From positions 1-64,000 of the forward strand of contig JAFXSQ010000005.1 of assembly GCA_017525525.1 (NCBI GenBank): DNA of 64,000 nucleotides, in the 5' to 3' direction. The stretch's first letter is position 1. Every line of letters starts with the position of its first letter. The notes beneath the pieces were generated by a model that saw only the letters and a program-made list of their open reading frames with translations, searched no databases and was not told where the DNA came from. A program made the position numbers and the translations under genes. The stretch is from Lachnospiraceae bacterium (GTDB taxonomy: Bacteria > Bacillota > Clostridia > Lachnospirales > Lachnospiraceae). Of this stretch, positions 1 to 64,000 are shown one piece after another.

Positions 1-237
1 GATGAAAACAATTCAGAAGGAAAGCAAGAATGCTTAAATATTACCATTGTCTGCAACGAAATCAAAAACCTCGCAAAGCCTTACTACACTTGGCTTGCGA
101 GGTTTTTTGCTTGCGAAAAACTGTCAAAGACGGGATTATATTCTTTTGAACGAAGACTTTCAATAGATAGATTAGGCGAAGACGGAATGATGCGAAGATA
201 TGTGGTGAATCCGAAGTATAATAAAAAAAGGCGGTGA
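1..237 (+). other. Open frame at left edge, possible C-terminal fragment
   Basis: The plus strand is open in frame 1 from the first base to a TGA at 235-237 (78 codons, no start in the window). Its second half (…GLYSFERRLSIDRLGEDG…) looks protein-like and ends in a basic tail, KKRR. Against it, a strong terminator-shaped hairpin lies inside the frame at about 65-108, and a second frame (stop TAA at 35-37) ends just before that hairpin, which is the more usual place for a gene to finish. I recognise no family. It may be the tail of a plus-strand gene, a decayed gene, or chance. Confidence 0.22.
64..108 (+). terminator. Intrinsic terminator hairpin
   Basis: Inverted repeat AACCTCGCAAAGCC / GGCTTGCGAGGTT with one bulge and an 11-nt loop, followed by a run of six T on the plus strand. 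A-rich sequence on the other side means it could also act leftwards. It probably ends a plus-strand transcript entering from the left edge. Confidence 0.6.
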
Positions 238-267
238 ACCCTTATACTTCAAGGGGTTCCCGCCTTT
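223..267 (-). terminator. Terminator after tRNA-Arg
   Basis: On the minus strand, ten bases past the tRNA 3' end, the arms GGCGGGAACCCC and AGGGTTCACCGCC form a hairpin followed by seven or more T. This is the likely end of the tRNA-Arg transcript and possibly of the whole rimP-to-ribF operon. Confidence 0.75.
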
Positions 268-276
268 CAGGTTCTA

Positions 277-348
277 TGCGCCAGATAGGAATCGAACCTA
301 CGCACATGGCTCCGGAGGCCATTGCTCTATCCACTGAGCTACTAGCGC
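277..348 (-). tRNA. tRNA-Arg (anticodon CCG)
   Basis: A complete cloverleaf can be drawn on the minus strand: acceptor GCGCTAG paired with CTGGCGC (one G-U), D-arm GCTC…GAGC, anticodon stem ATGGC/GCCAT with loop CTCCGGA (anticodon CCG), and T-arm with TTCGATT. The discriminator is A and CCA is not encoded. It starts only 16 bases after the ribF stop with no visible promoter of its own, so it is probably processed from the upstream mRNA. It decodes the CGG arginine codon. Confidence 0.93.
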
Positions 349-364
349 CGATAATATGCGCCGG

Positions 365-1261
365 TTACCCGGCACGTGAAACAAGTTCTATTTTATCAAA
401 TTCTATCTGTTTTTTCAATTCTTCCAGGCTCTTAAATTTTATTTCTTTTCGAAGCTGCCTTAAAAAGCTTACCGTCACAGGCTTGCCGTAGGCATCCTCG
501 TGAAACCTGAGCAGGTGCGACTCCACCGTGACAACTCCCTCATCGGAAACCGTCGGGTTGCTGCCCACGTTTGTAAGTGACCGGTAATCTCTTCCGTCAA
601 GCGACACAAGGGTCTCGTACACTCCCGCCCCGGGAAGCAGCTTATCCTTCTCGGGAATCAGGTTGATCGTCGGAAAACCGATGGTCCTTCCCAGCTTCTT
701 TCCTTCCCTGACAACTCCGCTTATGGCATAAGGCCTGCCCAAAAGCTTGCCCGCCTCATCCACAGCTCCCTTAAGCAGTTCTTCTCTAATAAGGCTCGAG
801 CTTATCTCTCTTCCGTCTTCTTTAAGCTTTTCGTAGGCAATAAGGGAAAATGCATCGGAGTATCTCTTAAGCAGCTCGACATCTCCCCTTCTCTTGCTTC
901 CGAAGCAAAAGTCAGTGCCGCACACGACTACCTTCGCGCGAAGCTTTCTTATCAGAACCTTCTCGACAAACTCCTCGGCTTCCATAGCCTTGAAGTCATC
1001 GGAAAACGCGCACTCAACCAGCCCTTCCACGCCAAGCTCGCTTATTATCCGCGCGCGCTCGGGCATCAGGTTGATCACCTGCCTTCCGGGCATATTGATG
1101 GCAAAAACCAGTGAGCCAAGCTGCCTTTTAGCAGCCTCCTTCACAGTCCTCTCCACGAGCATCCTGTGGCCTAAGTGCATACCCTCGAACTTTCCTAAAG
1201 CGCACACCGTGCCCTGCATGAATTCGGTTCCTGTCAAACTGTCATAGTCGTAAATCGTCAT
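365..1261 (-). CDS. ribF: Bifunctional riboflavin kinase / FAD synthetase
   Basis: Converts riboflavin to FMN (kinase) and FMN to FAD (adenylyltransferase) in the cytoplasm. The N-terminal nucleotidyltransferase carries GKFEGMHLGH at residues 23-32 (usual form GxFDGxHxGH) and SSSLIR near 155, matching the ISSTxIR motif. The C-terminal kinase half has LGRTIGFPTIN near 190. The length, 298 aa, is normal. The ATG overlaps the truB stop by 4 bases (ATGA), so the pair is translationally coupled. It is the last protein gene of the rimP-to-ribF operon. In many Firmicutes rpsO follows ribF; here a tRNA does. Asp is replaced by Glu in the FDG motif, a conservative change. Confidence 0.95.
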   Translation of the reverse strand: MTIYDYDSLTGTEFMQGTVCALGKFEGMHLGHRMLVERTVKEAAKRQLGSLVFAINMPGRQVINLMPERARIISELGVEGLVECAFSDDFKAMEAEEFVEKVLIRKLRAKVVVCGTDFCFGSKRRGDVELLKRYSDAFSLIAYEKLKEDGREISSSLIREELLKGAVDEAGKLLGRPYAISGVVREGKKLGRTIGFPTINLIPEKDKLLPGAGVYETLVSLDGRDYRSLTNVGSNPTVSDEGVVTVESHLLRFHEDAYGKPVTVSFLRQLRKEIKFKSLEELKKQIEFDKIELVSRAG

Positions 1262-2181
1262 AAGAACATCCTGTAGGGAGTAAGCTCCCCCGAAGCTTCA
1301 TCATATTCATAAAGAGCCTTAAAGCCCTCGTCATCATATATCCTGTATATTGCGCCGTCTCTTTTCACATCCTGAAATTCCGGCCCGCCGTATATCGGAA
1401 GCAATACATTTTCTTTAAGCTTGTTGCCGTTTTTAAGGCTTTTAAACGCAGTCTCAGGAAGCGAGAACGCCTCATATTCTTTCAGCATGCTGTCAATCGG
1501 AAGCATGATGTCCGACAGCTTCCCATCCGAAACCAGAGCCGCTATCTCATCGAGCTTAAGCGCCTTCTCAACCTCAAAGCCGTAGACAAAGGTGCGCTTT
1601 AACGCAGTGAGCGTCGCATAACAGCCAAGTCTTCTTCCTATATCACGAATCAGACTCCTTATGTAAGTTCCCTTTGAACAGTGAACCGTGAAGCTGACAG
1701 CATCGCCGGCTACGCTAAATCCGCTTATATCATATATGCGCACATGCCTGGGTTTTCTCTCCACCTCTTTGCCCTGTCTTGCATATTCGTAGAGCTTCTT
1801 CCCGTCAATCTTGATTGCAGAGTACATGGGCGGCACCTGGTCATACTCACCGACAAAGTGATTGACAGCCTCCCTTATATCCCGCTCGGTAACCGAAGCG
1901 AGCACCTTAGGATTCGAAGTATTCACAACCTGCCCTGTTATATCCTCCGTATCGGTTTCAATCCCGAGCTTAAACTCCGCATAGTAATACTTGTCGCTCT
2001 CGGTAAGTATCCCGCACAGCTTGGTAGCCCTGCCCACGCAGACCGGAAGCACGCCCTCGGCCATGGGGTCCAAGGTACCGGTATGACCGATTTTCTTGGT
2101 TTTTAAGATACCCCTGAGCTTTGCAACCACATCAAAGGAGGTAAAGCCCTGCTCCTTGTACACATTGATAACACCATCCAT
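1258..2181 (-). CDS. truB: tRNA pseudouridine(55) synthase
   Basis: Makes pseudouridine 55 in the T-loop of elongator tRNAs. Typical N-terminus with GHTGTLDPMAEGVLP, where Asp38 is the catalytic residue, followed by VGRATKL and later CSKGTYIRSLIRDIG, both hallmarks of the family. The 307 residues match normal TruB size with a short C-terminal PUA-like extension. The start codon shares one base with the nrnA stop (TAATG). Its position between nrnA and ribF is the standard Firmicute arrangement. Confidence 0.96.
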   Translation of the reverse strand: MDGVINVYKEQGFTSFDVVAKLRGILKTKKIGHTGTLDPMAEGVLPVCVGRATKLCGILTESDKYYYAEFKLGIETDTEDITGQVVNTSNPKVLASVTERDIREAVNHFVGEYDQVPPMYSAIKIDGKKLYEYARQGKEVERKPRHVRIYDISGFSVAGDAVSFTVHCSKGTYIRSLIRDIGRRLGCYATLTALKRTFVYGFEVEKALKLDEIAALVSDGKLSDIMLPIDSMLKEYEAFSLPETAFKSLKNGNKLKENVLLPIYGGPEFQDVKRDGAIYRIYDDEGFKALYEYDEASGELTPYRMFL

Positions 2182-3122
2182 TAAAGCTGCTCCCCGGCCA
2201 TTTTAAGAACCTTTTCAAAAGCAGGCTCAAAATCATCGGCATTGAAGCCTGCTGCCCTTACGTGTCCGCCTCCTCCAAAATGCGTGGCGATAACACTCAC
2301 ATCAACCGTCCTTATGGATCTCAAGGAGAACTTCCACTCTTTTCCCGGAAGCCTGTAAGCGAACACAGCAACATCTATACCCTCGGTTACCCTTATCTTG
2401 TCAACTATGCCCTCCGTATCATCCTTGCCGGCGTTGAATTTCTCAAAGTCCTCATCATCAAGCTTTGTCATGATAAGCTTCCCGCCTAAAAAGAGCTTTG
2501 CATGAAGCAGCGCGTGTCCGGTAAGCAGGTTTTGATTATAGCTTACCTTGTAAAATGTATCGTCGATTATCTTCTGTGTGTCTAACCCCTTAGACATCAG
2601 AGCGCCCGCAATACGCATTGTATCCGGCGAGGTTGACTGATACTTAAATACGCCCGTATCATGAACTATCCCGAGGTAAAGCGCCTCTGCGCAGTTCCTG
2701 CTGATAAGGCTGTCATCCAGCAGCTTATATAAAACCTCACACGCTGACGAGGTATCCGGCTCGCATAAGAAGAAATCGCCGAAGCCCTCATTGCTCTTGT
2801 GATGGTCTACGCAGGCAGTCGTCTTCGCATTCCTGAATATAGGACCGAAATGCACATGCCTGTCCGTATCGCTGCAGTCAAGTGAAACCGCAAGGTCATA
2901 TACCTTATCCTCAAACTCGTGAACTATTCTTTCGACACCGCTTAAGAAGCCGAAGCTGTGCGGCAGCTCCTCTAAGTATACAACGGTTTCCTTATCCGGA
3001 TAGTTGTCGATTATGTAATTGTATAATCCGAGGCAGGAACCCGCGCAGTCCCCGTCAGGCTTGGTATGCCCGAGTATCGCTACCGAATGCGCCTGCTCGA
3101 TCATCTCAATCAGCTTGTTCAT
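2181..3122 (-). CDS. nrnA: DHH/DHHA1 nanoRNase / pAp phosphatase
   Basis: Bifunctional oligoribonuclease and 3'-phosphoadenosine 5'-phosphate phosphatase: degrades 2-5-mers left by RNA decay and recycles pAp. All catalytic DHH motifs are visible: GHTKPDGDCAGS (about 18-29), LDCSD (about 82), CVDHHKS (about 104) and GIVHDTG. The C-terminal DHHA1 domain has GGGHVRAAG for RNA binding. Length is 313 aa. Its start overlaps the end of rbfA by 17 bases, indicating coupled translation in the ribosome-maturation operon. Confidence 0.94.
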   Translation of the reverse strand: MNKLIEMIEQAHSVAILGHTKPDGDCAGSCLGLYNYIIDNYPDKETVVYLEELPHSFGFLSGVERIVHEFEDKVYDLAVSLDCSDTDRHVHFGPIFRNAKTTACVDHHKSNEGFGDFFLCEPDTSSACEVLYKLLDDSLISRNCAEALYLGIVHDTGVFKYQSTSPDTMRIAGALMSKGLDTQKIIDDTFYKVSYNQNLLTGHALLHAKLFLGGKLIMTKLDDEDFEKFNAGKDDTEGIVDKIRVTEGIDVAVFAYRLPGKEWKFSLRSIRTVDVSVIATHFGGGGHVRAAGFNADDFEPAFEKVLKMAGEQL

Positions 3123-3474
3123 CCTTTGCTATTACCTCATCTATCTTCTTTGACATCTCTATACCGTATCTGATGGAATTATCAAGCACAAAGGTAAGCT
3201 CGGGGGTATTTCTTAAGTTCACAGAGGCTGCAAGCTCGCGCCTTATGTAGCCACTTGCGGACTTTAAGCCCGCTAAGGTCTCCTCTCCGGCCTCCTCGTC
3301 CCCGAGTACACTTATATATGCCTTGCAGAACTTTAAGTCCTGCGTTACCTCCACATCAGTCACCGTAGTCATGGGACTGATGCGGGGATCCTTTATCTCA
3401 CTCGAGATAATGCGCGAAAGCTCGCGCCTTACCTCTGAGTTTATCCTTTCATTTTTGTGTCCGGATTTTTTCAT
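3106..3474 (-). CDS. rbfA: 30S ribosome-binding factor
   Basis: A KH-fold protein that binds the pre-30S subunit near helix 1 of 16S rRNA during late maturation and cold adaptation. The 122-aa sequence shows the family signature: basic N-terminus (HKNERINSEVRRELSRII), DPRISPMTTVTDVEVTQDL and the KH-like …AYISVLGDEE… segment. The ATG follows the infB stop directly (TAGATG, no spacer), so its ribosome-binding site lies inside the end of infB. Confidence 0.95.
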   Translation of the reverse strand: MKKSGHKNERINSEVRRELSRIISSEIKDPRISPMTTVTDVEVTQDLKFCKAYISVLGDEEAGEETLAGLKSASGYIRRELAASVNLRNTPELTFVLDNSIRYGIEMSKKIDEVIAKDEQAD

Positions 3475-6270
3475 CTATCTCGGAACCTCCTCCATGATAT
3501 AAGCCTCGATCTGGTCTTCCTCCTTAATATCGTTGAAGCCCTCCATTACAAGTCCGCACTCGAAGCCCGACTTAACCTCCTTCACATCGTCCTTAAATCT
3601 CTTAAGTGATGCAAGCGGTCCCTCGAATATCTGCTCGCCCTCTCTTGTAATACGAACCTTACAGCCACGCTGGATTACTCCGTCAAGCACATAAGAACCC
3701 GCTATGGTTCCTATTACAGAAGCCTTGAATACCTGTCTTACCTCTGCATGGCCTATAACCTTCTCCTCGAAGATAGGATCGAGCATACCCTTCATGGCTG
3801 CCTCGATATCCTCTATCGCATTGTATATAACTCTGTAAAGTCTGATGTCAACCTTCTCGCGCTCGGCAACATCCTTAGCCTGGTTGTCAGGTCTGATGTT
3901 AAAGCCGATAATAATCGCATTTGAAGCCGACGCAAGTATAACATCACTCTCATTTATGGCTCCAACACCCGAGTGGATGCACTTAACCGATACCTCTTCG
4001 TTGGAAAGCTTTAAGAGACTTGTTTTAAGTGCCTCCACGGAGCCCTGAACATCGGCCTTGATGATAAGGTTGAGCTCCTTGACATTGCCCTCCTGTATCT
4101 TGTTGTAGAGGTCGTCAAGCGACATGTGAGACTTGGTGTCCGCGATAAGCTTCTCCTTGCCTCTCGAGATAAATGCATCGCTTATCGTCCTTGCTTCCTT
4201 CTCATTGTCAACAGCCATGCATATCTCACCTGACTGCGGCACGCCGTTAAGTCCGAGTATCTCGACCGGAGTAGAAGGACCTGCCTCCTTAACACGGCGC
4301 TGCTTATCGTCGAACATGGCTCTTATCTTACCGTGCACATCGCCGATAGCCACATAATCGCCCACGTGAAGAGTACCCTTCTGAACAAGTATGGTCGCAA
4401 CCGGACCTCGTCCCTTATCAAGCTGAGCCTCTATTACTATTCCTCTTGCCTTACGCTTCTTGTTGGCCTTTAATTCAAGGATCTCAGCGGTAAGAATTAT
4501 CATCTCAAGCAGGTTATCGATACCCTCTTTTGTATGCGCCGATACCGGACAGAATATGGTTGAACCGCCCCAATCCTCCGATACAAGCTCGTACTCCATA
4601 AGCTCCTGCTTAACACGCTCAATATTGGCGCTTTCCTTATCTATCTTATTTATGGCAACAATTATTTCAATTCCCGCAGCCCTTGCATGGTTTATAGCCT
4701 CAACCGTCTGAGGCATAACGCCGTCGTCGGCGGCAACCACAAGGATTGCGATATCGGTGCTCTGCGCGCCACGCATACGCATAGCGGTAAATGCTTCGTG
4801 TCCCGGAGTATCAAGGAAGGTAATCTTCTGTCCGTTGATCTTAACGACAGATGCGCCTATGTGCTGTGTGATACCGCCTGCCTCGCCCTCGGTAACCGAA
4901 GAGTTCCTTATAGCATCGAGAAGCGAAGTCTTACCATGGTCTACATGTCCCATAACGCAGACTACAGGAGGTCTTGCAGTCATTGTTGACTCGTCCTCTT
5001 CTTCCTCCTTTAAAAGCTCCTCTATAACATCTACCTTCTCCTCTTCCTCAGAAATGTAGTTGTACTCAAGAGCTATCTCCGCTGCCTCTTCAAAGTTAAG
5101 GTCTGAATTAACGTTGTAAACCTTTCCGGCCATAAAGAGCTTCTTGATAAGCTGTGATACCGGAACCTTAATCTTAGCCGCAAGCTCTGAAAGCGAAAGC
5201 ACCTCCGGAAGCGTAACGGTCTTGATTACCGGCTCAACCGGCTTTGGCTCGGGCTTTTTAACCTCCGGCTTCTTAGCGTTAACCTCTTCTCTCTTGCGGT
5301 TGTTCTTTAAATCCTTACGGTTGTTTCTTCCGTCGAATACGGATACCCTGTTCTTCTTCTCATCCTTCTTCTGGAGCTTCTTGTCTCTTGCGCGCTTATC
5401 CTCAGCCCTTCTGTCGCCTGCATCAACATTTGCTACAGGCTTGTCGACACGGGGTCTTCTGTCGCCCTGAGGCTTTCTGTCGGCATCCCTGTCCTTATCC
5501 ATAAAGCGGCGATCCTTGTCAAAGCCGGGCTTTCCGTCTCTTCTTCTGTCATCTGACGGCCTTCTGTCACCCTGAGGTCTGTCGCCCTGAGGTCTTCTGT
5601 CACCCTGGGGTCTGTCGCCCTGGGGCCTTCTGTCGCCGTCACGTCTGTCGCCCTGGGGCCTTCTGTCACCCTGGGGTCTGTCGCCCTGGGGCCTTCTGTC
5701 ACCGTCGCGTCTGTCGCCCTGGGGTCTCCTGTCGCCGTCACGTCTGTCGCCCTGGGGCCTTCTGTCGCCGTCGCGTCTCCTGTCGTCAAAGCGGCGAATC
5801 TCCACATTTTTCTTCTCGGGAGCCTTATCCGAAGGCTTTGCTTCCGCAGGCTTATTCTCGGCAGGCCTTGCTCCGTTATTCTTATCATTTGCGGGCTTTG
5901 CCTCAACCGGCTTCTTTTCCTCCGGCTTTGCTTCCACAGGCTTCTTCTCGACTGCCTTTTTCTCTGCGGGCTTTACTTCCGCAGCCTTCTTCTCGACAGG
6001 CTTTGCTTCTGCAGGCTTATTCTCCGCCGGCTTTTTGTCCGCTGCTTTCTTATCCGCAGCCGCCTTCTTCTCGGCGTTCTTCGCCTCAATCAGTGACTTA
6101 TCGGACGTCTTGTAATATATGTCTCTTATGTACTTTATCAAATCCTCGCTCACATTGCTTGCCGCAACAAGAGCATCGTTCTTCTTGTTAAGTATTTTTA
6201 AAAGCTCGCTGCTTGCTATCGTCCTTCCGAGGTCATTCGATAATTCCTTTGCAAGTTCTCTAACTCTCAT
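3475..6270 (-). CDS. infB: Translation initiation factor IF-2 with repeat-rich N-terminus
   Basis: GTPase that delivers fMet-tRNA to the 30S subunit and promotes subunit joining. Residues 1-50 form the IF2_N helical domain. About 70-150 is a Lys/Ala/Pro/Glu repeat (variants of EKKPAEAKP), and about 160-280 is an Arg/Gly/Asp/Gln repeat ([17 protein letters not shown] type); both look disordered. A second IF2_N copy sits near 365-410. The G domain begins near 440: GHVDHGKTS (G1), GGITQHIG (G2), DTPGH (G3), NKID (G4). Domains II, III and the initiator-tRNA-binding C-terminus follow and look complete. GGAGG lies 8 bases before the ATG. The repeats are encoded by near-identical DNA units at about 5560-5790, which also keeps other frames open. 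Confidence 0.97.
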
Positions 6271-6283
6271 TCATTGCACCTCC

Positions 6284-6357
6284 TAAGACTCTTCGCTTCG
6301 CGTAAGAACTGACACATCGTGTCATTCTTATGGCTTCGTCCCGAAGAATCTTTTCAT
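6284..6357. repeat. Dispersed palindromic repeat, copy 1 (ylxQ-infB gap)
   Basis: Nested palindrome: outer arms AGACTCTTCG and CGAAGAATCT, inner arms TGACAC / GTGTCA. It lies just upstream of infB, between ylxQ and infB. It matches the other copies listed in this window in the AAGAnTCTTCGCTTCGC half and the TGTCATTC half. Confidence 0.7.
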
Positions 6358-6366
6358 ACTCTACTC

Positions 6367-6684
6367 TTACACTTCCATGCTCAGGGCTTTGATGATACCA
6401 TCCGCAAATCCCTTATCAAGTATAGCCAGTGTCATACGGCTTTCCTTGCCTATCTGCCTTCCCAGGGTTTCCCCGGTTCCGCAGACCTTTACAGGAACGT
6501 CATAGTAATGGCTTTTATTAGTGAATTTTTCACGTGTGTTGGCAGATGCATCCCCGGCGATAATTACCAGACATGCCTCCCCGGTCTGGAGCGCCTTTTC
6601 AGTCATAAATCCTCCGCTTGCGACCTTTCCGGCCTTTGCAGCCATGGACAGCAGCCCCATAACCTTTTTATTCACATCATTCAT
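6367..6684 (-). CDS. ylxQ: L7Ae-family RNA-binding protein YlxQ
   Basis: Small (105 aa) member of the L7Ae/L30e fold, which binds kink-turn RNA. Features seen: …GLLSMAAKAGKVASGG…, typical of the YlxQ N-terminus, and the hydrophobic …LVIIAGDASANTREKF… core. It lies between rnpM and infB as in Bacillus. The precise role is not settled; ribosome association is the usual assumption. It overlaps rnpM by 8 bases. Confidence 0.9.
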   Translation of the reverse strand: MNDVNKKVMGLLSMAAKAGKVASGGFMTEKALQTGEACLVIIAGDASANTREKFTNKSHYYDVPVKVCGTGETLGRQIGKESRMTLAILDKGFADGIIKALSMEV

Positions 6685-6940
6685 CTTTTAATACCTTTTC
6701 AAGTTCTTTATACAGGGACTCCGGTATGGCAGTCTTAAGGCTTTTTTCAAGACCTCTCTTCTTCTTTGCCTCTCCTATGCATTTCTCATCCTTGCATATA
6801 TAGGCTCCCCTTCCGTTTGACCTGCCGGTTTTATCCAGCTCAATCGCGCCTTCGGGAGTTCTTATCACTCTTAAGAGTTCCCCTTTGCTTTTTTCCTGCC
6901 TGCACACCACACAGGTTCTGACCGGTGTCTCCTTACCCAT
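6677..6940 (-). CDS. rnpM: YlxR / RnpM, DUF448 RNA-binding protein
   Basis: An 87-aa DUF448 protein. The family motif RTCVVCRQEKSKGEL occurs at residues 8-22, followed by GRSNGRGAYIC in the middle. Characterised homologues bind the RNase P RNA and modulate its activity, hence the name RnpM. The start is 2 bases after the nusA stop and the end overlaps ylxQ, so it belongs to the nusA-infB operon. Confidence 0.92.
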   Translation of the reverse strand: MGKETPVRTCVVCRQEKSKGELLRVIRTPEGAIELDKTGRSNGRGAYICKDEKCIGEAKKKRGLEKSLKTAIPESLYKELEKVLKDE

Positions 6941-6942
6941 TA

Positions 6943-8160
6943 CTACTCCTCTTCGTCTCCGCTATCATCGAGACCGTCGATTTCATCCTTGAACTCCTCG
7001 ACCGATTTTAACTCAACATCGTCGTCATAGTCCCCGGCATCCTCCGTATCATCGTAATAACCTTCGTCGTCATACTCTTCATCATACTCTTCATCGTAGT
7101 CATCATAGCCTATGCCGAGGCTCTTAGCCTGCGACTCACTCTTGATGTCTATCTTGTAGCCCGTAAGCCTTACCGCAAGTCTTGCGTTCTGACCTTCCTT
7201 ACCGATTGCAAGCGAGAGCTGATCCTCGGGAACAACAACCTTTGCAGACCTCTCATCCTCGTCCACCTTAACCCAGAGGACATCCGAGGGGCTCAAAGCG
7301 TTCTTGATGTAAACCGCCGGATCATCGTCATAGTTTATGACGTCTATCTTCTCACCCTTTAAATCGTCAACCACATTGTTTACTCTGTTGCCGGCGAGAC
7401 CGACGCATGCTCCGACCGGATCCACATTCGGATCATTGGAACGAACGGCAATCTTGCTTCTTGAACCCGGCTCACGAGCTATGCTCATGATCTCCACGGT
7501 ACCGTCCGCAATCTCGGCAACCTCTTTCTCAAAGAGCTTTCTCACAAGGTCCGGATGTGTTCTTGAAACAAGAATCCTGAAGCCCTTTGTGCTCTTCTTA
7601 ACCTCAACCACATAGAGCTTTATTCTGTCTCCGACCTTGTACTTCTCACCCTTTACCTGCTCATTTTCGTTGAGCACAGTGTCTGTTCTCTCATCAAGTG
7701 AAATGTTGATATTGTTACCGGAAAATCTCTGAACCACTCCGGTGATTATATCCTTCTGCTTATCCGCGAACTTGCCGTAGATGGCGTCGCGCTCGCTCTC
7801 CTTTATAGCCTGAACGATTATGCTTCTTGCCTTCTGAGCTGCAATTCTTCCGAATTCCTTTGACCTGACCTCGGTCGTGAGGTACTCGCCCGCAACACTG
7901 TCCTTATCCATTGCCAGGGCCTTTGTAAGGGAAATCTGCGCCTTGTCGTCGGTAAGCTCATCATCCTCGACTATAAGCCTCTTCTGGTACACCGAGAGAT
8001 CTCCTGTCTCCCTGTCCATGGTCACCTCATACTCGGCTCCCTTGCCAAAATCCTTCTCGCAGGCGGTTACTATCGACTTTTCGATAGCCGACATAATAAC
8101 TTCCTTGCTTATATTCTTCTCCTTTTCAAGTTGATTTAATGCTTCGATTATCTCTGACAT
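6943..8160 (-). CDS. nusA: Transcription factor NusA with acidic tail
   Basis: Regulates pausing, termination and antitermination by RNA polymerase. Order of domains: N-terminal RNAP-binding domain (about 1-125), S1 (about 135-200), KH1 and KH2 (about 205-345) with VGACVGLAGNRV and SLAIGKEGQNARLAVRLTG. After residue 345 comes a tail of about 60 residues dominated by Asp, Glu and Tyr (repeated DEEYDEEYDDEG type). The tail is not the E. coli-type AR repeat; it is probably disordered and may mimic nucleic acid. GGAGGA lies just before the ATG. Confidence 0.96.
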   Translation of the reverse strand: MSEIIEALNQLEKEKNISKEVIMSAIEKSIVTACEKDFGKGAEYEVTMDRETGDLSVYQKRLIVEDDELTDDKAQISLTKALAMDKDSVAGEYLTTEVRSKEFGRIAAQKARSIIVQAIKESERDAIYGKFADKQKDIITGVVQRFSGNNINISLDERTDTVLNENEQVKGEKYKVGDRIKLYVVEVKKSTKGFRILVSRTHPDLVRKLFEKEVAEIADGTVEIMSIAREPGSRSKIAVRSNDPNVDPVGACVGLAGNRVNNVVDDLKGEKIDVINYDDDPAVYIKNALSPSDVLWVKVDEDERSAKVVVPEDQLSLAIGKEGQNARLAVRLTGYKIDIKSESQAKSLGIGYDDYDEEYDEEYDDEGYYDDTEDAGDYDDDVELKSVEEFKDEIDGLDDSGDEEE

Positions 8161-8164
8161 ATCT

Positions 8165-8292
8165 TCCTCCTTAAATATGTAATTGCGCGATTCGTAAACG
8201 AATCTTTCCCAGTCTTATGTCATAAGGAATCCACCGCTTCGCGGTATCCCTTATGACGAAAGTCGGTGCGATGCAAAATTATGACTTCGTCA
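8165..8292. other. Array of three hairpins between rimP and nusA
   Basis: The 145-bp gap holds three inverted repeats in tandem: GATTCGT aa ACGAATC (about 8189-8204); GTCATAAGG … CCTTATGAC enclosing ACCGC/GCGGT (about 8217-8255); and GGTGCGA…TTATGAC gaa GTCATAA…TCGCACC (about 8262-8300). None is followed by a clear T-run on the minus strand, so they do not look like plain terminators. They could be processing or pausing structures in the nusA leader, or relics of the dispersed repeat family. Confidence 0.55.
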
Positions 8293-8305
8293 TAATCGCA
8301 CCTCC

Positions 8306-8782
8306 CTATCCTTCAATAAAGCTTAATCTAATGGTTGCAATATTGTTTTTATCTATATCAAGCTTTTCTAAAGCTTCGTTTTCAAATGTAACGCTGACCG
8401 AGTTCTCGTCCGCAGCCTCAAGTATGCCTGAGAACTCCTTGCCGTACTTATCAATGGCCTTGTAGAGCTTCACATCCACCTGTCTTCCTATGCTATTGGC
8501 AAAGTCCCTCTCAGACTTAAGCTGCCTTGTAAGTCCCGGCGAGCTTACCTCAAGGATATATGCATCCTTAAGCTTATCCTCCTCGTCAAGCTTTGCCTCA
8601 AGCGCCCTGCTTACAGTGACACAATCGTCGATGGTTATGCCCTCCTCCTTGTCCGCAAAGACTCTTAAGTAATAGTCCTGACCTTCCTTCACATACTCCA
8701 CATCCCAGAGCTTAAGGTTGTTTGCCTCAAGGATCGGAGTGACCAGCTGTTCGCAGTACTCTTCAATTTCCTTTTTCTTCAT
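8306..8782 (-). CDS. rimP: Ribosome maturation factor RimP
   Basis: Needed for 30S subunit assembly, binding near the ribosomal protein S12/S5 region. The 158-aa protein has the two-domain pattern: N-terminal alpha/beta domain with LWDVEYVKEGQDYYLRVF and DDCVTVSRALEAKLD, then …YILEVSSPGLTRQLK… and a C-terminal SH3-like domain. It is first in the rimP-nusA-rnpM-ylxQ-infB operon. A GAAAGG sequence 9-10 bases before the ATG is the likely ribosome-binding site. Confidence 0.95.
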   Translation of the reverse strand: MKKKEIEEYCEQLVTPILEANNLKLWDVEYVKEGQDYYLRVFADKEEGITIDDCVTVSRALEAKLDEEDKLKDAYILEVSSPGLTRQLKSERDFANSIGRQVDVKLYKAIDKYGKEFSGILEAADENSVSVTFENEALEKLDIDKNNIATIRLSFIEG

Positions 8783-8797
8783 AATATACGCCTTTCT

Positions 8798-8952
8798 TAT
8801 TAAGAATCTTCACTTCGCGTAAGAAACGAAACCCTCGTGTCATTCTGAGGGCGAGGAGGACGCAAATGACAAAGTCATTTCTTGCATGCGTTCCGACGAC
8901 AGGACACGACTACCAGTCGTGTCAATACCTCAGCTCCCGAAGAATCTTTTTC
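8798..8952. repeat. Dispersed palindromic repeat, long copy 2
   Basis: Outer arms AAGAATCTTCACTTCGC and CCGAAGAATCTTTT enclose a GTGTCATTCTGAGGG segment, the 7-bp palindrome AAATGAC aaa GTCATTT, and the perfect 9-bp hairpin GACACGACT acc AGTCGTGTC. This is the longest version of the repeat in the window and fills much of the 356-bp gap (8783-9138) between rimP and ackA. The short minus-strand frame within this gap (8922-9119) has no family features and I do not accept it as a gene. Confidence 0.65.
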
Positions 8953-9008
8953 ACACCTTGCACTACCTGTAGGCCATTTTCACCAATCAAGCGTGCGCCT
9001 AAAACAAG

Positions 9009-9031
9009 AGTGGGCCTTTTAGGCCCACTCA
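9009..9031 (-). terminator. Perfect 10-bp hairpin downstream of ackA
   Basis: GAGTGGGCCT ttt AGGCCCACTC, a perfect GC-rich stem, followed on the minus strand by TTGTTTTA. It probably stops transcripts from ackA or from the possible promoter at 9058-9086 before rimP. Confidence 0.6.
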
Positions 9032-9057
9032 ATAAGTAAAATATTAAGCTAATAACT

Positions 9058-9086
9058 CTTATACCACAAAAATCCTTGAAAATCAA
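9058..9086 (-). promoter_or_regulatory. Possible sigma-A promoter ahead of rimP
   Basis: TTGATT (9081-9086), 17-bp spacer, TATAAG (9058-9063) on the minus strand. It overlaps the hairpin at 9068-9096 and is followed about 20 bases later by the hairpin at 9009-9031, so any transcript would meet a terminator at once. It may be attenuated or spurious. Confidence 0.35.
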
Positions 9087-9096
9087 GGCTTTTTGC
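9066..9096 (-). terminator. Likely ackA terminator
   Basis: On the minus strand AAAAAGCCTTGA ttt TCAAGGATTTTT: a 6-bp core stem extended by A/T pairs and ending in a T-run, about 45 bases after the ackA stop. Confidence 0.55.
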
Positions 9097-9138
9097 AAAA
9101 TAAATCGCCGACTTTCCATGATTTTCGGGCATTTTCGC

Positions 9139-10326
9139 CTACAATAACTCGACGGTTTCCCTTGCTATGGCCAGTTCTTCGTTGGTCGGAATCACAAAAA
9201 CCTTAACCTTGGAGTCCGGAGTGGAGATAAGCTGCTCCTCTCCTCTTATCTTGTTTGCCTCCTCGTCGAGAGTAATACCCAGGAAGCCGAGACGGTCAAC
9301 AACCTGCTTTCTGACCATGGAGTTATTCTCGCCGACGCCCGCCGTAAAGCATATTGCATCCACTCCGTTCATCGCAGCCACGTAAGCGCCCACGTACTTT
9401 GCCGTCTGATAAGCAAAGAGCTCAACCGCAAGCCTGCAGCGCTCGTTGCCCTCGGATATGCCCTTGTCCAAGTCACGGAAGTCACTGGATACACCCGAAA
9501 GACCGAGCATACCGGACTTCTTGTTCATAACGGACATAACCTCCTTTAAGGACGCTCCTTCCTTATCTGCTATGAACTCTATGATAGCGGGATCTATAAG
9601 TCCAGACCTCGTTCCCATGGACACGCCCGCAAGGGGTGTAAGTCCCATGCTTGTGTCTACAGATTTTCCACCCTCTACGGCGGTTATGCTTGAGCCGTTG
9701 CCTAAGTGGCATACTATAACCTTTGTATCCTCTGCCGGCTTTCCGAGAAGCTCTATGGCTCTCTTCGACACAAAGCTGTGGCTGGTTCCGTGGAAGCCGT
9801 ATCGTCTTATCTTATACTTCTCGTAATACTCATAGGGTATGCCGTAGATGTACGCGTAATCGGGCATGGTCTGATGAAACGCCGTATCAAATACCGCAGT
9901 CTGCGGAACTCCCGGCATAAGCTTCATGCAGGCTCTGATACCGGTCAGGTTCGCGGGATTATGAAGCGGAGCCAAGTCGCTCACTTCCTCTATGGCTTTG
10001 AAAACCTCGTCATCTACAATAACCGATTTCGCAAAGCGCTCTCCTCCGTGAACGACACGGTGACCCACCGCATCTATCTCATTCAGGCTTGAAACCACTC
10101 CAAGTGCTGCATCCGTCAATGTGTCTAATACGATAGACACCGCCTTGTCATGATCGGGCATGGGTACATCCTTTGTAACCTTGTCGCTTCCGCTCTTTGT
10201 ATGCGTAAGCCTTCCGTCTATTCCTATTCTCTCACAAAGTCCCTTTGCAAGCACATCCTCAGTCTCCGTATCAATAAGCTGATACTTCAAAGACGAGCTT
10301 CCGCAGTTGATAACCAAAACCTTCAT
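9139..10326 (-). CDS. ackA: Acetate kinase
   Basis: Acetyl phosphate + ADP to acetate + ATP; the ATP-yielding step of acetate fermentation. ASKHA-fold signature NCGSSSLKYQL near the N-terminus, HRVVHGGE, FDTAFHQTMP, RRYGFHGTSH, HLGNGSS and CFTAGVGENN are all present. At 395 aa it has full length. A strong GGAGG precedes the ATG. The partner pta is not beside it. Terminator-like hairpins follow. Confidence 0.97.
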   Translation of the reverse strand: MKVLVINCGSSSLKYQLIDTETEDVLAKGLCERIGIDGRLTHTKSGSDKVTKDVPMPDHDKAVSIVLDTLTDAALGVVSSLNEIDAVGHRVVHGGERFAKSVIVDDEVFKAIEEVSDLAPLHNPANLTGIRACMKLMPGVPQTAVFDTAFHQTMPDYAYIYGIPYEYYEKYKIRRYGFHGTSHSFVSKRAIELLGKPAEDTKVIVCHLGNGSSITAVEGGKSVDTSMGLTPLAGVSMGTRSGLIDPAIIEFIADKEGASLKEVMSVMNKKSGMLGLSGVSSDFRDLDKGISEGNERCRLAVELFAYQTAKYVGAYVAAMNGVDAICFTAGVGENNSMVRKQVVDRLGFLGITLDEEANKIRGEEQLISTPDSKVKVFVIPTNEELAIARETVELL

Positions 10327-10342
10327 TTATCCGTCCTCCCTC

Positions 10343-10390
10343 TGCTAAGACTCTTCGCTTCGCGTAATAACTGACACATTTGTGTCATTC
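10343..10390. repeat. Dispersed palindromic repeat, short copy 3
   Basis: Half-length copy in the gap between the GGDEF gene and ackA: AAGACTCTTCGCTTCGCGTAA followed by the palindrome TGACACA tt TGTGTCA. Confidence 0.65.
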
Positions 10391-12091
10391 CTCTTCTTTT
10401 TCTTCGTCCAACATCGGACTGTCAATTATAAGCTGACCTCTTCCGTGTCTCTTGCTATAGTACATAGCCTTATCCGCACGGCTCACAAGTATGTCGGGAT
10501 TGTCGCAGAGTCCCGGATAAGCCGTAAGACCGATACTGCAATCCACATTTATCTTGTATTTGCCTGTGTCTACTATGGTAGCCTTGATCTCTTCATGCAT
10601 GCCCTTTAATACAGGGAGCGCCGTATTCTCGTCATACCCCGGCAAAATCACGAGGAACTCCTCACCGCCGTACCTGGCAGCAAAGCCTCCGTTGACCTCC
10701 GAATACTTTTCTGCCGTATGGGCAACAAGCTTAATTACCTCATCACCCGCAAGATGGCCGTAGGTATCATTTACATTCTTGAACTTATCGATATCAAACA
10801 GAGCTACTGCAAGAGGCTTTCCTTCCTTCTTGATTGTCTCTACGGTCTCTCCGAAAAGCTGTCCGAAGTAAAGTCTGTTGTATATACCTGTAAGACCGTC
10901 GCGCCTTGCCATATCCTCGGTCTTCATGTAGAGCACGATGTTCTTCACGGAGATGTCGAACTCCGCCATAACCGCCTCATAGAAGTTAAGACCCTGGTCG
11001 AAGAAGGTATCCTTGTTTGAAGCTATCACCAGCATTCCGTACACCTTATCCGAGCCTATGGGAAGGATTGCCAGGGCTTTAATGTCATTCTCGCCCACGA
11101 ACTCGTAGGTATTAATCGAGCCGCCCGTAAGTATGGCTCCCTGCCCCTTTGTCTTCTTCACGCTCTCGAATATCCTGTCGGCATCGGCTTTAAGCCGCTC
11201 ATCCATCTTAGTATAATCGGTTTCGGAATAAAGCATCGCATGCTTGTTCCTGCATGATCCCTCTTCGAGATATATGGCCGCAAGCTTCGGCTTCTTGACT
11301 TCCATTATGGTGTTTATCGTAGTTGAGACGCATTTCTTTACGTCGAAGCTTGCTACCAAGGTCTTCATAAGCTCCTTCTGCGAATTACTCTCGGTGTTAA
11401 GCTGCTCCAGCGATTTCATGGCAGTCTTTAGCTCAACCTTCTGATAGTTGATCTCCTCATTTACCTGCCTGATCTTCTCCTGGTATTCGGAAAGCTTCTT
11501 GTTGCTGTCACTCAAATGCTCAACCTTTACCTTTATCTCCGACAGCTCATGCTCATAATAGTCAACCTTCGAAAGCTGCCATGCTACATGGAAGAACACC
11601 GAAAGCAGACACAGGATGATCGAGATGAGAACTCCCACCCATACTATCTCGTTGTTGACTGCGTAAGAAATGCCCGCGCTTATAACAGCTACCACGCATA
11701 CTCCCATCTCTCTCGAGAATATGACCAGCCTGTCATAACCGGATGAGCTTACGATAAACTCCTCCGCAACGATTGCGGCTGCCAGCATCAGTACAACTGC
11801 CATTACCGTTCCTATCGGTACCAATGCATAGAACACAAAATAAGCAATAAGCTCTATAAGCTTAACTGCATTAAACACTACGCTCTTGTTAAAGTATCCG
11901 AAGTGGAGAAGTATGCTGTCAACAACAGCGAAAACGCACACCGACGAAAGCATCACAACAAAAAGCGGAAACGAAAACGCCTTGGTCTCGGTCTGTATCC
12001 TCACGAAAAGGAGCAGCCCGATAAGGATTACGTTGGCCAGCTTCTGCATTACGGTATAATTCTTTACTGTTGCCGCAGACATATCACCCAT
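10385..12091 (-). CDS. Membrane diguanylate cyclase (GGDEF)
   Basis: Predicted to make cyclic di-GMP from two GTP. Five or six hydrophobic helices occupy residues 15-170, then a coiled coil (about 175-235), a GAF-like sensor domain (about 240-390) and a C-terminal GGDEF domain (about 405-555). The active-site loop reads RYGGEEF near 477 and the metal-binding FDIDKFKNVND is intact, so it should be active. The position of the RxxD inhibitory site before the loop reads VNGG, so product feedback at that site appears lost. The start ATG has CAGGAG 9 bases upstream. The sensed signal is unknown. Confidence 0.9.
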   Translation of the reverse strand: MGDMSAATVKNYTVMQKLANVILIGLLLFVRIQTETKAFSFPLFVVMLSSVCVFAVVDSILLHFGYFNKSVVFNAVKLIELIAYFVFYALVPIGTVMAVVLMLAAAIVAEEFIVSSSGYDRLVIFSREMGVCVVAVISAGISYAVNNEIVWVGVLISIILCLLSVFFHVAWQLSKVDYYEHELSEIKVKVEHLSDSNKKLSEYQEKIRQVNEEINYQKVELKTAMKSLEQLNTESNSQKELMKTLVASFDVKKCVSTTINTIMEVKKPKLAAIYLEEGSCRNKHAMLYSETDYTKMDERLKADADRIFESVKKTKGQGAILTGGSINTYEFVGENDIKALAILPIGSDKVYGMLVIASNKDTFFDQGLNFYEAVMAEFDISVKNIVLYMKTEDMARRDGLTGIYNRLYFGQLFGETVETIKKEGKPLAVALFDIDKFKNVNDTYGHLAGDEVIKLVAHTAEKYSEVNGGFAARYGGEEFLVILPGYDENTALPVLKGMHEEIKATIVDTGKYKINVDCSIGLTAYPGLCDNPDILVSRADKAMYYSKRHGRGQLIIDSPMLDEEKEEE

Positions 12092-12135
12092 AGCTTATTA
12101 CTCCTGATTTTATCATCCGTGTGAAGCCTTACTGA

Positions 12136-14403
12136 TTACTTCTCCCAATACACATCTATTACCGCGCCGTCGTTAAGCTCCTCGGTATAGTCGGCATGCC
12201 GGCCGTCAATATCGGTAACAAGGTGCGATCCCCTCACCGTTGTGAGGTCAAAATCAAAATAGTCAAATATATCAACAAAGGTATACCTGCTCTTTCCTCT
12301 CATGGTTATCGGATTGCCGTTGACGCTTATATTAAGCTCCTTGGGTCCCTCCACGTAAGGCAGCTTCTTCTCGGGAATATCGACTCCCGTGAGCATTATC
12401 TGTTCTCCTATGGCCGGCTCATTTACAGCAGGCTTGGCAATCTCCTTTGCGGGATTTCCTGCCGGCTTAACTGTCTCCGGCTTTACCGCAGCAGTTCTTG
12501 CCGCTGCCGGTTTAGCTGCCTCCGGCTTTACCGCTGACGGTTCTATCGTTGAAGCTTCTGTTGCATCAGCTTCTTCCGGCTCAGCCTCCTCTGCCGGATA
12601 AAGCTCATCATAGCTTTGCGCAAAGCTGTCACCCTGCTGCTCAGAATAAGTCCAGTCCACACTGAAGTTGTCATAGAGCATGGACTTCTCTGTAGCCGGC
12701 GAATTGTTCACTCTTATATCATGGGCCGTGGTTATGTCCATGTAGGTAAGGAGCTGCTCAACTGTGTAGAAGGTAAGCATCTCTATATCGTCGCCGTCCT
12801 TTATCTCATAGCTTCCGGTCTCTGGTCTTCCGTTAACTATGGCGAATTTCGGGACGGTCATATACTCACTGTTTACTCTGAAGGTCAGGCTGCCCTCTGC
12901 CTCCGGAAGCGACGACAGAACAACCGAAGCATCCTCACCCTTTGTAGATCTGGTTATATCAATCTCATCATCCGGCTCAATCCTGGAATTCATGCCGCAA
13001 GCCTCACCGTTCTTCTTTATAACGGCCGCCTCTCCGTTCAAGCCTCTGGCAATCCTGGTCTTGCCGTTCACCTTGAAGGTAAGGTCCGCGCCTCTTTTGG
13101 GGAAAAGGTCCTCATTTGCAAGGCCATACTGAACCGCCGCGTCAAACATGGTCAGCTTATCGTTGTTATACAGCTTTATCCTCTCTCCGTTCACATTTAC
13201 GAAGATGAAGTTATTCTTAGCGTCGTATGAGCTTAGAGCTATGCCTATAGGCGTCACGTAAAGCGAATCCTTGCGCACGTCCTCGGTAATGAAGTTGATG
13301 TCATTCATAACCTCCTTGCCTCTTAAGGCAACTCTCTCCTTCGGGAGCTCAAGCTTCTCGGCAAGCATCTCCACAAAACCGTCAAGCTTTCCGCCGCCTC
13401 CGACCACAAAGGCCGCAGCCACGGTCTCACCGCCGTTAAGCTCGATTATCTTGTCAGCAATCTTAGCCGCTATATCATTCTCGACGGACTTCAAATCAGC
13501 CATTATCTCCTCGGGAGTTATCTTATGGCTGATACCCATTATATCCTTGTAGTTGATCTGCTTCTTCGTCATATCCGCGGTTTTAAGGCTCTCCGCAGTA
13601 TCAAAATCAATCAGATATTTCTTGACTAAGATCTCGGTCAGCTCATCGCCTGCCGCCGGAATCATGCCGTAACCTATTATGCTTCCCTCTTTGGTAATAC
13701 ATATATCCGACGTTCCCGCTCCCACATCGATAAGCGCGATGTTGAGCATGCGGTACCTCTCGGGTATTGCAACATTTATGGCTGCTATGGGCTCTAAGGT
13801 CAGATTAGACACGCGAAGTCCGGCCTTCTCGACCGCCGCGTAAAGGCTTGTGACAACCTCCTCGGGAAGGAAGGTTGCAAGAACGTCCGCAGCTATCCTC
13901 GTGCCGCGGTGTCCCTCAAGATTAGAGATCTCAATGTCATTTAAATAATACTTAATAACGGTGTAGCCGACGCAGTAGAACTTTGTCTTCTCCTCCTCGT
14001 CGTCAAGCTCCTCGCGAACTATCGCGTGAGCCTTCTCCACACCGATAAGATCGATGGAATGAATGTATTCATCGGTTATAAGCGTGCTCTCGTTGAATTC
14101 GTACTCGGCGTTGCCCACCGCGGTTTTAAGCACACGGCCTGCGGCCGCTATACAAACCTCGCTTAAGGTCACGCCGTCAAGCATGGACTCAAGCTCCTCC
14201 TTAACACACTTTATATCCGTGCTTACTCTGTTGATATCGTGTATCTGCCCGTCCACCATGGATCTCGACTCGTGAAACTTGACAGCCATCGCAACCACAT
14301 TGAACTTGTGAGCATCGCGATAACCCACGGTGCCAACTATGCTTCTTGTTCCTATATCTAGTCCGAAGACCAGCGGCTCCGGATACTTACCATTTGCCGG
14401 CAT
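12136..14403 (-). CDS. FtsA-like actin-fold ATPase with C-terminal beta-grasp-like repeats
   Basis: Residues 1-400 are an actin-fold ATPase related to FtsA: GLDIGTRSIVG (phosphate 1), IDVGAGTSD (phosphate 2) and VVGGGGKLDGF (adenosine loop). After it come segments built on VNG…DGD.I patterns, an Ala/Pro/Glu linker (about 615-685), and a final domain of the same style ending in …NDGAVIDVYW. At 755 aa it is far longer than FtsA, so it is probably a clostridial paralogue in the cell envelope or division apparatus rather than classical FtsA. An in-frame TTG at 14415 would add MEGN, but those bases are GGAGGGT, the ribosome-binding site for the ATG at 14403. Confidence 0.82.
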   Translation of the reverse strand: MPANGKYPEPLVFGLDIGTRSIVGTVGYRDAHKFNVVAMAVKFHESRSMVDGQIHDINRVSTDIKCVKEELESMLDGVTLSEVCIAAAGRVLKTAVGNAEYEFNESTLITDEYIHSIDLIGVEKAHAIVREELDDEEEKTKFYCVGYTVIKYYLNDIEISNLEGHRGTRIAADVLATFLPEEVVTSLYAAVEKAGLRVSNLTLEPIAAINVAIPERYRMLNIALIDVGAGTSDICITKEGSIIGYGMIPAAGDELTEILVKKYLIDFDTAESLKTADMTKKQINYKDIMGISHKITPEEIMADLKSVENDIAAKIADKIIELNGGETVAAAFVVGGGGKLDGFVEMLAEKLELPKERVALRGKEVMNDINFITEDVRKDSLYVTPIGIALSSYDAKNNFIFVNVNGERIKLYNNDKLTMFDAAVQYGLANEDLFPKRGADLTFKVNGKTRIARGLNGEAAVIKKNGEACGMNSRIEPDDEIDITRSTKGEDASVVLSSLPEAEGSLTFRVNSEYMTVPKFAIVNGRPETGSYEIKDGDDIEMLTFYTVEQLLTYMDITTAHDIRVNNSPATEKSMLYDNFSVDWTYSEQQGDSFAQSYDELYPAEEAEPEEADATEASTIEPSAVKPEAAKPAAARTAAVKPETVKPAGNPAKEIAKPAVNEPAIGEQIMLTGVDIPEKKLPYVEGPKELNISVNGNPITMRGKSRYTFVDIFDYFDFDLTTVRGSHLVTDIDGRHADYTEELNDGAVIDVYWEK

Positions 14404-14449
14404 ATTACCCTCCAAAACACATACATGAATATGATAAAAACCACTCTTT

Positions 14450-14478
14450 ATTGTATCATTTTTTCACATTTTGTTCAA
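14450..14478 (-). promoter_or_regulatory. Sigma-A promoter for the FtsA-like gene
   Basis: TTGAAC (14473-14478), 17-bp spacer, TACAAT (14450-14455) on the minus strand; the -35 box lies inside the end of coaE. Confidence 0.55.
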
Positions 14479-15051
14479 GCGTTCATTTATCTGTTCGATA
14501 ACGCCTTCAAAGTCCCCGCTGTTGTCAATAATACAATCGGTGTTTTCCCTGTAAAAATTGTCCGAAGACTGATTTTTTATAACCTCTTTTATCTTCTCCC
14601 CGGTCATGCCCCTGCCTTCCTTAAGACGCTTTATGCGGACCTCCTTATCGGCGTAAATGTACCAGAGCTCGTCGCATATCTCCCTGTAGCCGTCCTCGAT
14701 AAGAAGCGCCGCCTCAAGGGCGTATACCTTCTCCCCTCGAGCACCGGCTGCCGCGATATCCTGCCTTATGTACTCCTTTACGGCCGGATGGACTATACCG
14801 TTGAGCTTACCAAGCTCCTTTTCGTCAGAGAACACGATTCCGGCAAGCTTAACACTGTCAAGGAAGCCGCCCTCTCCGGCTATATCCGCGCCGAAGGCTT
14901 CGATTATCTCCTTATAGCACTTTGTACCGGGCTTCATAAGCTCCTTGGCAAGCTTATCGGCCTCGACCACATAAAGTCCGATACTCTTCAAGTATTCAAG
15001 CACCCTGCTCTTACCCGAGCCTATACCGCCGGTGATACCTATTACTTTCAT
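14464..15051 (-). CDS. coaE: Dephospho-CoA kinase
   Basis: Last step of CoA synthesis: phosphorylates the 3'-OH of dephospho-CoA. P-loop GITGGIGSGKSRV at residues 5-17, then VVEADKLA with the catalytic Asp, HPAVKEYI and VYALEAALLIEDGY, typical of the family. 195 aa, full length. It starts 10 bases after polA, the common clostridial polA-coaE arrangement. Confidence 0.95.
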   Translation of the reverse strand: MKVIGITGGIGSGKSRVLEYLKSIGLYVVEADKLAKELMKPGTKCYKEIIEAFGADIAGEGGFLDSVKLAGIVFSDEKELGKLNGIVHPAVKEYIRQDIAAAGARGEKVYALEAALLIEDGYREICDELWYIYADKEVRIKRLKEGRGMTGEKIKEVIKNQSSDNFYRENTDCIIDNSGDFEGVIEQINERLNKM

Positions 15052-15061
15052 AACAACACCC

Positions 15062-17698
15062 TTACTTCGCTGCGTACCAGCTGTCGCCCTGCTTTACATC
15101 CACGATGAGCGGCACCGAAAGCTTCGCCGCGCCCTCCATCTTCTCCTTCAAAAGAGCCTTTACGGCCTCAAGCTCGTCTAAAGCCGTCTCTATCATAAGC
15201 TCATCATGCACCTGAAGTATGAGCCTCGACTTATATCCGCCATCTTTAAGAGCCTTGCTTACCGAGTTCATGGCCACTTTGATTATATCCGCTGCCGAGC
15301 CCTGTATGGGCGAGTTCATGGCCGCCCTTTCCCCGAAGCTTCTGGTCATAAAATTCGAGGACTTAAGCTCGGGTATAGGTCTCCTTCTTCCGTACATCGT
15401 AAGCGCATATCCGTTTTCCTTTGCAAATGCGACGCAGGAATCCATAAAGCCCTTCACCTTGCCGTAGGTTGCAAAATACTTCTCTATATATTCCTCGGCC
15501 TCCTTGCGGCCGATATTCAAATCCTGTCCGAGGCCAAAGGAGCTTATACCGTAGATAATACCGAAGTTGACCGCCTTTGCCTTCCGTCTCATAAGGCTGT
15601 CCACCTCGTCTATCGGAACTCCGAATACCTCCGAAGCGGTTATGGCATGTATATCCGTGCCCTTGTTGTACGCCTCTATAAGGGTCTCGTCTCCCGACAT
15701 ATGCGCAAGAACCCTGAGCTCTATCTGTGAGTAGTCGGCGTCCACAAAGGTATAGCCCTCCTGCGGAACAAAGACCTTTCTTATCTCCCTGCCGAGAGGA
15801 AGCCTGGTTGGTATGTTCTGAAGGTTCGGATCCGTGGAGGAAAGTCTCCCCGTTGCGGTAACAGTCTGGTTGAAACGGCCGTGTATCCTGCCGTCCTCGC
15901 TTATGTACTCCACAAGACCGTCCACATAGGTAGAATTAAGCTTTGTAAGCTGTCTGTATTCGAGTATCTTCCCGACTATCTCGTGATCATCCTTTATCTT
16001 CTCGAGCACCTCAACGCTTGTGGAATAACCGCTCTTTGTCTTCTTGCCGCTCTTCAACCTGAGCTTTTCAAACAGAATCTCGCCGAGAGCCTTAGTAGAG
16101 TTGATATTAAACTCTTCTCCCGCAAGCCCGTGTATCTCCTTCGTAAGCTCGTCTATTCGGTTTTTAAGCTTCTCGCCGAAGGCCGTCAGCCCCTCCTTGT
16201 CAACGCCTATGCCATATCTCTCCATGTCCCTTAACACAAAGGCGCAGGGCAGCTCAACATCTTTATACAAGCCGTCGAGATGCTCTTCCTTAAGTCTGCT
16301 TTCAAGCAGCTCCCTCGAGACAAAGGGAACAAAGGTCTTATACGCCATATATTTCACATGGTTCTCGTTGTTCCCCGAACCAAATGAAAGCTTATCCTTG
16401 CCGAAAAGCTCTTTTGCTCCGGGCAGAGTCTCGCCGTAGAGGTCAAGCGCCAAATCAGTATAGTCATATCCGTCGGCAAGCGGATTCAGGAGATACGCAT
16501 AAATCCCAGTGTCTTTGATATCCATTTCGGGTGTAAGCCCAAGCGGCTCGATAAGCTCCTTCGCATCTTCGCACACAAGCTTTGCGCCCGTCTTCAGCTT
16601 ATCTCTTAATGCCTCAAGCACAGCCTCCTCCTGAAGAAGTATGGAGCATGCCGCGATATATGCCTTATCCTCCGACATACAGATTGATGCGTATGCCGAA
16701 CCGTCCTCGCCCTTAAACAGACGAACCGCCATATATTCTGCCGGCGCCGAAAGAACCTCCTCAAGCTTGGACACATCGCTTATAAGCTCCGTCTTCATCT
16801 CCGGAAGCTTTGCGACCGACGAAGCCTGAGGCTTGTCGTCAAAATATTTGTACAGACTTTTAAGCTCTAAATCTGTAAATATATCATACGCCGCAGGATT
16901 GAACATATCCCTTATCTCGGTTGAAGCAAGGTCAACCTCAACCGGCGCATCAAGCTTTATGGTAGCAAGCTCTCTCGAAAGGTAAGCAAGCTCCTTATTC
17001 TCTACAAGCTTATCCTTGCCCTTGCCCGGCTTCAACTCATCAATATGCTCATAAAGCCCGTCGAGTGAACCGTATTGAAGGAGATACTTCTGCGCGGTCT
17101 TCTCTCCGACTCCCGGAACTCCCGGGATGTTATCCGATGCATCTCCCATTAGACCCTTGAGGTCTATAAAGGTTATCGGGTCCACGCCGTACTGCTCCTT
17201 GACCTGGTCTGCATAATAATTATAAACCTCGGTCTTACCTCCTGCGGTCTTCGGAAGCTTAATCATAATCCTGTCCGTCGCAAGCTGAAGCAGATCTCTG
17301 TCCCCCGAAAGAATAGTTACAAGGTATCCCTCACTGTCAGCCTTTCTCGACAGGGTGCCTATCACATCATCGGCCTCATAGCCCTCGCAGGTAACGATGG
17401 TAATATTCATGCTCTTTAGGACATCCTCAATAACAGCCCTCTGCTCGCGAAGCTCGTCGGGCATGGGCTTTCTTGTCCCCTTGTACTCCGCGTACATTTC
17501 ATGCCTGAAGGTCTTGGCCTTTAAGTCAAATGTAGCTATGATATGCGTCGCGCCGGTCTCGCCGAGCACCTTATGCATGATATTTATAAAGCCCAAGATT
17601 GCGCCCGTATGTCTTCCGTCCTTTGTCGTGAGGTCGGGAAGCCCGTAGTACGCACGGTTCAATATGCTGTTTCCGTCTATCAGAAGTATCTTATTCAT
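15062..17698 (-). CDS. polA: DNA polymerase I (proofreading-dead type)
   Basis: Repair polymerase for Okazaki-fragment processing. Residues 1-290 form the 5'-3' exonuclease (FEN) domain with YEADDVIGTL and SGDRDLLQL. About 300-470 is a 3'-5' exonuclease-like fold in which the DxE metal motif is missing (EYMAVRLFKGED stands where DxE is expected), so proofreading is probably absent, as in several Firmicutes. The polymerase domain follows: motif A DADYSQIELR (about 653), motif B RRKAKAVNFGIIYG, motif C VHDELMIE (about 829). 878 aa. Its start overlaps the preceding zinc-finger gene by 8 bases. Confidence 0.96.
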   Translation of the reverse strand: MNKILLIDGNSILNRAYYGLPDLTTKDGRHTGAILGFINIMHKVLGETGATHIIATFDLKAKTFRHEMYAEYKGTRKPMPDELREQRAVIEDVLKSMNITIVTCEGYEADDVIGTLSRKADSEGYLVTILSGDRDLLQLATDRIMIKLPKTAGGKTEVYNYYADQVKEQYGVDPITFIDLKGLMGDASDNIPGVPGVGEKTAQKYLLQYGSLDGLYEHIDELKPGKGKDKLVENKELAYLSRELATIKLDAPVEVDLASTEIRDMFNPAAYDIFTDLELKSLYKYFDDKPQASSVAKLPEMKTELISDVSKLEEVLSAPAEYMAVRLFKGEDGSAYASICMSEDKAYIAACSILLQEEAVLEALRDKLKTGAKLVCEDAKELIEPLGLTPEMDIKDTGIYAYLLNPLADGYDYTDLALDLYGETLPGAKELFGKDKLSFGSGNNENHVKYMAYKTFVPFVSRELLESRLKEEHLDGLYKDVELPCAFVLRDMERYGIGVDKEGLTAFGEKLKNRIDELTKEIHGLAGEEFNINSTKALGEILFEKLRLKSGKKTKSGYSTSVEVLEKIKDDHEIVGKILEYRQLTKLNSTYVDGLVEYISEDGRIHGRFNQTVTATGRLSSTDPNLQNIPTRLPLGREIRKVFVPQEGYTFVDADYSQIELRVLAHMSGDETLIEAYNKGTDIHAITASEVFGVPIDEVDSLMRRKAKAVNFGIIYGISSFGLGQDLNIGRKEAEEYIEKYFATYGKVKGFMDSCVAFAKENGYALTMYGRRRPIPELKSSNFMTRSFGERAAMNSPIQGSAADIIKVAMNSVSKALKDGGYKSRLILQVHDELMIETALDELEAVKALLKEKMEGAAKLSVPLIVDVKQGDSWYAAK

Positions 17699-18254
17699 AT
17701 AATTCTTCTTCCTCCGTAGTCTCCTGCTCCTCGGTGACAGGTCTCGGGTGTTTTAATACATACTTGTGAATTCTCTGGTAATTCGTCACCTCTACCGGCG
17801 GCGGTACCTTCTTGGCCTCTTCTATGAAATCGGTATCGCAGAGGTCTATATTACGACCGAAGAAATCAAAGAAATAAGTCGGCCCCTGAGCCTCCTTGAT
17901 CAGGTACTGCTCATGGTCGTAAACTCTCGTAAGGATATTCCCGTAATAAAAGGCAAGCCCGATTATCGCGGCAATAAAAAATATACTGAAGGTCGAGACC
18001 TTAAACCTCTTAACCTTCCTCACACGTGTAATGGCGCGCTTCAACTCCGTGTCAAGCTCCGTCTTAAAGTTTCTCGGAAGCTCCTCGCCCCCGTCAAGCT
18101 TCCTCATGCCCACCACAAGGGTGTAGTAGATCTCAAGCTCCTCGCGGCAGCTCTTACAGTGCTGCATGTGATGCACGAAGTCCTCCGCCTTATCGTCCGG
18201 AAGCTTTTTATCAATAAAGGTCATGATATTCGATTGTGCTTCCAGACATGTCAT
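17691..18254 (-). CDS. Zinc-finger (zf-HC2-like) single-span membrane protein
   Basis: A 187-aa protein with an N-terminal HC2-type zinc motif (…HHMQHCKSCREE…, about 29-40), a basic stretch, one membrane helix near 91-112, and an acidic C-terminal part outside. This is the architecture of anti-sigma factors of the ZAS class, but no sigma-factor gene is next to it. It overlaps polA, so the two are co-expressed. The likely SD is GAGGT about 9 bases before the ATG. Role unproven. Confidence 0.7.
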   Translation of the reverse strand: MTCLEAQSNIMTFIDKKLPDDKAEDFVHHMQHCKSCREELEIYYTLVVGMRKLDGGEELPRNFKTELDTELKRAITRVRKVKRFKVSTFSIFFIAAIIGLAFYYGNILTRVYDHEQYLIKEAQGPTYFFDFFGRNIDLCDTDFIEEAKKVPPPVEVTNYQRIHKYVLKHPRPVTEEQETTEEEELYE

Positions 18255-18364
18255 GGCAAAATACCTCTTAAATCAAGCAGGGGAGACGCAGTCGCCCCTG
18301 CGCGCCGCGCCGCCCGCGTGTCACAAAGTGACAATTTACATTACGCGCGCGTGTACGTATACAA

Positions 18365-18412
18365 CCAAAGAGAACCCCGACAGGATATGCCTTTCGGGGT
18401 CCTTCTTTGAAT
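18365..18412 (-). terminator. ilvC terminator
   Basis: ACCCCGA / TCGGGGT core with outer CAAAGA / TCTTTG pairing gives a long stem with one bulge, starting 8 bases after the ilvC stop. Further left in the same 165-bp gap are two smaller palindromes (TGTCAC/GTGACA and CAGGGG/CCCCTG) and alternating CG-rich DNA; I see no clear promoter there. Confidence 0.65.
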
Positions 18413-18419
18413 ATAATTC

Positions 18420-19454
<1,035 letters not shown>

Positions 19455-19497
19455 CTAAATATATTAATATGCCGAAATATCGGCTAATGGAATCTTA

Positions 19498-19983
19498 TTA
19501 TTCTCCGGCAGTTCTTGTGAGACCCGTAAGACCTGTTCTTACCATCTCCACTATCCTGAAGCCGTCAAGAAGCTTTATAAATGCTTCGATCTTGTTGGTG
19601 TTGCCTGTCATCTCGATCATAACCGAATCTGCGGACACATCGACCACCTGAGCTCTGAACACATTTGCAAGAGAGATGATCTGCTGTCTCTCGGTCATAT
19701 CCGTCAGTATCTTGACAAGCATAAGCTCTCTTACTACGGACTCTCCGCCTTTAAGTTCTGTGATGGTCTTCACGTCCTCAAGCTTTAAGAGCTGCTTCTT
19801 GATCTGACTTAATATAAGGTCATCTCCGCTTACCGCAACCGTCATGCGCGAGAACTTGGGATCCTCTGTTATTCCGACAGTCAAACTGTCAATATTGTAG
19901 CCTCTTCTGGAAAAAAGTCCGGCAACTCTGGCAAGAACGCCCGATGTGTTGTCTACAAGAAGCGATAATACCATTTTCTTCAT
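19498..19983 (-). CDS. ilvN: Acetolactate synthase small (regulatory) subunit
   Basis: ACT-domain regulatory subunit that activates IlvB and mediates valine feedback. N-terminal ACT: LLVDNTSGVLARVAGLFSRRGYNIDSL (split here in sense, residues about 7-33), followed by the C-terminal domain with RELMLVKI. 161 aa, normal size. It is the first gene of an ilvN-ilvC unit with a promoter directly upstream; the catalytic subunit gene is elsewhere. Confidence 0.95.
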   Translation of the reverse strand: MKKMVLSLLVDNTSGVLARVAGLFSRRGYNIDSLTVGITEDPKFSRMTVAVSGDDLILSQIKKQLLKLEDVKTITELKGGESVVRELMLVKILTDMTERQQIISLANVFRAQVVDVSADSVMIEMTGNTNKIEAFIKLLDGFRIVEMVRTGLTGLTRTAGE

Positions 19984-20025
19984 GAGATAAATCCACCTTT
20001 CAATCTTTCAATAACTTGAATATGT

Positions 20026-20054
20026 ATTTTAATCTTTTTAATAAACACTGTCAA
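20026..20054 (-). promoter_or_regulatory. Sigma-A promoter of ilvN-ilvC
   Basis: TTGACA (20049-20054), 17-bp spacer, TAAAAT (20026-20031) on the minus strand, about 45 bases before the ilvN ATG. No T-box or leader-peptide signature is visible in the short leader. Confidence 0.65.
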
Positions 20055-20057
20055 GAG

Positions 20058-20100
20058 CATAAGATTCTTCACTTCGCTCAAGTCGTGACAAATTCATTCT
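20058..20100. repeat. Dispersed palindromic repeat, partial copy 4
   Basis: AAGATTCTTCACTTCGCTCAAG followed by GTGACA and ATTCATTCT, in the gap after the L,D-transpeptidase gene. Only one half of the palindrome is well preserved. Confidence 0.55.
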
Positions 20101-20105
20101 GTTTA

Positions 20106-21602
20106 CTACCAGTACAGTATTACAGGCATGCCGTCCTCGGCGTACTCGTACATAGTCGCTACGGCATCATACGGAAGATTGACACAGCCGTGCGAACCGT
20201 CGTAGGTGTAGATATTTCCTCCGAATGCTCCGCGCCATGTTGCATCGTGAAGTCCTATGCCCGGATAGAACTGTATCCAGTACTGAACTACGGTCTCATA
20301 CTCCTTATTCTCTCCGACAAGCTTTGCCGGCGAAGACTTGTGGTCTATGGGGTATATACCGGCCGGTGTTGTCATGGAGGGGTACATGCCCGACACGCAA
20401 TCCGCTTCCGCAACTATAGTGCCGTTCACATACATCCATACGTGCTGTCCGGAAAGATCGACCTCGACATAGGTGTTGCCGATGTCACCGTTCTCATCCA
20501 TATAGTATCCGACGCTCGAGAAATCCGGCGTTATCTCAAAATCGGTTTTCTGAGTGAGCGAATAATAAAGCTCCGAGAAAAGCGATTCAGGATCGAACTC
20601 CCATCCGTAATAACCGTCCTCTATAGTCACCACTCTGCCGTAATGAGTTGTAAATATCCTCGGATGCTCTAAGGTTGCATACTTGTCATACAGCCTGTTG
20701 GTAAGAGACTCAACATTGTTCTGTGATATCTGTATGGTGCCGTTGCTGCTTAAGTAACCAATCTTCGAAAGCTCATCCCTGGGTATTATGTACTTGTAAT
20801 CGCCGAAGCACACAGCGCACTGAAGATCAAGGAAATCCTCACACTTTCTTACAAGCTCCTTTATCTCCGGCGAGTCCTCGGTAAGCTCCGGAGGCACATA
20901 ACATCCGTAAGCATACAGGTCTACGGAGTGCGCATTCTCATTTATAGCCTGCTCTATAACCTCGTAGGTTCTCTCTATATCCAGTCTGTTTCCCTGCTCT
21001 GCCTTTGTAACCACAACCTCTCCGTCCTTCATCTCGACGGTTGCGTTCTTTGAAGGCCTCATCTGATCGACATCCATAAACTCAAGTCCGTTTATGTATT
21101 CTCTCAGGATTCCCTTATCAAACTTAGCCACATAGCCGGCTTTGAACTCATCCTTTGAGAATATGTTGCCCAGCCAGAGAAATGGGTTCTGAAGCTTTAA
21201 GCTGTCCTCGACCGGAGCGGCAAACTCGGTACGCAGGCTGCCCTGTCCCACCTTGAGCTTTTCCTCGCCGCCTATGTAATACACATTGAGCTCATAGCTC
21301 TCACGGTCTAAAGCAAGCTTATCCTCAACCTCCTTCACGCTGCACATACCGACATTGTAGCCGTTCATGTAAGAGTTCGGAGTAAAATGCTTCGAGAAAT
21401 AAAGCACGCCGCCGAAGTAAACAAGCGTTAAGGTCAAAAGGACAACTATTATGAACAGCTGCCACAACCTTATGCCTTTCTTCTTTTTCTTATTTTTCTT
21501 GTTTTTTGCCGGTTCGGCATCAAACTGCTCGGTAAATCCACCCTTCGGAGCTTTTTTCCCCGAAGGCTTATCGGTTTCCTTTAATACATCTGTCTTAGAC
21601 AT
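20106..21602 (-). CDS. L,D-transpeptidase (YkuD) with peptidoglycan-binding domains
   Basis: Cross-links or anchors peptidoglycan by 3-3 transfer. Lys-rich cytoplasmic N-terminus (about 30-43), one membrane helix (about 45-68), a large extracellular region with two PG_binding_4-like repeats (about 85-330), and a C-terminal YkuD domain with HDATWRG and the catalytic SHGCVNLP near the C-terminus. The nucleophilic Cys and both His are present. 498 aa, the common clostridial form. Repeat DNA follows the stop. Confidence 0.93.
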   Translation of the reverse strand: MSKTDVLKETDKPSGKKAPKGGFTEQFDAEPAKNKKNKKKKKGIRLWQLFIIVVLLTLTLVYFGGVLYFSKHFTPNSYMNGYNVGMCSVKEVEDKLALDRESYELNVYYIGGEEKLKVGQGSLRTEFAAPVEDSLKLQNPFLWLGNIFSKDEFKAGYVAKFDKGILREYINGLEFMDVDQMRPSKNATVEMKDGEVVVTKAEQGNRLDIERTYEVIEQAINENAHSVDLYAYGCYVPPELTEDSPEIKELVRKCEDFLDLQCAVCFGDYKYIIPRDELSKIGYLSSNGTIQISQNNVESLTNRLYDKYATLEHPRIFTTHYGRVVTIEDGYYGWEFDPESLFSELYYSLTQKTDFEITPDFSSVGYYMDENGDIGNTYVEVDLSGQHVWMYVNGTIVAEADCVSGMYPSMTTPAGIYPIDHKSSPAKLVGENKEYETVVQYWIQFYPGIGLHDATWRGAFGGNIYTYDGSHGCVNLPYDAVATMYEYAEDGMPVILYW

Positions 21603-21685
21603 TTTCTTCCCCTATATCTGTGTCAAAACACAAAGCCTTCATAATCCATCAAAGCACAAAGTCCTTTGAGTATATATCAAAGCCT

Positions 21686-22531
21686 TCAATTTTTCAATAG
21701 CGTGATAGACATTATCTCCGGCTTGTTGAACACCCTCAGTGGTATCAGATGGGTCCCCAGGCCGTTGGTAAGCAGCATCACCGTTCTGCCCTTTTCGTAT
21801 CTTCCGTAATCGTACTTCGGAAAGGGCTTAAGTCTCGGAGATATCATTCCTCCCAAGCCAGGAAGCCTTACAATGCCGCCGTGGATATGACCTGACAGCA
21901 CCAAATCCGCGCCCCATCCCGCGTAAGCATCAAAGTATTCCGGGTTATGGGCTATCAGGATGTTGTACTTCTCGCTTTCCTTAAAGCCGAGCCTGCCTGC
22001 CAGCTCCTCCGCAGAAAGCGGCTTCGAGTGAAATCTCGTGTAATACGAACGGTCAAGGTCAAGTCCGTATAATACCAGCCCCGTGTCAGCCTTCTCCAGC
22101 TTCTCATCCCTTAAGAAATGAACTCTCTCTCCCGCTATATTCATATACTTGCCCAGGTCCCGGTATCTCATCTCATGATTGCCTATACCGTAATAGACGG
22201 GCGCGATCTGAGATAGCTTCTCTATGGTTGCGGCAGTCTTTAAGTTGTTTTCCGCCTCATTTAATGTGATCATATCCCCCGCAAGGATTATAAGATCCGG
22301 CGATTCACCTTCTACCGCTTTGAGCAGGTCGGAATTATCTTCTCCGAACACCACGTTGTGAAGATCCGCGAAAGCCACTATCTTCAACGGGCTTTTGATA
22401 TCCTTGTCGGTCTTCACGGTATATCGCGTCACAACAAAGCTATCACACTCAAAGCTGCTTTTTACAAGCATCAAAGCAAAAAGCGTCAGACAGACAAGTA
22501 TGAAGATTAGAATTATCTTTAATATCAGCAT
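21686..22531 (-). CDS. Membrane-anchored metallophosphoesterase (YkuE-like)
   Basis: Calcineurin-fold phosphoesterase. An N-terminal membrane helix or uncleaved signal (residues 1-22) is followed by metal motifs FADLHNV (D, H), LAGDMI, YGIGNHEMR (GNHE), and the late LSGHIHGG. All metal ligands are present. 281 aa. Homologues act on lipid headgroups or nucleotides at the membrane face; the substrate here is not evident. Confidence 0.88.
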   Translation of the reverse strand: MLILKIILIFILVCLTLFALMLVKSSFECDSFVVTRYTVKTDKDIKSPLKIVAFADLHNVVFGEDNSDLLKAVEGESPDLIILAGDMITLNEAENNLKTAATIEKLSQIAPVYYGIGNHEMRYRDLGKYMNIAGERVHFLRDEKLEKADTGLVLYGLDLDRSYYTRFHSKPLSAEELAGRLGFKESEKYNILIAHNPEYFDAYAGWGADLVLSGHIHGGIVRLPGLGGMISPRLKPFPKYDYGRYEKGRTVMLLTNGLGTHLIPLRVFNKPEIMSITLLKN

Positions 22532-22537
22532 AGACCT

Positions 22538-23902
22538 TTAATTCTTAAAGCTGTGTATAGGCGCAGGTATCCTGCCCTTTCTCTCTATAAATGCGTCGCA
22601 GGAGAACTCATTGACCGGCATAATCGGGGCATATCCGAGCAGTCCGCCGAACTGAGCCTTGTCACCGACCTTCTTGCCTATAACGGGTATGATTCTCACC
22701 GCGGTTGTCTTCTGGTTTACCATGCCGAGGGCCATCTCATCCGCTATTATACCGGATATGGTGGTAGCCTTTGTATCGCCCGGAACTGCAAGCATATCGA
22801 GTCCCACAGAGCATACACAGGTCATGGCCTCAAGCTTCTCTATCGTAAGGGCTCCCGCCTCGACAGCGTCTATCATCCTCTGATCCTCGCTGACGGGGAT
22901 AAATGCGCCGGACAAGCCTCCCACGTATGAGCTTGCCATAACACCGCCCTTCTTCACCTGGTCGTTGAGCATGGCAAGCGCCGCCGTTGTTCCCGGAGCA
23001 CCCGCAAACTCAAGTCCTATCTCCTCAAGTATCTCGCCCACGCTGTCACCGACTGCGGGAGTCGGAGCGAGTGAAAGGTCTATGATACCGAAGGGAACTC
23101 CGAGCATGGCCGAAGCCTCCTTTGCGACAAGCTGTCCCACTCTTGTTATCTTGAAGGCAGTCTTCTTGATGGTCTCGCAGAGAACCTCGAAGCTCTCGCC
23201 TCTTACCGACTCGATAGCCCTCTTTACCACACCCGGGCCGCTTACTCCTACATTTATGATCTTGTCGGCTTCGGTAACTCCGTGAAATGCACCTGCCATG
23301 AACGGATTATCATCCGGTGCGTTACAGAATACCACAAGCTTTGCACAGCCGATGGAATCCTGATCCTTTGTGAGCTCTGCAGTCTCCCTTACAACCTCAC
23401 CGAGAAGTCTGATGGCATCCATATTTATACCGGTCTTTGTCGAGCCTGCATTTACTGAAGAACATACTCTTCCGGTCACGCTCAAGGCCTTCGGGATGGA
23501 TCTTATAAGAAGCTCGTCCGCCGGCGTCATGCCCTTTGATACAAGAGCCGAGTATCCTCCGATAAAGTTCACTCCGCACTCTGTGGCTGCGTTGTCGAGA
23601 GTCTTCGCTATCTCCACGAAATCATCCTCGCTCTTTGCTACGGAACCGCCGACTAAGGCGATCGGAGTAACCGATATTCTCTTGTTGACTATGGGTATTC
23701 CGTACTTCCTTGATATCTCATTTCCGGTGTGAACCAGGTCCTTGGCAGACTCGGTTATCTTCCTGTATATCCTGTCACAGGTATCCGAAAGATCTGCACC
23801 GACACAGTCAAGAAGACTTATACCCATGGTTATGGTACGCACATCAAGGTTCATATGGCGTATCATATCATTTGTCTCTATTACCTCATTTATTCCTATC
23901 AT
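22538..23902 (-). CDS. PFL-family UPF0210 (DUF711) protein
   Basis: A 454-aa protein of UPF0210, in the pyruvate formate-lyase-like superfamily; function unknown. It starts [19 protein letters not shown], the normal family N-terminus, at the ATG at 23902 with AGAAGGG upstream. The frame is open 96 bases further, but that stretch only translates the palindromic repeat at 23918-24018, so the longer start is rejected. It is paired with the ACT-domain UPF0237 gene just upstream, a conserved association suggesting joint amino-acid-linked regulation. Confidence 0.92.
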
Positions 23903-23917
23903 TTCTTGTCCCTTCTG

Positions 23918-24018
23918 TAAGATTCTTCGGGCTGCGCACTCAGAATGACACGTATTTTGATTCTGCCGCAGCAGTGTCATTCTACCGGACGGTGTCATTC
24001 TGAGCGAAGCGAAGAATC
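23918..24018. repeat. Dispersed palindromic repeat, complete copy 5
   Basis: The clearest copy: AAGATTCTTCGGGCTGCG … CAGAATGACAC … GTGTCATTCTGAGCG AAGCGAAGAATCTT. The ends are reverse complements and the GTGTCATTCT unit occurs twice inside. It lies between the UPF0237 and UPF0210 genes. Confidence 0.8.
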
Positions 24019-24019
24019 T

Positions 24020-24292
24020 TTATATTCTGTGCATCATGTTAAATATCTCTTCCTGCTGTGCGAGGATCTGCACGCCGAGCTCCTTACCTATCTCGGAAAG
24101 CTCGTCCGCGATCATATCATGATCTTTGGATGACGCCGAGCAGTCCACAACCATCATCATATTGAAATAGCCGTCAACTATGGTCTGTGCTATGTCAAGA
24201 ATATTGATATTGTTGCCTGACAGGTATACGCACACCTTCGCGATGATACCTACCCTGTCCTTTCCGAGAACGGTGATAATAGTCTTCTTCAT
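24020..24292 (-). CDS. ACT-domain protein UPF0237
   Basis: A 90-aa single ACT domain protein (GKDRVGIIAKVCVYLSGNNINILDI at about 10-34, then the second beta-alpha-beta half). ACT domains bind amino acids or other small ligands. It is directly upstream of the UPF0210 gene, as in many bacteria and archaea, separated here by a repeat element. Confidence 0.93.
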   Translation of the reverse strand: MKKTIITVLGKDRVGIIAKVCVYLSGNNINILDIAQTIVDGYFNMMMVVDCSASSKDHDMIADELSEIGKELGVQILAQQEEIFNMMHRI

Positions 24293-24358
24293 TTATTATC
24301 TCTTCCTTTCAAGTAATTTGTTTATATGTGTCGGATGTGTAAATACGAACATTAAATC

Positions 24359-25156
24359 TCATATCGTGATCAGGGGGCCGGCGGTATCCCGCGGTGCGAC
24401 ACTTATGTTAAAGTCACGCACATCACTCGAGTAAGGATTACCGTTAAGCTCATACTTCACCGCCTCGTATGCAAGCTCCGGCAGATTGTTATCCTTGGAC
24501 AGATGTCCCAGGAATATCGCTCTTATATGATTATTTAATACCGATCTTATCAGCCTTCCGCCCGCCTCGTTGGACAGGTGTCCGCGCTTCCCTAAGATAC
24601 GCTGCTTCAAGTCGTAGGAATACCTTCCTACCTGAAGCATCCTTATGTCATGATTGGTCTCTATGACCATGGCGTCGCTGCCGGATATCTCCCTGACAAG
24701 TCCGTCATCGTAGTCACCCATATCGGTCGCAACCGATACCTTACGGTGTCCGTCGGTCACCGTGTAGCACACGGGATCCGCGGCATCATGCCAGACCGGG
24801 TAGGCTCTTACACTCAAGTCTCCCACCTGCACAGACTTCATGGGATCGATTGCAGTAAAGAGCGACCTGTCGAAGTTCCCTAAGCTCTTTATGCGTGATA
24901 TGGCCCTGATCGTCTCCTCGGTGGCATACATCTTTAAGCCATAGGTACGGGCGATCACTCCGACCGCACTCACATGATCAGTATGCTCGTGTGTGATAAA
25001 TATACCGTCTATATCATAGAGCGACATATCCACGGAGCTTAAAGCCTCTTCTATCCTCTTCTTCGATATACCGCAATCGATAAGCACAGCGCTACTGTCC
25101 GACTGTATCAGAGTCGAATTGCCGCTGCTTCCGCTTGCGATTGTCATCATCTTCAT
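24359..25156 (-). CDS. yycJ: YycJ/WalJ-type metallo-beta-lactamase-fold hydrolase
   Basis: MBL-fold hydrolase: THEHTDHV (about 54-61) supplies the metal ligands, with ASGSSGNSTL and VLIDCGIS at the N-terminus as in YycJ, and later LGHLSKDNN. 265 aa. Family members are implicated in DNA double-strand break handling and wall metabolism. The ATG follows the ilvA stop region directly, without spacer. It is not beside walRK here. Confidence 0.85.
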   Translation of the reverse strand: MKMMTIASGSSGNSTLIQSDSSAVLIDCGISKKRIEEALSSVDMSLYDIDGIFITHEHTDHVSAVGVIARTYGLKMYATEETIRAISRIKSLGNFDRSLFTAIDPMKSVQVGDLSVRAYPVWHDAADPVCYTVTDGHRKVSVATDMGDYDDGLVREISGSDAMVIETNHDIRMLQVGRYSYDLKQRILGKRGHLSNEAGGRLIRSVLNNHIRAIFLGHLSKDNNLPELAYEAVKYELNGNPYSSDVRDFNISVAPRDTAGPLITI

Positions 25157-26380
25157 CTAAAATATCGCCTTCGGTTTCTTCTCTATCGGTCTGTAACCCG
25201 TGTCATTCAGCACCTTTAATATCTGATTCTTGTGCTCCGTACCGAAAGCCTCCATGGTTATCACAAGCTCAACGGCCGAGTTCCTGTTGATGGTTACGAA
25301 CTGGTTATGCTCGAGCTTGATAATATTGCCTTTCTGCTCAGCGATAACACCGGCTACATTCTGAAGCTCGCCCGGCTTGTCCGGAAGAAGGATGGATACG
25401 GTAAATATCCTGTCTCTTGCGATAAGTCCGTGCTGCACTACTGACGAGAAGGTGATCACGTCCATATTACCGCCGCTTAAGATGGCAACAACCTTTTCAT
25501 TCTTGGGTTCAAGGTGCTTTAAAGCCGCAACCGTAAGCAGACCGCTGTTTTCAACAAGCATCTTGTGAGTCTCGAGCATATCGAGGAAGGCTACTATAAG
25601 CTCGCTATCCTCGATGGTTATCACATCATCTAAGTTTTCTCTCAGATACGGGAATATCTTAGTTCCCGGAGTCTTGACTGCGGTACCGTCCGCAATAGTA
25701 TCCACGTGCTCTAATGTTGTCACCTCGTTGTTCCTGAAGGATGCCTGAAGGCATGCAGCTCCCTGAGGCTCGACGCCTATTACCTTTATGTTCGGGTTAA
25801 GCATCTTCGCGAGCGTCGATACGCCTGTGGCAAGTCCGCCTCCGCCCACCGGAACAAGTATCTTGTCCGCGAAAGGAAGCTCCTTTATTATCTCCATGGC
25901 CACGGTGCTCTGTCCCGTTGCCACGTCAAGGTCATCAAAGGGATGGATAAATGTATAGCCCTTCTCCTCCGCAAGCTTCAACGCGTAAGCGCAGGAATCG
26001 TCATACACATCTCCGTAAAGTATTACCTCCGCGCCGTAAGCCTTGGTACGGTTTACCTTTATAAGAGGGGTTGAAGTCGGCATCACGATAACCGCCTTAA
26101 CGCCGTATTCCTTTGCGGCGTATGCCACGCCCTGCGCGTGGTTGCCCGCCGAAGCAGTTATAAGACCTTTGCCTCTTTCCTCATCGGAAAGAGTGCTTAT
26201 CTTATAATAAGCTCCTCTTATCTTGTAGGCTCCGGTGACCTGCATATTCTCAGGCTTTAAGTATACCCTGTTGCCTGTCTGCTCGGAGAAGAAGTCGCTC
26301 TCTATAAGGGGAGTGGGCTTCACCACCTTCGAGACTATGTCATATGCCTTTTCAAATTTATCCAGTGTTAATTCACTCAT
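25157..26380 (-). CDS. ilvA: Threonine ammonia-lyase
   Basis: PLP enzyme, threonine to 2-oxobutyrate + ammonia; first step to isoleucine or part of threonine catabolism. Lys53 in TGAYKIRGA binds PLP; ASAGNHAQG and VGGGGLATG bind substrate and phosphate. A C-terminal ACT domain (about 325-400) follows. 407 aa matches the short form with a single ACT, often catabolic or mildly regulated. A structured element lies directly upstream (26398-26523). Confidence 0.95.
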   Translation of the reverse strand: MSELTLDKFEKAYDIVSKVVKPTPLIESDFFSEQTGNRVYLKPENMQVTGAYKIRGAYYKISTLSDEERGKGLITASAGNHAQGVAYAAKEYGVKAVIVMPTSTPLIKVNRTKAYGAEVILYGDVYDDSCAYALKLAEEKGYTFIHPFDDLDVATGQSTVAMEIIKELPFADKILVPVGGGGLATGVSTLAKMLNPNIKVIGVEPQGAACLQASFRNNEVTTLEHVDTIADGTAVKTPGTKIFPYLRENLDDVITIEDSELIVAFLDMLETHKMLVENSGLLTVAALKHLEPKNEKVVAILSGGNMDVITFSSVVQHGLIARDRIFTVSILLPDKPGELQNVAGVIAEQKGNIIKLEHNQFVTINRNSAVELVITMEAFGTEHKNQILKVLNDTGYRPIEKKPKAIF

Positions 26381-26397
26381 TATTTTCTCCTTGTGAC

Positions 26398-26523
26398 GGA
26401 TTCATCAACACCAAGAACCGTGCTCGGCTCCCGGACATATTTTTTTCAGTGCTTTGAAATGCACTGAAAAAAACATGATCCTCGCGCCGAGAATTTTATC
26501 CGGCATTTTTTGTTGATGAATCC
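26398..26523. repeat. 126-bp nested palindrome upstream of ilvA
   Basis: Perfect 13-bp terminal inverted repeats GGATTCATCAACA (26398-26410) and TGTTGATGAATCC (26511-26523) enclose CTCGGC/GCCGAG arms and a central hairpin, TTTTTTTCAGTGC … GCACTGAAAAAAA (26438-26473). The CCGGA/TCCGG pair interleaves with the CTCGGC pair, so the RNA could form a pseudoknot. The central hairpin has no U-run after the stem on either strand and is thus not a simple terminator. It may be a MITE-like element or a structured ilvA leader. Confidence 0.7.
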
Positions 26524-26525
26524 TG

Positions 26526-26553
26526 TGTATAGACTGTTTTGCACTTTATTCAA
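26526..26553 (-). promoter_or_regulatory. Candidate ilvA promoter
   Basis: TTGAAT (26548-26553, overlapping the end of ftsY), 16-bp spacer, TATACA (26526-26531) on the minus strand. Transcription would begin near the outer stem of the palindrome. Confidence 0.4.
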
Positions 26554-27904
26554 TATCAAATAGGTCATCATCCGGGTTAAGATCGAGGCCTGCGGCGATC
26601 TCCACATCCGAACGCGTGTCAAAGTCCGCAAAAAGCGCCGTGACATAAGCATTCGGATCAAAGCGCTGCAAATCTCCTATCTTCTCTCCGACTCCGATGA
26701 ACTTAACCGGTACCGAAAGCTCTGACTGGATTGCAATAGCAATACCGCCCTTTGCGGTTCCGTCGAGCTTTGTAATTATGATACCGTTAATCTCGGTAAC
26801 CTCCGAGAACTGTCTTGCCTGCTCTAAAGCGTTCTGGCCGGTGGTTCCGTCGAGTACAATCAAGGATTCTACATTCGCCTCGGGATACTCCTTCGAGATT
26901 ATCCTGCGCATCTTCGCAAGCTCGTCCATAATGTTCTTCTTATTGTGAAGTCTTCCGGCTGTATCCACCAGAAGTATATCGGTTCCTCTGGCCTTTGCGG
27001 CCGCAACGGCATCAAACACTACCGAAGAAGGATCCGAACCCTCGCTCTGAGCGATAATCGGAACTCCCGCTCTCTCTGACCAGGTCTTGAGCTGATCTAT
27101 GGCAGCCGCGCGGAAGGTGTCCGCCGCAGCCATCATCACATTCTTGCCCCTTGCCTTGTAGATTGCAGCAAGCTTTCCTACTGAGGTAGTCTTGCCCACG
27201 CCGTTTACGCCGATTATGAAGAGCACTGTCTTCTTCTCCTCAAAATCATAAGCGCTCTCGTCAACGGACATCTGATCTCTTAAAATATTGATCACAAGGT
27301 CACGGCAGGCTGCAGCCTCTTTGATGTGTTGCTCCTTCACTCTGGCCTTGAGGTCATCGATTATGCGCTCGGTCGTCTCCACACCCATATCCGAGATGAT
27401 AAGGGTTTCCTCGAGTTCTTCGTAGAAGTCGTCATCTATCTCGCTTGCCTTGAATATGTTGGCAAAGCTGTTTCTTGTCTTGGACAAGCCCTCGGCAAGT
27501 CTCTTGAAGAAGCCCTTCTTTTTCTTCTTTTCTTTGGGCTGCTCCTCCGCTTCCTCTGCCTGTACTTCCGAAGCGTCTTCCTGCTCTTCAGGCTGTATCT
27601 CCGGCTGAACATCCGCTGTCACGGGCTCATCAGCCGGCTTTGCCTCTTCCTCGGGCTCCGCCCATGACTTGCCCCATGAAAGCTTTGGCTTTGCGGGCTT
27701 GGGGATATCCTCCTCTTTCGCCTCCTCCACAGGCTGCTGTGCAAAAAGAACCTCCGTCGGCGGCTTAAGCAGATCATCAACAGGCTCGGACTGCTGTTCC
27801 TGTACGTGAGCCGGTGTATCCTGCTCTTCGCTTACCTGCTCGGTCTGCTGTTCATTTTCAATTATCTCTTCATTCTTTTTCTTCTTCCATCCGAACAATC
27901 CCAT
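26546..27904 (-). CDS. ftsY: Signal recognition particle receptor FtsY
   Basis: SRP receptor GTPase for co-translational membrane targeting. Residues 1-135 are an acidic, low-complexity A region rich in Glu, Pro and Ala; a Lys stretch leads into the NG domain (about 150-450). GTPase motifs: GVNGVGKTTSVGKLA (near 233), DTAGRLHNK, TKLDGTAKGG. 452 aa. It follows smc in the plsX-rnc-smc-ftsY unit. Confidence 0.96.
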   Translation of the reverse strand: MGLFGWKKKKNEEIIENEQQTEQVSEEQDTPAHVQEQQSEPVDDLLKPPTEVLFAQQPVEEAKEEDIPKPAKPKLSWGKSWAEPEEEAKPADEPVTADVQPEIQPEEQEDASEVQAEEAEEQPKEKKKKKGFFKRLAEGLSKTRNSFANIFKASEIDDDFYEELEETLIISDMGVETTERIIDDLKARVKEQHIKEAAACRDLVINILRDQMSVDESAYDFEEKKTVLFIIGVNGVGKTTSVGKLAAIYKARGKNVMMAAADTFRAAAIDQLKTWSERAGVPIIAQSEGSDPSSVVFDAVAAAKARGTDILLVDTAGRLHNKKNIMDELAKMRRIISKEYPEANVESLIVLDGTTGQNALEQARQFSEVTEINGIIITKLDGTAKGGIAIAIQSELSVPVKFIGVGEKIGDLQRFDPNAYVTALFADFDTRSDVEIAAGLDLNPDDDLFDIE

Positions 27905-27930
27905 TTTTTACCTCCTTAAGAATCCTGTAA

Positions 27931-27966
27931 AATAAGATCCTTCGCTTCGCGTAAGTCATGACAACT
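27931..27966. repeat. Dispersed palindromic repeat, short copy 6
   Basis: AAGATCCTTCGCTTCGCGTAAG followed by TCATGACA in the smc-ftsY gap; only the left half of the family consensus. Confidence 0.55.
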
Positions 27967-27967
27967 G

Positions 27968-30900
27968 TCAATCGTCCAGTTTGTCCTCTATCATATTTAC
28001 AGACACAAGCGTCGATACGCCTTTTTCCTGCATGGTGATACCATAGAGTATGTCACAGGCCTCCATGGTACCCTTTCTGTGTGTTATGACTATGAACTGC
28101 GTATCGCTTGTGAGCTTGCTTAAATAATTAGCGTAACGCTTAACGTTCGAATCGTCAAGCGCCGCCTCTATCTCATCCAAGAGACAGAAGGGTGAAGGCT
28201 TAAGGCTCTGAATCGCAAAGAGCAATGCAATGGCCGTAAGCGACTTCTCACCACCGGAGAGCTGCATCATGTTCTGAAGCTTCTTTCCGGGCGGCTGAGC
28301 GATAATTCTTATACCGGTCTCAAGGATGTTCTCCTCATCCACGAGCTCAAGCTCGCATTTACCGCCTCCGAAGAGCTCCTTGAACACCTTGAGGAACATC
28401 AGCCTTATATCCTTAAAGCTTGCGGCAAACTGCTCCTTCATGGCTCTGTCAAGCTCCGCTATGATATTGACTAAGTTCTCCTCAGCGCGAACTATGTCAT
28501 CGTGCTGGTTCTTTAGGAACTCGTATCTCTCGGATACCTCTTTGTAGTCCTCGATGGCATTTACATTTACATCGCCGAGTGACTTGATCTTCGACTTTAC
28601 TTCACTTATCTCTTTCTTTAAGCTGCCCGCATCGTTAAGTGTATCGTCCTTAAATTCGAGGGCGGAATTAAGCGTGAGCTCGTACTCCTCCCACATGTAA
28701 TCATTCAGGGCGTCACCCTGCTCGTTGAGCTTTTCTATCTGAGCATTGAGCTTAAATGAGCTCTTGTCTAACGCATTCATCTGGTTTGAAAGCTCCTCGC
28801 GCTTTGCAAAGAAATCCTTATGCTGCTCCTGCTCGGATGCCTTCTTACTCTTAAGCTCTTCAAGCTTCTTCTCATATATGCTTATGATGCGGTTATTCTC
28901 TTCTATCCTGTGCGAAATGGACGTCAATTTCTCCGACAGGCTTGCGGCCTCGCCGGCGCCCTGAGCTATTCGGTCATTTAACGACTTTAAGCTCTGCTTT
29001 GCCGAGGTCTCGGCGCTCCTAATGCGCTCAATGTTCGCCATAAGGAAGTCGTTCTCCTGCTTTATGCCGTTGAACTTTATGGTAAGCTCATTTATCCCGG
29101 CAAGCTTCTCCTCGTGGTCGGCCCTGTCCTTCACAAGCTGCTTTTCAAGCTCCTCTATACGCTCCTCCAAGCGCTTGTTGTCCTGCTCCTTTGCAAGGTT
29201 GCCCTTCTCGAGCTCCCCCTTATTTCTGTTGATTTCCTCAATCTGCTTCTTTAATTCCTCGCGCTCTCTCGCAACCTTGTTATATGTGCTTTCTATCTCG
29301 GCAAGCCTTTCGGTTGCATTGCCTACCGCGATATCCGCGGTATTCTTCTCGACGCTTACCTGGTTTAACTCTGCCAGCGCCTTGTCGCGAATTGCTCTCT
29401 GATTCTCCCTGAAGGCCTTTGACTCCTCGATAGTCTTCTCAAGCTCTTTTTTCTTCTTCTCGAGCTTTACAATCTGCTCGTCTATATCCTCAAGCTCTCT
29501 CTTCCTTCCGAGCAGGTTCGAGCTGTTCCTGAAGGCGCCACCTGTCATGGCTCCGCCCGGGGTTATCTGCTCACCCTCCAAGGTAACTATTCTCAGGCTC
29601 TGCTTGTATTTTCTCGCAAGCTTTGAGGCATTGTCGATGTTATCGCACACAACTATCCTACCCAAAAGGTGCCTCAATATGGTGTCGAATTTCGCATCGG
29701 ACTTTACAAGGTCGCTGGCAATTCCTACCACGCCCTGCTCCTTCTTCACAGCTTCATCCACACCGCCCCTTATTACAATCGACTCAATAGGAAGAAATGT
29801 TGCGCGGCCCGCCTTATTCTCCTTCAAGAAGGCAATCATCTTCTTGGCTGTCGCCTCGTCCTCGGTCACGATATTCTGTATGCTTCCTCCGAGTGCGGTC
29901 TCTATGGCTGTCTCATACTTTTTCTCTACTTCGATTATGTCGGCAACAACGCCAATCAAGCCTTTGTTCCCGGCCTTAAGCTCCATCACGCGCTTAATCG
30001 CGTTGCCGTAGCCCTCGTAACGCTCGGACATATTCCTTAAGGTCTCCTTCTTTGACCTTAAGCCTATTATCTGGTTGCCCGTTACGGTTATATCATTCTT
30101 GGAGGATATCTCCTCCCTTGCGCTCTCATCTATGGCTTCCCTTGAATCGGCTATGGTCTGCTCAAGCCTTGCAACCTCTGCCGCAAGCTTTTTCTGTGTC
30201 TCTAAGGACTCCTCGCTCTCAGCCCTTAACCTGGTCTCCTCGCTCTTTAAGTTCAGATATCTCTGCTCAAGCTCAGAACGCCTTAAAGCTATATTCTCGA
30301 GCATGGTATCGTATCTTCCGACCTTTGCCTTTAAGGCGCCGCCCTCACTTATATTTTCTATGATAAGGGACTTGGAATCCTCAACCTCCGCCTCGGCCTT
30401 CTCTATCCTCTCCTTGATCTCGTCTGCCGCATTTACCGCTGACTCAAGCACATCATCAGCATCGTCGAGCTGCTCGTCGATAAGGCTCTTCTTTTCAAAT
30501 ATACCGTCTAACTCGCTCTTATAAGCAGCTAAGCTCTTGTTCAGCGAATCAATCTGCTCCGCAATTACGCCCTCGCTGTCCTTCAATGAGCGGAGCTGCT
30601 CATTTACAAGCCTTGTCTCACCGTCCTGCTTCTCGTTGTCAAGCTTCTTCTCGGCTAAGTTGTTTTTTGTTTCGTCTATCTCGTTAGACAATTCCTCTAT
30701 TCGGTTCTCGATAAGCTCATAGCTCTCCTTTGCCGCATCAAGCTCACCGGCAATCCTCGAGATATCATCCGTAACTATTCTTAACTTTTCTTCTAACTCT
30801 TCCTTCTTGGCGCCTCTTTCCTCGGAGTCAAGGAGGAAGGCGTTGATGTCAAGCTTCTTTAACTCATCCTTAAAAAGGAGGTATCTCTTTGCGGTTTCGG

Positions 30901-31525
30901 ACTGCTCCTTTAAGGGTCCGACCTGTCTTTCAAGCTCTGAGAGAATGTCGTTTACTCTCGTTAAGTTCTCCCTCTCGGACTCAAGAGACTTCTCGGTTGC
31001 TGCCTTATTCTTCTTATACTTAACGATACCGGCAGCCTCGTCAAAAAGCTCTCTGTGCTCCTCGGGTTTGCCCGAAAGGATGCGGTCTATCTGCCCCTGT
31101 CCGATTATCGAATAGCCCTCCTTACCGATACCGGTATCGAAAAAGAGCGCAGCCACGTCCTTTAGTCTGCTTGTAACGCCGTTTATCAGGTACTCGCTCT
31201 CTCCCGAACGGAACACTCTTCTCGCCACGGTAACCTCTGTGTAATCTATCGGAAGCACATGATCGCTATTGTCTAATGTGATAGCCACATATGCCGAACC
31301 CTGAGGCTTTCTGAGCTCTGTTCCGGCGAAGATTACATCCTCCATCTTGGCTCCTCGAAGCTGCTTTGCGCTCTGTTCTCCGAGCACCCATCTTACGGCG
31401 TCGCCGACATTACTCTTGCCCGACCCGTTCGGTCCGACTATTCCCGTTATTCCGTCGTTGAATTTGAATACTATTTTATTGGCAAATGATTTGAAGCCGT
31501 TGACTTCAATACTCTTTAAGTACAT
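27968..31525 (-). CDS. smc: Chromosome segregation SMC ATPase
   Basis: Condensin-type ATPase that extrudes DNA loops with ScpAB. 1185 aa: N-terminal Walker A GPNGSGKSN, long coiled coil, hinge at about 500-680 (GLIGVVADII … GGAMTGGAFR), second coiled coil, then signature LSGGEKSLTAIALLFAI and Walker B CLLDEIEAALDDSN. All motifs intact. The stop of rnc is one base upstream of the ATG. Confidence 0.97.
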   Translation of the reverse strand: MYLKSIEVNGFKSFANKIVFKFNDGITGIVGPNGSGKSNVGDAVRWVLGEQSAKQLRGAKMEDVIFAGTELRKPQGSAYVAITLDNSDHVLPIDYTEVTVARRVFRSGESEYLINGVTSRLKDVAALFFDTGIGKEGYSIIGQGQIDRILSGKPEEHRELFDEAAGIVKYKKNKAATEKSLESERENLTRVNDILSELERQVGPLKEQSETAKRYLLFKDELKKLDINAFLLDSEERGAKKEELEEKLRIVTDDISRIAGELDAAKESYELIENRIEELSNEIDETKNNLAEKKLDNEKQDGETRLVNEQLRSLKDSEGVIAEQIDSLNKSLAAYKSELDGIFEKKSLIDEQLDDADDVLESAVNAADEIKERIEKAEAEVEDSKSLIIENISEGGALKAKVGRYDTMLENIALRRSELEQRYLNLKSEETRLRAESEESLETQKKLAAEVARLEQTIADSREAIDESAREEISSKNDITVTGNQIIGLRSKKETLRNMSERYEGYGNAIKRVMELKAGNKGLIGVVADIIEVEKKYETAIETALGGSIQNIVTEDEATAKKMIAFLKENKAGRATFLPIESIVIRGGVDEAVKKEQGVVGIASDLVKSDAKFDTILRHLLGRIVVCDNIDNASKLARKYKQSLRIVTLEGEQITPGGAMTGGAFRNSSNLLGRKRELEDIDEQIVKLEKKKKELEKTIEESKAFRENQRAIRDKALAELNQVSVEKNTADIAVGNATERLAEIESTYNKVAREREELKKQIEEINRNKGELEKGNLAKEQDNKRLEERIEELEKQLVKDRADHEEKLAGINELTIKFNGIKQENDFLMANIERIRSAETSAKQSLKSLNDRIAQGAGEAASLSEKLTSISHRIEENNRIISIYEKKLEELKSKKASEQEQHKDFFAKREELSNQMNALDKSSFKLNAQIEKLNEQGDALNDYMWEEYELTLNSALEFKDDTLNDAGSLKKEISEVKSKIKSLGDVNVNAIEDYKEVSERYEFLKNQHDDIVRAEENLVNIIAELDRAMKEQFAASFKDIRLMFLKVFKELFGGGKCELELVDEENILETGIRIIAQPPGKKLQNMMQLSGGEKSLTAIALLFAIQSLKPSPFCLLDEIEAALDDSNVKRYANYLSKLTSDTQFIVITHRKGTMEACDILYGITMQEKGVSTLVSVNMIEDKLDD

Positions 31526-31526
31526 C

Positions 31527-32222
31527 TTATTCCTCGTCTTTTATCTTATTAAGGGCCTCGTATGCAGCCTCCTGCTCGGCATTCTTCTTGGAACCGCCCC
31601 TGCCTCTTCCTGCTGTCTTTCCGCCGAGCTTTATCTCGACCTCAAAGGTCTTCATGTGATCCGGCCCGCTCTCGCCCACCGTCACATAGCTTATCTCAAG
31701 CCCCTTTGCCTGGGCATATTCCTGTATCATGGTCTTACTGTCATGGAAGCGTCTCTTGCTCTCTATGTCAGTAAGAAGATGCGTCTTAACATACACACGC
31801 GCAGGCTCTATTCCTCCGTCAAGGTATATCGCGCCCAGGATTGACTCGAAGATGTCGCATAGTATCGAGTCCCTGTCGGCCCCGCCGGTAAGCTTCTCTC
31901 CCTTCGAAAAGAGAATATACCCTCCTAAGCTCAAGGCTCTTACAATCTTTGAAAGCGTAAACTCACACACAAGACTTGCCCTCAGCTTAGTGAGCTCACC
32001 CTCGGCAAGCTCCCTGTACTCCTCGAACAGAAACTCACTGCTGATATATTCAAGGATTGCATCGCCTAAGAATTCGTATTTCTCATAACTCTCAGCATTC
32101 CCAATCTGCTTTTCGTTAACAAAGGATTTGTGCGTCAACGCGGTAACGAGATGGGACTTGTCCTTGAACCTATAACCTATTATATTTTCAACCTCGGCAA
32201 GCCTGCCGTTGTCGTAATACAC
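31527..32222 (-). CDS. rnc: Ribonuclease III
   Basis: Cleaves double-stranded RNA in rRNA processing and mRNA decay. Catalytic signature EKYEFLGDAILEYI (about 48-60) and DIFESILGAIYLDGG; C-terminal dsRBD (about 160-231) with GGKTAGRGRGGSKKNAEQEAA. 231 aa. The start codon is GTG at 32222, supported by AAGGAG 8 bases upstream; no better ATG is near. Confidence 0.95.
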   Translation of the reverse strand: MYYDNGRLAEVENIIGYRFKDKSHLVTALTHKSFVNEKQIGNAESYEKYEFLGDAILEYISSEFLFEEYRELAEGELTKLRASLVCEFTLSKIVRALSLGGYILFSKGEKLTGGADRDSILCDIFESILGAIYLDGGIEPARVYVKTHLLTDIESKRRFHDSKTMIQEYAQAKGLEISYVTVGESGPDHMKTFEVEIKLGGKTAGRGRGGSKKNAEQEAAYEALNKIKDEE

Positions 32223-32237
32223 TTTTTATTCTCCTTG

Positions 32238-32262
32238 TTAAGATCCTTCGCTCAGAATCTTA
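32238..32262. repeat. Dispersed palindromic repeat, minimal copy 7
   Basis: AAGATCCTTCGCTCAGAATCTT, a 22-bp imperfect palindrome in the plsX-rnc gap; looks like a copy with its middle deleted. Confidence 0.5.
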
Positions 32263-32265
32263 TTA

Positions 32266-33273
32266 TTAAACTTCTTCAAAACTCTTCACTATCTTCTCAT
32301 TAACGCCGCTTATGATGAAATTCCTGCACTGATATATGGCGCTCTCGGCTTCTGCCTGCTTGCTGTTGCCGTGAATCTTCACCACAAGTCCCTTTATTCC
32401 AAGTAAGGGCGCACCGCCCTTGTCGTCCGCCATAAAGCGCTTCAAATGCTTCTTCAGCGGCTTATATATAAGCGCCGCGCCGAGCTTAGTCTTCGGTGAC
32501 TGGTTTAAGACACCCTTTATCTCCTTCATAAACATCCTGCCCACACCCTCATAGAGCTTGAGCATACAATTACCCGTGAATGCCTCAGTCACGATAACAT
32601 CAGCCTGGCCGCTTACTATATCCCTCGACTCTATACTTCCTACAAAATTGATATCCTTCAAGGTCCTTAAAACCGGAAGGGTCTGCTTCACGAGCTCATT
32701 TCCCTTCTCATCCTCAGCGCCTATATTCACAAGGGCAACCTTGGGCTTCTTAACGCCCATTATATTCTCCATATATATGGAGCCCATCTTCGCAAACTGA
32801 ACAAGCGCCTCGGGCTTAACATCCACATTAGCGCCACAGTCAAGCATGAGACTGTCGCCCGTCCTTGTTGGAACTAAAGTCGCAAGCGGAGCTCTCTTTA
32901 CGCCCTTTGCGCGTCCCACGATAAATGTACCTCCGGCCAAAAGCGCGCCTGTATTTCCCGCCGAAATAACTGCCTGGTTCTCGCCGTTCTTTACCGAAGT
33001 AAGCGCGAGCACCATGGATGAATCCTTCTTCCTTCTGACCGCATCAACGGGAGCGTCATGACAGGTTATGGTTTCGGTAGCGCCGACTATCTTAATCCTT
33101 GCTTCATCTACCCCATACTGCTTTATAAGGTCGCTCAACTCACCCTCCTTACCATAGAGGGTCACATCGAAATCATCATATTTTTCAAATGCAGCCTTAA
33201 CCGCTGCCACCATAGGCTCCGCGCCGTTGTCTCCGCCTAAGGTATCGATAGCCAGCTTAATCCTGTCGTCCAT
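32266..33273 (-). CDS. plsX: Phosphate acyltransferase PlsX
   Basis: Makes acyl phosphate from acyl-ACP for PlsY in phospholipid synthesis. Signature LAIDTLGGDNGAEPMV at the start, SAGNTGALLAGG, LDCGANVDVKPE, and VTEAFTGNCMLKLYEG. About 335 aa. Two ATGs are adjacent (33276 and 33273); GGAG is 3 bases from the first and 6 from the second, so 33273 is preferred. acpP, which often follows plsX, is not here; rnc follows directly. Confidence 0.94.
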   Translation of the reverse strand: MDDRIKLAIDTLGGDNGAEPMVAAVKAAFEKYDDFDVTLYGKEGELSDLIKQYGVDEARIKIVGATETITCHDAPVDAVRRKKDSSMVLALTSVKNGENQAVISAGNTGALLAGGTFIVGRAKGVKRAPLATLVPTRTGDSLMLDCGANVDVKPEALVQFAKMGSIYMENIMGVKKPKVALVNIGAEDEKGNELVKQTLPVLRTLKDINFVGSIESRDIVSGQADVIVTEAFTGNCMLKLYEGVGRMFMKEIKGVLNQSPKTKLGAALIYKPLKKHLKRFMADDKGGAPLLGIKGLVVKIHGNSKQAEAESAIYQCRNFIISGVNEKIVKSFEEV

Positions 33274-33339
33274 CATTATCTCCTGTCTTTCTTCTTATTA
33301 TATGTAATAATAATTATGTCTAATATCCATAACTATGGT

Positions 33340-33368
33340 ATTATATATGTGCTTTTTATCTTAGTCAA
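33340..33368 (-). promoter_or_regulatory. Sigma-A promoter of plsX-rnc-smc-ftsY
   Basis: TTGACT (33363-33368), exact 17-bp spacer, perfect TATAAT (33340-33345) on the minus strand, directly after the rpmF terminator and about 65 bases before plsX. Confidence 0.8.
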
Positions 33369-33369
33369 G

Positions 33370-33396
33370 AAAAAAACGGCTCTTTCGAGCCGTTTC
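33370..33396 (-). terminator. rpmF terminator
   Basis: AAACGGCTC gaaa GAGCCGTTT followed by more T on the minus strand, 15 bases after the rpmF stop. Textbook intrinsic terminator with a GAAA tetraloop. Confidence 0.88.
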
Positions 33397-33409
33397 TTTC
33401 TATATCTTA

Positions 33410-33589
33410 TTACTCAACAGATATAACTTCCTTCTTGTTATATGAACCGCAAGCCTTGCACACTCTGTGCGGCATCATAAGCTCTCCGCACTTGCTGCAC
33501 TTAACAAGTCCCGGTACGCTCATTCTCCAATTAGCTCTGCGCTTATCTCTTCTTGCCTTAGAGCTTTTGTTCTTAGGACAGATTGACAT
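33410..33589 (-). CDS. rpmF: Ribosomal protein bL32
   Basis: A 59-aa large-subunit protein. N-terminus MSICPKNKSSKARRDKRRAN matches L32, and two CxxC pairs (CSKC, CKAC) form a zinc ribbon, the zinc-containing (C+) paralogue. It begins at the ATG at 33589 with GGGAGGTG upstream, has its own consensus promoter and terminator, and so is a monocistronic unit. Confidence 0.95.
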   Translation of the reverse strand: MSICPKNKSSKARRDKRRANWRMSVPGLVKCSKCGELMMPHRVCKACGSYNKKEVISVE

Positions 33590-33649
33590 CTTCGATTACA
33601 CCTCCCTTTCGTCTACATTGAGCATATCTGCTCAAAAACATACCTCGCT

Positions 33650-33678
33650 ATTATAACGACAAAGGAGGTGCTTGTCAA
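33650..33678 (-). promoter_or_regulatory. Consensus sigma-A promoter of rpmF
   Basis: TTGACA (33673-33678), 17-bp spacer, TATAAT (33650-33655) on the minus strand: both boxes and the spacing are perfect, as expected for a ribosomal protein gene. Confidence 0.88.
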
Positions 33679-33713
33679 CGAAAACTTTTATAAAATTTCA
33701 GTTTTTTCGGGTA

Positions 33714-34637
33714 TTATATCTCTATATGCCCAAATTGCTTATAATTCTGCCTCGCTTCGCTAAGTGTAAGCTCGTGATTGGCTCCGGAAGGAACCTCCAA
33801 ACCACCGACCGCATTCTCATCGGTGTCATCCTCCCAGCGACATACCGGGCATATCTCCCACTCCAACCTTTCGGTAAGCGTTGTCATGCCGCAGCATGGA
33901 CACTTGAACCTCGGCTTATCATCATCCTCATCGGTTTCTTCGGGCAACATGGCCTCAAAGACTTCAAGGTCTCCCGGCGTCGTAAGCTTTATGTTCCTGT
34001 CAGATCCCGAAGCAAAGTACAGCCTGTGTCCGAGTTCCACCATCATCGTGTTCGTGTAAGCCGAGCCGTAGATTCCGATCTCCTTCTCATAAGCCTCATG
34101 GTAAGCCTCATCGATCAGCCTGAACCTGTATGCCTGCGGAGTTGAAACCCTCCTCAAGGTCTCACGCGGGATATAACTTATCGTAGTATTCGGCTGCTCG
34201 CTATCGACCACAAATATCTGCTCGTTATACGGCAGAGAGGTCACAGCATTCCCATGCTCTTCGCATATCTTTACCACATCGGTCAGTATGTCCGGATCGA
34301 CAAGAGGTCTTATGCCGTCGTGAACTATCACTATATCGTCAGGAGAGCATTTGCCCTCTAAAAAATATACTCCGTTTCTTATGGACTCCTGGCTGGTCGC
34401 GCCGCCCTCGGTAATCCATCTAAGCTTCTCTATGCCATAGGCTTTCGCAAGTCCCTTAAGCCTGTCCTCCCACTCCTTTAAGCACACACATATGATAGCA
34501 TCCACACAGGGGTGTGCCTCAAGACTCTCCAAGGTGTAGATCAGCACCGGCTTATCCCTTACCTCTATAAATTGTTTGGGGATGTCATAACCCATTCTCT
34601 CGCCGCGCCCCGCGGCCAAAACAAGCGCTATGTTCAT
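33714..34637 (-). CDS. IspD/TarI-family cytidylyltransferase fused to a CPCC zinc domain
   Basis: Residues 1-235 are a CTP:sugar/alditol-phosphate cytidylyltransferase: LAAGRGERMG (CTP loop), PKQF, IVHDGIRPLVD and NIKLTTPGDLEVFEAM. The last pattern and VCLKEW resemble TarI/IspD2 (CDP-ribitol) as much as IspD (methylerythritol pathway), so the substrate is open. Residues about 243-307 form a separate Cys-rich CPCC domain: CPCCGMTTL, ICPVCRWEDD, GGLEVPSGAN and LSEARQNYKQFG. I know CPCC mainly as a stand-alone small domain, so the fusion is unusual. The gene starts 3 bases after the rubrerythrin stop, so the two are co-transcribed. Confidence 0.85.
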   Translation of the reverse strand: MNIALVLAAGRGERMGYDIPKQFIEVRDKPVLIYTLESLEAHPCVDAIICVCLKEWEDRLKGLAKAYGIEKLRWITEGGATSQESIRNGVYFLEGKCSPDDIVIVHDGIRPLVDPDILTDVVKICEEHGNAVTSLPYNEQIFVVDSEQPNTTISYIPRETLRRVSTPQAYRFRLIDEAYHEAYEKEIGIYGSAYTNTMMVELGHRLYFASGSDRNIKLTTPGDLEVFEAMLPEETDEDDDKPRFKCPCCGMTTLTERLEWEICPVCRWEDDTDENAVGGLEVPSGANHELTLSEARQNYKQFGHIEI

Positions 34638-34640
34638 AAT

Positions 34641-35306
34641 TTAATAGTTCTCTGCGTTAACCTCAAAGAAGGACTGCGGATGGTCGCATACCGGGCATAC
34701 CTCGGGAGCCTCGGTACCTACTACGATATGACCGCAGTTGCGGCACTCCCAAACCTTTACCTCGCTCTTCTTGAACACTTCCTGCATCTCAACATTCTTC
34801 AGAAGCGCGCGATAACGCTCCTCGTGATGCTTCTCTATGGCAGCAACGCCTCTGAACTTTGCGGCAAGCTCCGGGAAACCCTCTGCCTCGGCAGTCTTGG
34901 CGAAATCCTCGTACATATCCGTCCACTCGTAATTCTCGCCCTCTGCCGCAGCCTTTAAGTTGTCTGCCGTATCTCCTATGCCGTTCAACTCCTTGAACCA
35001 GAGCTTAGCATGCTCCTTCTCGTTGTCAGCCGTCTTAAGGAACAGAGCAGCTATCTGCTCAAAGCCCTGCTTCTTTGCCTTTGAAGCAAAGTAAGTATAC
35101 TTATTTCTTGCCTGAGACTCGCCTGCAAATGCAGCCTGAAGGTTCTTCTCTGTCTGGGTTCCCGCATACTTATTTGCTGCCGGTGCTGCCTCCTCAACTA
35201 TCTCCTCAAGGTTGTCACCCTTTGCGTGACATAAGGGGCACTCTGCTGTCTCTATGCTGTCTGCCTCAAACACTTCCCCACATATCTTACATCTGAATTT
35301 TGCCAT
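34641..35306 (-). CDS. rbr: Rubrerythrin with two rubredoxin-like centres
   Basis: Non-haem iron peroxidase for oxidative stress in anaerobes. From [10 protein letters not shown], residues 1-35 hold one rubredoxin-like Cys4 site (C6, C9, ECPLC), 45-180 the ferritin-like diiron domain ([24 protein letters not shown]), and about 185-221 a second Cys4 site (ECRNCG, VCPVC). The start at 35306 is chosen because AAGGAAGG precedes it and because the longer frame to 35372 would begin upstream of the promoter's own -35 box. 221 aa. Confidence 0.93.
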
Positions 35307-35343
35307 AACTTTAATACCTTCCTTTCTCAAAAAGATGTTTTGT

Positions 35344-35372
35344 ATTATACTATATCCGTAACTATTTTTCAA
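35344..35372 (-). promoter_or_regulatory. Sigma-A promoter of rbr
   Basis: TTGAAA (35367-35372), 17-bp spacer, TATAAT (35344-35349) on the minus strand, with a leader of about 30 bases to the rbr ATG. Confidence 0.75.
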
Positions 35373-35416
35373 TCAATCTTTCCAAACTGTCCGACAAGAA
35401 TCGCCCGGATTTCATA

Positions 35417-35443
35417 TTGACATCAAATATAAACGAATATAAA
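35417..35443 (+). promoter_or_regulatory. Possible plus-strand promoter
   Basis: TTGACA (35417-35422), 15-bp spacer, TATAAA (35438-35443). The spacer is short for sigma-A, but it is placed correctly for the small open frame at 35464. Confidence 0.4.
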
Positions 35444-35463
35444 AGCGCACAAAGGAGCATTTT

Positions 35464-35514
35464 ATGAAGAAGAAGTTTGATGAATACATAAGGGATCACT
35501 TTGTTGAAGCGTAA
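35464..35514 (+). CDS. Possible 16-residue microprotein
   Basis: ATG-to-TAA frame of 16 codons encoding MKKKFDEYIRDHFVEA, amphipathic and charged. AAAGGAG lies 6-7 bases upstream, a promoter-like pair about 20 bases before that, and a 13-bp hairpin 8 bases after the stop. This complete mini-unit is the only plausible plus-strand gene in a long minus-strand region and stands at the border of the accessory island. It might be a leader peptide, a small toxin-like peptide, or the truncated start of a lost gene. Expression is unproven. Confidence 0.4.
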   Translation: MKKKFDEYIRDHFVEA

Positions 35515-35522
35515 AGCCCAAA

Positions 35523-35555
35523 ACGGGGACAGCTCATTTCAAGCTGTCCCCGTTA
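35523..35555. terminator. Bidirectional 13-bp terminator hairpin
   Basis: Perfect stem AACGGGGACAGCT / AGCTGTCCCCGTT with 7-nt loop. It starts 2 bases after the stop of the AAA+/M41 gene on the minus strand, where TTTT and GGGCTTT follow, and it also ends the small plus-strand unit. Confidence 0.75.
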
Positions 35556-35557
35556 TA

Positions 35558-38500
35558 CTATTTGTAAAACTCTTTAAACGCCTTCACCATCTCTGCGCCG
35601 CTTATCTCCTTCTCCTCAAGGAGTCGGTCGGCTAAGGCACTTATGAAATCCTTATGCTTCTGTATGATCTCAGTCGCGCGCTTGTCCTCCTCTTTAAGGA
35701 TATCAAGTGCATTGCCTTCTCCGAGCTCACCCATCGCAAAGTCTTTTATCATGCTCCGCGCAGTCTTCTTTGCATATTCATAATCCTGGGATACACCCGT
35801 TGCGTTCTCTCCGAAGAATACACGCTCGGCATTTCTTCCTCCGAGGCACTCGGCTATAATATTTCGAAGCTTCTTCTCTGTCATGCTGCCGGGGGCCTGT
35901 TTACCCATCTGAACACGCCCAAAGCTTACCGCACCGCTTCTCACACTTATATTCTCAGGTATATTCTTTTTGTCAACGATATAGCCGACTACCGCATGAC
36001 CGCACTCATGGATAGCAGTTCTCCTTTTCGACTCTTTTGTGAGCTCCTTCGGATCATAAAGCTGGTCACGGTTCGGAGCAGTATCAATAAGCTCCTTGTA
36101 GCCCGGGATATCCTTCACCTGAATCTCCTTGTAGCCTTTGGGTGAATTGATATCAAACCTTGCCGCTCTCTTAAGGATAATCTGATGTATCACATGATCC
36201 ACGAATCGGCCGTTTCCGAAATTCGGAATCTCACTGAAGTAACACATCAGTTCATGTATCTTATTTCTTGCCGCATCCTTTGTTACAAGACCGTAACCAT
36301 CCATCTTCTTGTCGTATATCTGCAAAAGTTCTTCAGGTGTGTAGTCTTCAAAGCTAAATGTATAGCCTATGCGTGACATAATGCCCGGATTACTCTTTAA
36401 GAATTTTTCCATCTCATTTGTATATCCTGCAAAGATGAATACCGTATCCTCCTTGTACTCCTCCATGGCAGTAAGCAGCACCTCGATTGCCTCGTGCCCA
36501 AAACCGTTACCGGAATCACGCGAGTTACCATCAGTCAGAGAATATGCTTCGTCTATAAACAGAACTCCTCCGCGAGCACGTTTTATAACCTCAGCTGTTG
36601 TTCCCGCCGTTTTTCCTACATATCCGCTCACCAGATCTTTCTTTTCGGCGACCAGGAGCCGGTTAGACTTCAGGATTCCGACCGAATAAAGATCATCAGC
36701 TATCATCTTCGCTACTGTAGTCTTGCCTGTACCGGGATTTCCCGTAAATAACATATGCATCGAGAAGGCGGGCAGGTTCACTCCATGCTCCCTTAAATAC
36801 CTCTGGTAGATAACCTGCTGCTTAAACTCGTCAAGCTTCTTTTTCAGACTTTCGAGACCTATCATATCGGCTATTCCGATTTCTCTTTTCTCCGGCATGA
36901 TTGCCTCAAAGTCTTCTTTCCTGATAACTCTGTCTTCACTGCTTAAGGTACCGTTCAAGCCTTCGCTCTCACCGTATATTCTCTTGGCCCAGGCTCCCTT
37001 GACCTGGCCGAAGATATTTCTCACTTCGCGCGCATTGCCGAAGAACTCCCCCGAACGCTTCGACATAATGCAATTCTCCAGACTGTGAACCGCACCATCA
37101 TCAATCTTTAAGTCTTCAGAATCGCATAAGCTTTTGAATATATCAACAAGTTCTTCAGGGCTATAATCCTCAAACTCTATTTCTGTCTCAAACCGGCTGT
37201 TCAAACCCGTGTTTGACTTCATAAGGCTTCGCATCTCTTCCTTGTACCCGGCCATTATAACCAGCAGATCATCCGGATGATTCTCCATGGCGATGAGCAC
37301 CTCCTGAAGAGCCTGCATTCCCCGGTCTCCGTTGTTGATAAAACCATAGGCCTCATCTATGAAGAGCACTCCTCCATAAGCACTCTCTATCACAGTTTTT
37401 GCCTTTACATTTGTTGCCGAGTCCCAGTATGACATAAGATCCGACGGTTTCGTCTCCTTAAAAATCCTTTTCTTGACAAGGCCCATGGAGTAGAAAAGCT
37501 CACTGATTCTTCTTGCAACCGTCGTCTTGCCCGTCCCCGGATTTCCGGTGAATTTCATGTGCATGGGGCGTTTAGGCTTCTTCACCTTCGTACCCGCCTG
37601 CTGCTCCACCAGATAGTCGGTATACATACTTTTTATCTTTTCCTTCACCTTCTTCAGACCGATCAAATCATTCATCGATTCAATCACAGCCTCGGGAGTC
37701 TGCATATCGGCCTTGTACTTGGGGATACAATCCTTAGTGTACACATAATCATCCCTGAGTTTTTCGTAATAAAGCGTGAGTATACGGTTCTTAAGGTCTG
37801 TCACGAACCTCATTCCCTTCAAGTCCGCATCACGATATATAGCTTCAATATATATTTTAAGCGCCTTAGCAAAACCCGGTTCCATCCCGAATTCCGATTC
37901 TTGTTCAAGCGTACTCAGAGTTTTCTTCCATACCTGTTCCACAGTCATGGAATCTACATATACATGATACTTAAAAGTCCGGTATCTCAGTTCATTTTCC
38001 TCTCTGTAGCTCTCCCTGAATATTCTTCGGCTGGTCACTATAACAAAAGGAATTCTCGGATACTTCTTTGCAAACTCGATAAGAGTTTCAAAGCCCTCTT
38101 TGAATTTCCTGTATTCCTCCTTCTCTTTCTCCTGCGCGCTTCCGGTCCCGGTTTCAACGCTAACGGTAGGATGGGTTTTAAAATCCTTTACGCAAAGCAA
38201 CGCAACAGGATCAGACACTCCAAAAGAATCATCATCCCTTTCGAAATAACGGCAATACTCCTTCAATCTGTGTGCTTCTGTAGAGTAGACTGCCCCCTTT
38301 ACTCCGATCAGATTCTTCAGATATGGTATAAAATCTTCAGAGTAATCCGATTCCTCCTCATAGACAAGTATCAGGTTATTATACGGCGACGTTATTCCTC
38401 TATGCATCTCATAATCGGAATTGATTCTAAGCTTTCCGGTAACAAAAGCATCAAGCTTCTCATACGAATATTCGTTGATATTAAGCCCCTCTTTTTCTAC

Positions 38501-39928
38501 ATATCTCCGTAGCTGTCCCTTCTTGCTCAATATCCGGTTGTTCGCATATATATCCTCATCGCGCAATGCACCCGCATACCTGCGACTCCTGAGTCTGTGC
38601 GGGAGTGTATCCTCAGCTACATAACTATATAGCTTCATAAGCTCATCGGCAGCATCGCTTTCAGATATATTCTTACCTGCAAGCTGAACCATGTAATCAT
38701 GAGGATTGTCATTCCACATCTCAAGGTAAGCCTCTTTAAGTGCTTTCTTATCTCCTGTCAAGTCCCACAAATGAGAACTCTTTTTTCTGTAAATCTCATA
38801 TAAGACCGGTTTCTTTAAGTACATATCCGTAAAAAACATCTTTTTCTGATGTTCTTCACTCTCATCCATTGTCTTGTATATATCGCTTGTGCTATTCACG
38901 CGTTCTTCAATGTATTCATCCATGTCTCCGGCTTTAATATGACGAAAATGCTCAAAGGCTCTCTTTGCTCCCCATGCAAGGCATGCGATTTTAAGCTCCG
39001 CCGGAATGAACTTCCCGATATACCCTCCATCCGGTACGCAGATGTCTATCAACAGTAAAGCAAGTGTGTTATGCTTTGCCAAAGCAAAAGCCGCCGCCTT
39101 GCTTTCGTGGTACCTACACTCGAATATTCCATTTTCCAGAAGAAATGCATCGGCTATTCTTTCAAGCTCCTTACTTCCTCTCGGATACACAGCAAGCACA
39201 CATTCAAGCATCTTGAAAATGTGTAGCATATCCAGGCGTTCTCTCAGGTTACCGAGCACAGAACGATAGTTAGAGAAATAGATTTCCACATCATCAGGTG
39301 TCTTGTATAGCTCACTGATTTGATCGTAATCCATTCCCCTGACGAATCTGTCATAACAAAAAACAGGAATAAGACATTTACCCAGAAGGGCGATTGCCTC
39401 CCTGCTCATCTCACACGCATGTGACAAATCATTCCCGTATTTCTCATGATAGGCAACAACCTCAGCCTTCACTTCCGGCTTAAGAAGATACTCCTCACCA
39501 AAAAGCAGTGTTTTGTAAGCTATCGGGTACTTCAACACATCCATATATTCAAGCTTTCCCATGAGCAGGCCATAACAGATGTAGCTTCCGTGTTCATGCG
39601 GAAACAGCTCTTCTATCTGTCTTATGGAGAGCGCTACAATCAGCTCATTGCCAGACACCGTTTTGTACTTGTTATCACCCGAAAGATACTCATTTAATTC
39701 CGGAAGTATCTCACTCACATACCTGTACTGAAGGTATGAACGAACCGGGCCGCATCTTAATCTGTAATCATCGTTGGGTGTCTTAAGATTAGAAAGCTTC
39801 ATAGCACCATTGGCAAGCTCGGATAACCTCTTTTTGACAAATGAATCTGCCCCGTTTTTATCATCCTTTACATGCATGATACCGAACTCATCAAGTTCAA
39901 CATTCAGTTTTAATCCACCAAAATCCAT
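35558..39928 (-). CDS. Giant tandem-AAA+ / M41 zinc protease, paralogue 1 (module B)
   Basis: 1456 aa. Residues 1-510 are a helical region I do not recognise, opening with GGLKLNVELDEFG. About 515-675 looks like a degenerate AAA+ domain: NNLILVYEEESD in the P-loop position, then PVALLCVKDF and PFVIVTSRRIF as Walker B and sensor 1 equivalents. Two CbxX/SpoVK-type AAA+ domains follow, with FTGNPGTGKTT at about 795 and 1061 and GVLFIDEAYG/S Walker B motifs. The C-terminal 200 residues are a FtsH-type M41 peptidase: HECGHAVVG (about 1307) and GVSQDYEYA, whose Asp should be the third zinc ligand. There is no membrane helix, unlike FtsH. Last gene of module B, 7 bases after the Dna2-like gene. Likely an ATP-driven protease or remodeller; substrate unknown. 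Confidence 0.85.
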   Translation of the reverse strand: MDFGGLKLNVELDEFGIMHVKDDKNGADSFVKKRLSELANGAMKLSNLKTPNDDYRLRCGPVRSYLQYRYVSEILPELNEYLSGDNKYKTVSGNELIVALSIRQIEELFPHEHGSYICYGLLMGKLEYMDVLKYPIAYKTLLFGEEYLLKPEVKAEVVAYHEKYGNDLSHACEMSREAIALLGKCLIPVFCYDRFVRGMDYDQISELYKTPDDVEIYFSNYRSVLGNLRERLDMLHIFKMLECVLAVYPRGSKELERIADAFLLENGIFECRYHESKAAAFALAKHNTLALLLIDICVPDGGYIGKFIPAELKIACLAWGAKRAFEHFRHIKAGDMDEYIEERVNSTSDIYKTMDESEEHQKKMFFTDMYLKKPVLYEIYRKKSSHLWDLTGDKKALKEAYLEMWNDNPHDYMVQLAGKNISESDAADELMKLYSYVAEDTLPHRLRSRRYAGALRDEDIYANNRILSKKGQLRRYVEKEGLNINEYSYEKLDAFVTGKLRINSDYEMHRGITSPYNNLILVYEEESDYSEDFIPYLKNLIGVKGAVYSTEAHRLKEYCRYFERDDDSFGVSDPVALLCVKDFKTHPTVSVETGTGSAQEKEKEEYRKFKEGFETLIEFAKKYPRIPFVIVTSRRIFRESYREENELRYRTFKYHVYVDSMTVEQVWKKTLSTLEQESEFGMEPGFAKALKIYIEAIYRDADLKGMRFVTDLKNRILTLYYEKLRDDYVYTKDCIPKYKADMQTPEAVIESMNDLIGLKKVKEKIKSMYTDYLVEQQAGTKVKKPKRPMHMKFTGNPGTGKTTVARRISELFYSMGLVKKRIFKETKPSDLMSYWDSATNVKAKTVIESAYGGVLFIDEAYGFINNGDRGMQALQEVLIAMENHPDDLLVIMAGYKEEMRSLMKSNTGLNSRFETEIEFEDYSPEELVDIFKSLCDSEDLKIDDGAVHSLENCIMSKRSGEFFGNAREVRNIFGQVKGAWAKRIYGESEGLNGTLSSEDRVIRKEDFEAIMPEKREIGIADMIGLESLKKKLDEFKQQVIYQRYLREHGVNLPAFSMHMLFTGNPGTGKTTVAKMIADDLYSVGILKSNRLLVAEKKDLVSGYVGKTAGTTAEVIKRARGGVLFIDEAYSLTDGNSRDSGNGFGHEAIEVLLTAMEEYKEDTVFIFAGYTNEMEKFLKSNPGIMSRIGYTFSFEDYTPEELLQIYDKKMDGYGLVTKDAARNKIHELMCYFSEIPNFGNGRFVDHVIHQIILKRAARFDINSPKGYKEIQVKDIPGYKELIDTAPNRDQLYDPKELTKESKRRTAIHECGHAVVGYIVDKKNIPENISVRSGAVSFGRVQMGKQAPGSMTEKKLRNIIAECLGGRNAERVFFGENATGVSQDYEYAKKTARSMIKDFAMGELGEGNALDILKEEDKRATEIIQKHKDFISALADRLLEEKEISGAEMVKAFKEFYK

Positions 39929-39935
39929 TATACCG

Positions 39936-42900
39936 TCACCTAATCCTTTTTCTGTATATGTTGAGGCTTACGCCATCCTCAAGTTCAAATACCGCGCTGC
40001 TTACCTCGGTGTCATCCTCTTCCTTTTGCATGAACGGAAGCAGTCCGCACACAAACTCGATACCCTTCTGTAAATCCTCATCTTCAGTGTCTAACATAGT
40101 AGACGAAGGTGTCGTAAGCACCTCGGAAAAGACGGTTATCGACTTACATTTAGCTCTTGTCAGTGCGACATTGAGCCTGTTGCGGTTAAAGATAAACTCT
40201 CCCTCTGTAACTGCGCTCTCAAGGTCGGTAACACCATAGCTTACTATGACTGCATCTCTCTGCTGCCCCTGAAGCTTATCCACGGTACCTATAAACAGAT
40301 TACTTCTGTCCATACCGGTTTCAGTGCTTATCTTATCCTTTAGCTTTTCTATGTGCCTGTGATGTGGCGAAACTATGCCCAACACTCCATCTATGCTTTC
40401 AGTACCGCGCCAGAAAGCTTCCTCGGTTTCCGCATGCACCGAATTCCTAATAGCATCCGTAAGCACAGTTACAACCCTTCGCTCAGTGTCCTCTTGCTGC
40501 TTAAGCGTTCCGCCACTTATCTTACAGAAAACCATCGGCCAGTAATCCGGTGTATTCTCAAAACTATCAAGCATATAAGTCAGCCACGGCATATCTTCAT
40601 CTGCCACATCTTCAGGTACACCCTCATAGTTAAGTCTGCGGTTTGCAACCTCACCGTCTCTGCCACCATGGGATCTGTATCTGCTTCCGTATATCTTCTC
40701 AGCTGAATATCTTAGGATTATCTCATTCATCCTGAAATTCTCTTCAAGCATAATTCGATTTTCTTCATGATCAAGAGCTTTAGCCCTGTAATAAGAGAAT
40801 ACAGAACCATATTCATAAGCCTTGTCCGAATCCGTGCCATAACGCCCCTGAATAATAGCCGGAAGCTGATCATCATCTCCGACAAGAAGATATCTGCTTC
40901 GCTCCACATCACCCATGTACATCGCAAGCATCGCATCCATAACCCTGAGCTGTGAAGCCTCATCGATTATGATCAAATCAAATCTTTCTTGTCTTTGTCT
41001 ATTATTGTTTTTCACAATATTTGCGCATGACCACACGGTTGCGCCACATACAAGAGGCCGTTCCACATCATCCGCTCTCATCACATCGTAAATAGTAGCT
41101 CCATAATCCGAGTTTTCCTCTGTTACAGAAACATTCTCAATAGATTCATCCTCAAGACGATTTGACTTGTATAAACTTATGTCCCTTCGCTCACCTATCT
41201 TCTTAGATAACATCCGAAGAATATTCTCTATAGCCGAATGTGTGTTGGCTGTTACCAGCACTCTTAAGTTTCTATTCTTTTCAGCTTTATAATATCTGCA
41301 CAGCGTTATTATTGCCCTTGCAATAAAGTCTGATTTTCCTGTTCCCGGAGGCCCCTGAAGCACTGTCATTCTCTTCTCGTACAGATGCGTGAACGCGTTC
41401 CTCTGAGATTCCGTAAAATTACAATTACCAATATTACTGTATGAAAACATTCCATCCGAGAAGTCATCCTCAATAAGATCCTCGGTCAGAAGTCTTACAT
41501 CCTCCGGTCTCTCAAGCAACAGCCTGCTTGTATCCGGCGGATTGCCTTCCTCGTCAATTATGTCAAATGTATCAAACAGCTTCTTACTGTTAATGTCCGT
41601 ATATCTTAAGGATACATAATAATCCTTACCGACATCGGCTGCTGAAATGTTTCCTCTTGCAACATCCCCGGTTATCACAATATGATTTGCATCTCTTTCA
41701 TACTTAGGGATGTTCACAACATTTACACGTTCGGGAAACCATCCGGCTATGAAAAGGTTTTTGAATCTGTAATCCTCATATTTATACAGTTCCTCAACAT
41801 CATCAACTTCAACAAAAACTATCGAGATCCACTTGTCCCTTACGACATCCGTGTTACCCTCAGCAAACAGGGTTATTCTGGTTTTTTGATATCTTCCGAC
41901 CTGAACAACACGGCAATCCGTCAGTGTCATCCTTAATACATCTCCGGTCTCCATAGCAGCCTCAACTCCCTGCAGGCGCGCCTGTCTTATCTGCTGATAT
42001 TGATAAAGTGATTCGTTTTTAGCCTCAAAAAACCACTTGCGCAAAAGACGGTTTTGATAACCGGCTCTTCCGGGGAGCACAAAATTATTAAGCTTTCTGA
42101 CAAGTCTGCCGTTTTCAGCCCCTGCTTTCTGGAGCTTTCTGACTATTCCGGTTTCCGCAACAAGGCGTTTGTGAATATGCTCACATATCAAGTCTGTTGA
42201 CACCTCTAAGCCTTCACACTCTGTTTCGCCGTTCCAAACAGCATGTATTGCATCGGAGCGCATGGTATTCGTTAGTGCATCAAAGAAAAGCCTGTAATCT
42301 ACTCTGTTAAAAACCATTCCTCTGGGAACAAAGACATTCATAGAATTCACAACCTCCGGAAGCCGATATGCAACCGGAAGCGGAAGACTCACCAGTTTTC
42401 TCAACTCATTGCTTATGACTATTATAGGGAACTCTCCTACATCGTCCGGCTGCTCCTCAGTGCCGTCTACTACCCTGTCACCCTGCAGCCACAAAAGAAC
42501 GGATATGATTCTGTTGATTATCTCCTCATCGTTTTCAAGACTGTCCAAAGCCTCGTACAAGGCCTCCTCTAAGTTCATAAGCTCATAAGAATCCATGACA
42601 TAAGCTTGAACGGATTTTTGAATTCCACCATTTCCCTCATCATAGCTTTCAAGTATTTCATACAAACGAGTAATAAAATCTCTCAGGTTGTTAAAATAAG
42701 CTTCCTCCGAATCATCCTCCATAACAAAAGCTTCAAAGCTTTCTCTCCACGGTCCGTTATTATCCTCATTACCCTGAGCCTCACCGTTTCTTTCGTAAAA
42801 CAATGTATTAATTCCGAATACATATACCCTGTTATCTCCGGCGTATTTCTGCGCAGTAAGCACAATCGCAACATCCTGCCACTTCGGCATGGTAAATGAC

Positions 42901-44042
42901 CTGTGTTCCTTCCATGTATAACCTATCCATCTCAACTCATTAAAATCAGTCGAATACGGAACAGCTCTTCTTTGTACCTCAAGCGTAACCCCATCGCCTA
43001 AGATCATATCCCATGAACGGTTGCTTGAAAGAGTGTCCTTATTTTCCTCAACTGCGGCATAATCCGCAAATTCAGGTATGGTTTCCGGAGCATTAAGCCT
43101 TTCGGCATAGGCCTGCGCATATTCGGAAAGATACGGAATAAGCTTTATACTTCCCTGTTCTTTCAACTCTCTCATGCACTGTTTGTAATTCTGACACCAC
43201 TCACATTTGGGACCGACACATCTTTTCAATTCACTTTTAAGCGTCTGCTCTTCTCCGTTCACAAGAGCCTCTTTTGCTTTATTCACAAGCTCCGGAAGCA
43301 CCTCGGAAAAATACATATCAAGAAGACCGTTCTCCTCTTTTAATTCAAACGGTCTTTCCGCATCCTGTCCTCCGTTCCACAGATAACCAGTGTCGGTATT
43401 TACTATTGCATCTATTTTCTTATCATCTTCAACAGCCGCATTATACTCGTCAATCAAGGCTTCAAGCATCTTTACATACAAAGCAACCTGCACCTTATGT
43501 GCAAGCTTCATCCGCCTTGCCAGCTTGACATCTATAACAGAGAGCATAACCCTATTATTATCCTCAGACCACTCGGCACTGATTAAATCCGGGTAAGCCT
43601 TCGGGATATCCACATTAAGATTATCATCCTCCCCGTTATACAGACTCTCATCAAACCTGAACCATTCTGCTTTAAAGCCTTCCGATGCCTTTAGATACCC
43701 TTGGTACAGATACTCCGTTTCATGCGTCACTTTCACCGACTCCGCAATCCTTCGAAGCTCTTCCATGGTCTCGTCATATGTAAACTTGAGATACGACAAT
43801 CTCCCGTCCTTAACCTCAGTCTTCGCATGCAGCTTCTCCTGAGGAATAATCTCCGAGGCAACCTTCTCCTCCCACTTCTCACCTGCCTGCGCAGCAATCG
43901 GGCTTCCCGTACCGGTCGGATCATCCAATTCAAAGCTCCTGCGCCCGGCACTCTTTAAACCTCCGTAGAACAGGTTTCTTTCACACTTATGGACAAAATA
44001 CTCCTCAACACATTTTGAAGGTTTGAGTTCGAATTCAATCAT
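39936..44042 (-). CDS. Dna2-like protein: Fe-S RecB/Cas4-type nuclease plus UPF1-like SF1 helicase
   Basis: 1368 aa. The N-terminus is a PD-(D/E)XK nuclease with an Fe-S cluster: Cys11/Cys20, AYPDLISA (about 150), VIDVK (about 170), HKVQVALY, and the cysteine cluster CVGPKCEWCQNYKQC (about 276-290). A long middle region contains no motif I recognise. The helicase starts near 890: GPPGTGKSD, IIDEASQL, LLVGDDDQLP, LEENFRMN, GTVDKLQGQQRDAV, LNVALTRAK. This is the Dna2/NAM7 layout. GGAGGA precedes the ATG. It lies between the DUF2357 nuclease and the AAA+/M41 gene. It should unwind and cut DNA or RNA; the polynucleotide type cannot be told from sequence. Confidence 0.87.
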   Translation of the reverse strand: MIEFELKPSKCVEEYFVHKCERNLFYGGLKSAGRRSFELDDPTGTGSPIAAQAGEKWEEKVASEIIPQEKLHAKTEVKDGRLSYLKFTYDETMEELRRIAESVKVTHETEYLYQGYLKASEGFKAEWFRFDESLYNGEDDNLNVDIPKAYPDLISAEWSEDNNRVMLSVIDVKLARRMKLAHKVQVALYVKMLEALIDEYNAAVEDDKKIDAIVNTDTGYLWNGGQDAERPFELKEENGLLDMYFSEVLPELVNKAKEALVNGEEQTLKSELKRCVGPKCEWCQNYKQCMRELKEQGSIKLIPYLSEYAQAYAERLNAPETIPEFADYAAVEENKDTLSSNRSWDMILGDGVTLEVQRRAVPYSTDFNELRWIGYTWKEHRSFTMPKWQDVAIVLTAQKYAGDNRVYVFGINTLFYERNGEAQGNEDNNGPWRESFEAFVMEDDSEEAYFNNLRDFITRLYEILESYDEGNGGIQKSVQAYVMDSYELMNLEEALYEALDSLENDEEIINRIISVLLWLQGDRVVDGTEEQPDDVGEFPIIVISNELRKLVSLPLPVAYRLPEVVNSMNVFVPRGMVFNRVDYRLFFDALTNTMRSDAIHAVWNGETECEGLEVSTDLICEHIHKRLVAETGIVRKLQKAGAENGRLVRKLNNFVLPGRAGYQNRLLRKWFFEAKNESLYQYQQIRQARLQGVEAAMETGDVLRMTLTDCRVVQVGRYQKTRITLFAEGNTDVVRDKWISIVFVEVDDVEELYKYEDYRFKNLFIAGWFPERVNVVNIPKYERDANHIVITGDVARGNISAADVGKDYYVSLRYTDINSKKLFDTFDIIDEEGNPPDTSRLLLERPEDVRLLTEDLIEDDFSDGMFSYSNIGNCNFTESQRNAFTHLYEKRMTVLQGPPGTGKSDFIARAIITLCRYYKAEKNRNLRVLVTANTHSAIENILRMLSKKIGERRDISLYKSNRLEDESIENVSVTEENSDYGATIYDVMRADDVERPLVCGATVWSCANIVKNNNRQRQERFDLIIIDEASQLRVMDAMLAMYMGDVERSRYLLVGDDDQLPAIIQGRYGTDSDKAYEYGSVFSYYRAKALDHEENRIMLEENFRMNEIILRYSAEKIYGSRYRSHGGRDGEVANRRLNYEGVPEDVADEDMPWLTYMLDSFENTPDYWPMVFCKISGGTLKQQEDTERRVVTVLTDAIRNSVHAETEEAFWRGTESIDGVLGIVSPHHRHIEKLKDKISTETGMDRSNLFIGTVDKLQGQQRDAVIVSYGVTDLESAVTEGEFIFNRNRLNVALTRAKCKSITVFSEVLTTPSSTMLDTEDEDLQKGIEFVCGLLPFMQKEEDDTEVSSAVFELEDGVSLNIYRKRIR

Positions 44043-44117
44043 CAGCTATCCTCCATTTTTTCAGTCTTCCGCAATTCCATCATACATTTCCCGAGTAACC
44101 TCCGTTGGCATTTTCTC

Positions 44118-46355
44118 TCACGAAGCACCACAGTGAGGACAAGGAGCGATATACCAGGGCTGAAATTCCCGCAGATAATTATGCCCCCACGTATGTTTAA
44201 TCAGTTTATTATTACATTTCCAACAATGAGATTTTACCCAAAACTCGCCGCAACCTTTACAAGTAATATGGTATTTCGCATATCCACCTGCCGTATTTCC
44301 TGTAATAATATCATCGTACCCGATTGTATTTCCGCATAACAAACACCTTCTCCACACAATACAGCGCATACCATCTGTATAACCATAAGGAGCATCCCAC
44401 TCCAGGATCATACGAAACAGCCGGCTAATATATACATCATTTCCCGGAACCAAGCAAAAGCACCCAAGTTTTCGATCCCATTTTCGTCCGGAAGGATCCA
44501 TTGCTTTTCCGTAACACTCATTGATACGATCACTACCCCATATAAAAGTATCCTTCTCATCACAATGTAAAATATATGATCCGTTAACATCTACTCCACT
44601 AAGTTCATATACTTTTTGTATATACTTTTTGAGAGACACATCCTCTATTTCTGTCAGTATAGTCTTCTTATTATACTTTTTAAACTTTGAATCCATAATA
44701 TAAACCCGACCTTCGACATCAAAGGTCGTTTCGTTCAAGTATTCCAGATGCCCCAAAGTCATGCAAAAATCAGGGATTACCTTCTTCCCTGTTTCCAGAC
44801 TATCCGAGGTACCAAATACACGCTGATATTCAAGTTTAACATAATCAAACGCACTATCCTTACGCTTTAGAATTATACCTAAATATCTGCACGAAGGATT
44901 TGGGCTGTCACTGACTGCATTTTGAAGAATGTCCGCCAATGTGTCATTTACAGTTTTGTCTTCTTCGTCAAAAACACCTTGTTGAGTCCGAAAAGCATAA
45001 AACTCAAAACCGTATTTTTCTATCCAGATAGAAACAATCTTAAAATAGCACCATCTTTCATATAGTGTAAACAACTTCTGTGCCGGCATCGCACTGACAT
45101 TATTATATACATTGATCATAGGACATGATTCAATCAGTTCATACAGACTGCGGTAATAACGGTTTCTGCGAAACAACATACTGGAATGCTTTTTTTCATC
45201 ACGAAGCTTAACTTGCAATATCGGATATTTTTCCACGATTTCATCTATGCATTGAATAAGAGCACTCCATTCTTTCCGAAGATGGCGTTCCCTTTCGATA
45301 AGCTCACCATACTTTTTCTTACTCTCCTCCAGTTGCTGTTTGATTTCGTTGGCCTTTTGAGTCTGTCTCAGTTCTTTCAGTGAAGCTTCTACCCCTTCTT
45401 TATTCTTCTCTATTCCGTCAATCTGTTCCTTGTAGGATTTCTCCTTATTCTGCGAAATCCTAATTCTGTGCTTCATAAAATCCTGCATATCCAATAGATA
45501 TTGCTTCAGTACACGATGCTCATAAATATCAAAATGTTCCTCAGTGGTCAGTACATTTACCTTGGGACTGTTCGATGAGCTGTACTCAATCAAGGTGCGA
45601 GGCGTAATATGCTTCGCCTTTCGAATCGGCATCTTTTGATACACCTGACGAAGATCTGTCTCCGCATGTTTTTGCAGAACAGCAATCCGATTTTCGAACT
45701 CCGACAGAAATTTAGCTGCATCCCCGGGTGTATCTATATATCTCTTTATCCCGTCCTCTGTTTGGCAATCCCCAAGTCCCTTCTGAGCGCTCTCATCTCC
45801 GTCAGCTATTTTATATACAGAAGAACGGCGCCAGCTTTCAACAAGTTTTGAGTTCCATTCGTATAATTCCGCAATCATATCCTTATAAAGCTTCTCATCA
45901 TCCGAAAAAATGTGTACTCTGACCGCTATGAGTAATTCTCCCGCCTCAGCATATACATCCATATCTCCCACAGAGCTTCTGATCTCGTCATATATCGTAT
46001 TGGGGAAAACAAAAATATCCCGACTTTCCTCATCCTTATACTCGTATTTGAGCAAAGAAACCTCCAAATACCTATCACTATTCTCATCGTAGTGTTTCAC
46101 ATATACTCTGTCTATCGTATCCTTGTCCGCACAGAAAATAAGCTCAGCGTTTCTGTTATTTCTTCCTTGGATATAAGTCCTCGTGTATACATCCGGATTT
46201 CTTTCCGGGTAATCTTTCCAGTCGGTATCTGTTGTATCCGAGATATAACCCATATCACAGCAATTCGGTATATACTGACGTTCTAAAAACCCTTCTACCA
46301 CAGGTTTCTCATAGTCTTTTCTGTTCACATATGCAAAACGGGCATAAAAACTCAT
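44118..46355 (-). CDS. DUF2357 / McrC-like PD-(D/E)XK nuclease with C-terminal zinc ribbons
   Basis: 745 aa. The N-terminal half fits DUF2357, the domain found in McrC-type partners of McrB ATPases; a coiled coil occupies about 285-370. The nuclease core is KVIPDFCMTL (about 525) and YIMDSKFKKY (about 554), a PD…DxK site. Residues 670-745 add four CxxC pairs (CLLCG, CKGCGEFW, CWKCN, CPHCG), a zinc-ribbon array that may bind nucleic acid. It follows the short McrB-type gene by 17 bases, with GGAG upstream. Predicted to be the effector nuclease activated by the McrB-like ATPases. DNA here is visibly more A+T-rich than the core genome. Confidence 0.8.
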   Translation of the reverse strand: MSFYARFAYVNRKDYEKPVVEGFLERQYIPNCCDMGYISDTTDTDWKDYPERNPDVYTRTYIQGRNNRNAELIFCADKDTIDRVYVKHYDENSDRYLEVSLLKYEYKDEESRDIFVFPNTIYDEIRSSVGDMDVYAEAGELLIAVRVHIFSDDEKLYKDMIAELYEWNSKLVESWRRSSVYKIADGDESAQKGLGDCQTEDGIKRYIDTPGDAAKFLSEFENRIAVLQKHAETDLRQVYQKMPIRKAKHITPRTLIEYSSSNSPKVNVLTTEEHFDIYEHRVLKQYLLDMQDFMKHRIRISQNKEKSYKEQIDGIEKNKEGVEASLKELRQTQKANEIKQQLEESKKKYGELIERERHLRKEWSALIQCIDEIVEKYPILQVKLRDEKKHSSMLFRRNRYYRSLYELIESCPMINVYNNVSAMPAQKLFTLYERWCYFKIVSIWIEKYGFEFYAFRTQQGVFDEEDKTVNDTLADILQNAVSDSPNPSCRYLGIILKRKDSAFDYVKLEYQRVFGTSDSLETGKKVIPDFCMTLGHLEYLNETTFDVEGRVYIMDSKFKKYNKKTILTEIEDVSLKKYIQKVYELSGVDVNGSYILHCDEKDTFIWGSDRINECYGKAMDPSGRKWDRKLGCFCLVPGNDVYISRLFRMILEWDAPYGYTDGMRCIVWRRCLLCGNTIGYDDIITGNTAGGYAKYHITCKGCGEFWVKSHCWKCNNKLIKHTWGHNYLREFQPWYIAPCPHCGAS

Positions 46356-46372
46356 TTAATGATTATCTCCTT

Positions 46373-47395
46373 TTAGTCCGTACCCCAGAAATCCAGTTTT
46401 ACTCCATTTTCATCCTGCTGTACCGTCATTCGATCGATTTTTTCGTTTGAAATCTTGCAATCGTCCAATACAGGTATAGATTCATAATTTTTATCATGTA
46501 TCATCGGAAGAATCTTCCCCACAACAAAATCATCCACATCCATAAACCTTCGCTTTTTCATAAGATCATAGTGACTGAGTAGACGAAAAGACGGTGTTAA
46601 TTCAATTTTCTCTTTGATCCATTCCCGGAATTCTCCCTCAGGATATTCATATACTTTAGATATCTTGTCTTCTTTATCCAAGTCTTTATCCTTACCAATC
46701 TCTCCCGGTATTTCCAAAATGTAGCTTCTGTCTATCACCTTCGGACTTATCCCCTTTGTTGTCTCATCCATATTCAGCGTTCCAATGATCTGGAGATTAT
46801 CCGGCAACACAATCTCACTCGGAACCTCGCAGTTTTCCGTCTGAAGGCGTTCACTATATAAACGGATTATCTTGTCCTCAGACTCCATGATGCTTAACAT
46901 CGTCGAAAAATAATACTCTATATGTGCCAGATTCATCTCATCCAAAACCACAAAAAAGAGCTTGTCCCTGTTTTCCGGCTGCAAGGCTTTAAGTATTGCA
47001 TCCAGAAACGGTGTAGTCGTATACCCTCCTGCATTATTATTTTTCACAGGATTATAATACCCCATAAGGTCCTGATTATCAGTCCAGTTTGGCTGGACAG
47101 GTATCAGGATTGGCTTCTCTGCTCCTATCACATCAGCTATAGCAAAGGGAAGGCTTGTCTTACCGGTTCCCGGAGGTCCGGACAGGATAATCATCTGATC
47201 TGTAAATAATGCTCCCAGAAAGCGTTCCACAATCCTTAATCCTTCCGGGTACTTCAGCTTCTTTTCTTCCGCAATCCGTTTATTGATTGTCTTCAGAAAG
47301 ATATCTGATTTTAGTACTTCCTTCTGCTCCCCGTTTTCCTCTACTGTTTCTTTTTCTTCACTTTCCAGTATTTCAATCAACTCTGTCTTAGTCAT
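46373..47395 (-). CDS. Short McrB-type AAA+ ATPase
   Basis: 340 aa, essentially one AAA+ domain of the McrB clade: SGPPGTGKTS (72-81), PVQPNWTDNQDLMGYYNP, FFVVLDEMNLAHIEYYFS (Walker B) and IIGTLNMDETTKGISPKVIDRS, corresponding to the MNxxDR GTP-recognition region of McrB. There is no N-terminal specificity domain. It ends in VKLDFWGTD, echoing the end of the larger neighbour (VILDYWMSFGR). The SD GGGAGGT overlaps the stop of that neighbour, so they are coupled and could form a mixed ring. Confidence 0.85.
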   Translation of the reverse strand: MTKTELIEILESEEKETVEENGEQKEVLKSDIFLKTINKRIAEEKKLKYPEGLRIVERFLGALFTDQMIILSGPPGTGKTSLPFAIADVIGAEKPILIPVQPNWTDNQDLMGYYNPVKNNNAGGYTTTPFLDAILKALQPENRDKLFFVVLDEMNLAHIEYYFSTMLSIMESEDKIIRLYSERLQTENCEVPSEIVLPDNLQIIGTLNMDETTKGISPKVIDRSYILEIPGEIGKDKDLDKEDKISKVYEYPEGEFREWIKEKIELTPSFRLLSHYDLMKKRRFMDVDDFVVGKILPMIHDKNYESIPVLDDCKISNEKIDRMTVQQDENGVKLDFWGTD

Positions 47396-47399
47396 CTAT

Positions 47400-49862
47400 T
47401 TACCTCCCGAAGCTCATCCAATAGTCCAATATCACACTCCCGCCACTCGGAATTTTCATCGAATCCAGTTTGTTTCCGATTCTATCTTTTGCGACATCGG
47501 TAAGTATTATTCGTCCTTCTTCATCTGTTACATTAAAGATTGTTTCCTTCAATAAATCAAAATCAGCTTCTCTCATTTCCCAGTTTATACCCGGAAGAAG
47601 CTTTCCGAGAATAATGTCTTCCGTAGTCGCTCCTCTGCCTGCCATGTATTCTACTTTTTTTCTGCATCTCGGAGAAAAGCGGAGTGGAGCTCCGTAAATC
47701 CTCTGCCTGTGTTCATTGAAAAACAGCTCTATTTCATCATAGATTCTCTTTACATCTTCCGTGATCCTTGCTGCATCATTTCCTTCATCCACATAAATCT
47801 GTTCTTTTGACTGACTGAGTATCGTCCACGTCAGCTTCCATGGTTCTAATTCCGCTATCGGAGAGAATTCCTCTCTGATTCGGTCCGGATCATCATCCGA
47901 TGATACCTCAATGATAAGACTCCTATCTAAGACCTTCGGACTGATATTTTTCGACAACTCATCCGCGTTCAGGGTACCTATAAACTGCACATTTCCCGGG
48001 ATTCTCAGATCACTCAGCAGTTTCCAATCTTCCTCATTTGTCTCTTTGATCTCTCGTAACTCCGTTTCGCTGAGCAACGAGAGTCTTCCGTCCAACTCCA
48101 TCGCACTAAGAATCATTGAAAAATAATACTCCACATGAGCCAGGTTCATTTCGTCCAGTACAACAAAAAATGGCTTTCCCTCGGCTTCCTCCTTTTTTGC
48201 ATCAATCAGTGCATCCAAAAACACCGTATGTACATAGCTTTTATCATTCGCATTATAGTATCCGAGAAGATCCTGACTGTCCGTCCAGTTCGGCTGTACA
48301 ACTACCCTTCTTACTTCGGCACCGATTGCTTTTCTGATATACTCAGAGAATGATGATTTACCGGAGCCCGGCGCACCCGTCAACAATATGATTTGTCCGG
48401 AACCAATTGCCGATACGAAGCACGTAACAAGCCTTTCAGCATCTTTGTAATATTTCATCCTGTTCCACAGATTTCCGACGATATGGTTAACAAGTCTTTT
48501 ATGTACTTCCTCCGTAATATCAAGATCATTGATATACTTCCTGATTTCTTCCGTCTTTTTATTTTCCGTTTCTTCCAGCTTCCTGACAAAGCCTCTTAGA
48601 TATCCTATATAATTATCTTTTTCGTTTTGCACATAGTCTTTTTGCTCTTGAATCATTTTGTCAAACTCTTCTTTTTTCTGATCCAATTCTGCTTCTTTTT
48701 CCTGATTAATGCGTGTCTGTTCCTCAAATCGATTCTCCAGCTCCCGAAGTTGCATTTCGCTGTCTTCAATCTCTTTCTTCTGTTTTTCCAACAAGTCTTT
48801 CAGCCTCTGCTCTTCGTTGTTCTGATATTCTGCAATATCTTTGTTTTGTTCTTGTAGCAGTTTTTTCAGCCTATGTTTTTCTTTGACCTGATAAATATCA
48901 GAAGTTTTTGCAATCAGTTCTTCATATTCGCTTCTGCCTATCAGTTCGGTTATATTGCGAATTTCTTTTTCCAGATTTGAATTCCTTTCCTCCAACTTGT
49001 CATATTCTTCTTTTAATTCTGTATATTTCCCTTGATTAGCTTTGAATCTCTTCCTAAGATCTTTGTTTTCATTAACATATTCCGATATAAAATCTTCACT
49101 CTTCCGAATCTTTTCTTTGATCCTTTCAATCATCGCATTCTCTTTTTTTACTGATTCCTTTGTTTTTTTCAGTAATCTTAAAGTATATGCAATTTCTTCT
49201 TTTTCCTTGGATATTTCGGTCAGTGAGAATCCTTTTACCTCTTTAAGTCTTTCCATTAGAAGCTCATAGTTCTCCTCCAGCCAGGGAAACTCGCTTAATT
49301 CGCCTTTGATCTTTTCTTTTTGTTGCGCTAATTCGTTTTCTATACTTCGCCTTTCTTTTTCAATTTCGTTCTCTATACCATTTTTCCTGTTACAGATCTC
49401 CTCGGCCTGCTTGTTAAGCTCCTCTATTTCACTTTCCAATTCCTTTGTTATTTCAGGAATCACGATATTTGCTCTCGCCTGTAGTTCCGCATATTCATAT
49501 CGTTCTTCCATTATTATCGCCTTATACTTGCGTCTTATGATTCCATATCTATCCGGTTTCTCATCATAAGCTATTTTGCATATTACAATCTCACCTTCAG
49601 CATATTTTTTCTCACTGAGCGTAGTGATCTCACATTTATTGATTTTCGGAATCACTTCAAAAGAAGGATACAGTTTGATCGGTAGTATTCTATAAATGAC
49701 ATCTCCTTTGTTTTTTCCTTCTTCAAACTCGTGTATTATCTCCCCTATTTTACCAATCACATACAATCCATCCCCAGGAGGATATTCTTTGTTTTCATAA
49801 TCGTATAAATACTTATTCCAATAACGATATCCGAATTTACTTATAATTTGCTCTCTGTCCAT
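47400..49862 (-). CDS. Coiled-coil McrB-type AAA+ ATPase
   Basis: 820 aa. Residues 1-125 are beta-rich with aromatic and charged residues, possibly an OB-like or other recognition domain. About 135-440 is an unbroken coiled coil rich in Glu, Lys and Gln. The McrB-type AAA+ domain follows: TGAPGSGKSSF (about 493), VQPNWTDSQDLLGYYNA, FFVVLDEMNLAHVEYYFS and GTLNADELSKNISPKVLDRS. Its P-loop sequence and coiled coil distinguish it from the short neighbour. This layout matches the coiled-coil McrB proteins of CoCoNuT-type systems as I know them. The A+T content is high. A 108-base gap without obvious promoter precedes it. Confidence 0.83.
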   Translation of the reverse strand: MDREQIISKFGYRYWNKYLYDYENKEYPPGDGLYVIGKIGEIIHEFEEGKNKGDVIYRILPIKLYPSFEVIPKINKCEITTLSEKKYAEGEIVICKIAYDEKPDRYGIIRRKYKAIIMEERYEYAELQARANIVIPEITKELESEIEELNKQAEEICNRKNGIENEIEKERRSIENELAQQKEKIKGELSEFPWLEENYELLMERLKEVKGFSLTEISKEKEEIAYTLRLLKKTKESVKKENAMIERIKEKIRKSEDFISEYVNENKDLRKRFKANQGKYTELKEEYDKLEERNSNLEKEIRNITELIGRSEYEELIAKTSDIYQVKEKHRLKKLLQEQNKDIAEYQNNEEQRLKDLLEKQKKEIEDSEMQLRELENRFEEQTRINQEKEAELDQKKEEFDKMIQEQKDYVQNEKDNYIGYLRGFVRKLEETENKKTEEIRKYINDLDITEEVHKRLVNHIVGNLWNRMKYYKDAERLVTCFVSAIGSGQIILLTGAPGSGKSSFSEYIRKAIGAEVRRVVVQPNWTDSQDLLGYYNANDKSYVHTVFLDALIDAKKEEAEGKPFFVVLDEMNLAHVEYYFSMILSAMELDGRLSLLSETELREIKETNEEDWKLLSDLRIPGNVQFIGTLNADELSKNISPKVLDRSLIIEVSSDDDPDRIREEFSPIAELEPWKLTWTILSQSKEQIYVDEGNDAARITEDVKRIYDEIELFFNEHRQRIYGAPLRFSPRCRKKVEYMAGRGATTEDIILGKLLPGINWEMREADFDLLKETIFNVTDEEGRIILTDVAKDRIGNKLDSMKIPSGGSVILDYWMSFGR

Positions 49863-49970
49863 TTTCTCTGTTCTTCCTGTTCTTATGCTTTCCCAATATG
49901 CTTCATTTGCCTATTCCCATAGTCTCTTCAATTAACCGTATCCATATAAAACCCCGATTAAGCTCCTTTA

Positions 49971-50369
49971 CTAAAGAACCTTAAACGTACAGTGAGGCTT
50001 TGTCGTCCCGTTTTCGTCCGTTATTTCTGTCTTTTCAACGTTTATATAATGGCTGCTTTCACCTATAATATCATTGAAATTCGTGCGTAATCCCCGCCAT
50101 TTTACTTCTCTGGCGATCATTTTCACCTGACTGCTGCCTTTCGGCAATGAATCAATCAATCCCATTAATACATCACGCTCATTTTTAGCCTCCTCAAGAA
50201 CAGCTGCCTTATTCAGATTTCCTAACGCGTCTATCGGATCTTCCCCAAGCATGGACACCGGATTCGAAGAATAAGTCCTGGTTATAAAACTGAGCCAGTA
50301 GCATTTTAAATTCTTTATTTCTTTTCTATGTTTCAGGCTTGCTTTTAACCTTTTGATCCATTCAAACAT
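49971..50369 (-). CDS. Unknown 132-aa protein upstream of the McrB genes
   Basis: Not recognised. The sequence is basic at the start (WIKRLKASLKHRKEIKN), then mixed alpha/beta, with …VKWRGLRTNFNDIIGE… and a C-terminal beta-rich end (YINVEKTEITDENG…). There are no Cys clusters or catalytic motifs. The SD is weak (AGGAT). Its A+T-rich composition matches the McrB genes, so I count it with module B, although it could equally be a remnant. Confidence 0.6.
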   Translation of the reverse strand: MFEWIKRLKASLKHRKEIKNLKCYWLSFITRTYSSNPVSMLGEDPIDALGNLNKAAVLEEAKNERDVLMGLIDSLPKGSSQVKMIAREVKWRGLRTNFNDIIGESSHYINVEKTEITDENGTTKPHCTFKVL

Positions 50370-50407
50370 ACAAATACAATCCTATCTGTTCTTCTCTTTA
50401 TCAACAA

Positions 50408-51037
50408 TCAGAACCCCAAACTATCGTTAACCAAAATAACATGAATCCTGCCGGCGTGTCTTGAGAAACGGGTAATCAGGAACTGGCAGCAGATGGTGTC
50501 CGGAGACTTGCAGTTAAAGCAGGAGCCTGTCTTAGCGCACGGGGTTGAGAGGCCGAAGCGCTGGGCGTTGATCGGAGCGGCGACATTACGTGCTCTCTTC
50601 ATGGCACCGTCTAAATCATCGCACACCTTATTCATGCCCACGATAAAGATGACCTTCTTCGGTCCCTGGGCGATGGCCGAAACACGGTTTGAGTTACCGT
50701 CTATGTTCACAATCACGCCGTCCTCCGTTATCGCATTCGCGCTTGACAGAAAGAAGTCCGCGTCATAGGCCATAAGCATTGCAGCGCGCTTGTCCTCGTA
50801 AGCATCACGGTCGATGAAGTTATAGTTTCCGGTCTTAAGCTTCTCCACAAGACCTATCTCGTGCGCGCTCATGCATCCGCCCATAGTAACGGAGCTTCCT
50901 TCCGGGATAAGGTCTAAAGCAAGCTTAACGGCCTCCTCCTTATCCTTTGCATAATAACCGGTCATGTTCCTTGAATTTATCCCTGCTATAACCTTCTGCG
51001 CCAAAAGTTCATTTCTCTTGTAAATATTTTCGTTCAT
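50408..51037 (-). CDS. LUD-domain (DUF162) protein
   Basis: 209 aa. LUD proteins occur in lactate-utilisation complexes (LutC-like); short clostridial forms are of unproven function. Features seen: SVTMGGCMSAHEIGL, ANAITEDGVIVNIDGNSNRVSA, a Cys-rich stretch near the C-terminus (CAKTGSCFNCKSPDTICC), and the ending …RIHVILVNDSLGF. GGAGGT lies 5 bases before the ATG. It has a core-genome style repeat just upstream and looks like a resident gene between the two accessory modules. Confidence 0.88.
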   Translation of the reverse strand: MNENIYKRNELLAQKVIAGINSRNMTGYYAKDKEEAVKLALDLIPEGSSVTMGGCMSAHEIGLVEKLKTGNYNFIDRDAYEDKRAAMLMAYDADFFLSSANAITEDGVIVNIDGNSNRVSAIAQGPKKVIFIVGMNKVCDDLDGAMKRARNVAAPINAQRFGLSTPCAKTGSCFNCKSPDTICCQFLITRFSRHAGRIHVILVNDSLGF

Positions 51038-51048
51038 AATATACCTCC

Positions 51049-51112
51049 ATAAGCTCCTTCGCTTATCTCAGGATGACACGTGTCATTCTATGGGCTTTAG
51101 CCCGAAGAAGCA
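51049..51112. repeat. Dispersed palindromic repeat, copy 8, inside the island
   Basis: AAGCTCCTTCGCTTATCTC, the perfect palindrome ATGACACGTGTCAT, then GGGCTTTAGCCCGAAGAAGC. It lies between the 663-aa gene and the LUD gene, and is the only copy of the family right of 33 kb. Confidence 0.65.
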
Positions 51113-51134
51113 TTTTTTACTTCACCTTATGCTG

Positions 51135-53126
51135 CTAATGCGGATCTTTTTTCGTTGGCAGATGCTCCAGCATCTTTCCCACTATAAACTTTTTCAGTTT
51201 AGGACAGTAACAACCGTATATTCTTATCATATCATCATCCATACCCTTGCCATGACCTATATGAAAGTCCATAACGGCCTTTGAATCCTTCGGATCTCCG
51301 GTGTGCTCCGTTATGTTAAATAAGTATTTTTCCTTATGTATATTCAGAGCCCCGTTAGGACCGGTTGATGCGGGTTCCACCTTATATCCTGCGCTGTCCG
51401 GATCATAATCCCTGGCCATTTCGTTCGCTTTTTCAAAGTCCATGCCTTTATTCCTGTATATGGTAAACCCGGCAAGGTAATGGATAAGCATACAAAAGAT
51501 TCTGAAATCAATATTTCTCGAATCCTTATAATACGAGTCCTCCGCCGTAGAATGAATAATCAGCACGTCCGAATAATACTTCTTTATCCATTCCATTATC
51601 TCAGGCTTGCTTCTTAGATTCAGCGGCGGCAGATTAAGCACAGGCTCATACTTTTTCTTTTCCGCCTCCACATTGGCATTCCGCAATGTTTCCAGCATAA
51701 GGTTGTTTCCCCGAAGAATACGGTTTTCCTCTTTTAATAACCTGTTTTGTTCCATAAACTTATCTCTTTCGAAGCAAGCCCGCGCTTCATTCCTGGTTGC
51801 TTCAGAGTTAAGCTTATCCAGCCTCTTGTTGGCCTCTTCAGAACTTTTCAGCTTCATTTGAAGATTCTCGGTATCTTTTCCGGACTCTGCATACCGATTC
51901 TTCAACTGCTGATGCTCTTCAAATAGCTTTTGGTAGCTTTCCGTAAGGTTATCCTCCGGACTTACGGATACGTTATAAAGCTCAAAATCACAATCATTAA
52001 AATTAAACTCTTTTCTGATAGGTTCTCCGTGTCCGACATCACTTATCGTACCGAAAACCTCCTTCGTACCGGTCTCATAATAGCTGACAAACGACGGCGT
52101 TCTGTAATATATGATCTGCCCCTCCTCCGCAACCTCCACAAGCTCCTGTGAGCAGATGCATTTGCCGAAGAGCTTTCCGGGAGAATCAGTCCAGACCACC
52201 ATATGGCAGAACCCGAGCAGACTTTCGGTCTTGCGGTTTATCTCACTCTTCAGGTTTTCATCATCATACATATACCCCGGCACAAATATAACGGGCATAT
52301 TTCTTCTGTCACTCTCCACCAGCTCCTTTACCAGTCTTCCGCAATCCTTTTCCGACTTTCCGTTCACGATAACCGGAGTCCTTGCAAATGCATACTCTGC
52401 GTCAATGCCTGCCTCTGTAATAAGCAGGTCCTCATCTAAAAACATCGCCCTGATATATGCGGGACGAAATGCTGCAGCATCCTCTGTATTCTCCTCGGGC
52501 TCACGACAGGAAACCCTCGTTCCGATGACAACCGAAGCCTCCCCCGGATATACACATACCTCCGTGGTAAAAGAGCGTCCCGTAACCTCCTTTTTCTCCG
52601 TACCGTTATCAGGCTCATTAAGCCTGAGCTTGAATACCTTCTTTTCGGAATCATATATGGTCTTTACATCAGAGAAAGAATACGGATTGATGGGCTTTAT
52701 CTTCGTTTTGTCAAAATCCTTATAATCAGCCGGAGCAGGATAATCGAGCTTTAATCTATCCGCAATCTCCTTAATCTCCGGTCGAGTTTCGCTATCACTT
52801 GAAGAAATCCTTTCACGGTACCACTTCATCACATAAAGAATAACTTTTGAGTGCGCCTCATCTACCGACATATCCCCCTGCGGATACACATCAAGCAGTG
52901 CCTGATATGTATTGTACTGTCTGTACAACTTCAAGGGATTTACCGGTTTTACGTAAGGGGCATATGCTGAAGCTTCTTTCTTTTCTGCATCGTTTTTTGC
53001 TTCCGTATTATTCTTTAATTCGGAAGCCTCCGCGTGTGCCTCTGTCTCCTTTTGCTTCGCCACCTCATTCTTTTTCAGGGCTTTAAAGAAGTCATTGTAC
53101 ACTTTCTTATCAATCTTTCTTGCCAT
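51135..53126 (-). CDS. Unknown 663-aa coiled-coil protein with small C-terminal domain
   Basis: Family not recognised with confidence. Residues 1-60 are charged and low-complexity; about 65-380 is a mixed alpha/beta region including NMPVIFVPGYMYDD and LLGFCHMVVWTD; about 390-500 is a coiled coil; and 510-663 is a compact C-terminal region with IIHSTAEDSYYKDSRN and ending DFHIGHGKG…IRIYGCY…KKFIVGKMLEHLPT. The last pattern (RIY … KK.IVG ... HLPT) recalls RelE-like small toxins, a guess only. It is the last gene of module A, 22 bases after the UvrD-like gene, so probably part of the same system. Confidence 0.75.
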   Translation of the reverse strand: MARKIDKKVYNDFFKALKKNEVAKQKETEAHAEASELKNNTEAKNDAEKKEASAYAPYVKPVNPLKLYRQYNTYQALLDVYPQGDMSVDEAHSKVILYVMKWYRERISSSDSETRPEIKEIADRLKLDYPAPADYKDFDKTKIKPINPYSFSDVKTIYDSEKKVFKLRLNEPDNGTEKKEVTGRSFTTEVCVYPGEASVVIGTRVSCREPEENTEDAAAFRPAYIRAMFLDEDLLITEAGIDAEYAFARTPVIVNGKSEKDCGRLVKELVESDRRNMPVIFVPGYMYDDENLKSEINRKTESLLGFCHMVVWTDSPGKLFGKCICSQELVEVAEEGQIIYYRTPSFVSYYETGTKEVFGTISDVGHGEPIRKEFNFNDCDFELYNVSVSPEDNLTESYQKLFEEHQQLKNRYAESGKDTENLQMKLKSSEEANKRLDKLNSEATRNEARACFERDKFMEQNRLLKEENRILRGNNLMLETLRNANVEAEKKKYEPVLNLPPLNLRSKPEIMEWIKKYYSDVLIIHSTAEDSYYKDSRNIDFRIFCMLIHYLAGFTIYRNKGMDFEKANEMARDYDPDSAGYKVEPASTGPNGALNIHKEKYLFNITEHTGDPKDSKAVMDFHIGHGKGMDDDMIRIYGCYCPKLKKFIVGKMLEHLPTKKDPH

Positions 53127-53148
53127 AGTCTCTCTCCGTTTATTTTTT

Positions 53149-56100
53149 TTACTTTCCGCACAATCCCTTCACATAACAGGTCGCGCACTTTTCACTCCTG
53201 CATTTTGGAAGATTATTATTCCTTATGTTGTTTGCCGCGTCGATTACGCCCTTTCGAACGCTTTCAAGCACTTCCTGCTTTACCTCTTCCCTGGCGTTCT
53301 TTGAACCGTCCGGGTGGTCAAGATTGTATATCTCAAGATAGTCAGCCTTCTTTCCCGTGGCATTCTCATAACCCAAAGCATATATCTTGAGCTGTTCGGC
53401 ATTCAGACACTGTTCGGCATCCTTGCCCGCGGACTTTAAGTCTACTATGGATACTTTCTCCGCCCCCGCATCATCAACAGCTTTAACCAGGTCTATTCTT
53501 CCGTTCACGCTCACGCCCTGACCCATCTCAAGGTTGATGTTCATCTCCGAAGCGATTACCTTGTCGGCATTGGCCTCGTTCTGCTTCACATAAGCTTCGG
53601 CGCATTTTTTTGCGCCTACAAGAGACTTTTTAAGCTGTGCGCTGTTGGCATAAGGCAGGAAAAGCGCCTCCTCGGCTATTTTATCTATCTGAGCCTTATT
53701 CGGTCTTCTGCCCTCTATCCATGCGCGATGTATGTGCATCATTATCTCATGAAGCACCTTGCCGTAGCCCTGGACATCCTTGTACGGCTGCACGAAGCCG
53801 TAGAAGTTCGACAGCTTAAACCTGTACGGACAGTCGTAATAATTCGATAATAGCGAAAAGTTCAGTACTATCGGAAGCGGGTCACTGTTCATCTCGGGCA
53901 GGCGCTCGGCTGTATAAGTATGCTCATCCGAGTACTCCTTAAGATATGCCGACTTCTTTGCTTCATCAAGAAAACGCGCCGGAATCTGTGACTGTGTACC
54001 GTAAGCCTCACTGTATGTCATAAAAAGGTATTTCTTAGCCCTTGTTATAGCAACATATACCAGCTTCCTTGCATCCTCTGTTCTGTTGCCAAAAACCTCA
54101 TAATTCGGAATCCAGTCTGTAACATTTTTTCCTGCAATATACTCTATCGCGTCAACCGCGCCGTAGATTTTGCCTTGCTTTAGCATTTTATCTCTTTCAT
54201 AAGGCTTCATATTATCCCTATCGTAGATTTCCTTAACCATAGCAGGGATGAAAACAACCGCAAACTCCAATCCTTTAGACTGGTGTATGGTCATTATTCT
54301 TACCGCATCGGAACGTATGTATGAATTATCGTCCTCTCCCTTTGCGTAGAGTCCGTCCGCAACCTCGTTAATATGATTCACAAACTTCGCAAGCTTGACG
54401 GTAGCCATATCCGTAAAGAACATTTTTTCAAAATCGGATATTACCCTGCTTGTCATGCCGAGATTATACATGACCTGCTCTGCGGCCTCGTCGCCTTCCA
54501 TGTTGATCACATTCAGATAGCCGATGAACTCCTGGTATATGCTCTGGATATTAAAATCCGAACCGAATTTCTTGGCACTCCAGTCCGTATCCTCAATATA
54601 ATTCAGTGCCTTGTCGATTCCATCTGTTAAGCCTTCGCGGCCGTAATACTTATCTATCTCAAGCCAAAAAGCTTTAGTTTCATTATACGCCTCATCATCC
54701 CTTTCAAGCTCGTCCTTGCGCTTGAACCTGTATATGGTTTTTGATTTGGTTCCATCTCCTTCTTCCGCAGGAATAGATTTCGATACGAAGTACCTTTCTT
54801 TGATGTACCTGAAAAGCGCGGCAAAAGCCTTATATTCCGGTGTCCTGTAAAGCGCATTCATGCCCTCCACCTCATAAGGTATTCCCTCAGCTTTAAGCTT
54901 TTCCGCAAGTACACCCTGGTACTCAACCACAGTTTCGCCGAAATATAAGTACTCCCTGTTTCTTAACAATACAGCCATCTCCGAATAGGGAATTCCCAAA
55001 CCATGTAATTCCTTTATCCTCGCAACCATAAAGTCAGCTTCCTCATTATAGTTTGCGAAGCTCTTCCACACTGTATCTCCGGGTTCATACTCGAGCGCAT
55101 AGCCCGGCCTTTTTCCCCTCTCCATCCTTTTATAGCCTGTATCTTTGATGTGATTATTCCCTATAACCGCATTCGCTATATCGATAACCGCCTCTGTGCT
55201 GCGGAAATCCAAATTCAGATAAAACCTCTCTGCACCGTACTTATCAGCAAACTCAATTATATTCTTCTCGTCGCTTCCCCTGAACTGATATATGGTCTGG
55301 TCGGCATCTCCCACAACACAGACATTGGTATCCCGGCCATACTCTTTTCCGTACTTTTTGAATAGCTCGACAAGCTTCTCCTGTGACGGATTGCAGTCCT
55401 GATACTCATCTATGGTAAGATACTTAACACGCTCATATATCTTGGCCGCAACAGGATCCATCACTCCGTGGTTTACCTCCGAGTCCGGATCCAGGAGCTC
55501 GATCATCTTTCTTATAACTCCCGAAAAATCAAAGTACTTATCTTCAGAAAGCGCCTTATTATAATTTGTCACATATCCCTTCAGTCGATCGTCCCAGTTG
55601 TCCCTGTGCTCGACGGAAAACCAGCTTTGATTAAGCATCGATACAAGATCGATATACAGCTTCAGTTTTTTACCATAGCTCTCTACATATCGATAACCGC
55701 TTATGTTCCGGTCATATTTTTTATTGAGATTAAACGCCTTATCGATAACCGATTTCTTAAACCCGGTTGCATCCTCTCCCATGCTTTTTCTCTCTATGAA
55801 CACCCTCGCCTGAATCTCATCAAGCACACTGTACTTCGCGTACTCGGGCACATAGTCCTGAAGCATATTCAGGCAAAACGCATCTATCGTGCCGATGAAC
55901 ATATCCGCGAAACCAACCGTGCTTTTCAGATACTTTTCGCCCGCAGCGTATATTCTTGATTTAAGCTCCGTTGCCGCCTTCCTTGTAAATGTAATGGCGA
56001 CGATACTCTTCGGATCAACCCCGTCATCAATCAGATTGACGATACGCAGTGTAACCGTCTTCGTCTTCCCCGCGCCCGCGCACGCGATAATCTCAAGGTC

Positions 56101-56187
56101 ACGGTCTGTGCACATTACCGCAGCATACTGTTCACCGGTAAGCTTCTTTTCCTGCTTTTCTTTCTTCAAATCCTCTTTGATGCCCAT
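53149..56187 (-). CDS. UvrD-like SF1 helicase with C-terminal Fe-S PD-(D/E)XK nuclease
   Basis: 1012 aa. SF1A helicase: LTGEQYAAV (Q motif), ACAGAGKTKT (35-44), LTIDEYQDCNPSQ, VVGDADQTIYQFRGSD, IMTIHQSKGLEF and VYVAITRAK. C-terminal RecB/AddB-type nuclease (about 770-1012): NYYDCPYRFK, GKVLHEIMMHIH, NGRIDLV, VSIVDLKS, QLKIYALGY, and the final CRSEKCATCYVKGLC. With the earlier Cys this makes a four-Cys Fe-S site as in AddB and Cas4. It is not a normal AddA because no addB is adjacent and it is embedded between the AAA+/M41 protease and the 663-aa protein. It should unwind and degrade DNA ends. Confidence 0.9.
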   Translation of the reverse strand: MGIKEDLKKEKQEKKLTGEQYAAVMCTDRDLEIIACAGAGKTKTVTLRIVNLIDDGVDPKSIVAITFTRKAATELKSRIYAAGEKYLKSTVGFADMFIGTIDAFCLNMLQDYVPEYAKYSVLDEIQARVFIERKSMGEDATGFKKSVIDKAFNLNKKYDRNISGYRYVESYGKKLKLYIDLVSMLNQSWFSVEHRDNWDDRLKGYVTNYNKALSEDKYFDFSGVIRKMIELLDPDSEVNHGVMDPVAAKIYERVKYLTIDEYQDCNPSQEKLVELFKKYGKEYGRDTNVCVVGDADQTIYQFRGSDEKNIIEFADKYGAERFYLNLDFRSTEAVIDIANAVIGNNHIKDTGYKRMERGKRPGYALEYEPGDTVWKSFANYNEEADFMVARIKELHGLGIPYSEMAVLLRNREYLYFGETVVEYQGVLAEKLKAEGIPYEVEGMNALYRTPEYKAFAALFRYIKERYFVSKSIPAEEGDGTKSKTIYRFKRKDELERDDEAYNETKAFWLEIDKYYGREGLTDGIDKALNYIEDTDWSAKKFGSDFNIQSIYQEFIGYLNVINMEGDEAAEQVMYNLGMTSRVISDFEKMFFTDMATVKLAKFVNHINEVADGLYAKGEDDNSYIRSDAVRIMTIHQSKGLEFAVVFIPAMVKEIYDRDNMKPYERDKMLKQGKIYGAVDAIEYIAGKNVTDWIPNYEVFGNRTEDARKLVYVAITRAKKYLFMTYSEAYGTQSQIPARFLDEAKKSAYLKEYSDEHTYTAERLPEMNSDPLPIVLNFSLLSNYYDCPYRFKLSNFYGFVQPYKDVQGYGKVLHEIMMHIHRAWIEGRRPNKAQIDKIAEEALFLPYANSAQLKKSLVGAKKCAEAYVKQNEANADKVIASEMNINLEMGQGVSVNGRIDLVKAVDDAGAEKVSIVDLKSAGKDAEQCLNAEQLKIYALGYENATGKKADYLEIYNLDHPDGSKNAREEVKQEVLESVRKGVIDAANNIRNNNLPKCRSEKCATCYVKGLCGK

Positions 56188-56208
56188 AGAATAATTCCTC
56201 CGAAATTA

Positions 56209-59200
56209 TCACTTCTTCTTGTAAAACTCCTTAAACGCCTTCACCATATCCTCGCCGCTTATCTCTTTTTCCTCAAGCAGTCTTTTGGCGAAATATTCTA
56301 TAAAGTCCTTGTGCTTGATGATAAGTTCCGTCGAGCGCTTGTCCTCTTCCTTCAGGATGTCCATGAACCTTACTTCTCCGAGTTCGCCCATGGCGTAGTC
56401 CTTTACCATGCTTCTTGCTATGCGCTTTGCGCGGTCGTAGTCGCTTAATACACCGGTAGCATTCTTTTTGAAGAATACGCGTTCAGCATTCCTTCCGCCA
56501 AGTAACCCCGCTATCTCATCGCGCAGTTCATCCTCGGTAAGGCTGCCGGGAGTTCTCTTGCCGAACACCACACGGCCATAACTGGACGCGCCGCTTCTCA
56601 CGCTTATCTTATCCGGAACATGCTTCTTGTTCAGTGCATACCTTACAACTGCATGGCCGCACTCATGGATTGCAGTTCTATATTTTGATTCAGCGGTTAT
56701 CTCCGAAGGATCGTAGAGCCTGTCACGGTTTGGCGCAGTTTCGATTATCTCCTTATGTCCCGGTATATCTTTTGCAAGGATTTCCTTGTACCCGGTGGCT
56801 GAGTTGATATCAAATCTTGCCGCTCTCTTCAAGATAATCTGATGAATCACATGGTCCACAAAGCGACCGTTTCCAAAATTCGGTACCTCGCTGAAATAGC
56901 TCATCAGCTCGTATATCTTCTTTCTTGCAGCCTCCTTAGTCACAAGTCCGTAAGCTTTCATCTTGCTGTCGTATATCTCCATAAGCTCATCCGGCGTATA
57001 ATCCTCAAAGCTGAAGGTATATCCTATTCGCGACATTATACCGGGGTTGCTCTCAAGAAATTCCTGCATCTCATGAGTGTATCCGGCGAAAATGAACACC
57101 GTATCCTCCTTGCACTCCTCCATAGCTGTGAGCAACGCCTCCACCGCCTCGTGTCCGTGACCGCGCATGCCGTTATCGGTAGCTTTTCCGCCGTCCGTCA
57201 GCGAATATGCCTCGTCTACGAACAGGACTCCGCCCCTGGCCTGCTTAACCATCTCTGCAGTCTTCTTCGCTGTCTCTGCCACAATTCCGGTAACGAGATC
57301 CTTCTTTTCGGCAACCACAAGCCTGTCAGACTTCAGTATTCCTACAGAGTACAGATCTTCCGCAATCTTTTTTGCAACCGTCGTCTTTCCGGTACCGGGA
57401 TTTCCGGTGAATACCATGTGCATTGAGAAGCCGGGCAGGTTCACTCCATGCTCTCTTAAGAACTTCTGGTACACAACCTGCTGCTTGAATTCCTCAAGCT
57501 TCTTCTTAAGCTCCGTCAAGCCGATCATGTCCGTGATTCCGAGTTTTCTCTTCTCCGGCATGATTGCTTCGAAATCTTCTTCAGTTATCTCTCTCTTTTC
57601 CGGAATCATATCCGCGGAAAAGCTTTCGCCCTCTCCGTATATTCTTCTCGACCAGGCATCCTTTACCTGAGTGAAGATATTTCTTATCTCCCTTGCGTTC
57701 CCGAAGAATTCACCCGAGTGCTTTGACATGATGCAGTTCTCAAGGCTGTGCACGGCATCGTCCGCAAGTGTCATGTCCTCCGCCTTACACATCTCCCTGA
57801 ATATACTCACAAGCTCTTCGGTTGAATAATCTGCGAATTCTATCTCATCCGTAAACCTGCTTGACAAACCCGGATTGCTCTTCATCAGGCTTCGCATCTC
57901 GTCTTTATAACCTGCCATAATAACCACGAGATCGTCCGGATGGTTCTCCATGGCTATCATAATCTCATCCAAAGCCTGTTGTCCTTGATCGCCGTTATTG
58001 ACAAAGGCATAAGCCTCATCTATAAACAGTACCCCGCCGTAAGCCTTCTCTATCACGCTCTTTGCTTTCATTCCGGTGGCCGCGCCCCAATGAGACATCA
58101 GGTCCGAAGGTTTTATCTCGACCAGTTTTTTCTTCCTGATAAGTCCCATGGAATAGTAAAGCTCCATAAGTCTTCTTGCAACCGTTGTCTTGCCGGTACC
58201 CGGATTGCCCGTGAACTTCATATGCAGCCGGCGCTTTTCCCTTTTTTTCCCGCGGTCCGCCTTGTTAACAAGCAGATTAGTGTATATGCTTTGCAGCTTT
58301 TCCTTTACATTTTCAAGTCCGATGAGGTCTTTCAACGACTCCAGCACAACTTCAGGTGTCTGCGCATCCGCGCTGTACTTCGGTATGCAGTCCTCAGTGA
58401 TTTCATGACCACTTCTGAGTTTTTCGTAAAATAGCGTAAGTATGCGGTTCTTAAGATCTCTCACGAAGGGCATGCCCTTAAGATCCGCATCACGATAAAT
58501 GGCATGGATATACTTCTTCAGCTCATTCCTGAACTCCTGCTTAATTGAAAAAGCGTCCTCGTAATCCAACATACGAAGAGTTCTCTCCCATACCTGCTCC
58601 TCACTCATAGCCTCAATGTACACATGATACTTGAATGCCCGATATATGAGCTCGGTATTCTCCTTATAGCTTTCCCTGAAAATGAACCGGTTTGTCACTA
58701 TGATAAACGGACACCTCGGATTATCCCTCGTGAATCTTAAAAAGCTTTTCCATCCCTCCTGATATATCTCATATTCGCTTTTCTCACGTTCCAGCGCTCT
58801 TCCCGTTCCGGCCTCGACATTTATTGTCGGATGAGGCTTGAAGTCAAGAATACATACCAGTCCCTCAAGTTTTCTCCTCTTCTCTTCATCAGGAGTCGTA
58901 TAAGCCTCCGTGAAGCCAAGCAGATTATCCGCCCTTACAAACACTGGCCTTTTATTCCCCAAAATAAGCCTATTTAAATACTGCATCAGCTCAGGATAGA
59001 AATCAGCCTCATCCTCGCAGATAACGATTAGGTTATTACTCGGGTAACCTATATCATACTTCATATCGTAATCAGCGTTCATCTGAAGCTTACTCGTCAC
59101 AAAAGCACGGAGCTTCTCCATTGAGTGATCATTTATGTTTACGCCGTTAAAGTCTATAAATTTTACTAATTGCTCTGTTTTGTTCAGTATCTTGTTATGA

Positions 59201-60597
59201 TAATACTGATTTTTGTTTGCATCAGGATTTATGGACTTTGCGCCTTCTATCATATGTATGGTTTTATCCTCGGGATCATTACTGTAGAGCTTCATGATTT
59301 CTTTAACCGCATCTACACCTGTAACCTCCCGACCCGACTGCTTTAGCGCGAACTCATCATAATTTTCCTCCCATGCTTCAAAATATATGTCTCTTATTTT
59401 TTCTATGTCAGGGAGCATCTCCCAAAGCTTATCGTTGAGCTTTCTGTATTGCTCGAATATAACAGTATTCTTAAAATATATATCTAGCTTAAAGAATCTC
59501 TTCTGTATCTCTTCAAGCTTATCAAGCGTCAGATAAAACCTTGCGAGTCCTTTTACGCTTTCCTCCTTGTATCTGTCAACCTTTTCGTTTATTTCTTCCT
59601 GAGAATAACCGTCTCCCAGAGAGAAAATCGTACATTTGCTCTTTCCTGCCCATGCTCTTTCTCCTATCAAAAGCCAGAACGGTTTTACCTCGAGCATATC
59701 ATAAAGCCACAGCGCCAGCAAATTGTCACCCGCAAGCTCGCAAGCTGCCTCCAGACCTTTTTCTTTCTCATATAACGTAAAGCTTTTATAAAGAACAAGC
59801 GCTTCGGATATCCTCTTTAATTCTTCACTGCCTCTCGGGAAAATCGCCAGTACCGAATCCAACATGTGAAATATCAGTCTTATATCCAGTCTCTCGGCCA
59901 CATTTTCCGCAACCCCGCCTATAGGCATGTTGTATTCCAGCTCACTCGGATGTTTATAAAAGCTTCTGAGAGCTTCTCTTGATGCTCCCCTGAAAACCAT
60001 GTCATACGCAAACACCGGTACAAGGCACTCCTTCAGCAGATAGAATGCGTTTTGACTCAGTTCTTTCTTCGAATGCGAGAGGTCATGCCCGTATTTATCG
60101 TGGTACGCCCTTATCTCCTCCACATACTCGGGTTCGGCATATATGGCATCTCCGGGAAGGCCATACTCTCCGGGTAACTTGTATGTCATAGGATAATTCA
60201 ATGGATCCACATAGGACAGCTTGCCGTTAAGAAGCCCGTATACAATAGATGCACCATCTATGAAATAAAAAAGCTTTACGATTTCGTTCAAGGCTATCGC
60301 GGCTATTGCCTCATTTTTTGAAAAGAGCTTTTCCTTTCCGCTGCTTTTAAGCTCCTCTTCTATAACCGGCATGATTTCATTCACACTTGCGAACCAGTGA
60401 TACAGCTCCGAAACGCCGAATCTGCGGTTCATCTCCCGGTAAGGACCGCCCATTTCCGCAAGCCTCAGCGCATCAGTCACAAGCTCAGCAAGTTTTTGAT
60501 CAAACGCAGGCCTGCGCCGCTTACTTCTCTCGCCCACATGCATCGCTCCGATTTCATCGAATTCTATGTCCAGTTTTAGTCCCCCGATGTTTATCAT
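56209..60597 (-). CDS. Giant tandem-AAA+ / M41 zinc protease, paralogue 2 (module A)
   Basis: 1462 aa, collinear with paralogue 1 over its whole length and clearly homologous (both begin …GGLKL..E.DE.G.MHV and end …MVKAFKEFYK). Residues 1-515 are an unrecognised helical region. About 520-677 is a degenerate AAA+ (NNLIVICEDEAD, GLVCILDF, PFIIVTNRFIF). Active CbxX/SpoVK AAA+ domains carry FTGNPGTGKTT near 797 and 1064. The M41 peptidase has HECGHAVVR (about 1312) and GVLSDYDRAK (third zinc ligand Asp). No membrane helix. Its ATG lies 44 bases inside the end of the 414-aa gene, so translation is coupled. It sits directly before the UvrD-nuclease gene. The two proteases may have separate substrates or build mixed complexes. 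Confidence 0.85.
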   Translation of the reverse strand: MINIGGLKLDIEFDEIGAMHVGERSKRRRPAFDQKLAELVTDALRLAEMGGPYREMNRRFGVSELYHWFASVNEIMPVIEEELKSSGKEKLFSKNEAIAAIALNEIVKLFYFIDGASIVYGLLNGKLSYVDPLNYPMTYKLPGEYGLPGDAIYAEPEYVEEIRAYHDKYGHDLSHSKKELSQNAFYLLKECLVPVFAYDMVFRGASREALRSFYKHPSELEYNMPIGGVAENVAERLDIRLIFHMLDSVLAIFPRGSEELKRISEALVLYKSFTLYEKEKGLEAACELAGDNLLALWLYDMLEVKPFWLLIGERAWAGKSKCTIFSLGDGYSQEEINEKVDRYKEESVKGLARFYLTLDKLEEIQKRFFKLDIYFKNTVIFEQYRKLNDKLWEMLPDIEKIRDIYFEAWEENYDEFALKQSGREVTGVDAVKEIMKLYSNDPEDKTIHMIEGAKSINPDANKNQYYHNKILNKTEQLVKFIDFNGVNINDHSMEKLRAFVTSKLQMNADYDMKYDIGYPSNNLIVICEDEADFYPELMQYLNRLILGNKRPVFVRADNLLGFTEAYTTPDEEKRRKLEGLVCILDFKPHPTINVEAGTGRALEREKSEYEIYQEGWKSFLRFTRDNPRCPFIIVTNRFIFRESYKENTELIYRAFKYHVYIEAMSEEQVWERTLRMLDYEDAFSIKQEFRNELKKYIHAIYRDADLKGMPFVRDLKNRILTLFYEKLRSGHEITEDCIPKYSADAQTPEVVLESLKDLIGLENVKEKLQSIYTNLLVNKADRGKKREKRRLHMKFTGNPGTGKTTVARRLMELYYSMGLIRKKKLVEIKPSDLMSHWGAATGMKAKSVIEKAYGGVLFIDEAYAFVNNGDQGQQALDEIMIAMENHPDDLVVIMAGYKDEMRSLMKSNPGLSSRFTDEIEFADYSTEELVSIFREMCKAEDMTLADDAVHSLENCIMSKHSGEFFGNAREIRNIFTQVKDAWSRRIYGEGESFSADMIPEKREITEEDFEAIMPEKRKLGITDMIGLTELKKKLEEFKQQVVYQKFLREHGVNLPGFSMHMVFTGNPGTGKTTVAKKIAEDLYSVGILKSDRLVVAEKKDLVTGIVAETAKKTAEMVKQARGGVLFVDEAYSLTDGGKATDNGMRGHGHEAVEALLTAMEECKEDTVFIFAGYTHEMQEFLESNPGIMSRIGYTFSFEDYTPDELMEIYDSKMKAYGLVTKEAARKKIYELMSYFSEVPNFGNGRFVDHVIHQIILKRAARFDINSATGYKEILAKDIPGHKEIIETAPNRDRLYDPSEITAESKYRTAIHECGHAVVRYALNKKHVPDKISVRSGASSYGRVVFGKRTPGSLTEDELRDEIAGLLGGRNAERVFFKKNATGVLSDYDRAKRIARSMVKDYAMGELGEVRFMDILKEEDKRSTELIIKHKDFIEYFAKRLLEEKEISGEDMVKAFKEFYKKK

Positions 60598-61798
60598 TAT
60601 GGCCTCCTCCCTGCTTTTCCTTATCTTTTAACTCTTTTGCCTCGTAAGCGTCCATTATCTCCATCTCGCTCTGTGTAACCGTTGTGCTGACAGCTTCTGC
60701 GGCATTCACATCTGCCTCGTCAAAAAAGTCTTTATAATACCAATCGGTGCCTGCCGGCATAAGGCCGTTTACGCCCTTATAACCCTCATATACAGTATTG
60801 CTCATCAATATGCTTCTATATGCTTTTAATGCGCGGTCAAGCTCCGTAAAGCGCTCCGTGGTCATCTCGACATGATATGCGAATCCCCCCGGCTCAACAT
60901 CGCCTGACTCCTTCTTCTCAAGGTCCGAAAACCATCTGACAACAGGATAGCAGTTCTGCCCCCCTTTTAGATCGTCAAACAGTTTTCTGCCGATTATGTA
61001 CAATCCCGCTCCACTCTTTGCATCGATATGAAGCGGAAGAAACACGCTTTCAATTTCCGTGTCATTCTTTTTTACAAGGCTTCGGTATGTAAGTGAAATC
61101 CGCCTTACAAATTCATCCGAGAAAACATCCATGCGAAAATCCATGGCGCGTTCTCTCGAAGCATTGTGCGCAGTTCTCCCTGCTGCCTCGCCTTTTTTCT
61201 CGCCCTCGTACTCACGCAGCGAATTGAGCATGGCTATGGAGTCCTTGTCCCTCCCGACCGCTTTGATAGCCTCGGGACGAACCTCCCTTACCTCCTTGCC
61301 TTCATCATTCTCCGCATCTATCACTTTTATTCCATATCCCTTGTTCCTGAAGGTATCGGTGATAACTCCGCGCAAAAGAGCGCTTAAGCAGTTTGAATAC
61401 TCCTGCTCCAGGTCGCCTGCGCCTGCCCCATCGTCAAGCTTCTTTTCAAGCTTTTTAGGAAGCCTGTTTCTATCCTTTATCAGCTCGCAGAGAACCTCCG
61501 TGTAGTCACGTTCCTCCGTCAGGCCATGAACAAAATACGAATCATGCGCAGCCTTAAGCAGGATGTACTTGTCCCGGATACTCTTTGTTTTAAGCTGTTC
61601 CTTTATCTCCCCGGGGTTAAGCGCAAGCAGCGCAGCCTTTTCATCCCTTATGTCACTGAACATCCTGTATATGATACTCTGCTCCCGATTACGACTCTTA
61701 CAGCCCTTTTCAAGCTTGTCAAGCTCCGTTCTCTTGCGCCAGTCCTCCCAAAGCTTCTCATACAGCTCAGCCTCGCTTTTTACTCCGGAAGCAGTCAT
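60554..61798 (-). CDS. Unknown 414-aa protein of module A
   Basis: Not recognised. Largely helical and charged. A Gly/Ala/Asp linker occurs near 125-132, and the middle (about 225-300) has a more globular beta-containing segment (…LPLHIDAKSGAGLYIIGRKLFDD…). The C-terminus is a Lys/Gly/His-rich tail that overlaps the start of the AAA+/M41 gene by 44 bases. It starts with an ATGA overlap with the preceding gene. The tight coupling suggests it works with the protease, perhaps as adaptor or substrate receptor. Confidence 0.75.
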   Translation of the reverse strand: MTASGVKSEAELYEKLWEDWRKRTELDKLEKGCKSRNREQSIIYRMFSDIRDEKAALLALNPGEIKEQLKTKSIRDKYILLKAAHDSYFVHGLTEERDYTEVLCELIKDRNRLPKKLEKKLDDGAGAGDLEQEYSNCLSALLRGVITDTFRNKGYGIKVIDAENDEGKEVREVRPEAIKAVGRDKDSIAMLNSLREYEGEKKGEAAGRTAHNASRERAMDFRMDVFSDEFVRRISLTYRSLVKKNDTEIESVFLPLHIDAKSGAGLYIIGRKLFDDLKGGQNCYPVVRWFSDLEKKESGDVEPGGFAYHVEMTTERFTELDRALKAYRSILMSNTVYEGYKGVNGLMPAGTDWYYKDFFDEADVNAAEAVSTTVTQSEMEIMDAYEAKELKDKEKQGGGHNDKHRGTKTGHRIR

Positions 61799-63072
61799 AC
61801 AAACAACCTCACTCTTTTCATCTCTTCGTCGATAAGCTTTGCGGTTTCATCCACACGGTGCTCAACAAGTCCGTATGCCTTACCGAAAGCCATGGCCGAA
61901 AGCTCATGCCTATAGAGGAAGATGTCTATCATCTCGATAATATCCTCCTCCATATTCGCACGCTCTACCGTAAATAACTTCTCCCTTAAGCGCATATATG
62001 TCTCGGGAAGTCTGTCACAGCTTCCTATATGCTCCTTCCAGTTCTTTCTGGTCTCCTCGCATAGCTCTATCTGGATTTTCAGATACTGCTCTTCCCACTC
62101 CTGCTGCCTTAAGTATTCCTCGTAATCTAACTGCGGAGGCTGGTCATCATCATCATCGTCATTATTATAGGGATCATCCTTATCTGTCTCATACTCCTCG
62201 TACTCAGGATCATCCGGTGTGACGACCTTGACATTTATCTTTACCTTTTCGCCACCGAGCATTATCTCGGATGTTTCCCACACTTCACTGCTTTTGATTT
62301 CCTCTGTATCAACTTTTTCTTCTGTGTTTCCTTCTGTATTTTCTTCAGATAGTTCCTCGTTACTTTCTTCGCTGCTCTCTTCCGTTTTTTCCTTTCCGGC
62401 TTCCTCATTTTCCGGCTGAGCATTATTTCCATTCTGAGTATTGTTCGCCGGCGGAAGCACTATCGGCTCGTCGTCAACCACATTATCCGGCTCTTCAAAC
62501 TGCTGACCGACGATATCCATATAAGCCTCATTCGCAATAGCCTTCTCCTCAGCATTATAGCTATCCCTTATCATCTTATCGGTAAGATAATAATAGGCGT
62601 CATTCAGGCTGTAAATGAATTCCATATCCCAGTACTCACTCAGCCTGTCGGACTCCTCATACCCGATAAACGTACCCCTATCCTTAAGCTTAAATCCGCT
62701 ATCCTTTACCGCTTCTATTATTTCCTTAAATGTTGTCTTTACACTGTATTCGGTGTCAAATGCATAGCCGGGCATAACATAAGGCGCAACGATAGCGCAG
62801 TAAAGCACATCCCTGTAGAAATCAATCGTCTCCTGCCCGGGAAACTCCTTTACGCTCACTGTCTTTTCATGATACTCTGTGAAGGCTCCGATCAGCTCGT
62901 CCAAAAAAGCCTCGACCTTATCCTTGTCAAGCTTATCGTCATCTCCCGTCACAAAGGGAAGAAAGCTCTCCTTCCTTCCGAGAACCGTATCCTTTATATC
63001 CTCTAAGCTTTTATCCAGACTCTTTGTCCTGTAAAAGCAGTCTGTATTTGCCTCTGCATTATACTCTTTCAT
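61795..63072 (-). CDS. Unknown 425-aa protein with long acidic linker
   Basis: Not recognised. Two helical domains (about 1-200 and 310-425) are joined by an acidic, Ser/Asn/Glu-rich linker (about 205-310) that includes a run of six Asp. The N-terminal part has …EFPGQETIDFYRDVLYCAIVAPYVMPGYAFDTE…-like hydrophobic stretches (split across residues 75-110). The start at 63072 is chosen because GGAGGG lies 4 bases before it; a GTG 36 bases upstream falls within the leader hairpin. First gene after the promoter at 63118-63146, so it likely opens the module A operon. Confidence 0.75.
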   Translation of the reverse strand: MKEYNAEANTDCFYRTKSLDKSLEDIKDTVLGRKESFLPFVTGDDDKLDKDKVEAFLDELIGAFTEYHEKTVSVKEFPGQETIDFYRDVLYCAIVAPYVMPGYAFDTEYSVKTTFKEIIEAVKDSGFKLKDRGTFIGYEESDRLSEYWDMEFIYSLNDAYYYLTDKMIRDSYNAEEKAIANEAYMDIVGQQFEEPDNVVDDEPIVLPPANNTQNGNNAQPENEEAGKEKTEESSEESNEELSEENTEGNTEEKVDTEEIKSSEVWETSEIMLGGEKVKINVKVVTPDDPEYEEYETDKDDPYNNDDDDDDQPPQLDYEEYLRQQEWEEQYLKIQIELCEETRKNWKEHIGSCDRLPETYMRLREKLFTVERANMEEDIIEMIDIFLYRHELSAMAFGKAYGLVEHRVDETAKLIDEEMKRVRLFV

Positions 63073-63088
63073 AAGACCCTCCGTTTCC

Positions 63089-63114
63089 GACTGTGCGCGG
63101 ATTTGCACACAGTC
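63089..63114 (-). promoter_or_regulatory. Leader hairpin / possible operator of module A
   Basis: GACTGTGTGC aaatcc GCGCACAGTC, a 10-bp inverted repeat (one G-U in RNA) lying just after the -10 box and 16 bases before the start codon of the 425-aa gene. It could be an operator for a repressor or an RNA structure that limits ribosome access. Confidence 0.5.
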
Positions 63115-63117
63115 TTA

Positions 63118-63146
63118 ATTATACTAAAATCAAGTTTTTTTTACAA
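63118..63146 (-). promoter_or_regulatory. Sigma-A promoter of the module A operon
   Basis: TTGTAA (63141-63146, overlapping the stop of the preceding gene), 17-bp spacer, perfect TATAAT (63118-63123) on the minus strand. Confidence 0.65.
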
Positions 63147-64000
63147 GAATTTATCACGGCACTTCATGATGTGCAGAGGACCTGCGACAAGCAGTGTCCA
63201 CACGGTTTCCGCAGCACATTTAGACTTGTAATAAGCCTTATTCTCATCCGTCGGGGCAAACTCCCTGATCTTTATATTGATCAGATCTCCCTGCGCGTAA
63301 TAAAGCCAGTTCATGGCTGAAATCAGCGCATCCGCTACGGTACGCTCCCTTCCGAACTTTGCCCTCCACTCAGCTTCCTCTTCCCTAAAGTAAAGCAGGT
63401 TCGTTCCGAAAAAGCTTCGTTCTGCGTTAGACTCTACACAAGCCTCGTCGAGCCGCATCAGGCAGTCCATGTAATCAGCTGTAGGAAGCCTCAAAAAAGG
63501 CATTACACTTCTGTTAAGCCTGTCCGTATATTCTTCTCCGGGCACGGTTGCAAGAGAATACGGCGAATCCAGCAGAAACGCTACAAAGCTGTCTGCGCCA
63601 TGAACCTTTTCAAAATTATAATCCTCGTTTTCACTGTGGAGCAAAAGCGCTTCTATGTCGCAGCAGCCCACAACGGATAGCTTGAAGAGAAGCCCCGCGG
63701 GAGGCTGCGGTTCGGTACCGTTAAGCTTCCTCCTGTCCTTGACCATACAGAAGGTTTCCCTTCGTTCCATCTCGGCAAGGAGTTCTCTGTACGAGTGCCT
63801 GCTGATGTACGCTATAGCTTCCTTCGCATCCTTAAGCATGCCCTCCGCTATCTCTGCGCATATCTTTTCATTGTGCTTAAAGCAGCAGTTGAACAGATTT
63901 AAGCTTTCATCTGCATACCTTAACACCTTATCCATAACCAGGGAGCGGCTTAAGCCCCGCCCCTCCTTTGCCGCCCTAAGCACATCGTCTAAGCTGTATC
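63141..64000 (-). CDS. Unknown protein, 5' end beyond the window
   Basis: At least 285 residues; the frame stays open to the right edge (…YSLDDVLRAAKEGRG…), so the apparent GTG start at 63983 is probably internal. Mostly helical, with scattered Cys (…NLFNCCFKHNEKIC…, VVGCCDIEAL) and no motif I recognise. It lies just upstream of the module A promoter; whether it belongs to the same system cannot be decided from this window. Confidence 0.65.
   Translation of the reverse strand, partial: YSLDDVLRAAKEGRGLSRSLVMDKVLRYADESLNLFNCCFKHNEKICAEIAEGMLKDAKEAIAYISRHSYRELLAEMERRETFCMVKDRRKLNGTEPQPPAGLLFKLSVVGCCDIEALLLHSENEDYNFEKVHGADSFVAFLLDSPYSLATVPGEEYTDRLNRSVMPFLRLPTADYMDCLMRLDEACVESNAERSFFGTNLLYFREEEAEWRAKFGRERTVADALISAMNWLYYAQGDLINIKIREFAPTDENKAYYKSKCAAETVWTLLVAGPLHIMKCRDKFL

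What the first reader, a model, noticed from the sequence alone, without database searches (positions are those of the whole stretch)
35558..60597. Two paralogous giant AAA+/M41 proteases in one island
Genes 35558-39928 and 56209-60597 encode collinear proteins of 1456 and 1462 aa with a novel ~500-residue N-terminal region, two active CbxX/SpoVK AAA+ domains and a C-terminal FtsH-type M41 peptidase with complete zinc site (HECGH plus a downstream Asp), but no membrane helix. M41 is normally fused to a single FtsH-type AAA+ and membrane-anchored. I know no described defence system built on this fusion.
Basis: partly seen in the sequence, partly recalled or inferred. Interest (0 to 1): 0.88.

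Follow-up and report, generated by a model that had tools for sequence, protein, structure and literature searches.

The report
Soluble twin-motor zinc protease pair
A bacterium of a gut lineage carries two large, apparently cytosolic protein-shredding machines that join a chaperone-type motor to an FtsH-type zinc protease, a combination not reported for that motor family, inside an accessory stretch of DNA that looks like an anti-virus region.

Summary
Two intact minus-strand genes (35558-39928, 56209-60597) encode collinear 1456/1462-aa proteins, 57% identical, each with two intact SpoVK/CbbX/EccA-type AAA+ modules and a C-terminal M41 peptidase (HECGH plus Asp1382/1386), without a membrane helix. 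The first 745 residues split into about 510 unmatched residues and a probable degenerate AAA module. The genes are accessory: 7 of 37 genomes of the genus carry such a fusion, 3 of them this full architecture; strong M41 matches appear in 1 of 298 other genomes of a family sample and, at E<=1e-36, in 0 of 382 (order) and 0 of 387 (phylum) others. At one site a relative is a single-gene insertion, absent from 4 genomes. In the window P1 follows a CoCoNuT-like McrBC/UPF1-helicase block and P2 precedes a UvrD-nuclease and a HEC-07-like gene. A 2023 preprint on this AAA+ clade reported no peptidase fusions, so this looks like a new AAA+ protease architecture. Proteolysis is well supported by motifs. 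A defence role is plausible but rests on neighbours, patchiness and N-terminal divergence; some relatives sit alone among housekeeping genes and no phage or plasmid copy was found.

The parts
35558..39928 (-). P1: N1 - probable degenerate AAA0 - AAA1 - AAA2 - M41 protease, 1456 aa
   Evidence: 7 bp after the SF1 helicase gene
38399..39928 (-). P1 N1 region (residues 1-510), no known domain; 39% identical to P2
   Evidence: no Pfam match; best PDB match E 0.83; identity
37694..38398 (-). P1 probable degenerate AAA module (residues 511-745), P-loop lost
   Evidence: hhalign vs CbbX-type AAA profile: prob 46.7%, E 2e-4, score 35.3 vs at most 21.9 in 40 column shuffles, but residues 250-510 score 30.6; Walker A absent in 6 of 6
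36884..37693 (-). P1 AAA1 (residues 746-1015), intact SpoVK/CbbX-type AAA+, Walker A 795-802
36074..36883 (-). P1 AAA2 (residues 1016-1285), intact SpoVK/CbbX-type AAA+, Walker A 1063-1070
   Evidence: (CbbX 3.8e-65)
35561..36073 (-). P1 M41 peptidase domain (residues 1286-1456)
35996..36010 (-). P1 HECGH zinc/catalytic motif (residues 1307-1311)
35783..35785 (-). P1 third zinc ligand, Asp1382
   Evidence: invariant in 9 of 9, aligned with the FtsH Asp
56209..60597 (-). P2: paralogue, same architecture, 1462 aa
   Evidence: overlaps the upstream gene by 44 bp
59062..60597 (-). P2 N1 region (residues about 1-512)
58357..59061 (-). P2 probable degenerate AAA module (residues about 513-747)
57547..58356 (-). 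P2 AAA1, Walker A at residue 797
56731..57546 (-). P2 AAA2, Walker A at residue 1065
56212..56730 (-). P2 M41 peptidase domain, HECGH at 1311-1315, Asp1386
39936..44042 (-). UPF1/IGHMBP2-like SF1 helicase with an N-terminal PD..DxK motif and four Cys (Cas4/AddB-like, by eye)
   Evidence: Pfam AAA_11/AAA_12; PADLOC best MkoA 5.8e-34; NCBIfam PLuB helicase-like 1.8e-30 and IGHMBP2 family 3.6e-27, below cut-offs; motifs
44118..46355 (-). McrC/CnuC-like nuclease (PD..DxK, four CxxC)
   Evidence: PADLOC PDC-M26B 2.2e-14; motifs; no Pfam match
46373..47395 (-). McrB-like AAA_5 GTPase with NxD motif
   Evidence: (PDC-M26A 1.3e-51)
47400..49862 (-). McrB/CnuB-like GTPase with coiled-coil-like region and NxD motif
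   Evidence: (PDC-M26A 7.9e-47)
51135..53126 (-). HEC-07-like protein (663 aa); a 65% identical relative lies two genes from the G024 copy
   Evidence: PADLOC 5e-16
53149..56187 (-). UvrD-type helicase with C-terminal PDDEXK_1 nuclease, 21 bp after P2
60554..61798 (-). unknown protein, 414 aa, directly upstream of P2
   Evidence: no Pfam/PADLOC/NCBIfam match
61795..63108 (-). unknown protein, 437 aa
   Evidence: no Pfam/PADLOC/NCBIfam match
63141..64000 (-). unknown protein (310 aa, runs past the window to contig base 64073); a 51% identical relative is the next gene upstream of the G024 copy

Best explanation
P1 and P2 are cytosolic, self-contained ATP-dependent zinc proteases. Two stacked SpoVK/CbbX-type AAA+ rings, with a probable third, degenerate AAA module above them, would unfold a protein and thread it into a ring of M41 peptidase domains. 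The fast-diverging N-terminal region would choose the substrate. Because the genes are accessory and in this genome sit among helicase-nuclease and McrBC/CoCoNuT-like genes, I think they most likely act in conflict with phages or other mobile DNA, destroying a viral protein or a host protein that holds a partner effector in check. Shown here: domain content, intact motifs, absence of a predicted membrane helix, patchy presence, faster N-terminal divergence, neighbours. Inferred: hexamer formation, proteolytic activity, substrate choice by N1, and the defence role.
For: Profile matches: AAA2 to CbbX (3.8e-65) and EccA1 (5.3e-58), M41 to FtsH; Pfam and NCBIfam. Sensor-1 GY, the Asn that aligns with the CbbX Asn, and the sensor-2 Arg are invariant in both modules of 6 aligned proteins. 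HExGH and Asp invariant in 9 of 9. No membrane helix. P1/P2 identity by region: N1 39%, AAA0 51%, AAA1 69%, AAA2 79%, M41 71%; P1 against G012: 22, 39, 48, 64, 56%. Presence: 7 of 37 genus genomes; 1 of 298 other genomes of the family sample; 0 of 382 and 0 of 387 others at E<=1e-36. Site between nifU and PHP: filled in G014 and G011, empty in G008, G023, G016 and G005. Neighbours match candidate defence models PDC-M26A/B and HEC-07. P, the HEC-07-like gene and the 310-aa gene also lie together in G024.
Against: Relatives in G012 and G014 lie alone among genes read by eye as housekeeping, so the neighbours are not required. GC is clearly low only in P1's half; P2's half is near the housekeeping genes at third positions (49-60% against 55-62%). 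In 12 relatives the stretch behind rlmB holds no match to an island gene, but synteny with G000 is broken there, so this is no clean empty site. No shared exact repeat of 14 bp or more between the two borders. No fusion-type relative in viral contigs (and the 80 loci kept, read), and no phage or plasmid record covering 80% of P2, so evidence of mobility is missing. In P2, G024 and G014 the AAA2 residue aligned with the CbbX pore-loop Tyr is not aromatic, and the Arg four residues after the clade Asn in CbbX is not kept. There are no activity data and no structure model.
Confidence: 0.55

Rival explanations
1. An accessory protein quality-control or stress protease: a horizontally acquired machine that removes damaged or aggregated cytosolic proteins, with no role against phages.
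For: Relatives stand alone among housekeeping genes in G012 and G014, and in G005 and G015 lie between htpG-like and cysS genes (names mostly by eye, mrnC by BLAST). Horizontally acquired FtsH paralogues are known from Pseudomonas aeruginosa clone C (PMC10850787, start of abstract in the listing). AAA+ proteases are mostly quality-control enzymes (general knowledge).
Against: Found in only 7 of 37 genomes of the genus. The N1 region differs about three times as much as AAA2 between paralogues in one genome (61% against 21%), which suggests changing targets. Named neighbours in the window are nucleases, helicases and McrBC-like proteins, not chaperones.
Confidence: 0.25
2. A dedicated processing or remodelling enzyme for its neighbours: it cleaves or takes apart the adjacent helicase-nuclease or McrBC-like complexes, switching them on or clearing them after use.
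For: P1 starts 7 bp after the UPF1-like helicase gene and P2 ends 21 bp before the UvrD-nuclease gene; each copy adjoins a different SF1 helicase with a nuclease motif. Characterised members of this AAA+ clade are described as chaperones with narrow dedicated targets (PMC10659427, passages).
Against: In G024 the gene after P is a second protease, not a helicase. In G012 and G014 I see no helicase or nuclease next door (by eye).
Confidence: 0.15
3. A non-degrading chaperone that has kept an M41 ring only as a scaffold.
For: Inactive FtsH-like subunits exist in chloroplasts (PDB entries named 'probable inactive').
Against: HExGH and the third zinc ligand are invariant in 9 of 9 aligned sequences, including variants only 31-33% identical to P1 over the lid-M41 region.
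Confidence: 0.05

Closest known systems
FtsH / M41 AAA+ proteases (FtsH, YME1, AFG3L2)
   Same: M41 zinc peptidase at the C terminus, fed by a classical AAA+ module; HExGH plus Asp zinc site
   Different: The motor is of SpoVK/CbbX type, there are two active modules plus a probable dead one, no membrane anchor, and a large unknown N-terminal region; NCBIfam FtsH_fam scores P1 at 96 bits against a cut-off of 600
SpoVK / CbbX / EccA clade AAA+ chaperones
   Same: Both AAA+ modules match this clade by profile and share its sensor-1 GY and sensor-2 Arg
   Different: Those are described as chaperones; the 2023 preprint states that no peptidase fusion or association was found in the clade (PMC10659427, passage)
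SpoVK-family tandem AAA in type III-A CoCoNuT extensions
   Same: Tandem SpoVK-family AAA with an inactive N-terminal module, encoded with McrBC-like GTPase, McrC-like and UPF1-like helicase genes (PMC11090510, section 10 and passages)
   Different: Those carry a leucine-rich repeat and a biotin-carrier-like barrel at the C terminus, not M41, and sit between vWA genes
IetAS
   Same: AAA+ ATPase paired with a protease; an IetA model matches P1 AAA2 at 1.6e-16
   Different: IetAS uses a separate subtilase-type protease (recalled); here the protease is M41 and in the same chain; NCBIfam IteA scores P1 at 52 bits against a cut-off of 510
FtsH-type MoxR-vWA ternary conflict systems
   Same: A dead AAA followed by an active classical AAA in a proposed conflict system (PMC7159879, passages)
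   Different: Needs MoxR and vWA partners and FtsH-type AAA; none recognised here, and P has M41

Membership tests
SpoVK-CbbX-EccA AAA+ clade | GY signature at sensor-1 | tested here: met
   Gly-Tyr invariant in both modules of 6 aligned proteins (A4); feature from PMC10659427
[quoted passage not shown]
   The Asn is invariant (N161, N435 of A4) and aligns with the CbbX Asn; the residue four further, Arg in CbbX, is Asn, Ser or Lys in AAA1 and Met, Ala, Ser, Pro or Lys in AAA2; the Arg at +6 is kept in 6 of 6 AAA1 and 5 of 6 AAA2
SpoVK-CbbX-EccA AAA+ clade | sensor-2 arginine | tested here: met
   R222 and R496 of A4 invariant; that these are sensor-2 is my reading of their position in the lid
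SpoVK-CbbX-EccA AAA+ clade | membership of a named equivalog (SpoVK, CbbX or EccA) | tested here: not met
   P1: 399, 378 and 355 bits, all below cut-offs of 423, 459 and 467
FtsH | M41 zinc site HExxH plus Asp | tested here: met
FtsH | FtsH-type AAA+ module next to M41 | tested here: not met
   the adjacent AAA matches CbbX/SpoVK models, not FtsH, as best hits
FtsH | N-terminal membrane anchor | tested here: not met
   hydropathy maximum 1.57 and 1.39 against 2.79 and 2.48 in the genome's FtsHs
IetAS | IetA ATPase with IetS protease in a neighbouring gene | tested here: not met
   IteA 52 bits against cut-off 510; no subtilase among 14 of 14 island proteins scanned with Pfam, six of which match no family at its cut-off
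FtsH-type MoxR-vWA ternary system | MoxR and vWA partner genes | tested here: not met
   no vWA or MoxR family among 14 of 14 island proteins scanned, six of which match no family at its cut-off
CoCoNuT (the neighbouring block, not P1) | NxD instead of NxxD in the McrB GTPase | tested here: met
   TLNADE and TLNMDE in the two McrB-like proteins; feature from PMC11090510
CoCoNuT (the neighbouring block, not P1) | McrC/CnuC with DUF2357, PD-(D/E)xK and zinc ribbon | tested here: inconclusive
   PD..DxK and four CxxC found; no Pfam DUF2357 match; PADLOC PDC-M26B 2.2e-14
CoCoNuT (the neighbouring block, not P1) | UPF1-like SF1 helicase (types II and III) | tested here: met
   IGHMBP2 family 3.6e-27, below its cut-off; no HEPN or TerY-like family recognised; other helicase models match as well (MkoA 5.8e-34, DpdJ 2.7e-33)
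CoCoNuT (the neighbouring block, not P1) | place in the GTPase tree | not tested
   no tree of McrB GTPases was built
Known anti-phage defence systems | experimental protection against phage | not testable with these tools
   none

The most novel reading that the evidence does not exclude
A bacterial immune counterpart of the p97-proteasome pathway in one polypeptide. The CoCoNuT-like block and its UPF1-like helicase find and cut phage RNA, and P1 pulls the unfinished protein off the stalled ribosome, or strips phage proteins, and degrades it. The N-terminal region would act as an interchangeable recognition module, and the two paralogues would serve two helicase-nuclease units. This would be the first protease built on the SpoVK/CbbX/EccA motor clade.
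Probability: 0.15. Interest if true: 0.92.

Novelty: new variant of a known kind. Interest (0 to 1): 0.72.

Why it matters
A 2023 preprint on the SpoVK-CbbX-EccA motor clade found no link with peptidases and suggested that these motors aid assembly rather than degradation (passage). These proteins show members of the clade joined to an M41 protease; the tree leaves open whether this happened once or twice. If the island is a defence locus, they would add a soluble, zinc-dependent AAA+ protease to bacterial immunity, where the AAA+/protease pairs I recall are separate proteins. The occupied and empty chromosomal sites and the paralogous pair give simple tests of what the N-terminal region recognises.

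Tried and rejected
That evidence is moderate: a first comparison with AAA1 alone gave 12% probability. A wider CbbX-type profile of 75 sequences gave 46.7% and score 35.3, against at most 21.9 in 40 column shuffles, 14.5 for residues 1-260 and 18.4 for M41; but residues 250-510 reached 30.6, so the boundary and even the number of dead modules are uncertain.

Whole-protein FtsH membership was rejected because the AAA type and the membrane anchor do not fit. IetAS and the FtsH-type MoxR-vWA systems were set aside because partner genes were not recognised; six of the 14 island proteins match no Pfam family at its cut-off, so an unrecognised partner is possible.

Simple tandem duplication was rejected: in the M41 tree P1 pairs with G024 (100/94). 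A single origin of all such fusions stays open: the label needs 2 changes, 7% of 200 bootstrap trees have 1, and several branches are long.

L078, L110 and L130 were flagged by a P-loop pattern but not counted: they are 623-644 aa with GNPGTGKTL, the size and P-loop type of ordinary FtsH. Searches scored only 4 candidates per genome; their listed matches outside the own genome end by profile position 316 of 452, so they cover AAA only, and the list was cut. Searches were run to correct that, with up to 6 candidates per genome, at a threshold above the FtsH background that would miss distant variants.

A mobile-element origin was looked for without success: no shared exact repeat of 14 bp or more at the borders, no fusion-type relative in viral contigs. 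The promoter and terminator scan was at the chance level.

Papers: ten searches. None of the papers listed describes, by title, abstract start or the passages I read, a CbbX/SpoVK-type AAA fused to M41; where many matched, only 12-15 were listed (71 papers, 39, 232). PMC10659427 and PMC7159879 were read as passages only, PMC11090510 as passages plus section 10; PMC10850787 and PMC9020784 were seen only as listing entries with the start of the abstract.

Full report
WHAT IS THERE. The window is G000:C44:1-64000 of a 3.19-Mb, 75-contig genome estimated 99.7% complete. A relative in the same genus, G012, appears to be the contig deposited as Lachnospiraceae bacterium RGIG4472 from roe deer omasum: both contigs are 51,181 bases long and carry a 1456-aa gene with its motifs at the same positions. 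Two intact minus-strand genes, 35558-39928 (P1, 1456 aa) and 56209-60597 (P2, 1462 aa), are collinear at 56.7-58% identity. Pfam finds AAA twice, AAA_lid_6 and Peptidase_M41. NCBIfam, run on P1, finds spore_V_K (6.5e-120, two stretches), CbbX and EccA models over the AAA parts and FtsH_fam with its best stretch in M41 (2e-27), all below the curated cut-offs. A profile of AAA2+M41 from nine sequences matches solved CbbX (3.8e-65), EccA1 (5.3e-58) and, over the M41 part, FtsH. The lid+M41 profile alone matches FtsH at 1.1e-27, with HExGH and the downstream Asp in register. HExGH and that Asp (1382 in P1) are invariant in 9 of 9. Both AAA modules keep Walker A, Walker B, sensor-1 GY, an Asn aligned with that of CbbX, and a lid Arg that I read as sensor-2 in all 6 aligned proteins. 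Against a full match to the clade, the Arg four residues after that Asn in CbbX is not kept; the Arg at +6 is kept in 6 of 6 AAA1 and 5 of 6 AAA2, with L069 the exception. At the place of the CbbX pore-loop Tyr (a recalled name), AAA1 has an invariant Trp, while AAA2 has Tyr in P1, G012 and L069 but not in P2, G024 or G014. No membrane helix is predicted.

THE N-TERMINAL REGION. Residues 1-745 have no Pfam match in P1, and only two matches worse than 0.05 in P2; PDB gives one match at E 0.83. Residues 511-745 follow the order of an AAA module, but the P-loop is gone in 6 of 6. Comparison with a profile of 75 CbbX-type AAA modules gives 46.7% probability and E 2e-4 over the sensor-1-to-lid part, score 35.3, against at most 21.9 in 40 column shuffles, 14.5 for residues 1-260 and 18.4 for M41; but residues 250-510 reached 30.6. 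I call it a probable degenerate AAA module. Identity between P1 and P2 is N1 39%, AAA0 51%, AAA1 69%, AAA2 79%, M41 71%; P1 against G012 gives 22, 39, 48, 64 and 56%.

DISTRIBUTION. In the genus, 15 of 37 genomes have a P1 match at E<=1e-50. Reading the ORFs, 7 of 37 carry a CbbX-type AAA-M41 fusion: full architecture in G000 (two), G024 and G012; variants with other N-termini in G014, G015 (two), G016 and G005. The other listed matches end at query residue 1286 or before, so they cover AAA only. With the lid+M41 profile, a family sample of 299 genomes gave the own genome plus G165 (8.5e-73; an ORF of 524 aa); the next best was 1.1e-34, in a frame of FtsH-like length. At E<=1e-36, order and phylum samples gave the own genome only, of 383 and of 388 (up to six candidates scored per genome). 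In viral contigs none of 78 HExGH ORFs from the 80 loci kept has a CbbX-type P-loop or exceeds 900 aa, and two narrower scans found no relative. No phage or plasmid record covers 80% of P2; the listed ones match over the AAA part or, in some phages, over AAA2 to M41 at 22-27% identity, as an FtsH would.

HISTORY. In an M41 tree of 52 sequences P1 joins G024 (100/94), P2 lies outside (99/96), then G012 (98/91); these and four others form an eight-member branch (100/99). The HESGH-type variants with L070 and L071 fall elsewhere (97/86); the label needs two changes, 7% of 200 bootstrap trees have one, one origin is not excluded, and many branches are long. At the nifU-PHP site (names by eye), G014 has a 1256-aa AAA-AAA-M41 gene and G011 has two open frames (458 and 664 aa, the second AAA-AAA without M41), while G008, G023, G016 and G005 have nifU and PHP adjacent; the other five of the nine regions fetched (G035, G020, G019, G002, G018) lack this synteny. 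So relatives come and go as single genes.

SURROUNDINGS. The co-directional run from contig base 65490 to 35558 holds 14 genes, with gaps from -44 to 108 bp; GC is 43.9% against 48.4% and 47.6% in the flanks. Third-position GC splits it: TraG-like to HEC-07-like 49-60%, a LUD-domain gene 62%, then 39-49% from the 132-aa gene to P1, against a mean of 58% (55-62%) in 11 housekeeping genes. Only P1's half is clearly unusual. P2's half holds a VirD4/TraG-like ATPase, unknown 310-, 437- and 414-aa proteins, P2, a UvrD-PDDEXK protein and a HEC-07-like protein. P1's half holds two McrB-like GTPases with the NxD motif, a McrC-like protein with PD..DxK and four CxxC, and a UPF1/IGHMBP2-like helicase with an N-terminal PD..DxK and four Cys; that helicase also matches Mokosh MkoA, DpdJ and PLuB helicase models. 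NxD GTPases, such McrC-like nucleases and UPF1-like helicases are described for CoCoNuTs, and that paper reports a SpoVK-family tandem AAA with a dead first module in type III-A extensions, but with other C-terminal domains (PMC11090510, passages and section 10). In G024 the P gene again has the 310-aa gene upstream and a HEC-07-like gene downstream, with a second soluble-looking protease of AAA_2, FtsH-type AAA and M41 between P and the latter. Matches to the HEC-07-like protein occur in 6 of 37 genus genomes, over most of its length in 4; in G018 and G025 one gene separates it from a UvrD-type protein (the G025 one by eye). Against a fixed partnership, G012 and G014 carry the gene alone among genes read by eye as housekeeping.

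READING. The protease reading is strong by motif and profile. Accessory status is strong by distribution. The defence reading is moderate: it rests on neighbours in two genomes, patchy presence and N-terminal divergence, and no phage or plasmid link was found. The main rival is an acquired quality-control protease.

NOVELTY. The preprint PMC10659427 states that no peptidase fusion or association was found in the SpoVK-CbbX-EccA clade (passage). None of the papers listed in my ten searches describes one, but only top-ranked papers were listed where many matched, and most subscription papers and bioRxiv preprints are outside that library. I rate it a new variant of a known kind (AAA+ protease).

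The GC statement now says that only P1's half is clearly unusual; the arginine-finger test is now inconclusive; absence statements name their limits.

Noticed in passing
39936-49862: A CoCoNuT-like block: two McrB-like GTPases with the NxD motif, a McrC-like nuclease with four CxxC, and a UPF1-like helicase with a Cas4-like N-terminal nuclease motif.
   Followed up: partly
L028:10606-14178: In G024, 14 bp after the P gene, a second soluble-looking protease of 1190 aa: ClpA-like AAA_2, FtsH-type AAA and M41.
   Followed up: partly
L028:1-7653: A protein of at least 2551 aa near the G024 copy with no Pfam or PADLOC match.
   Followed up: no
51135-53126: HEC-07-like gene; relatives in G018 and G025 lie one gene away from UvrD-type proteins of about 1000 aa.
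   Followed up: partly
50408-51037: A LUD-domain gene with host-like third-position GC separates the two halves of the island, hinting at two acquisitions.
   Followed up: no
L026:1180-2490: A VirD4/TraG-like ATPase heads the run of island genes; a 30% identical relative lies near the L069 copy together with PcfJ-like and ClpP-like genes.
   Followed up: no
33714-34637: The ispD gene appears fused to a C-terminal Cys_rich_CPCC domain.
   Followed up: no
L013:1465-3459: In G011 the nifU-PHP site holds two open frames (458 and 664 aa) whose AAA-AAA part lacks M41.
   Followed up: partly
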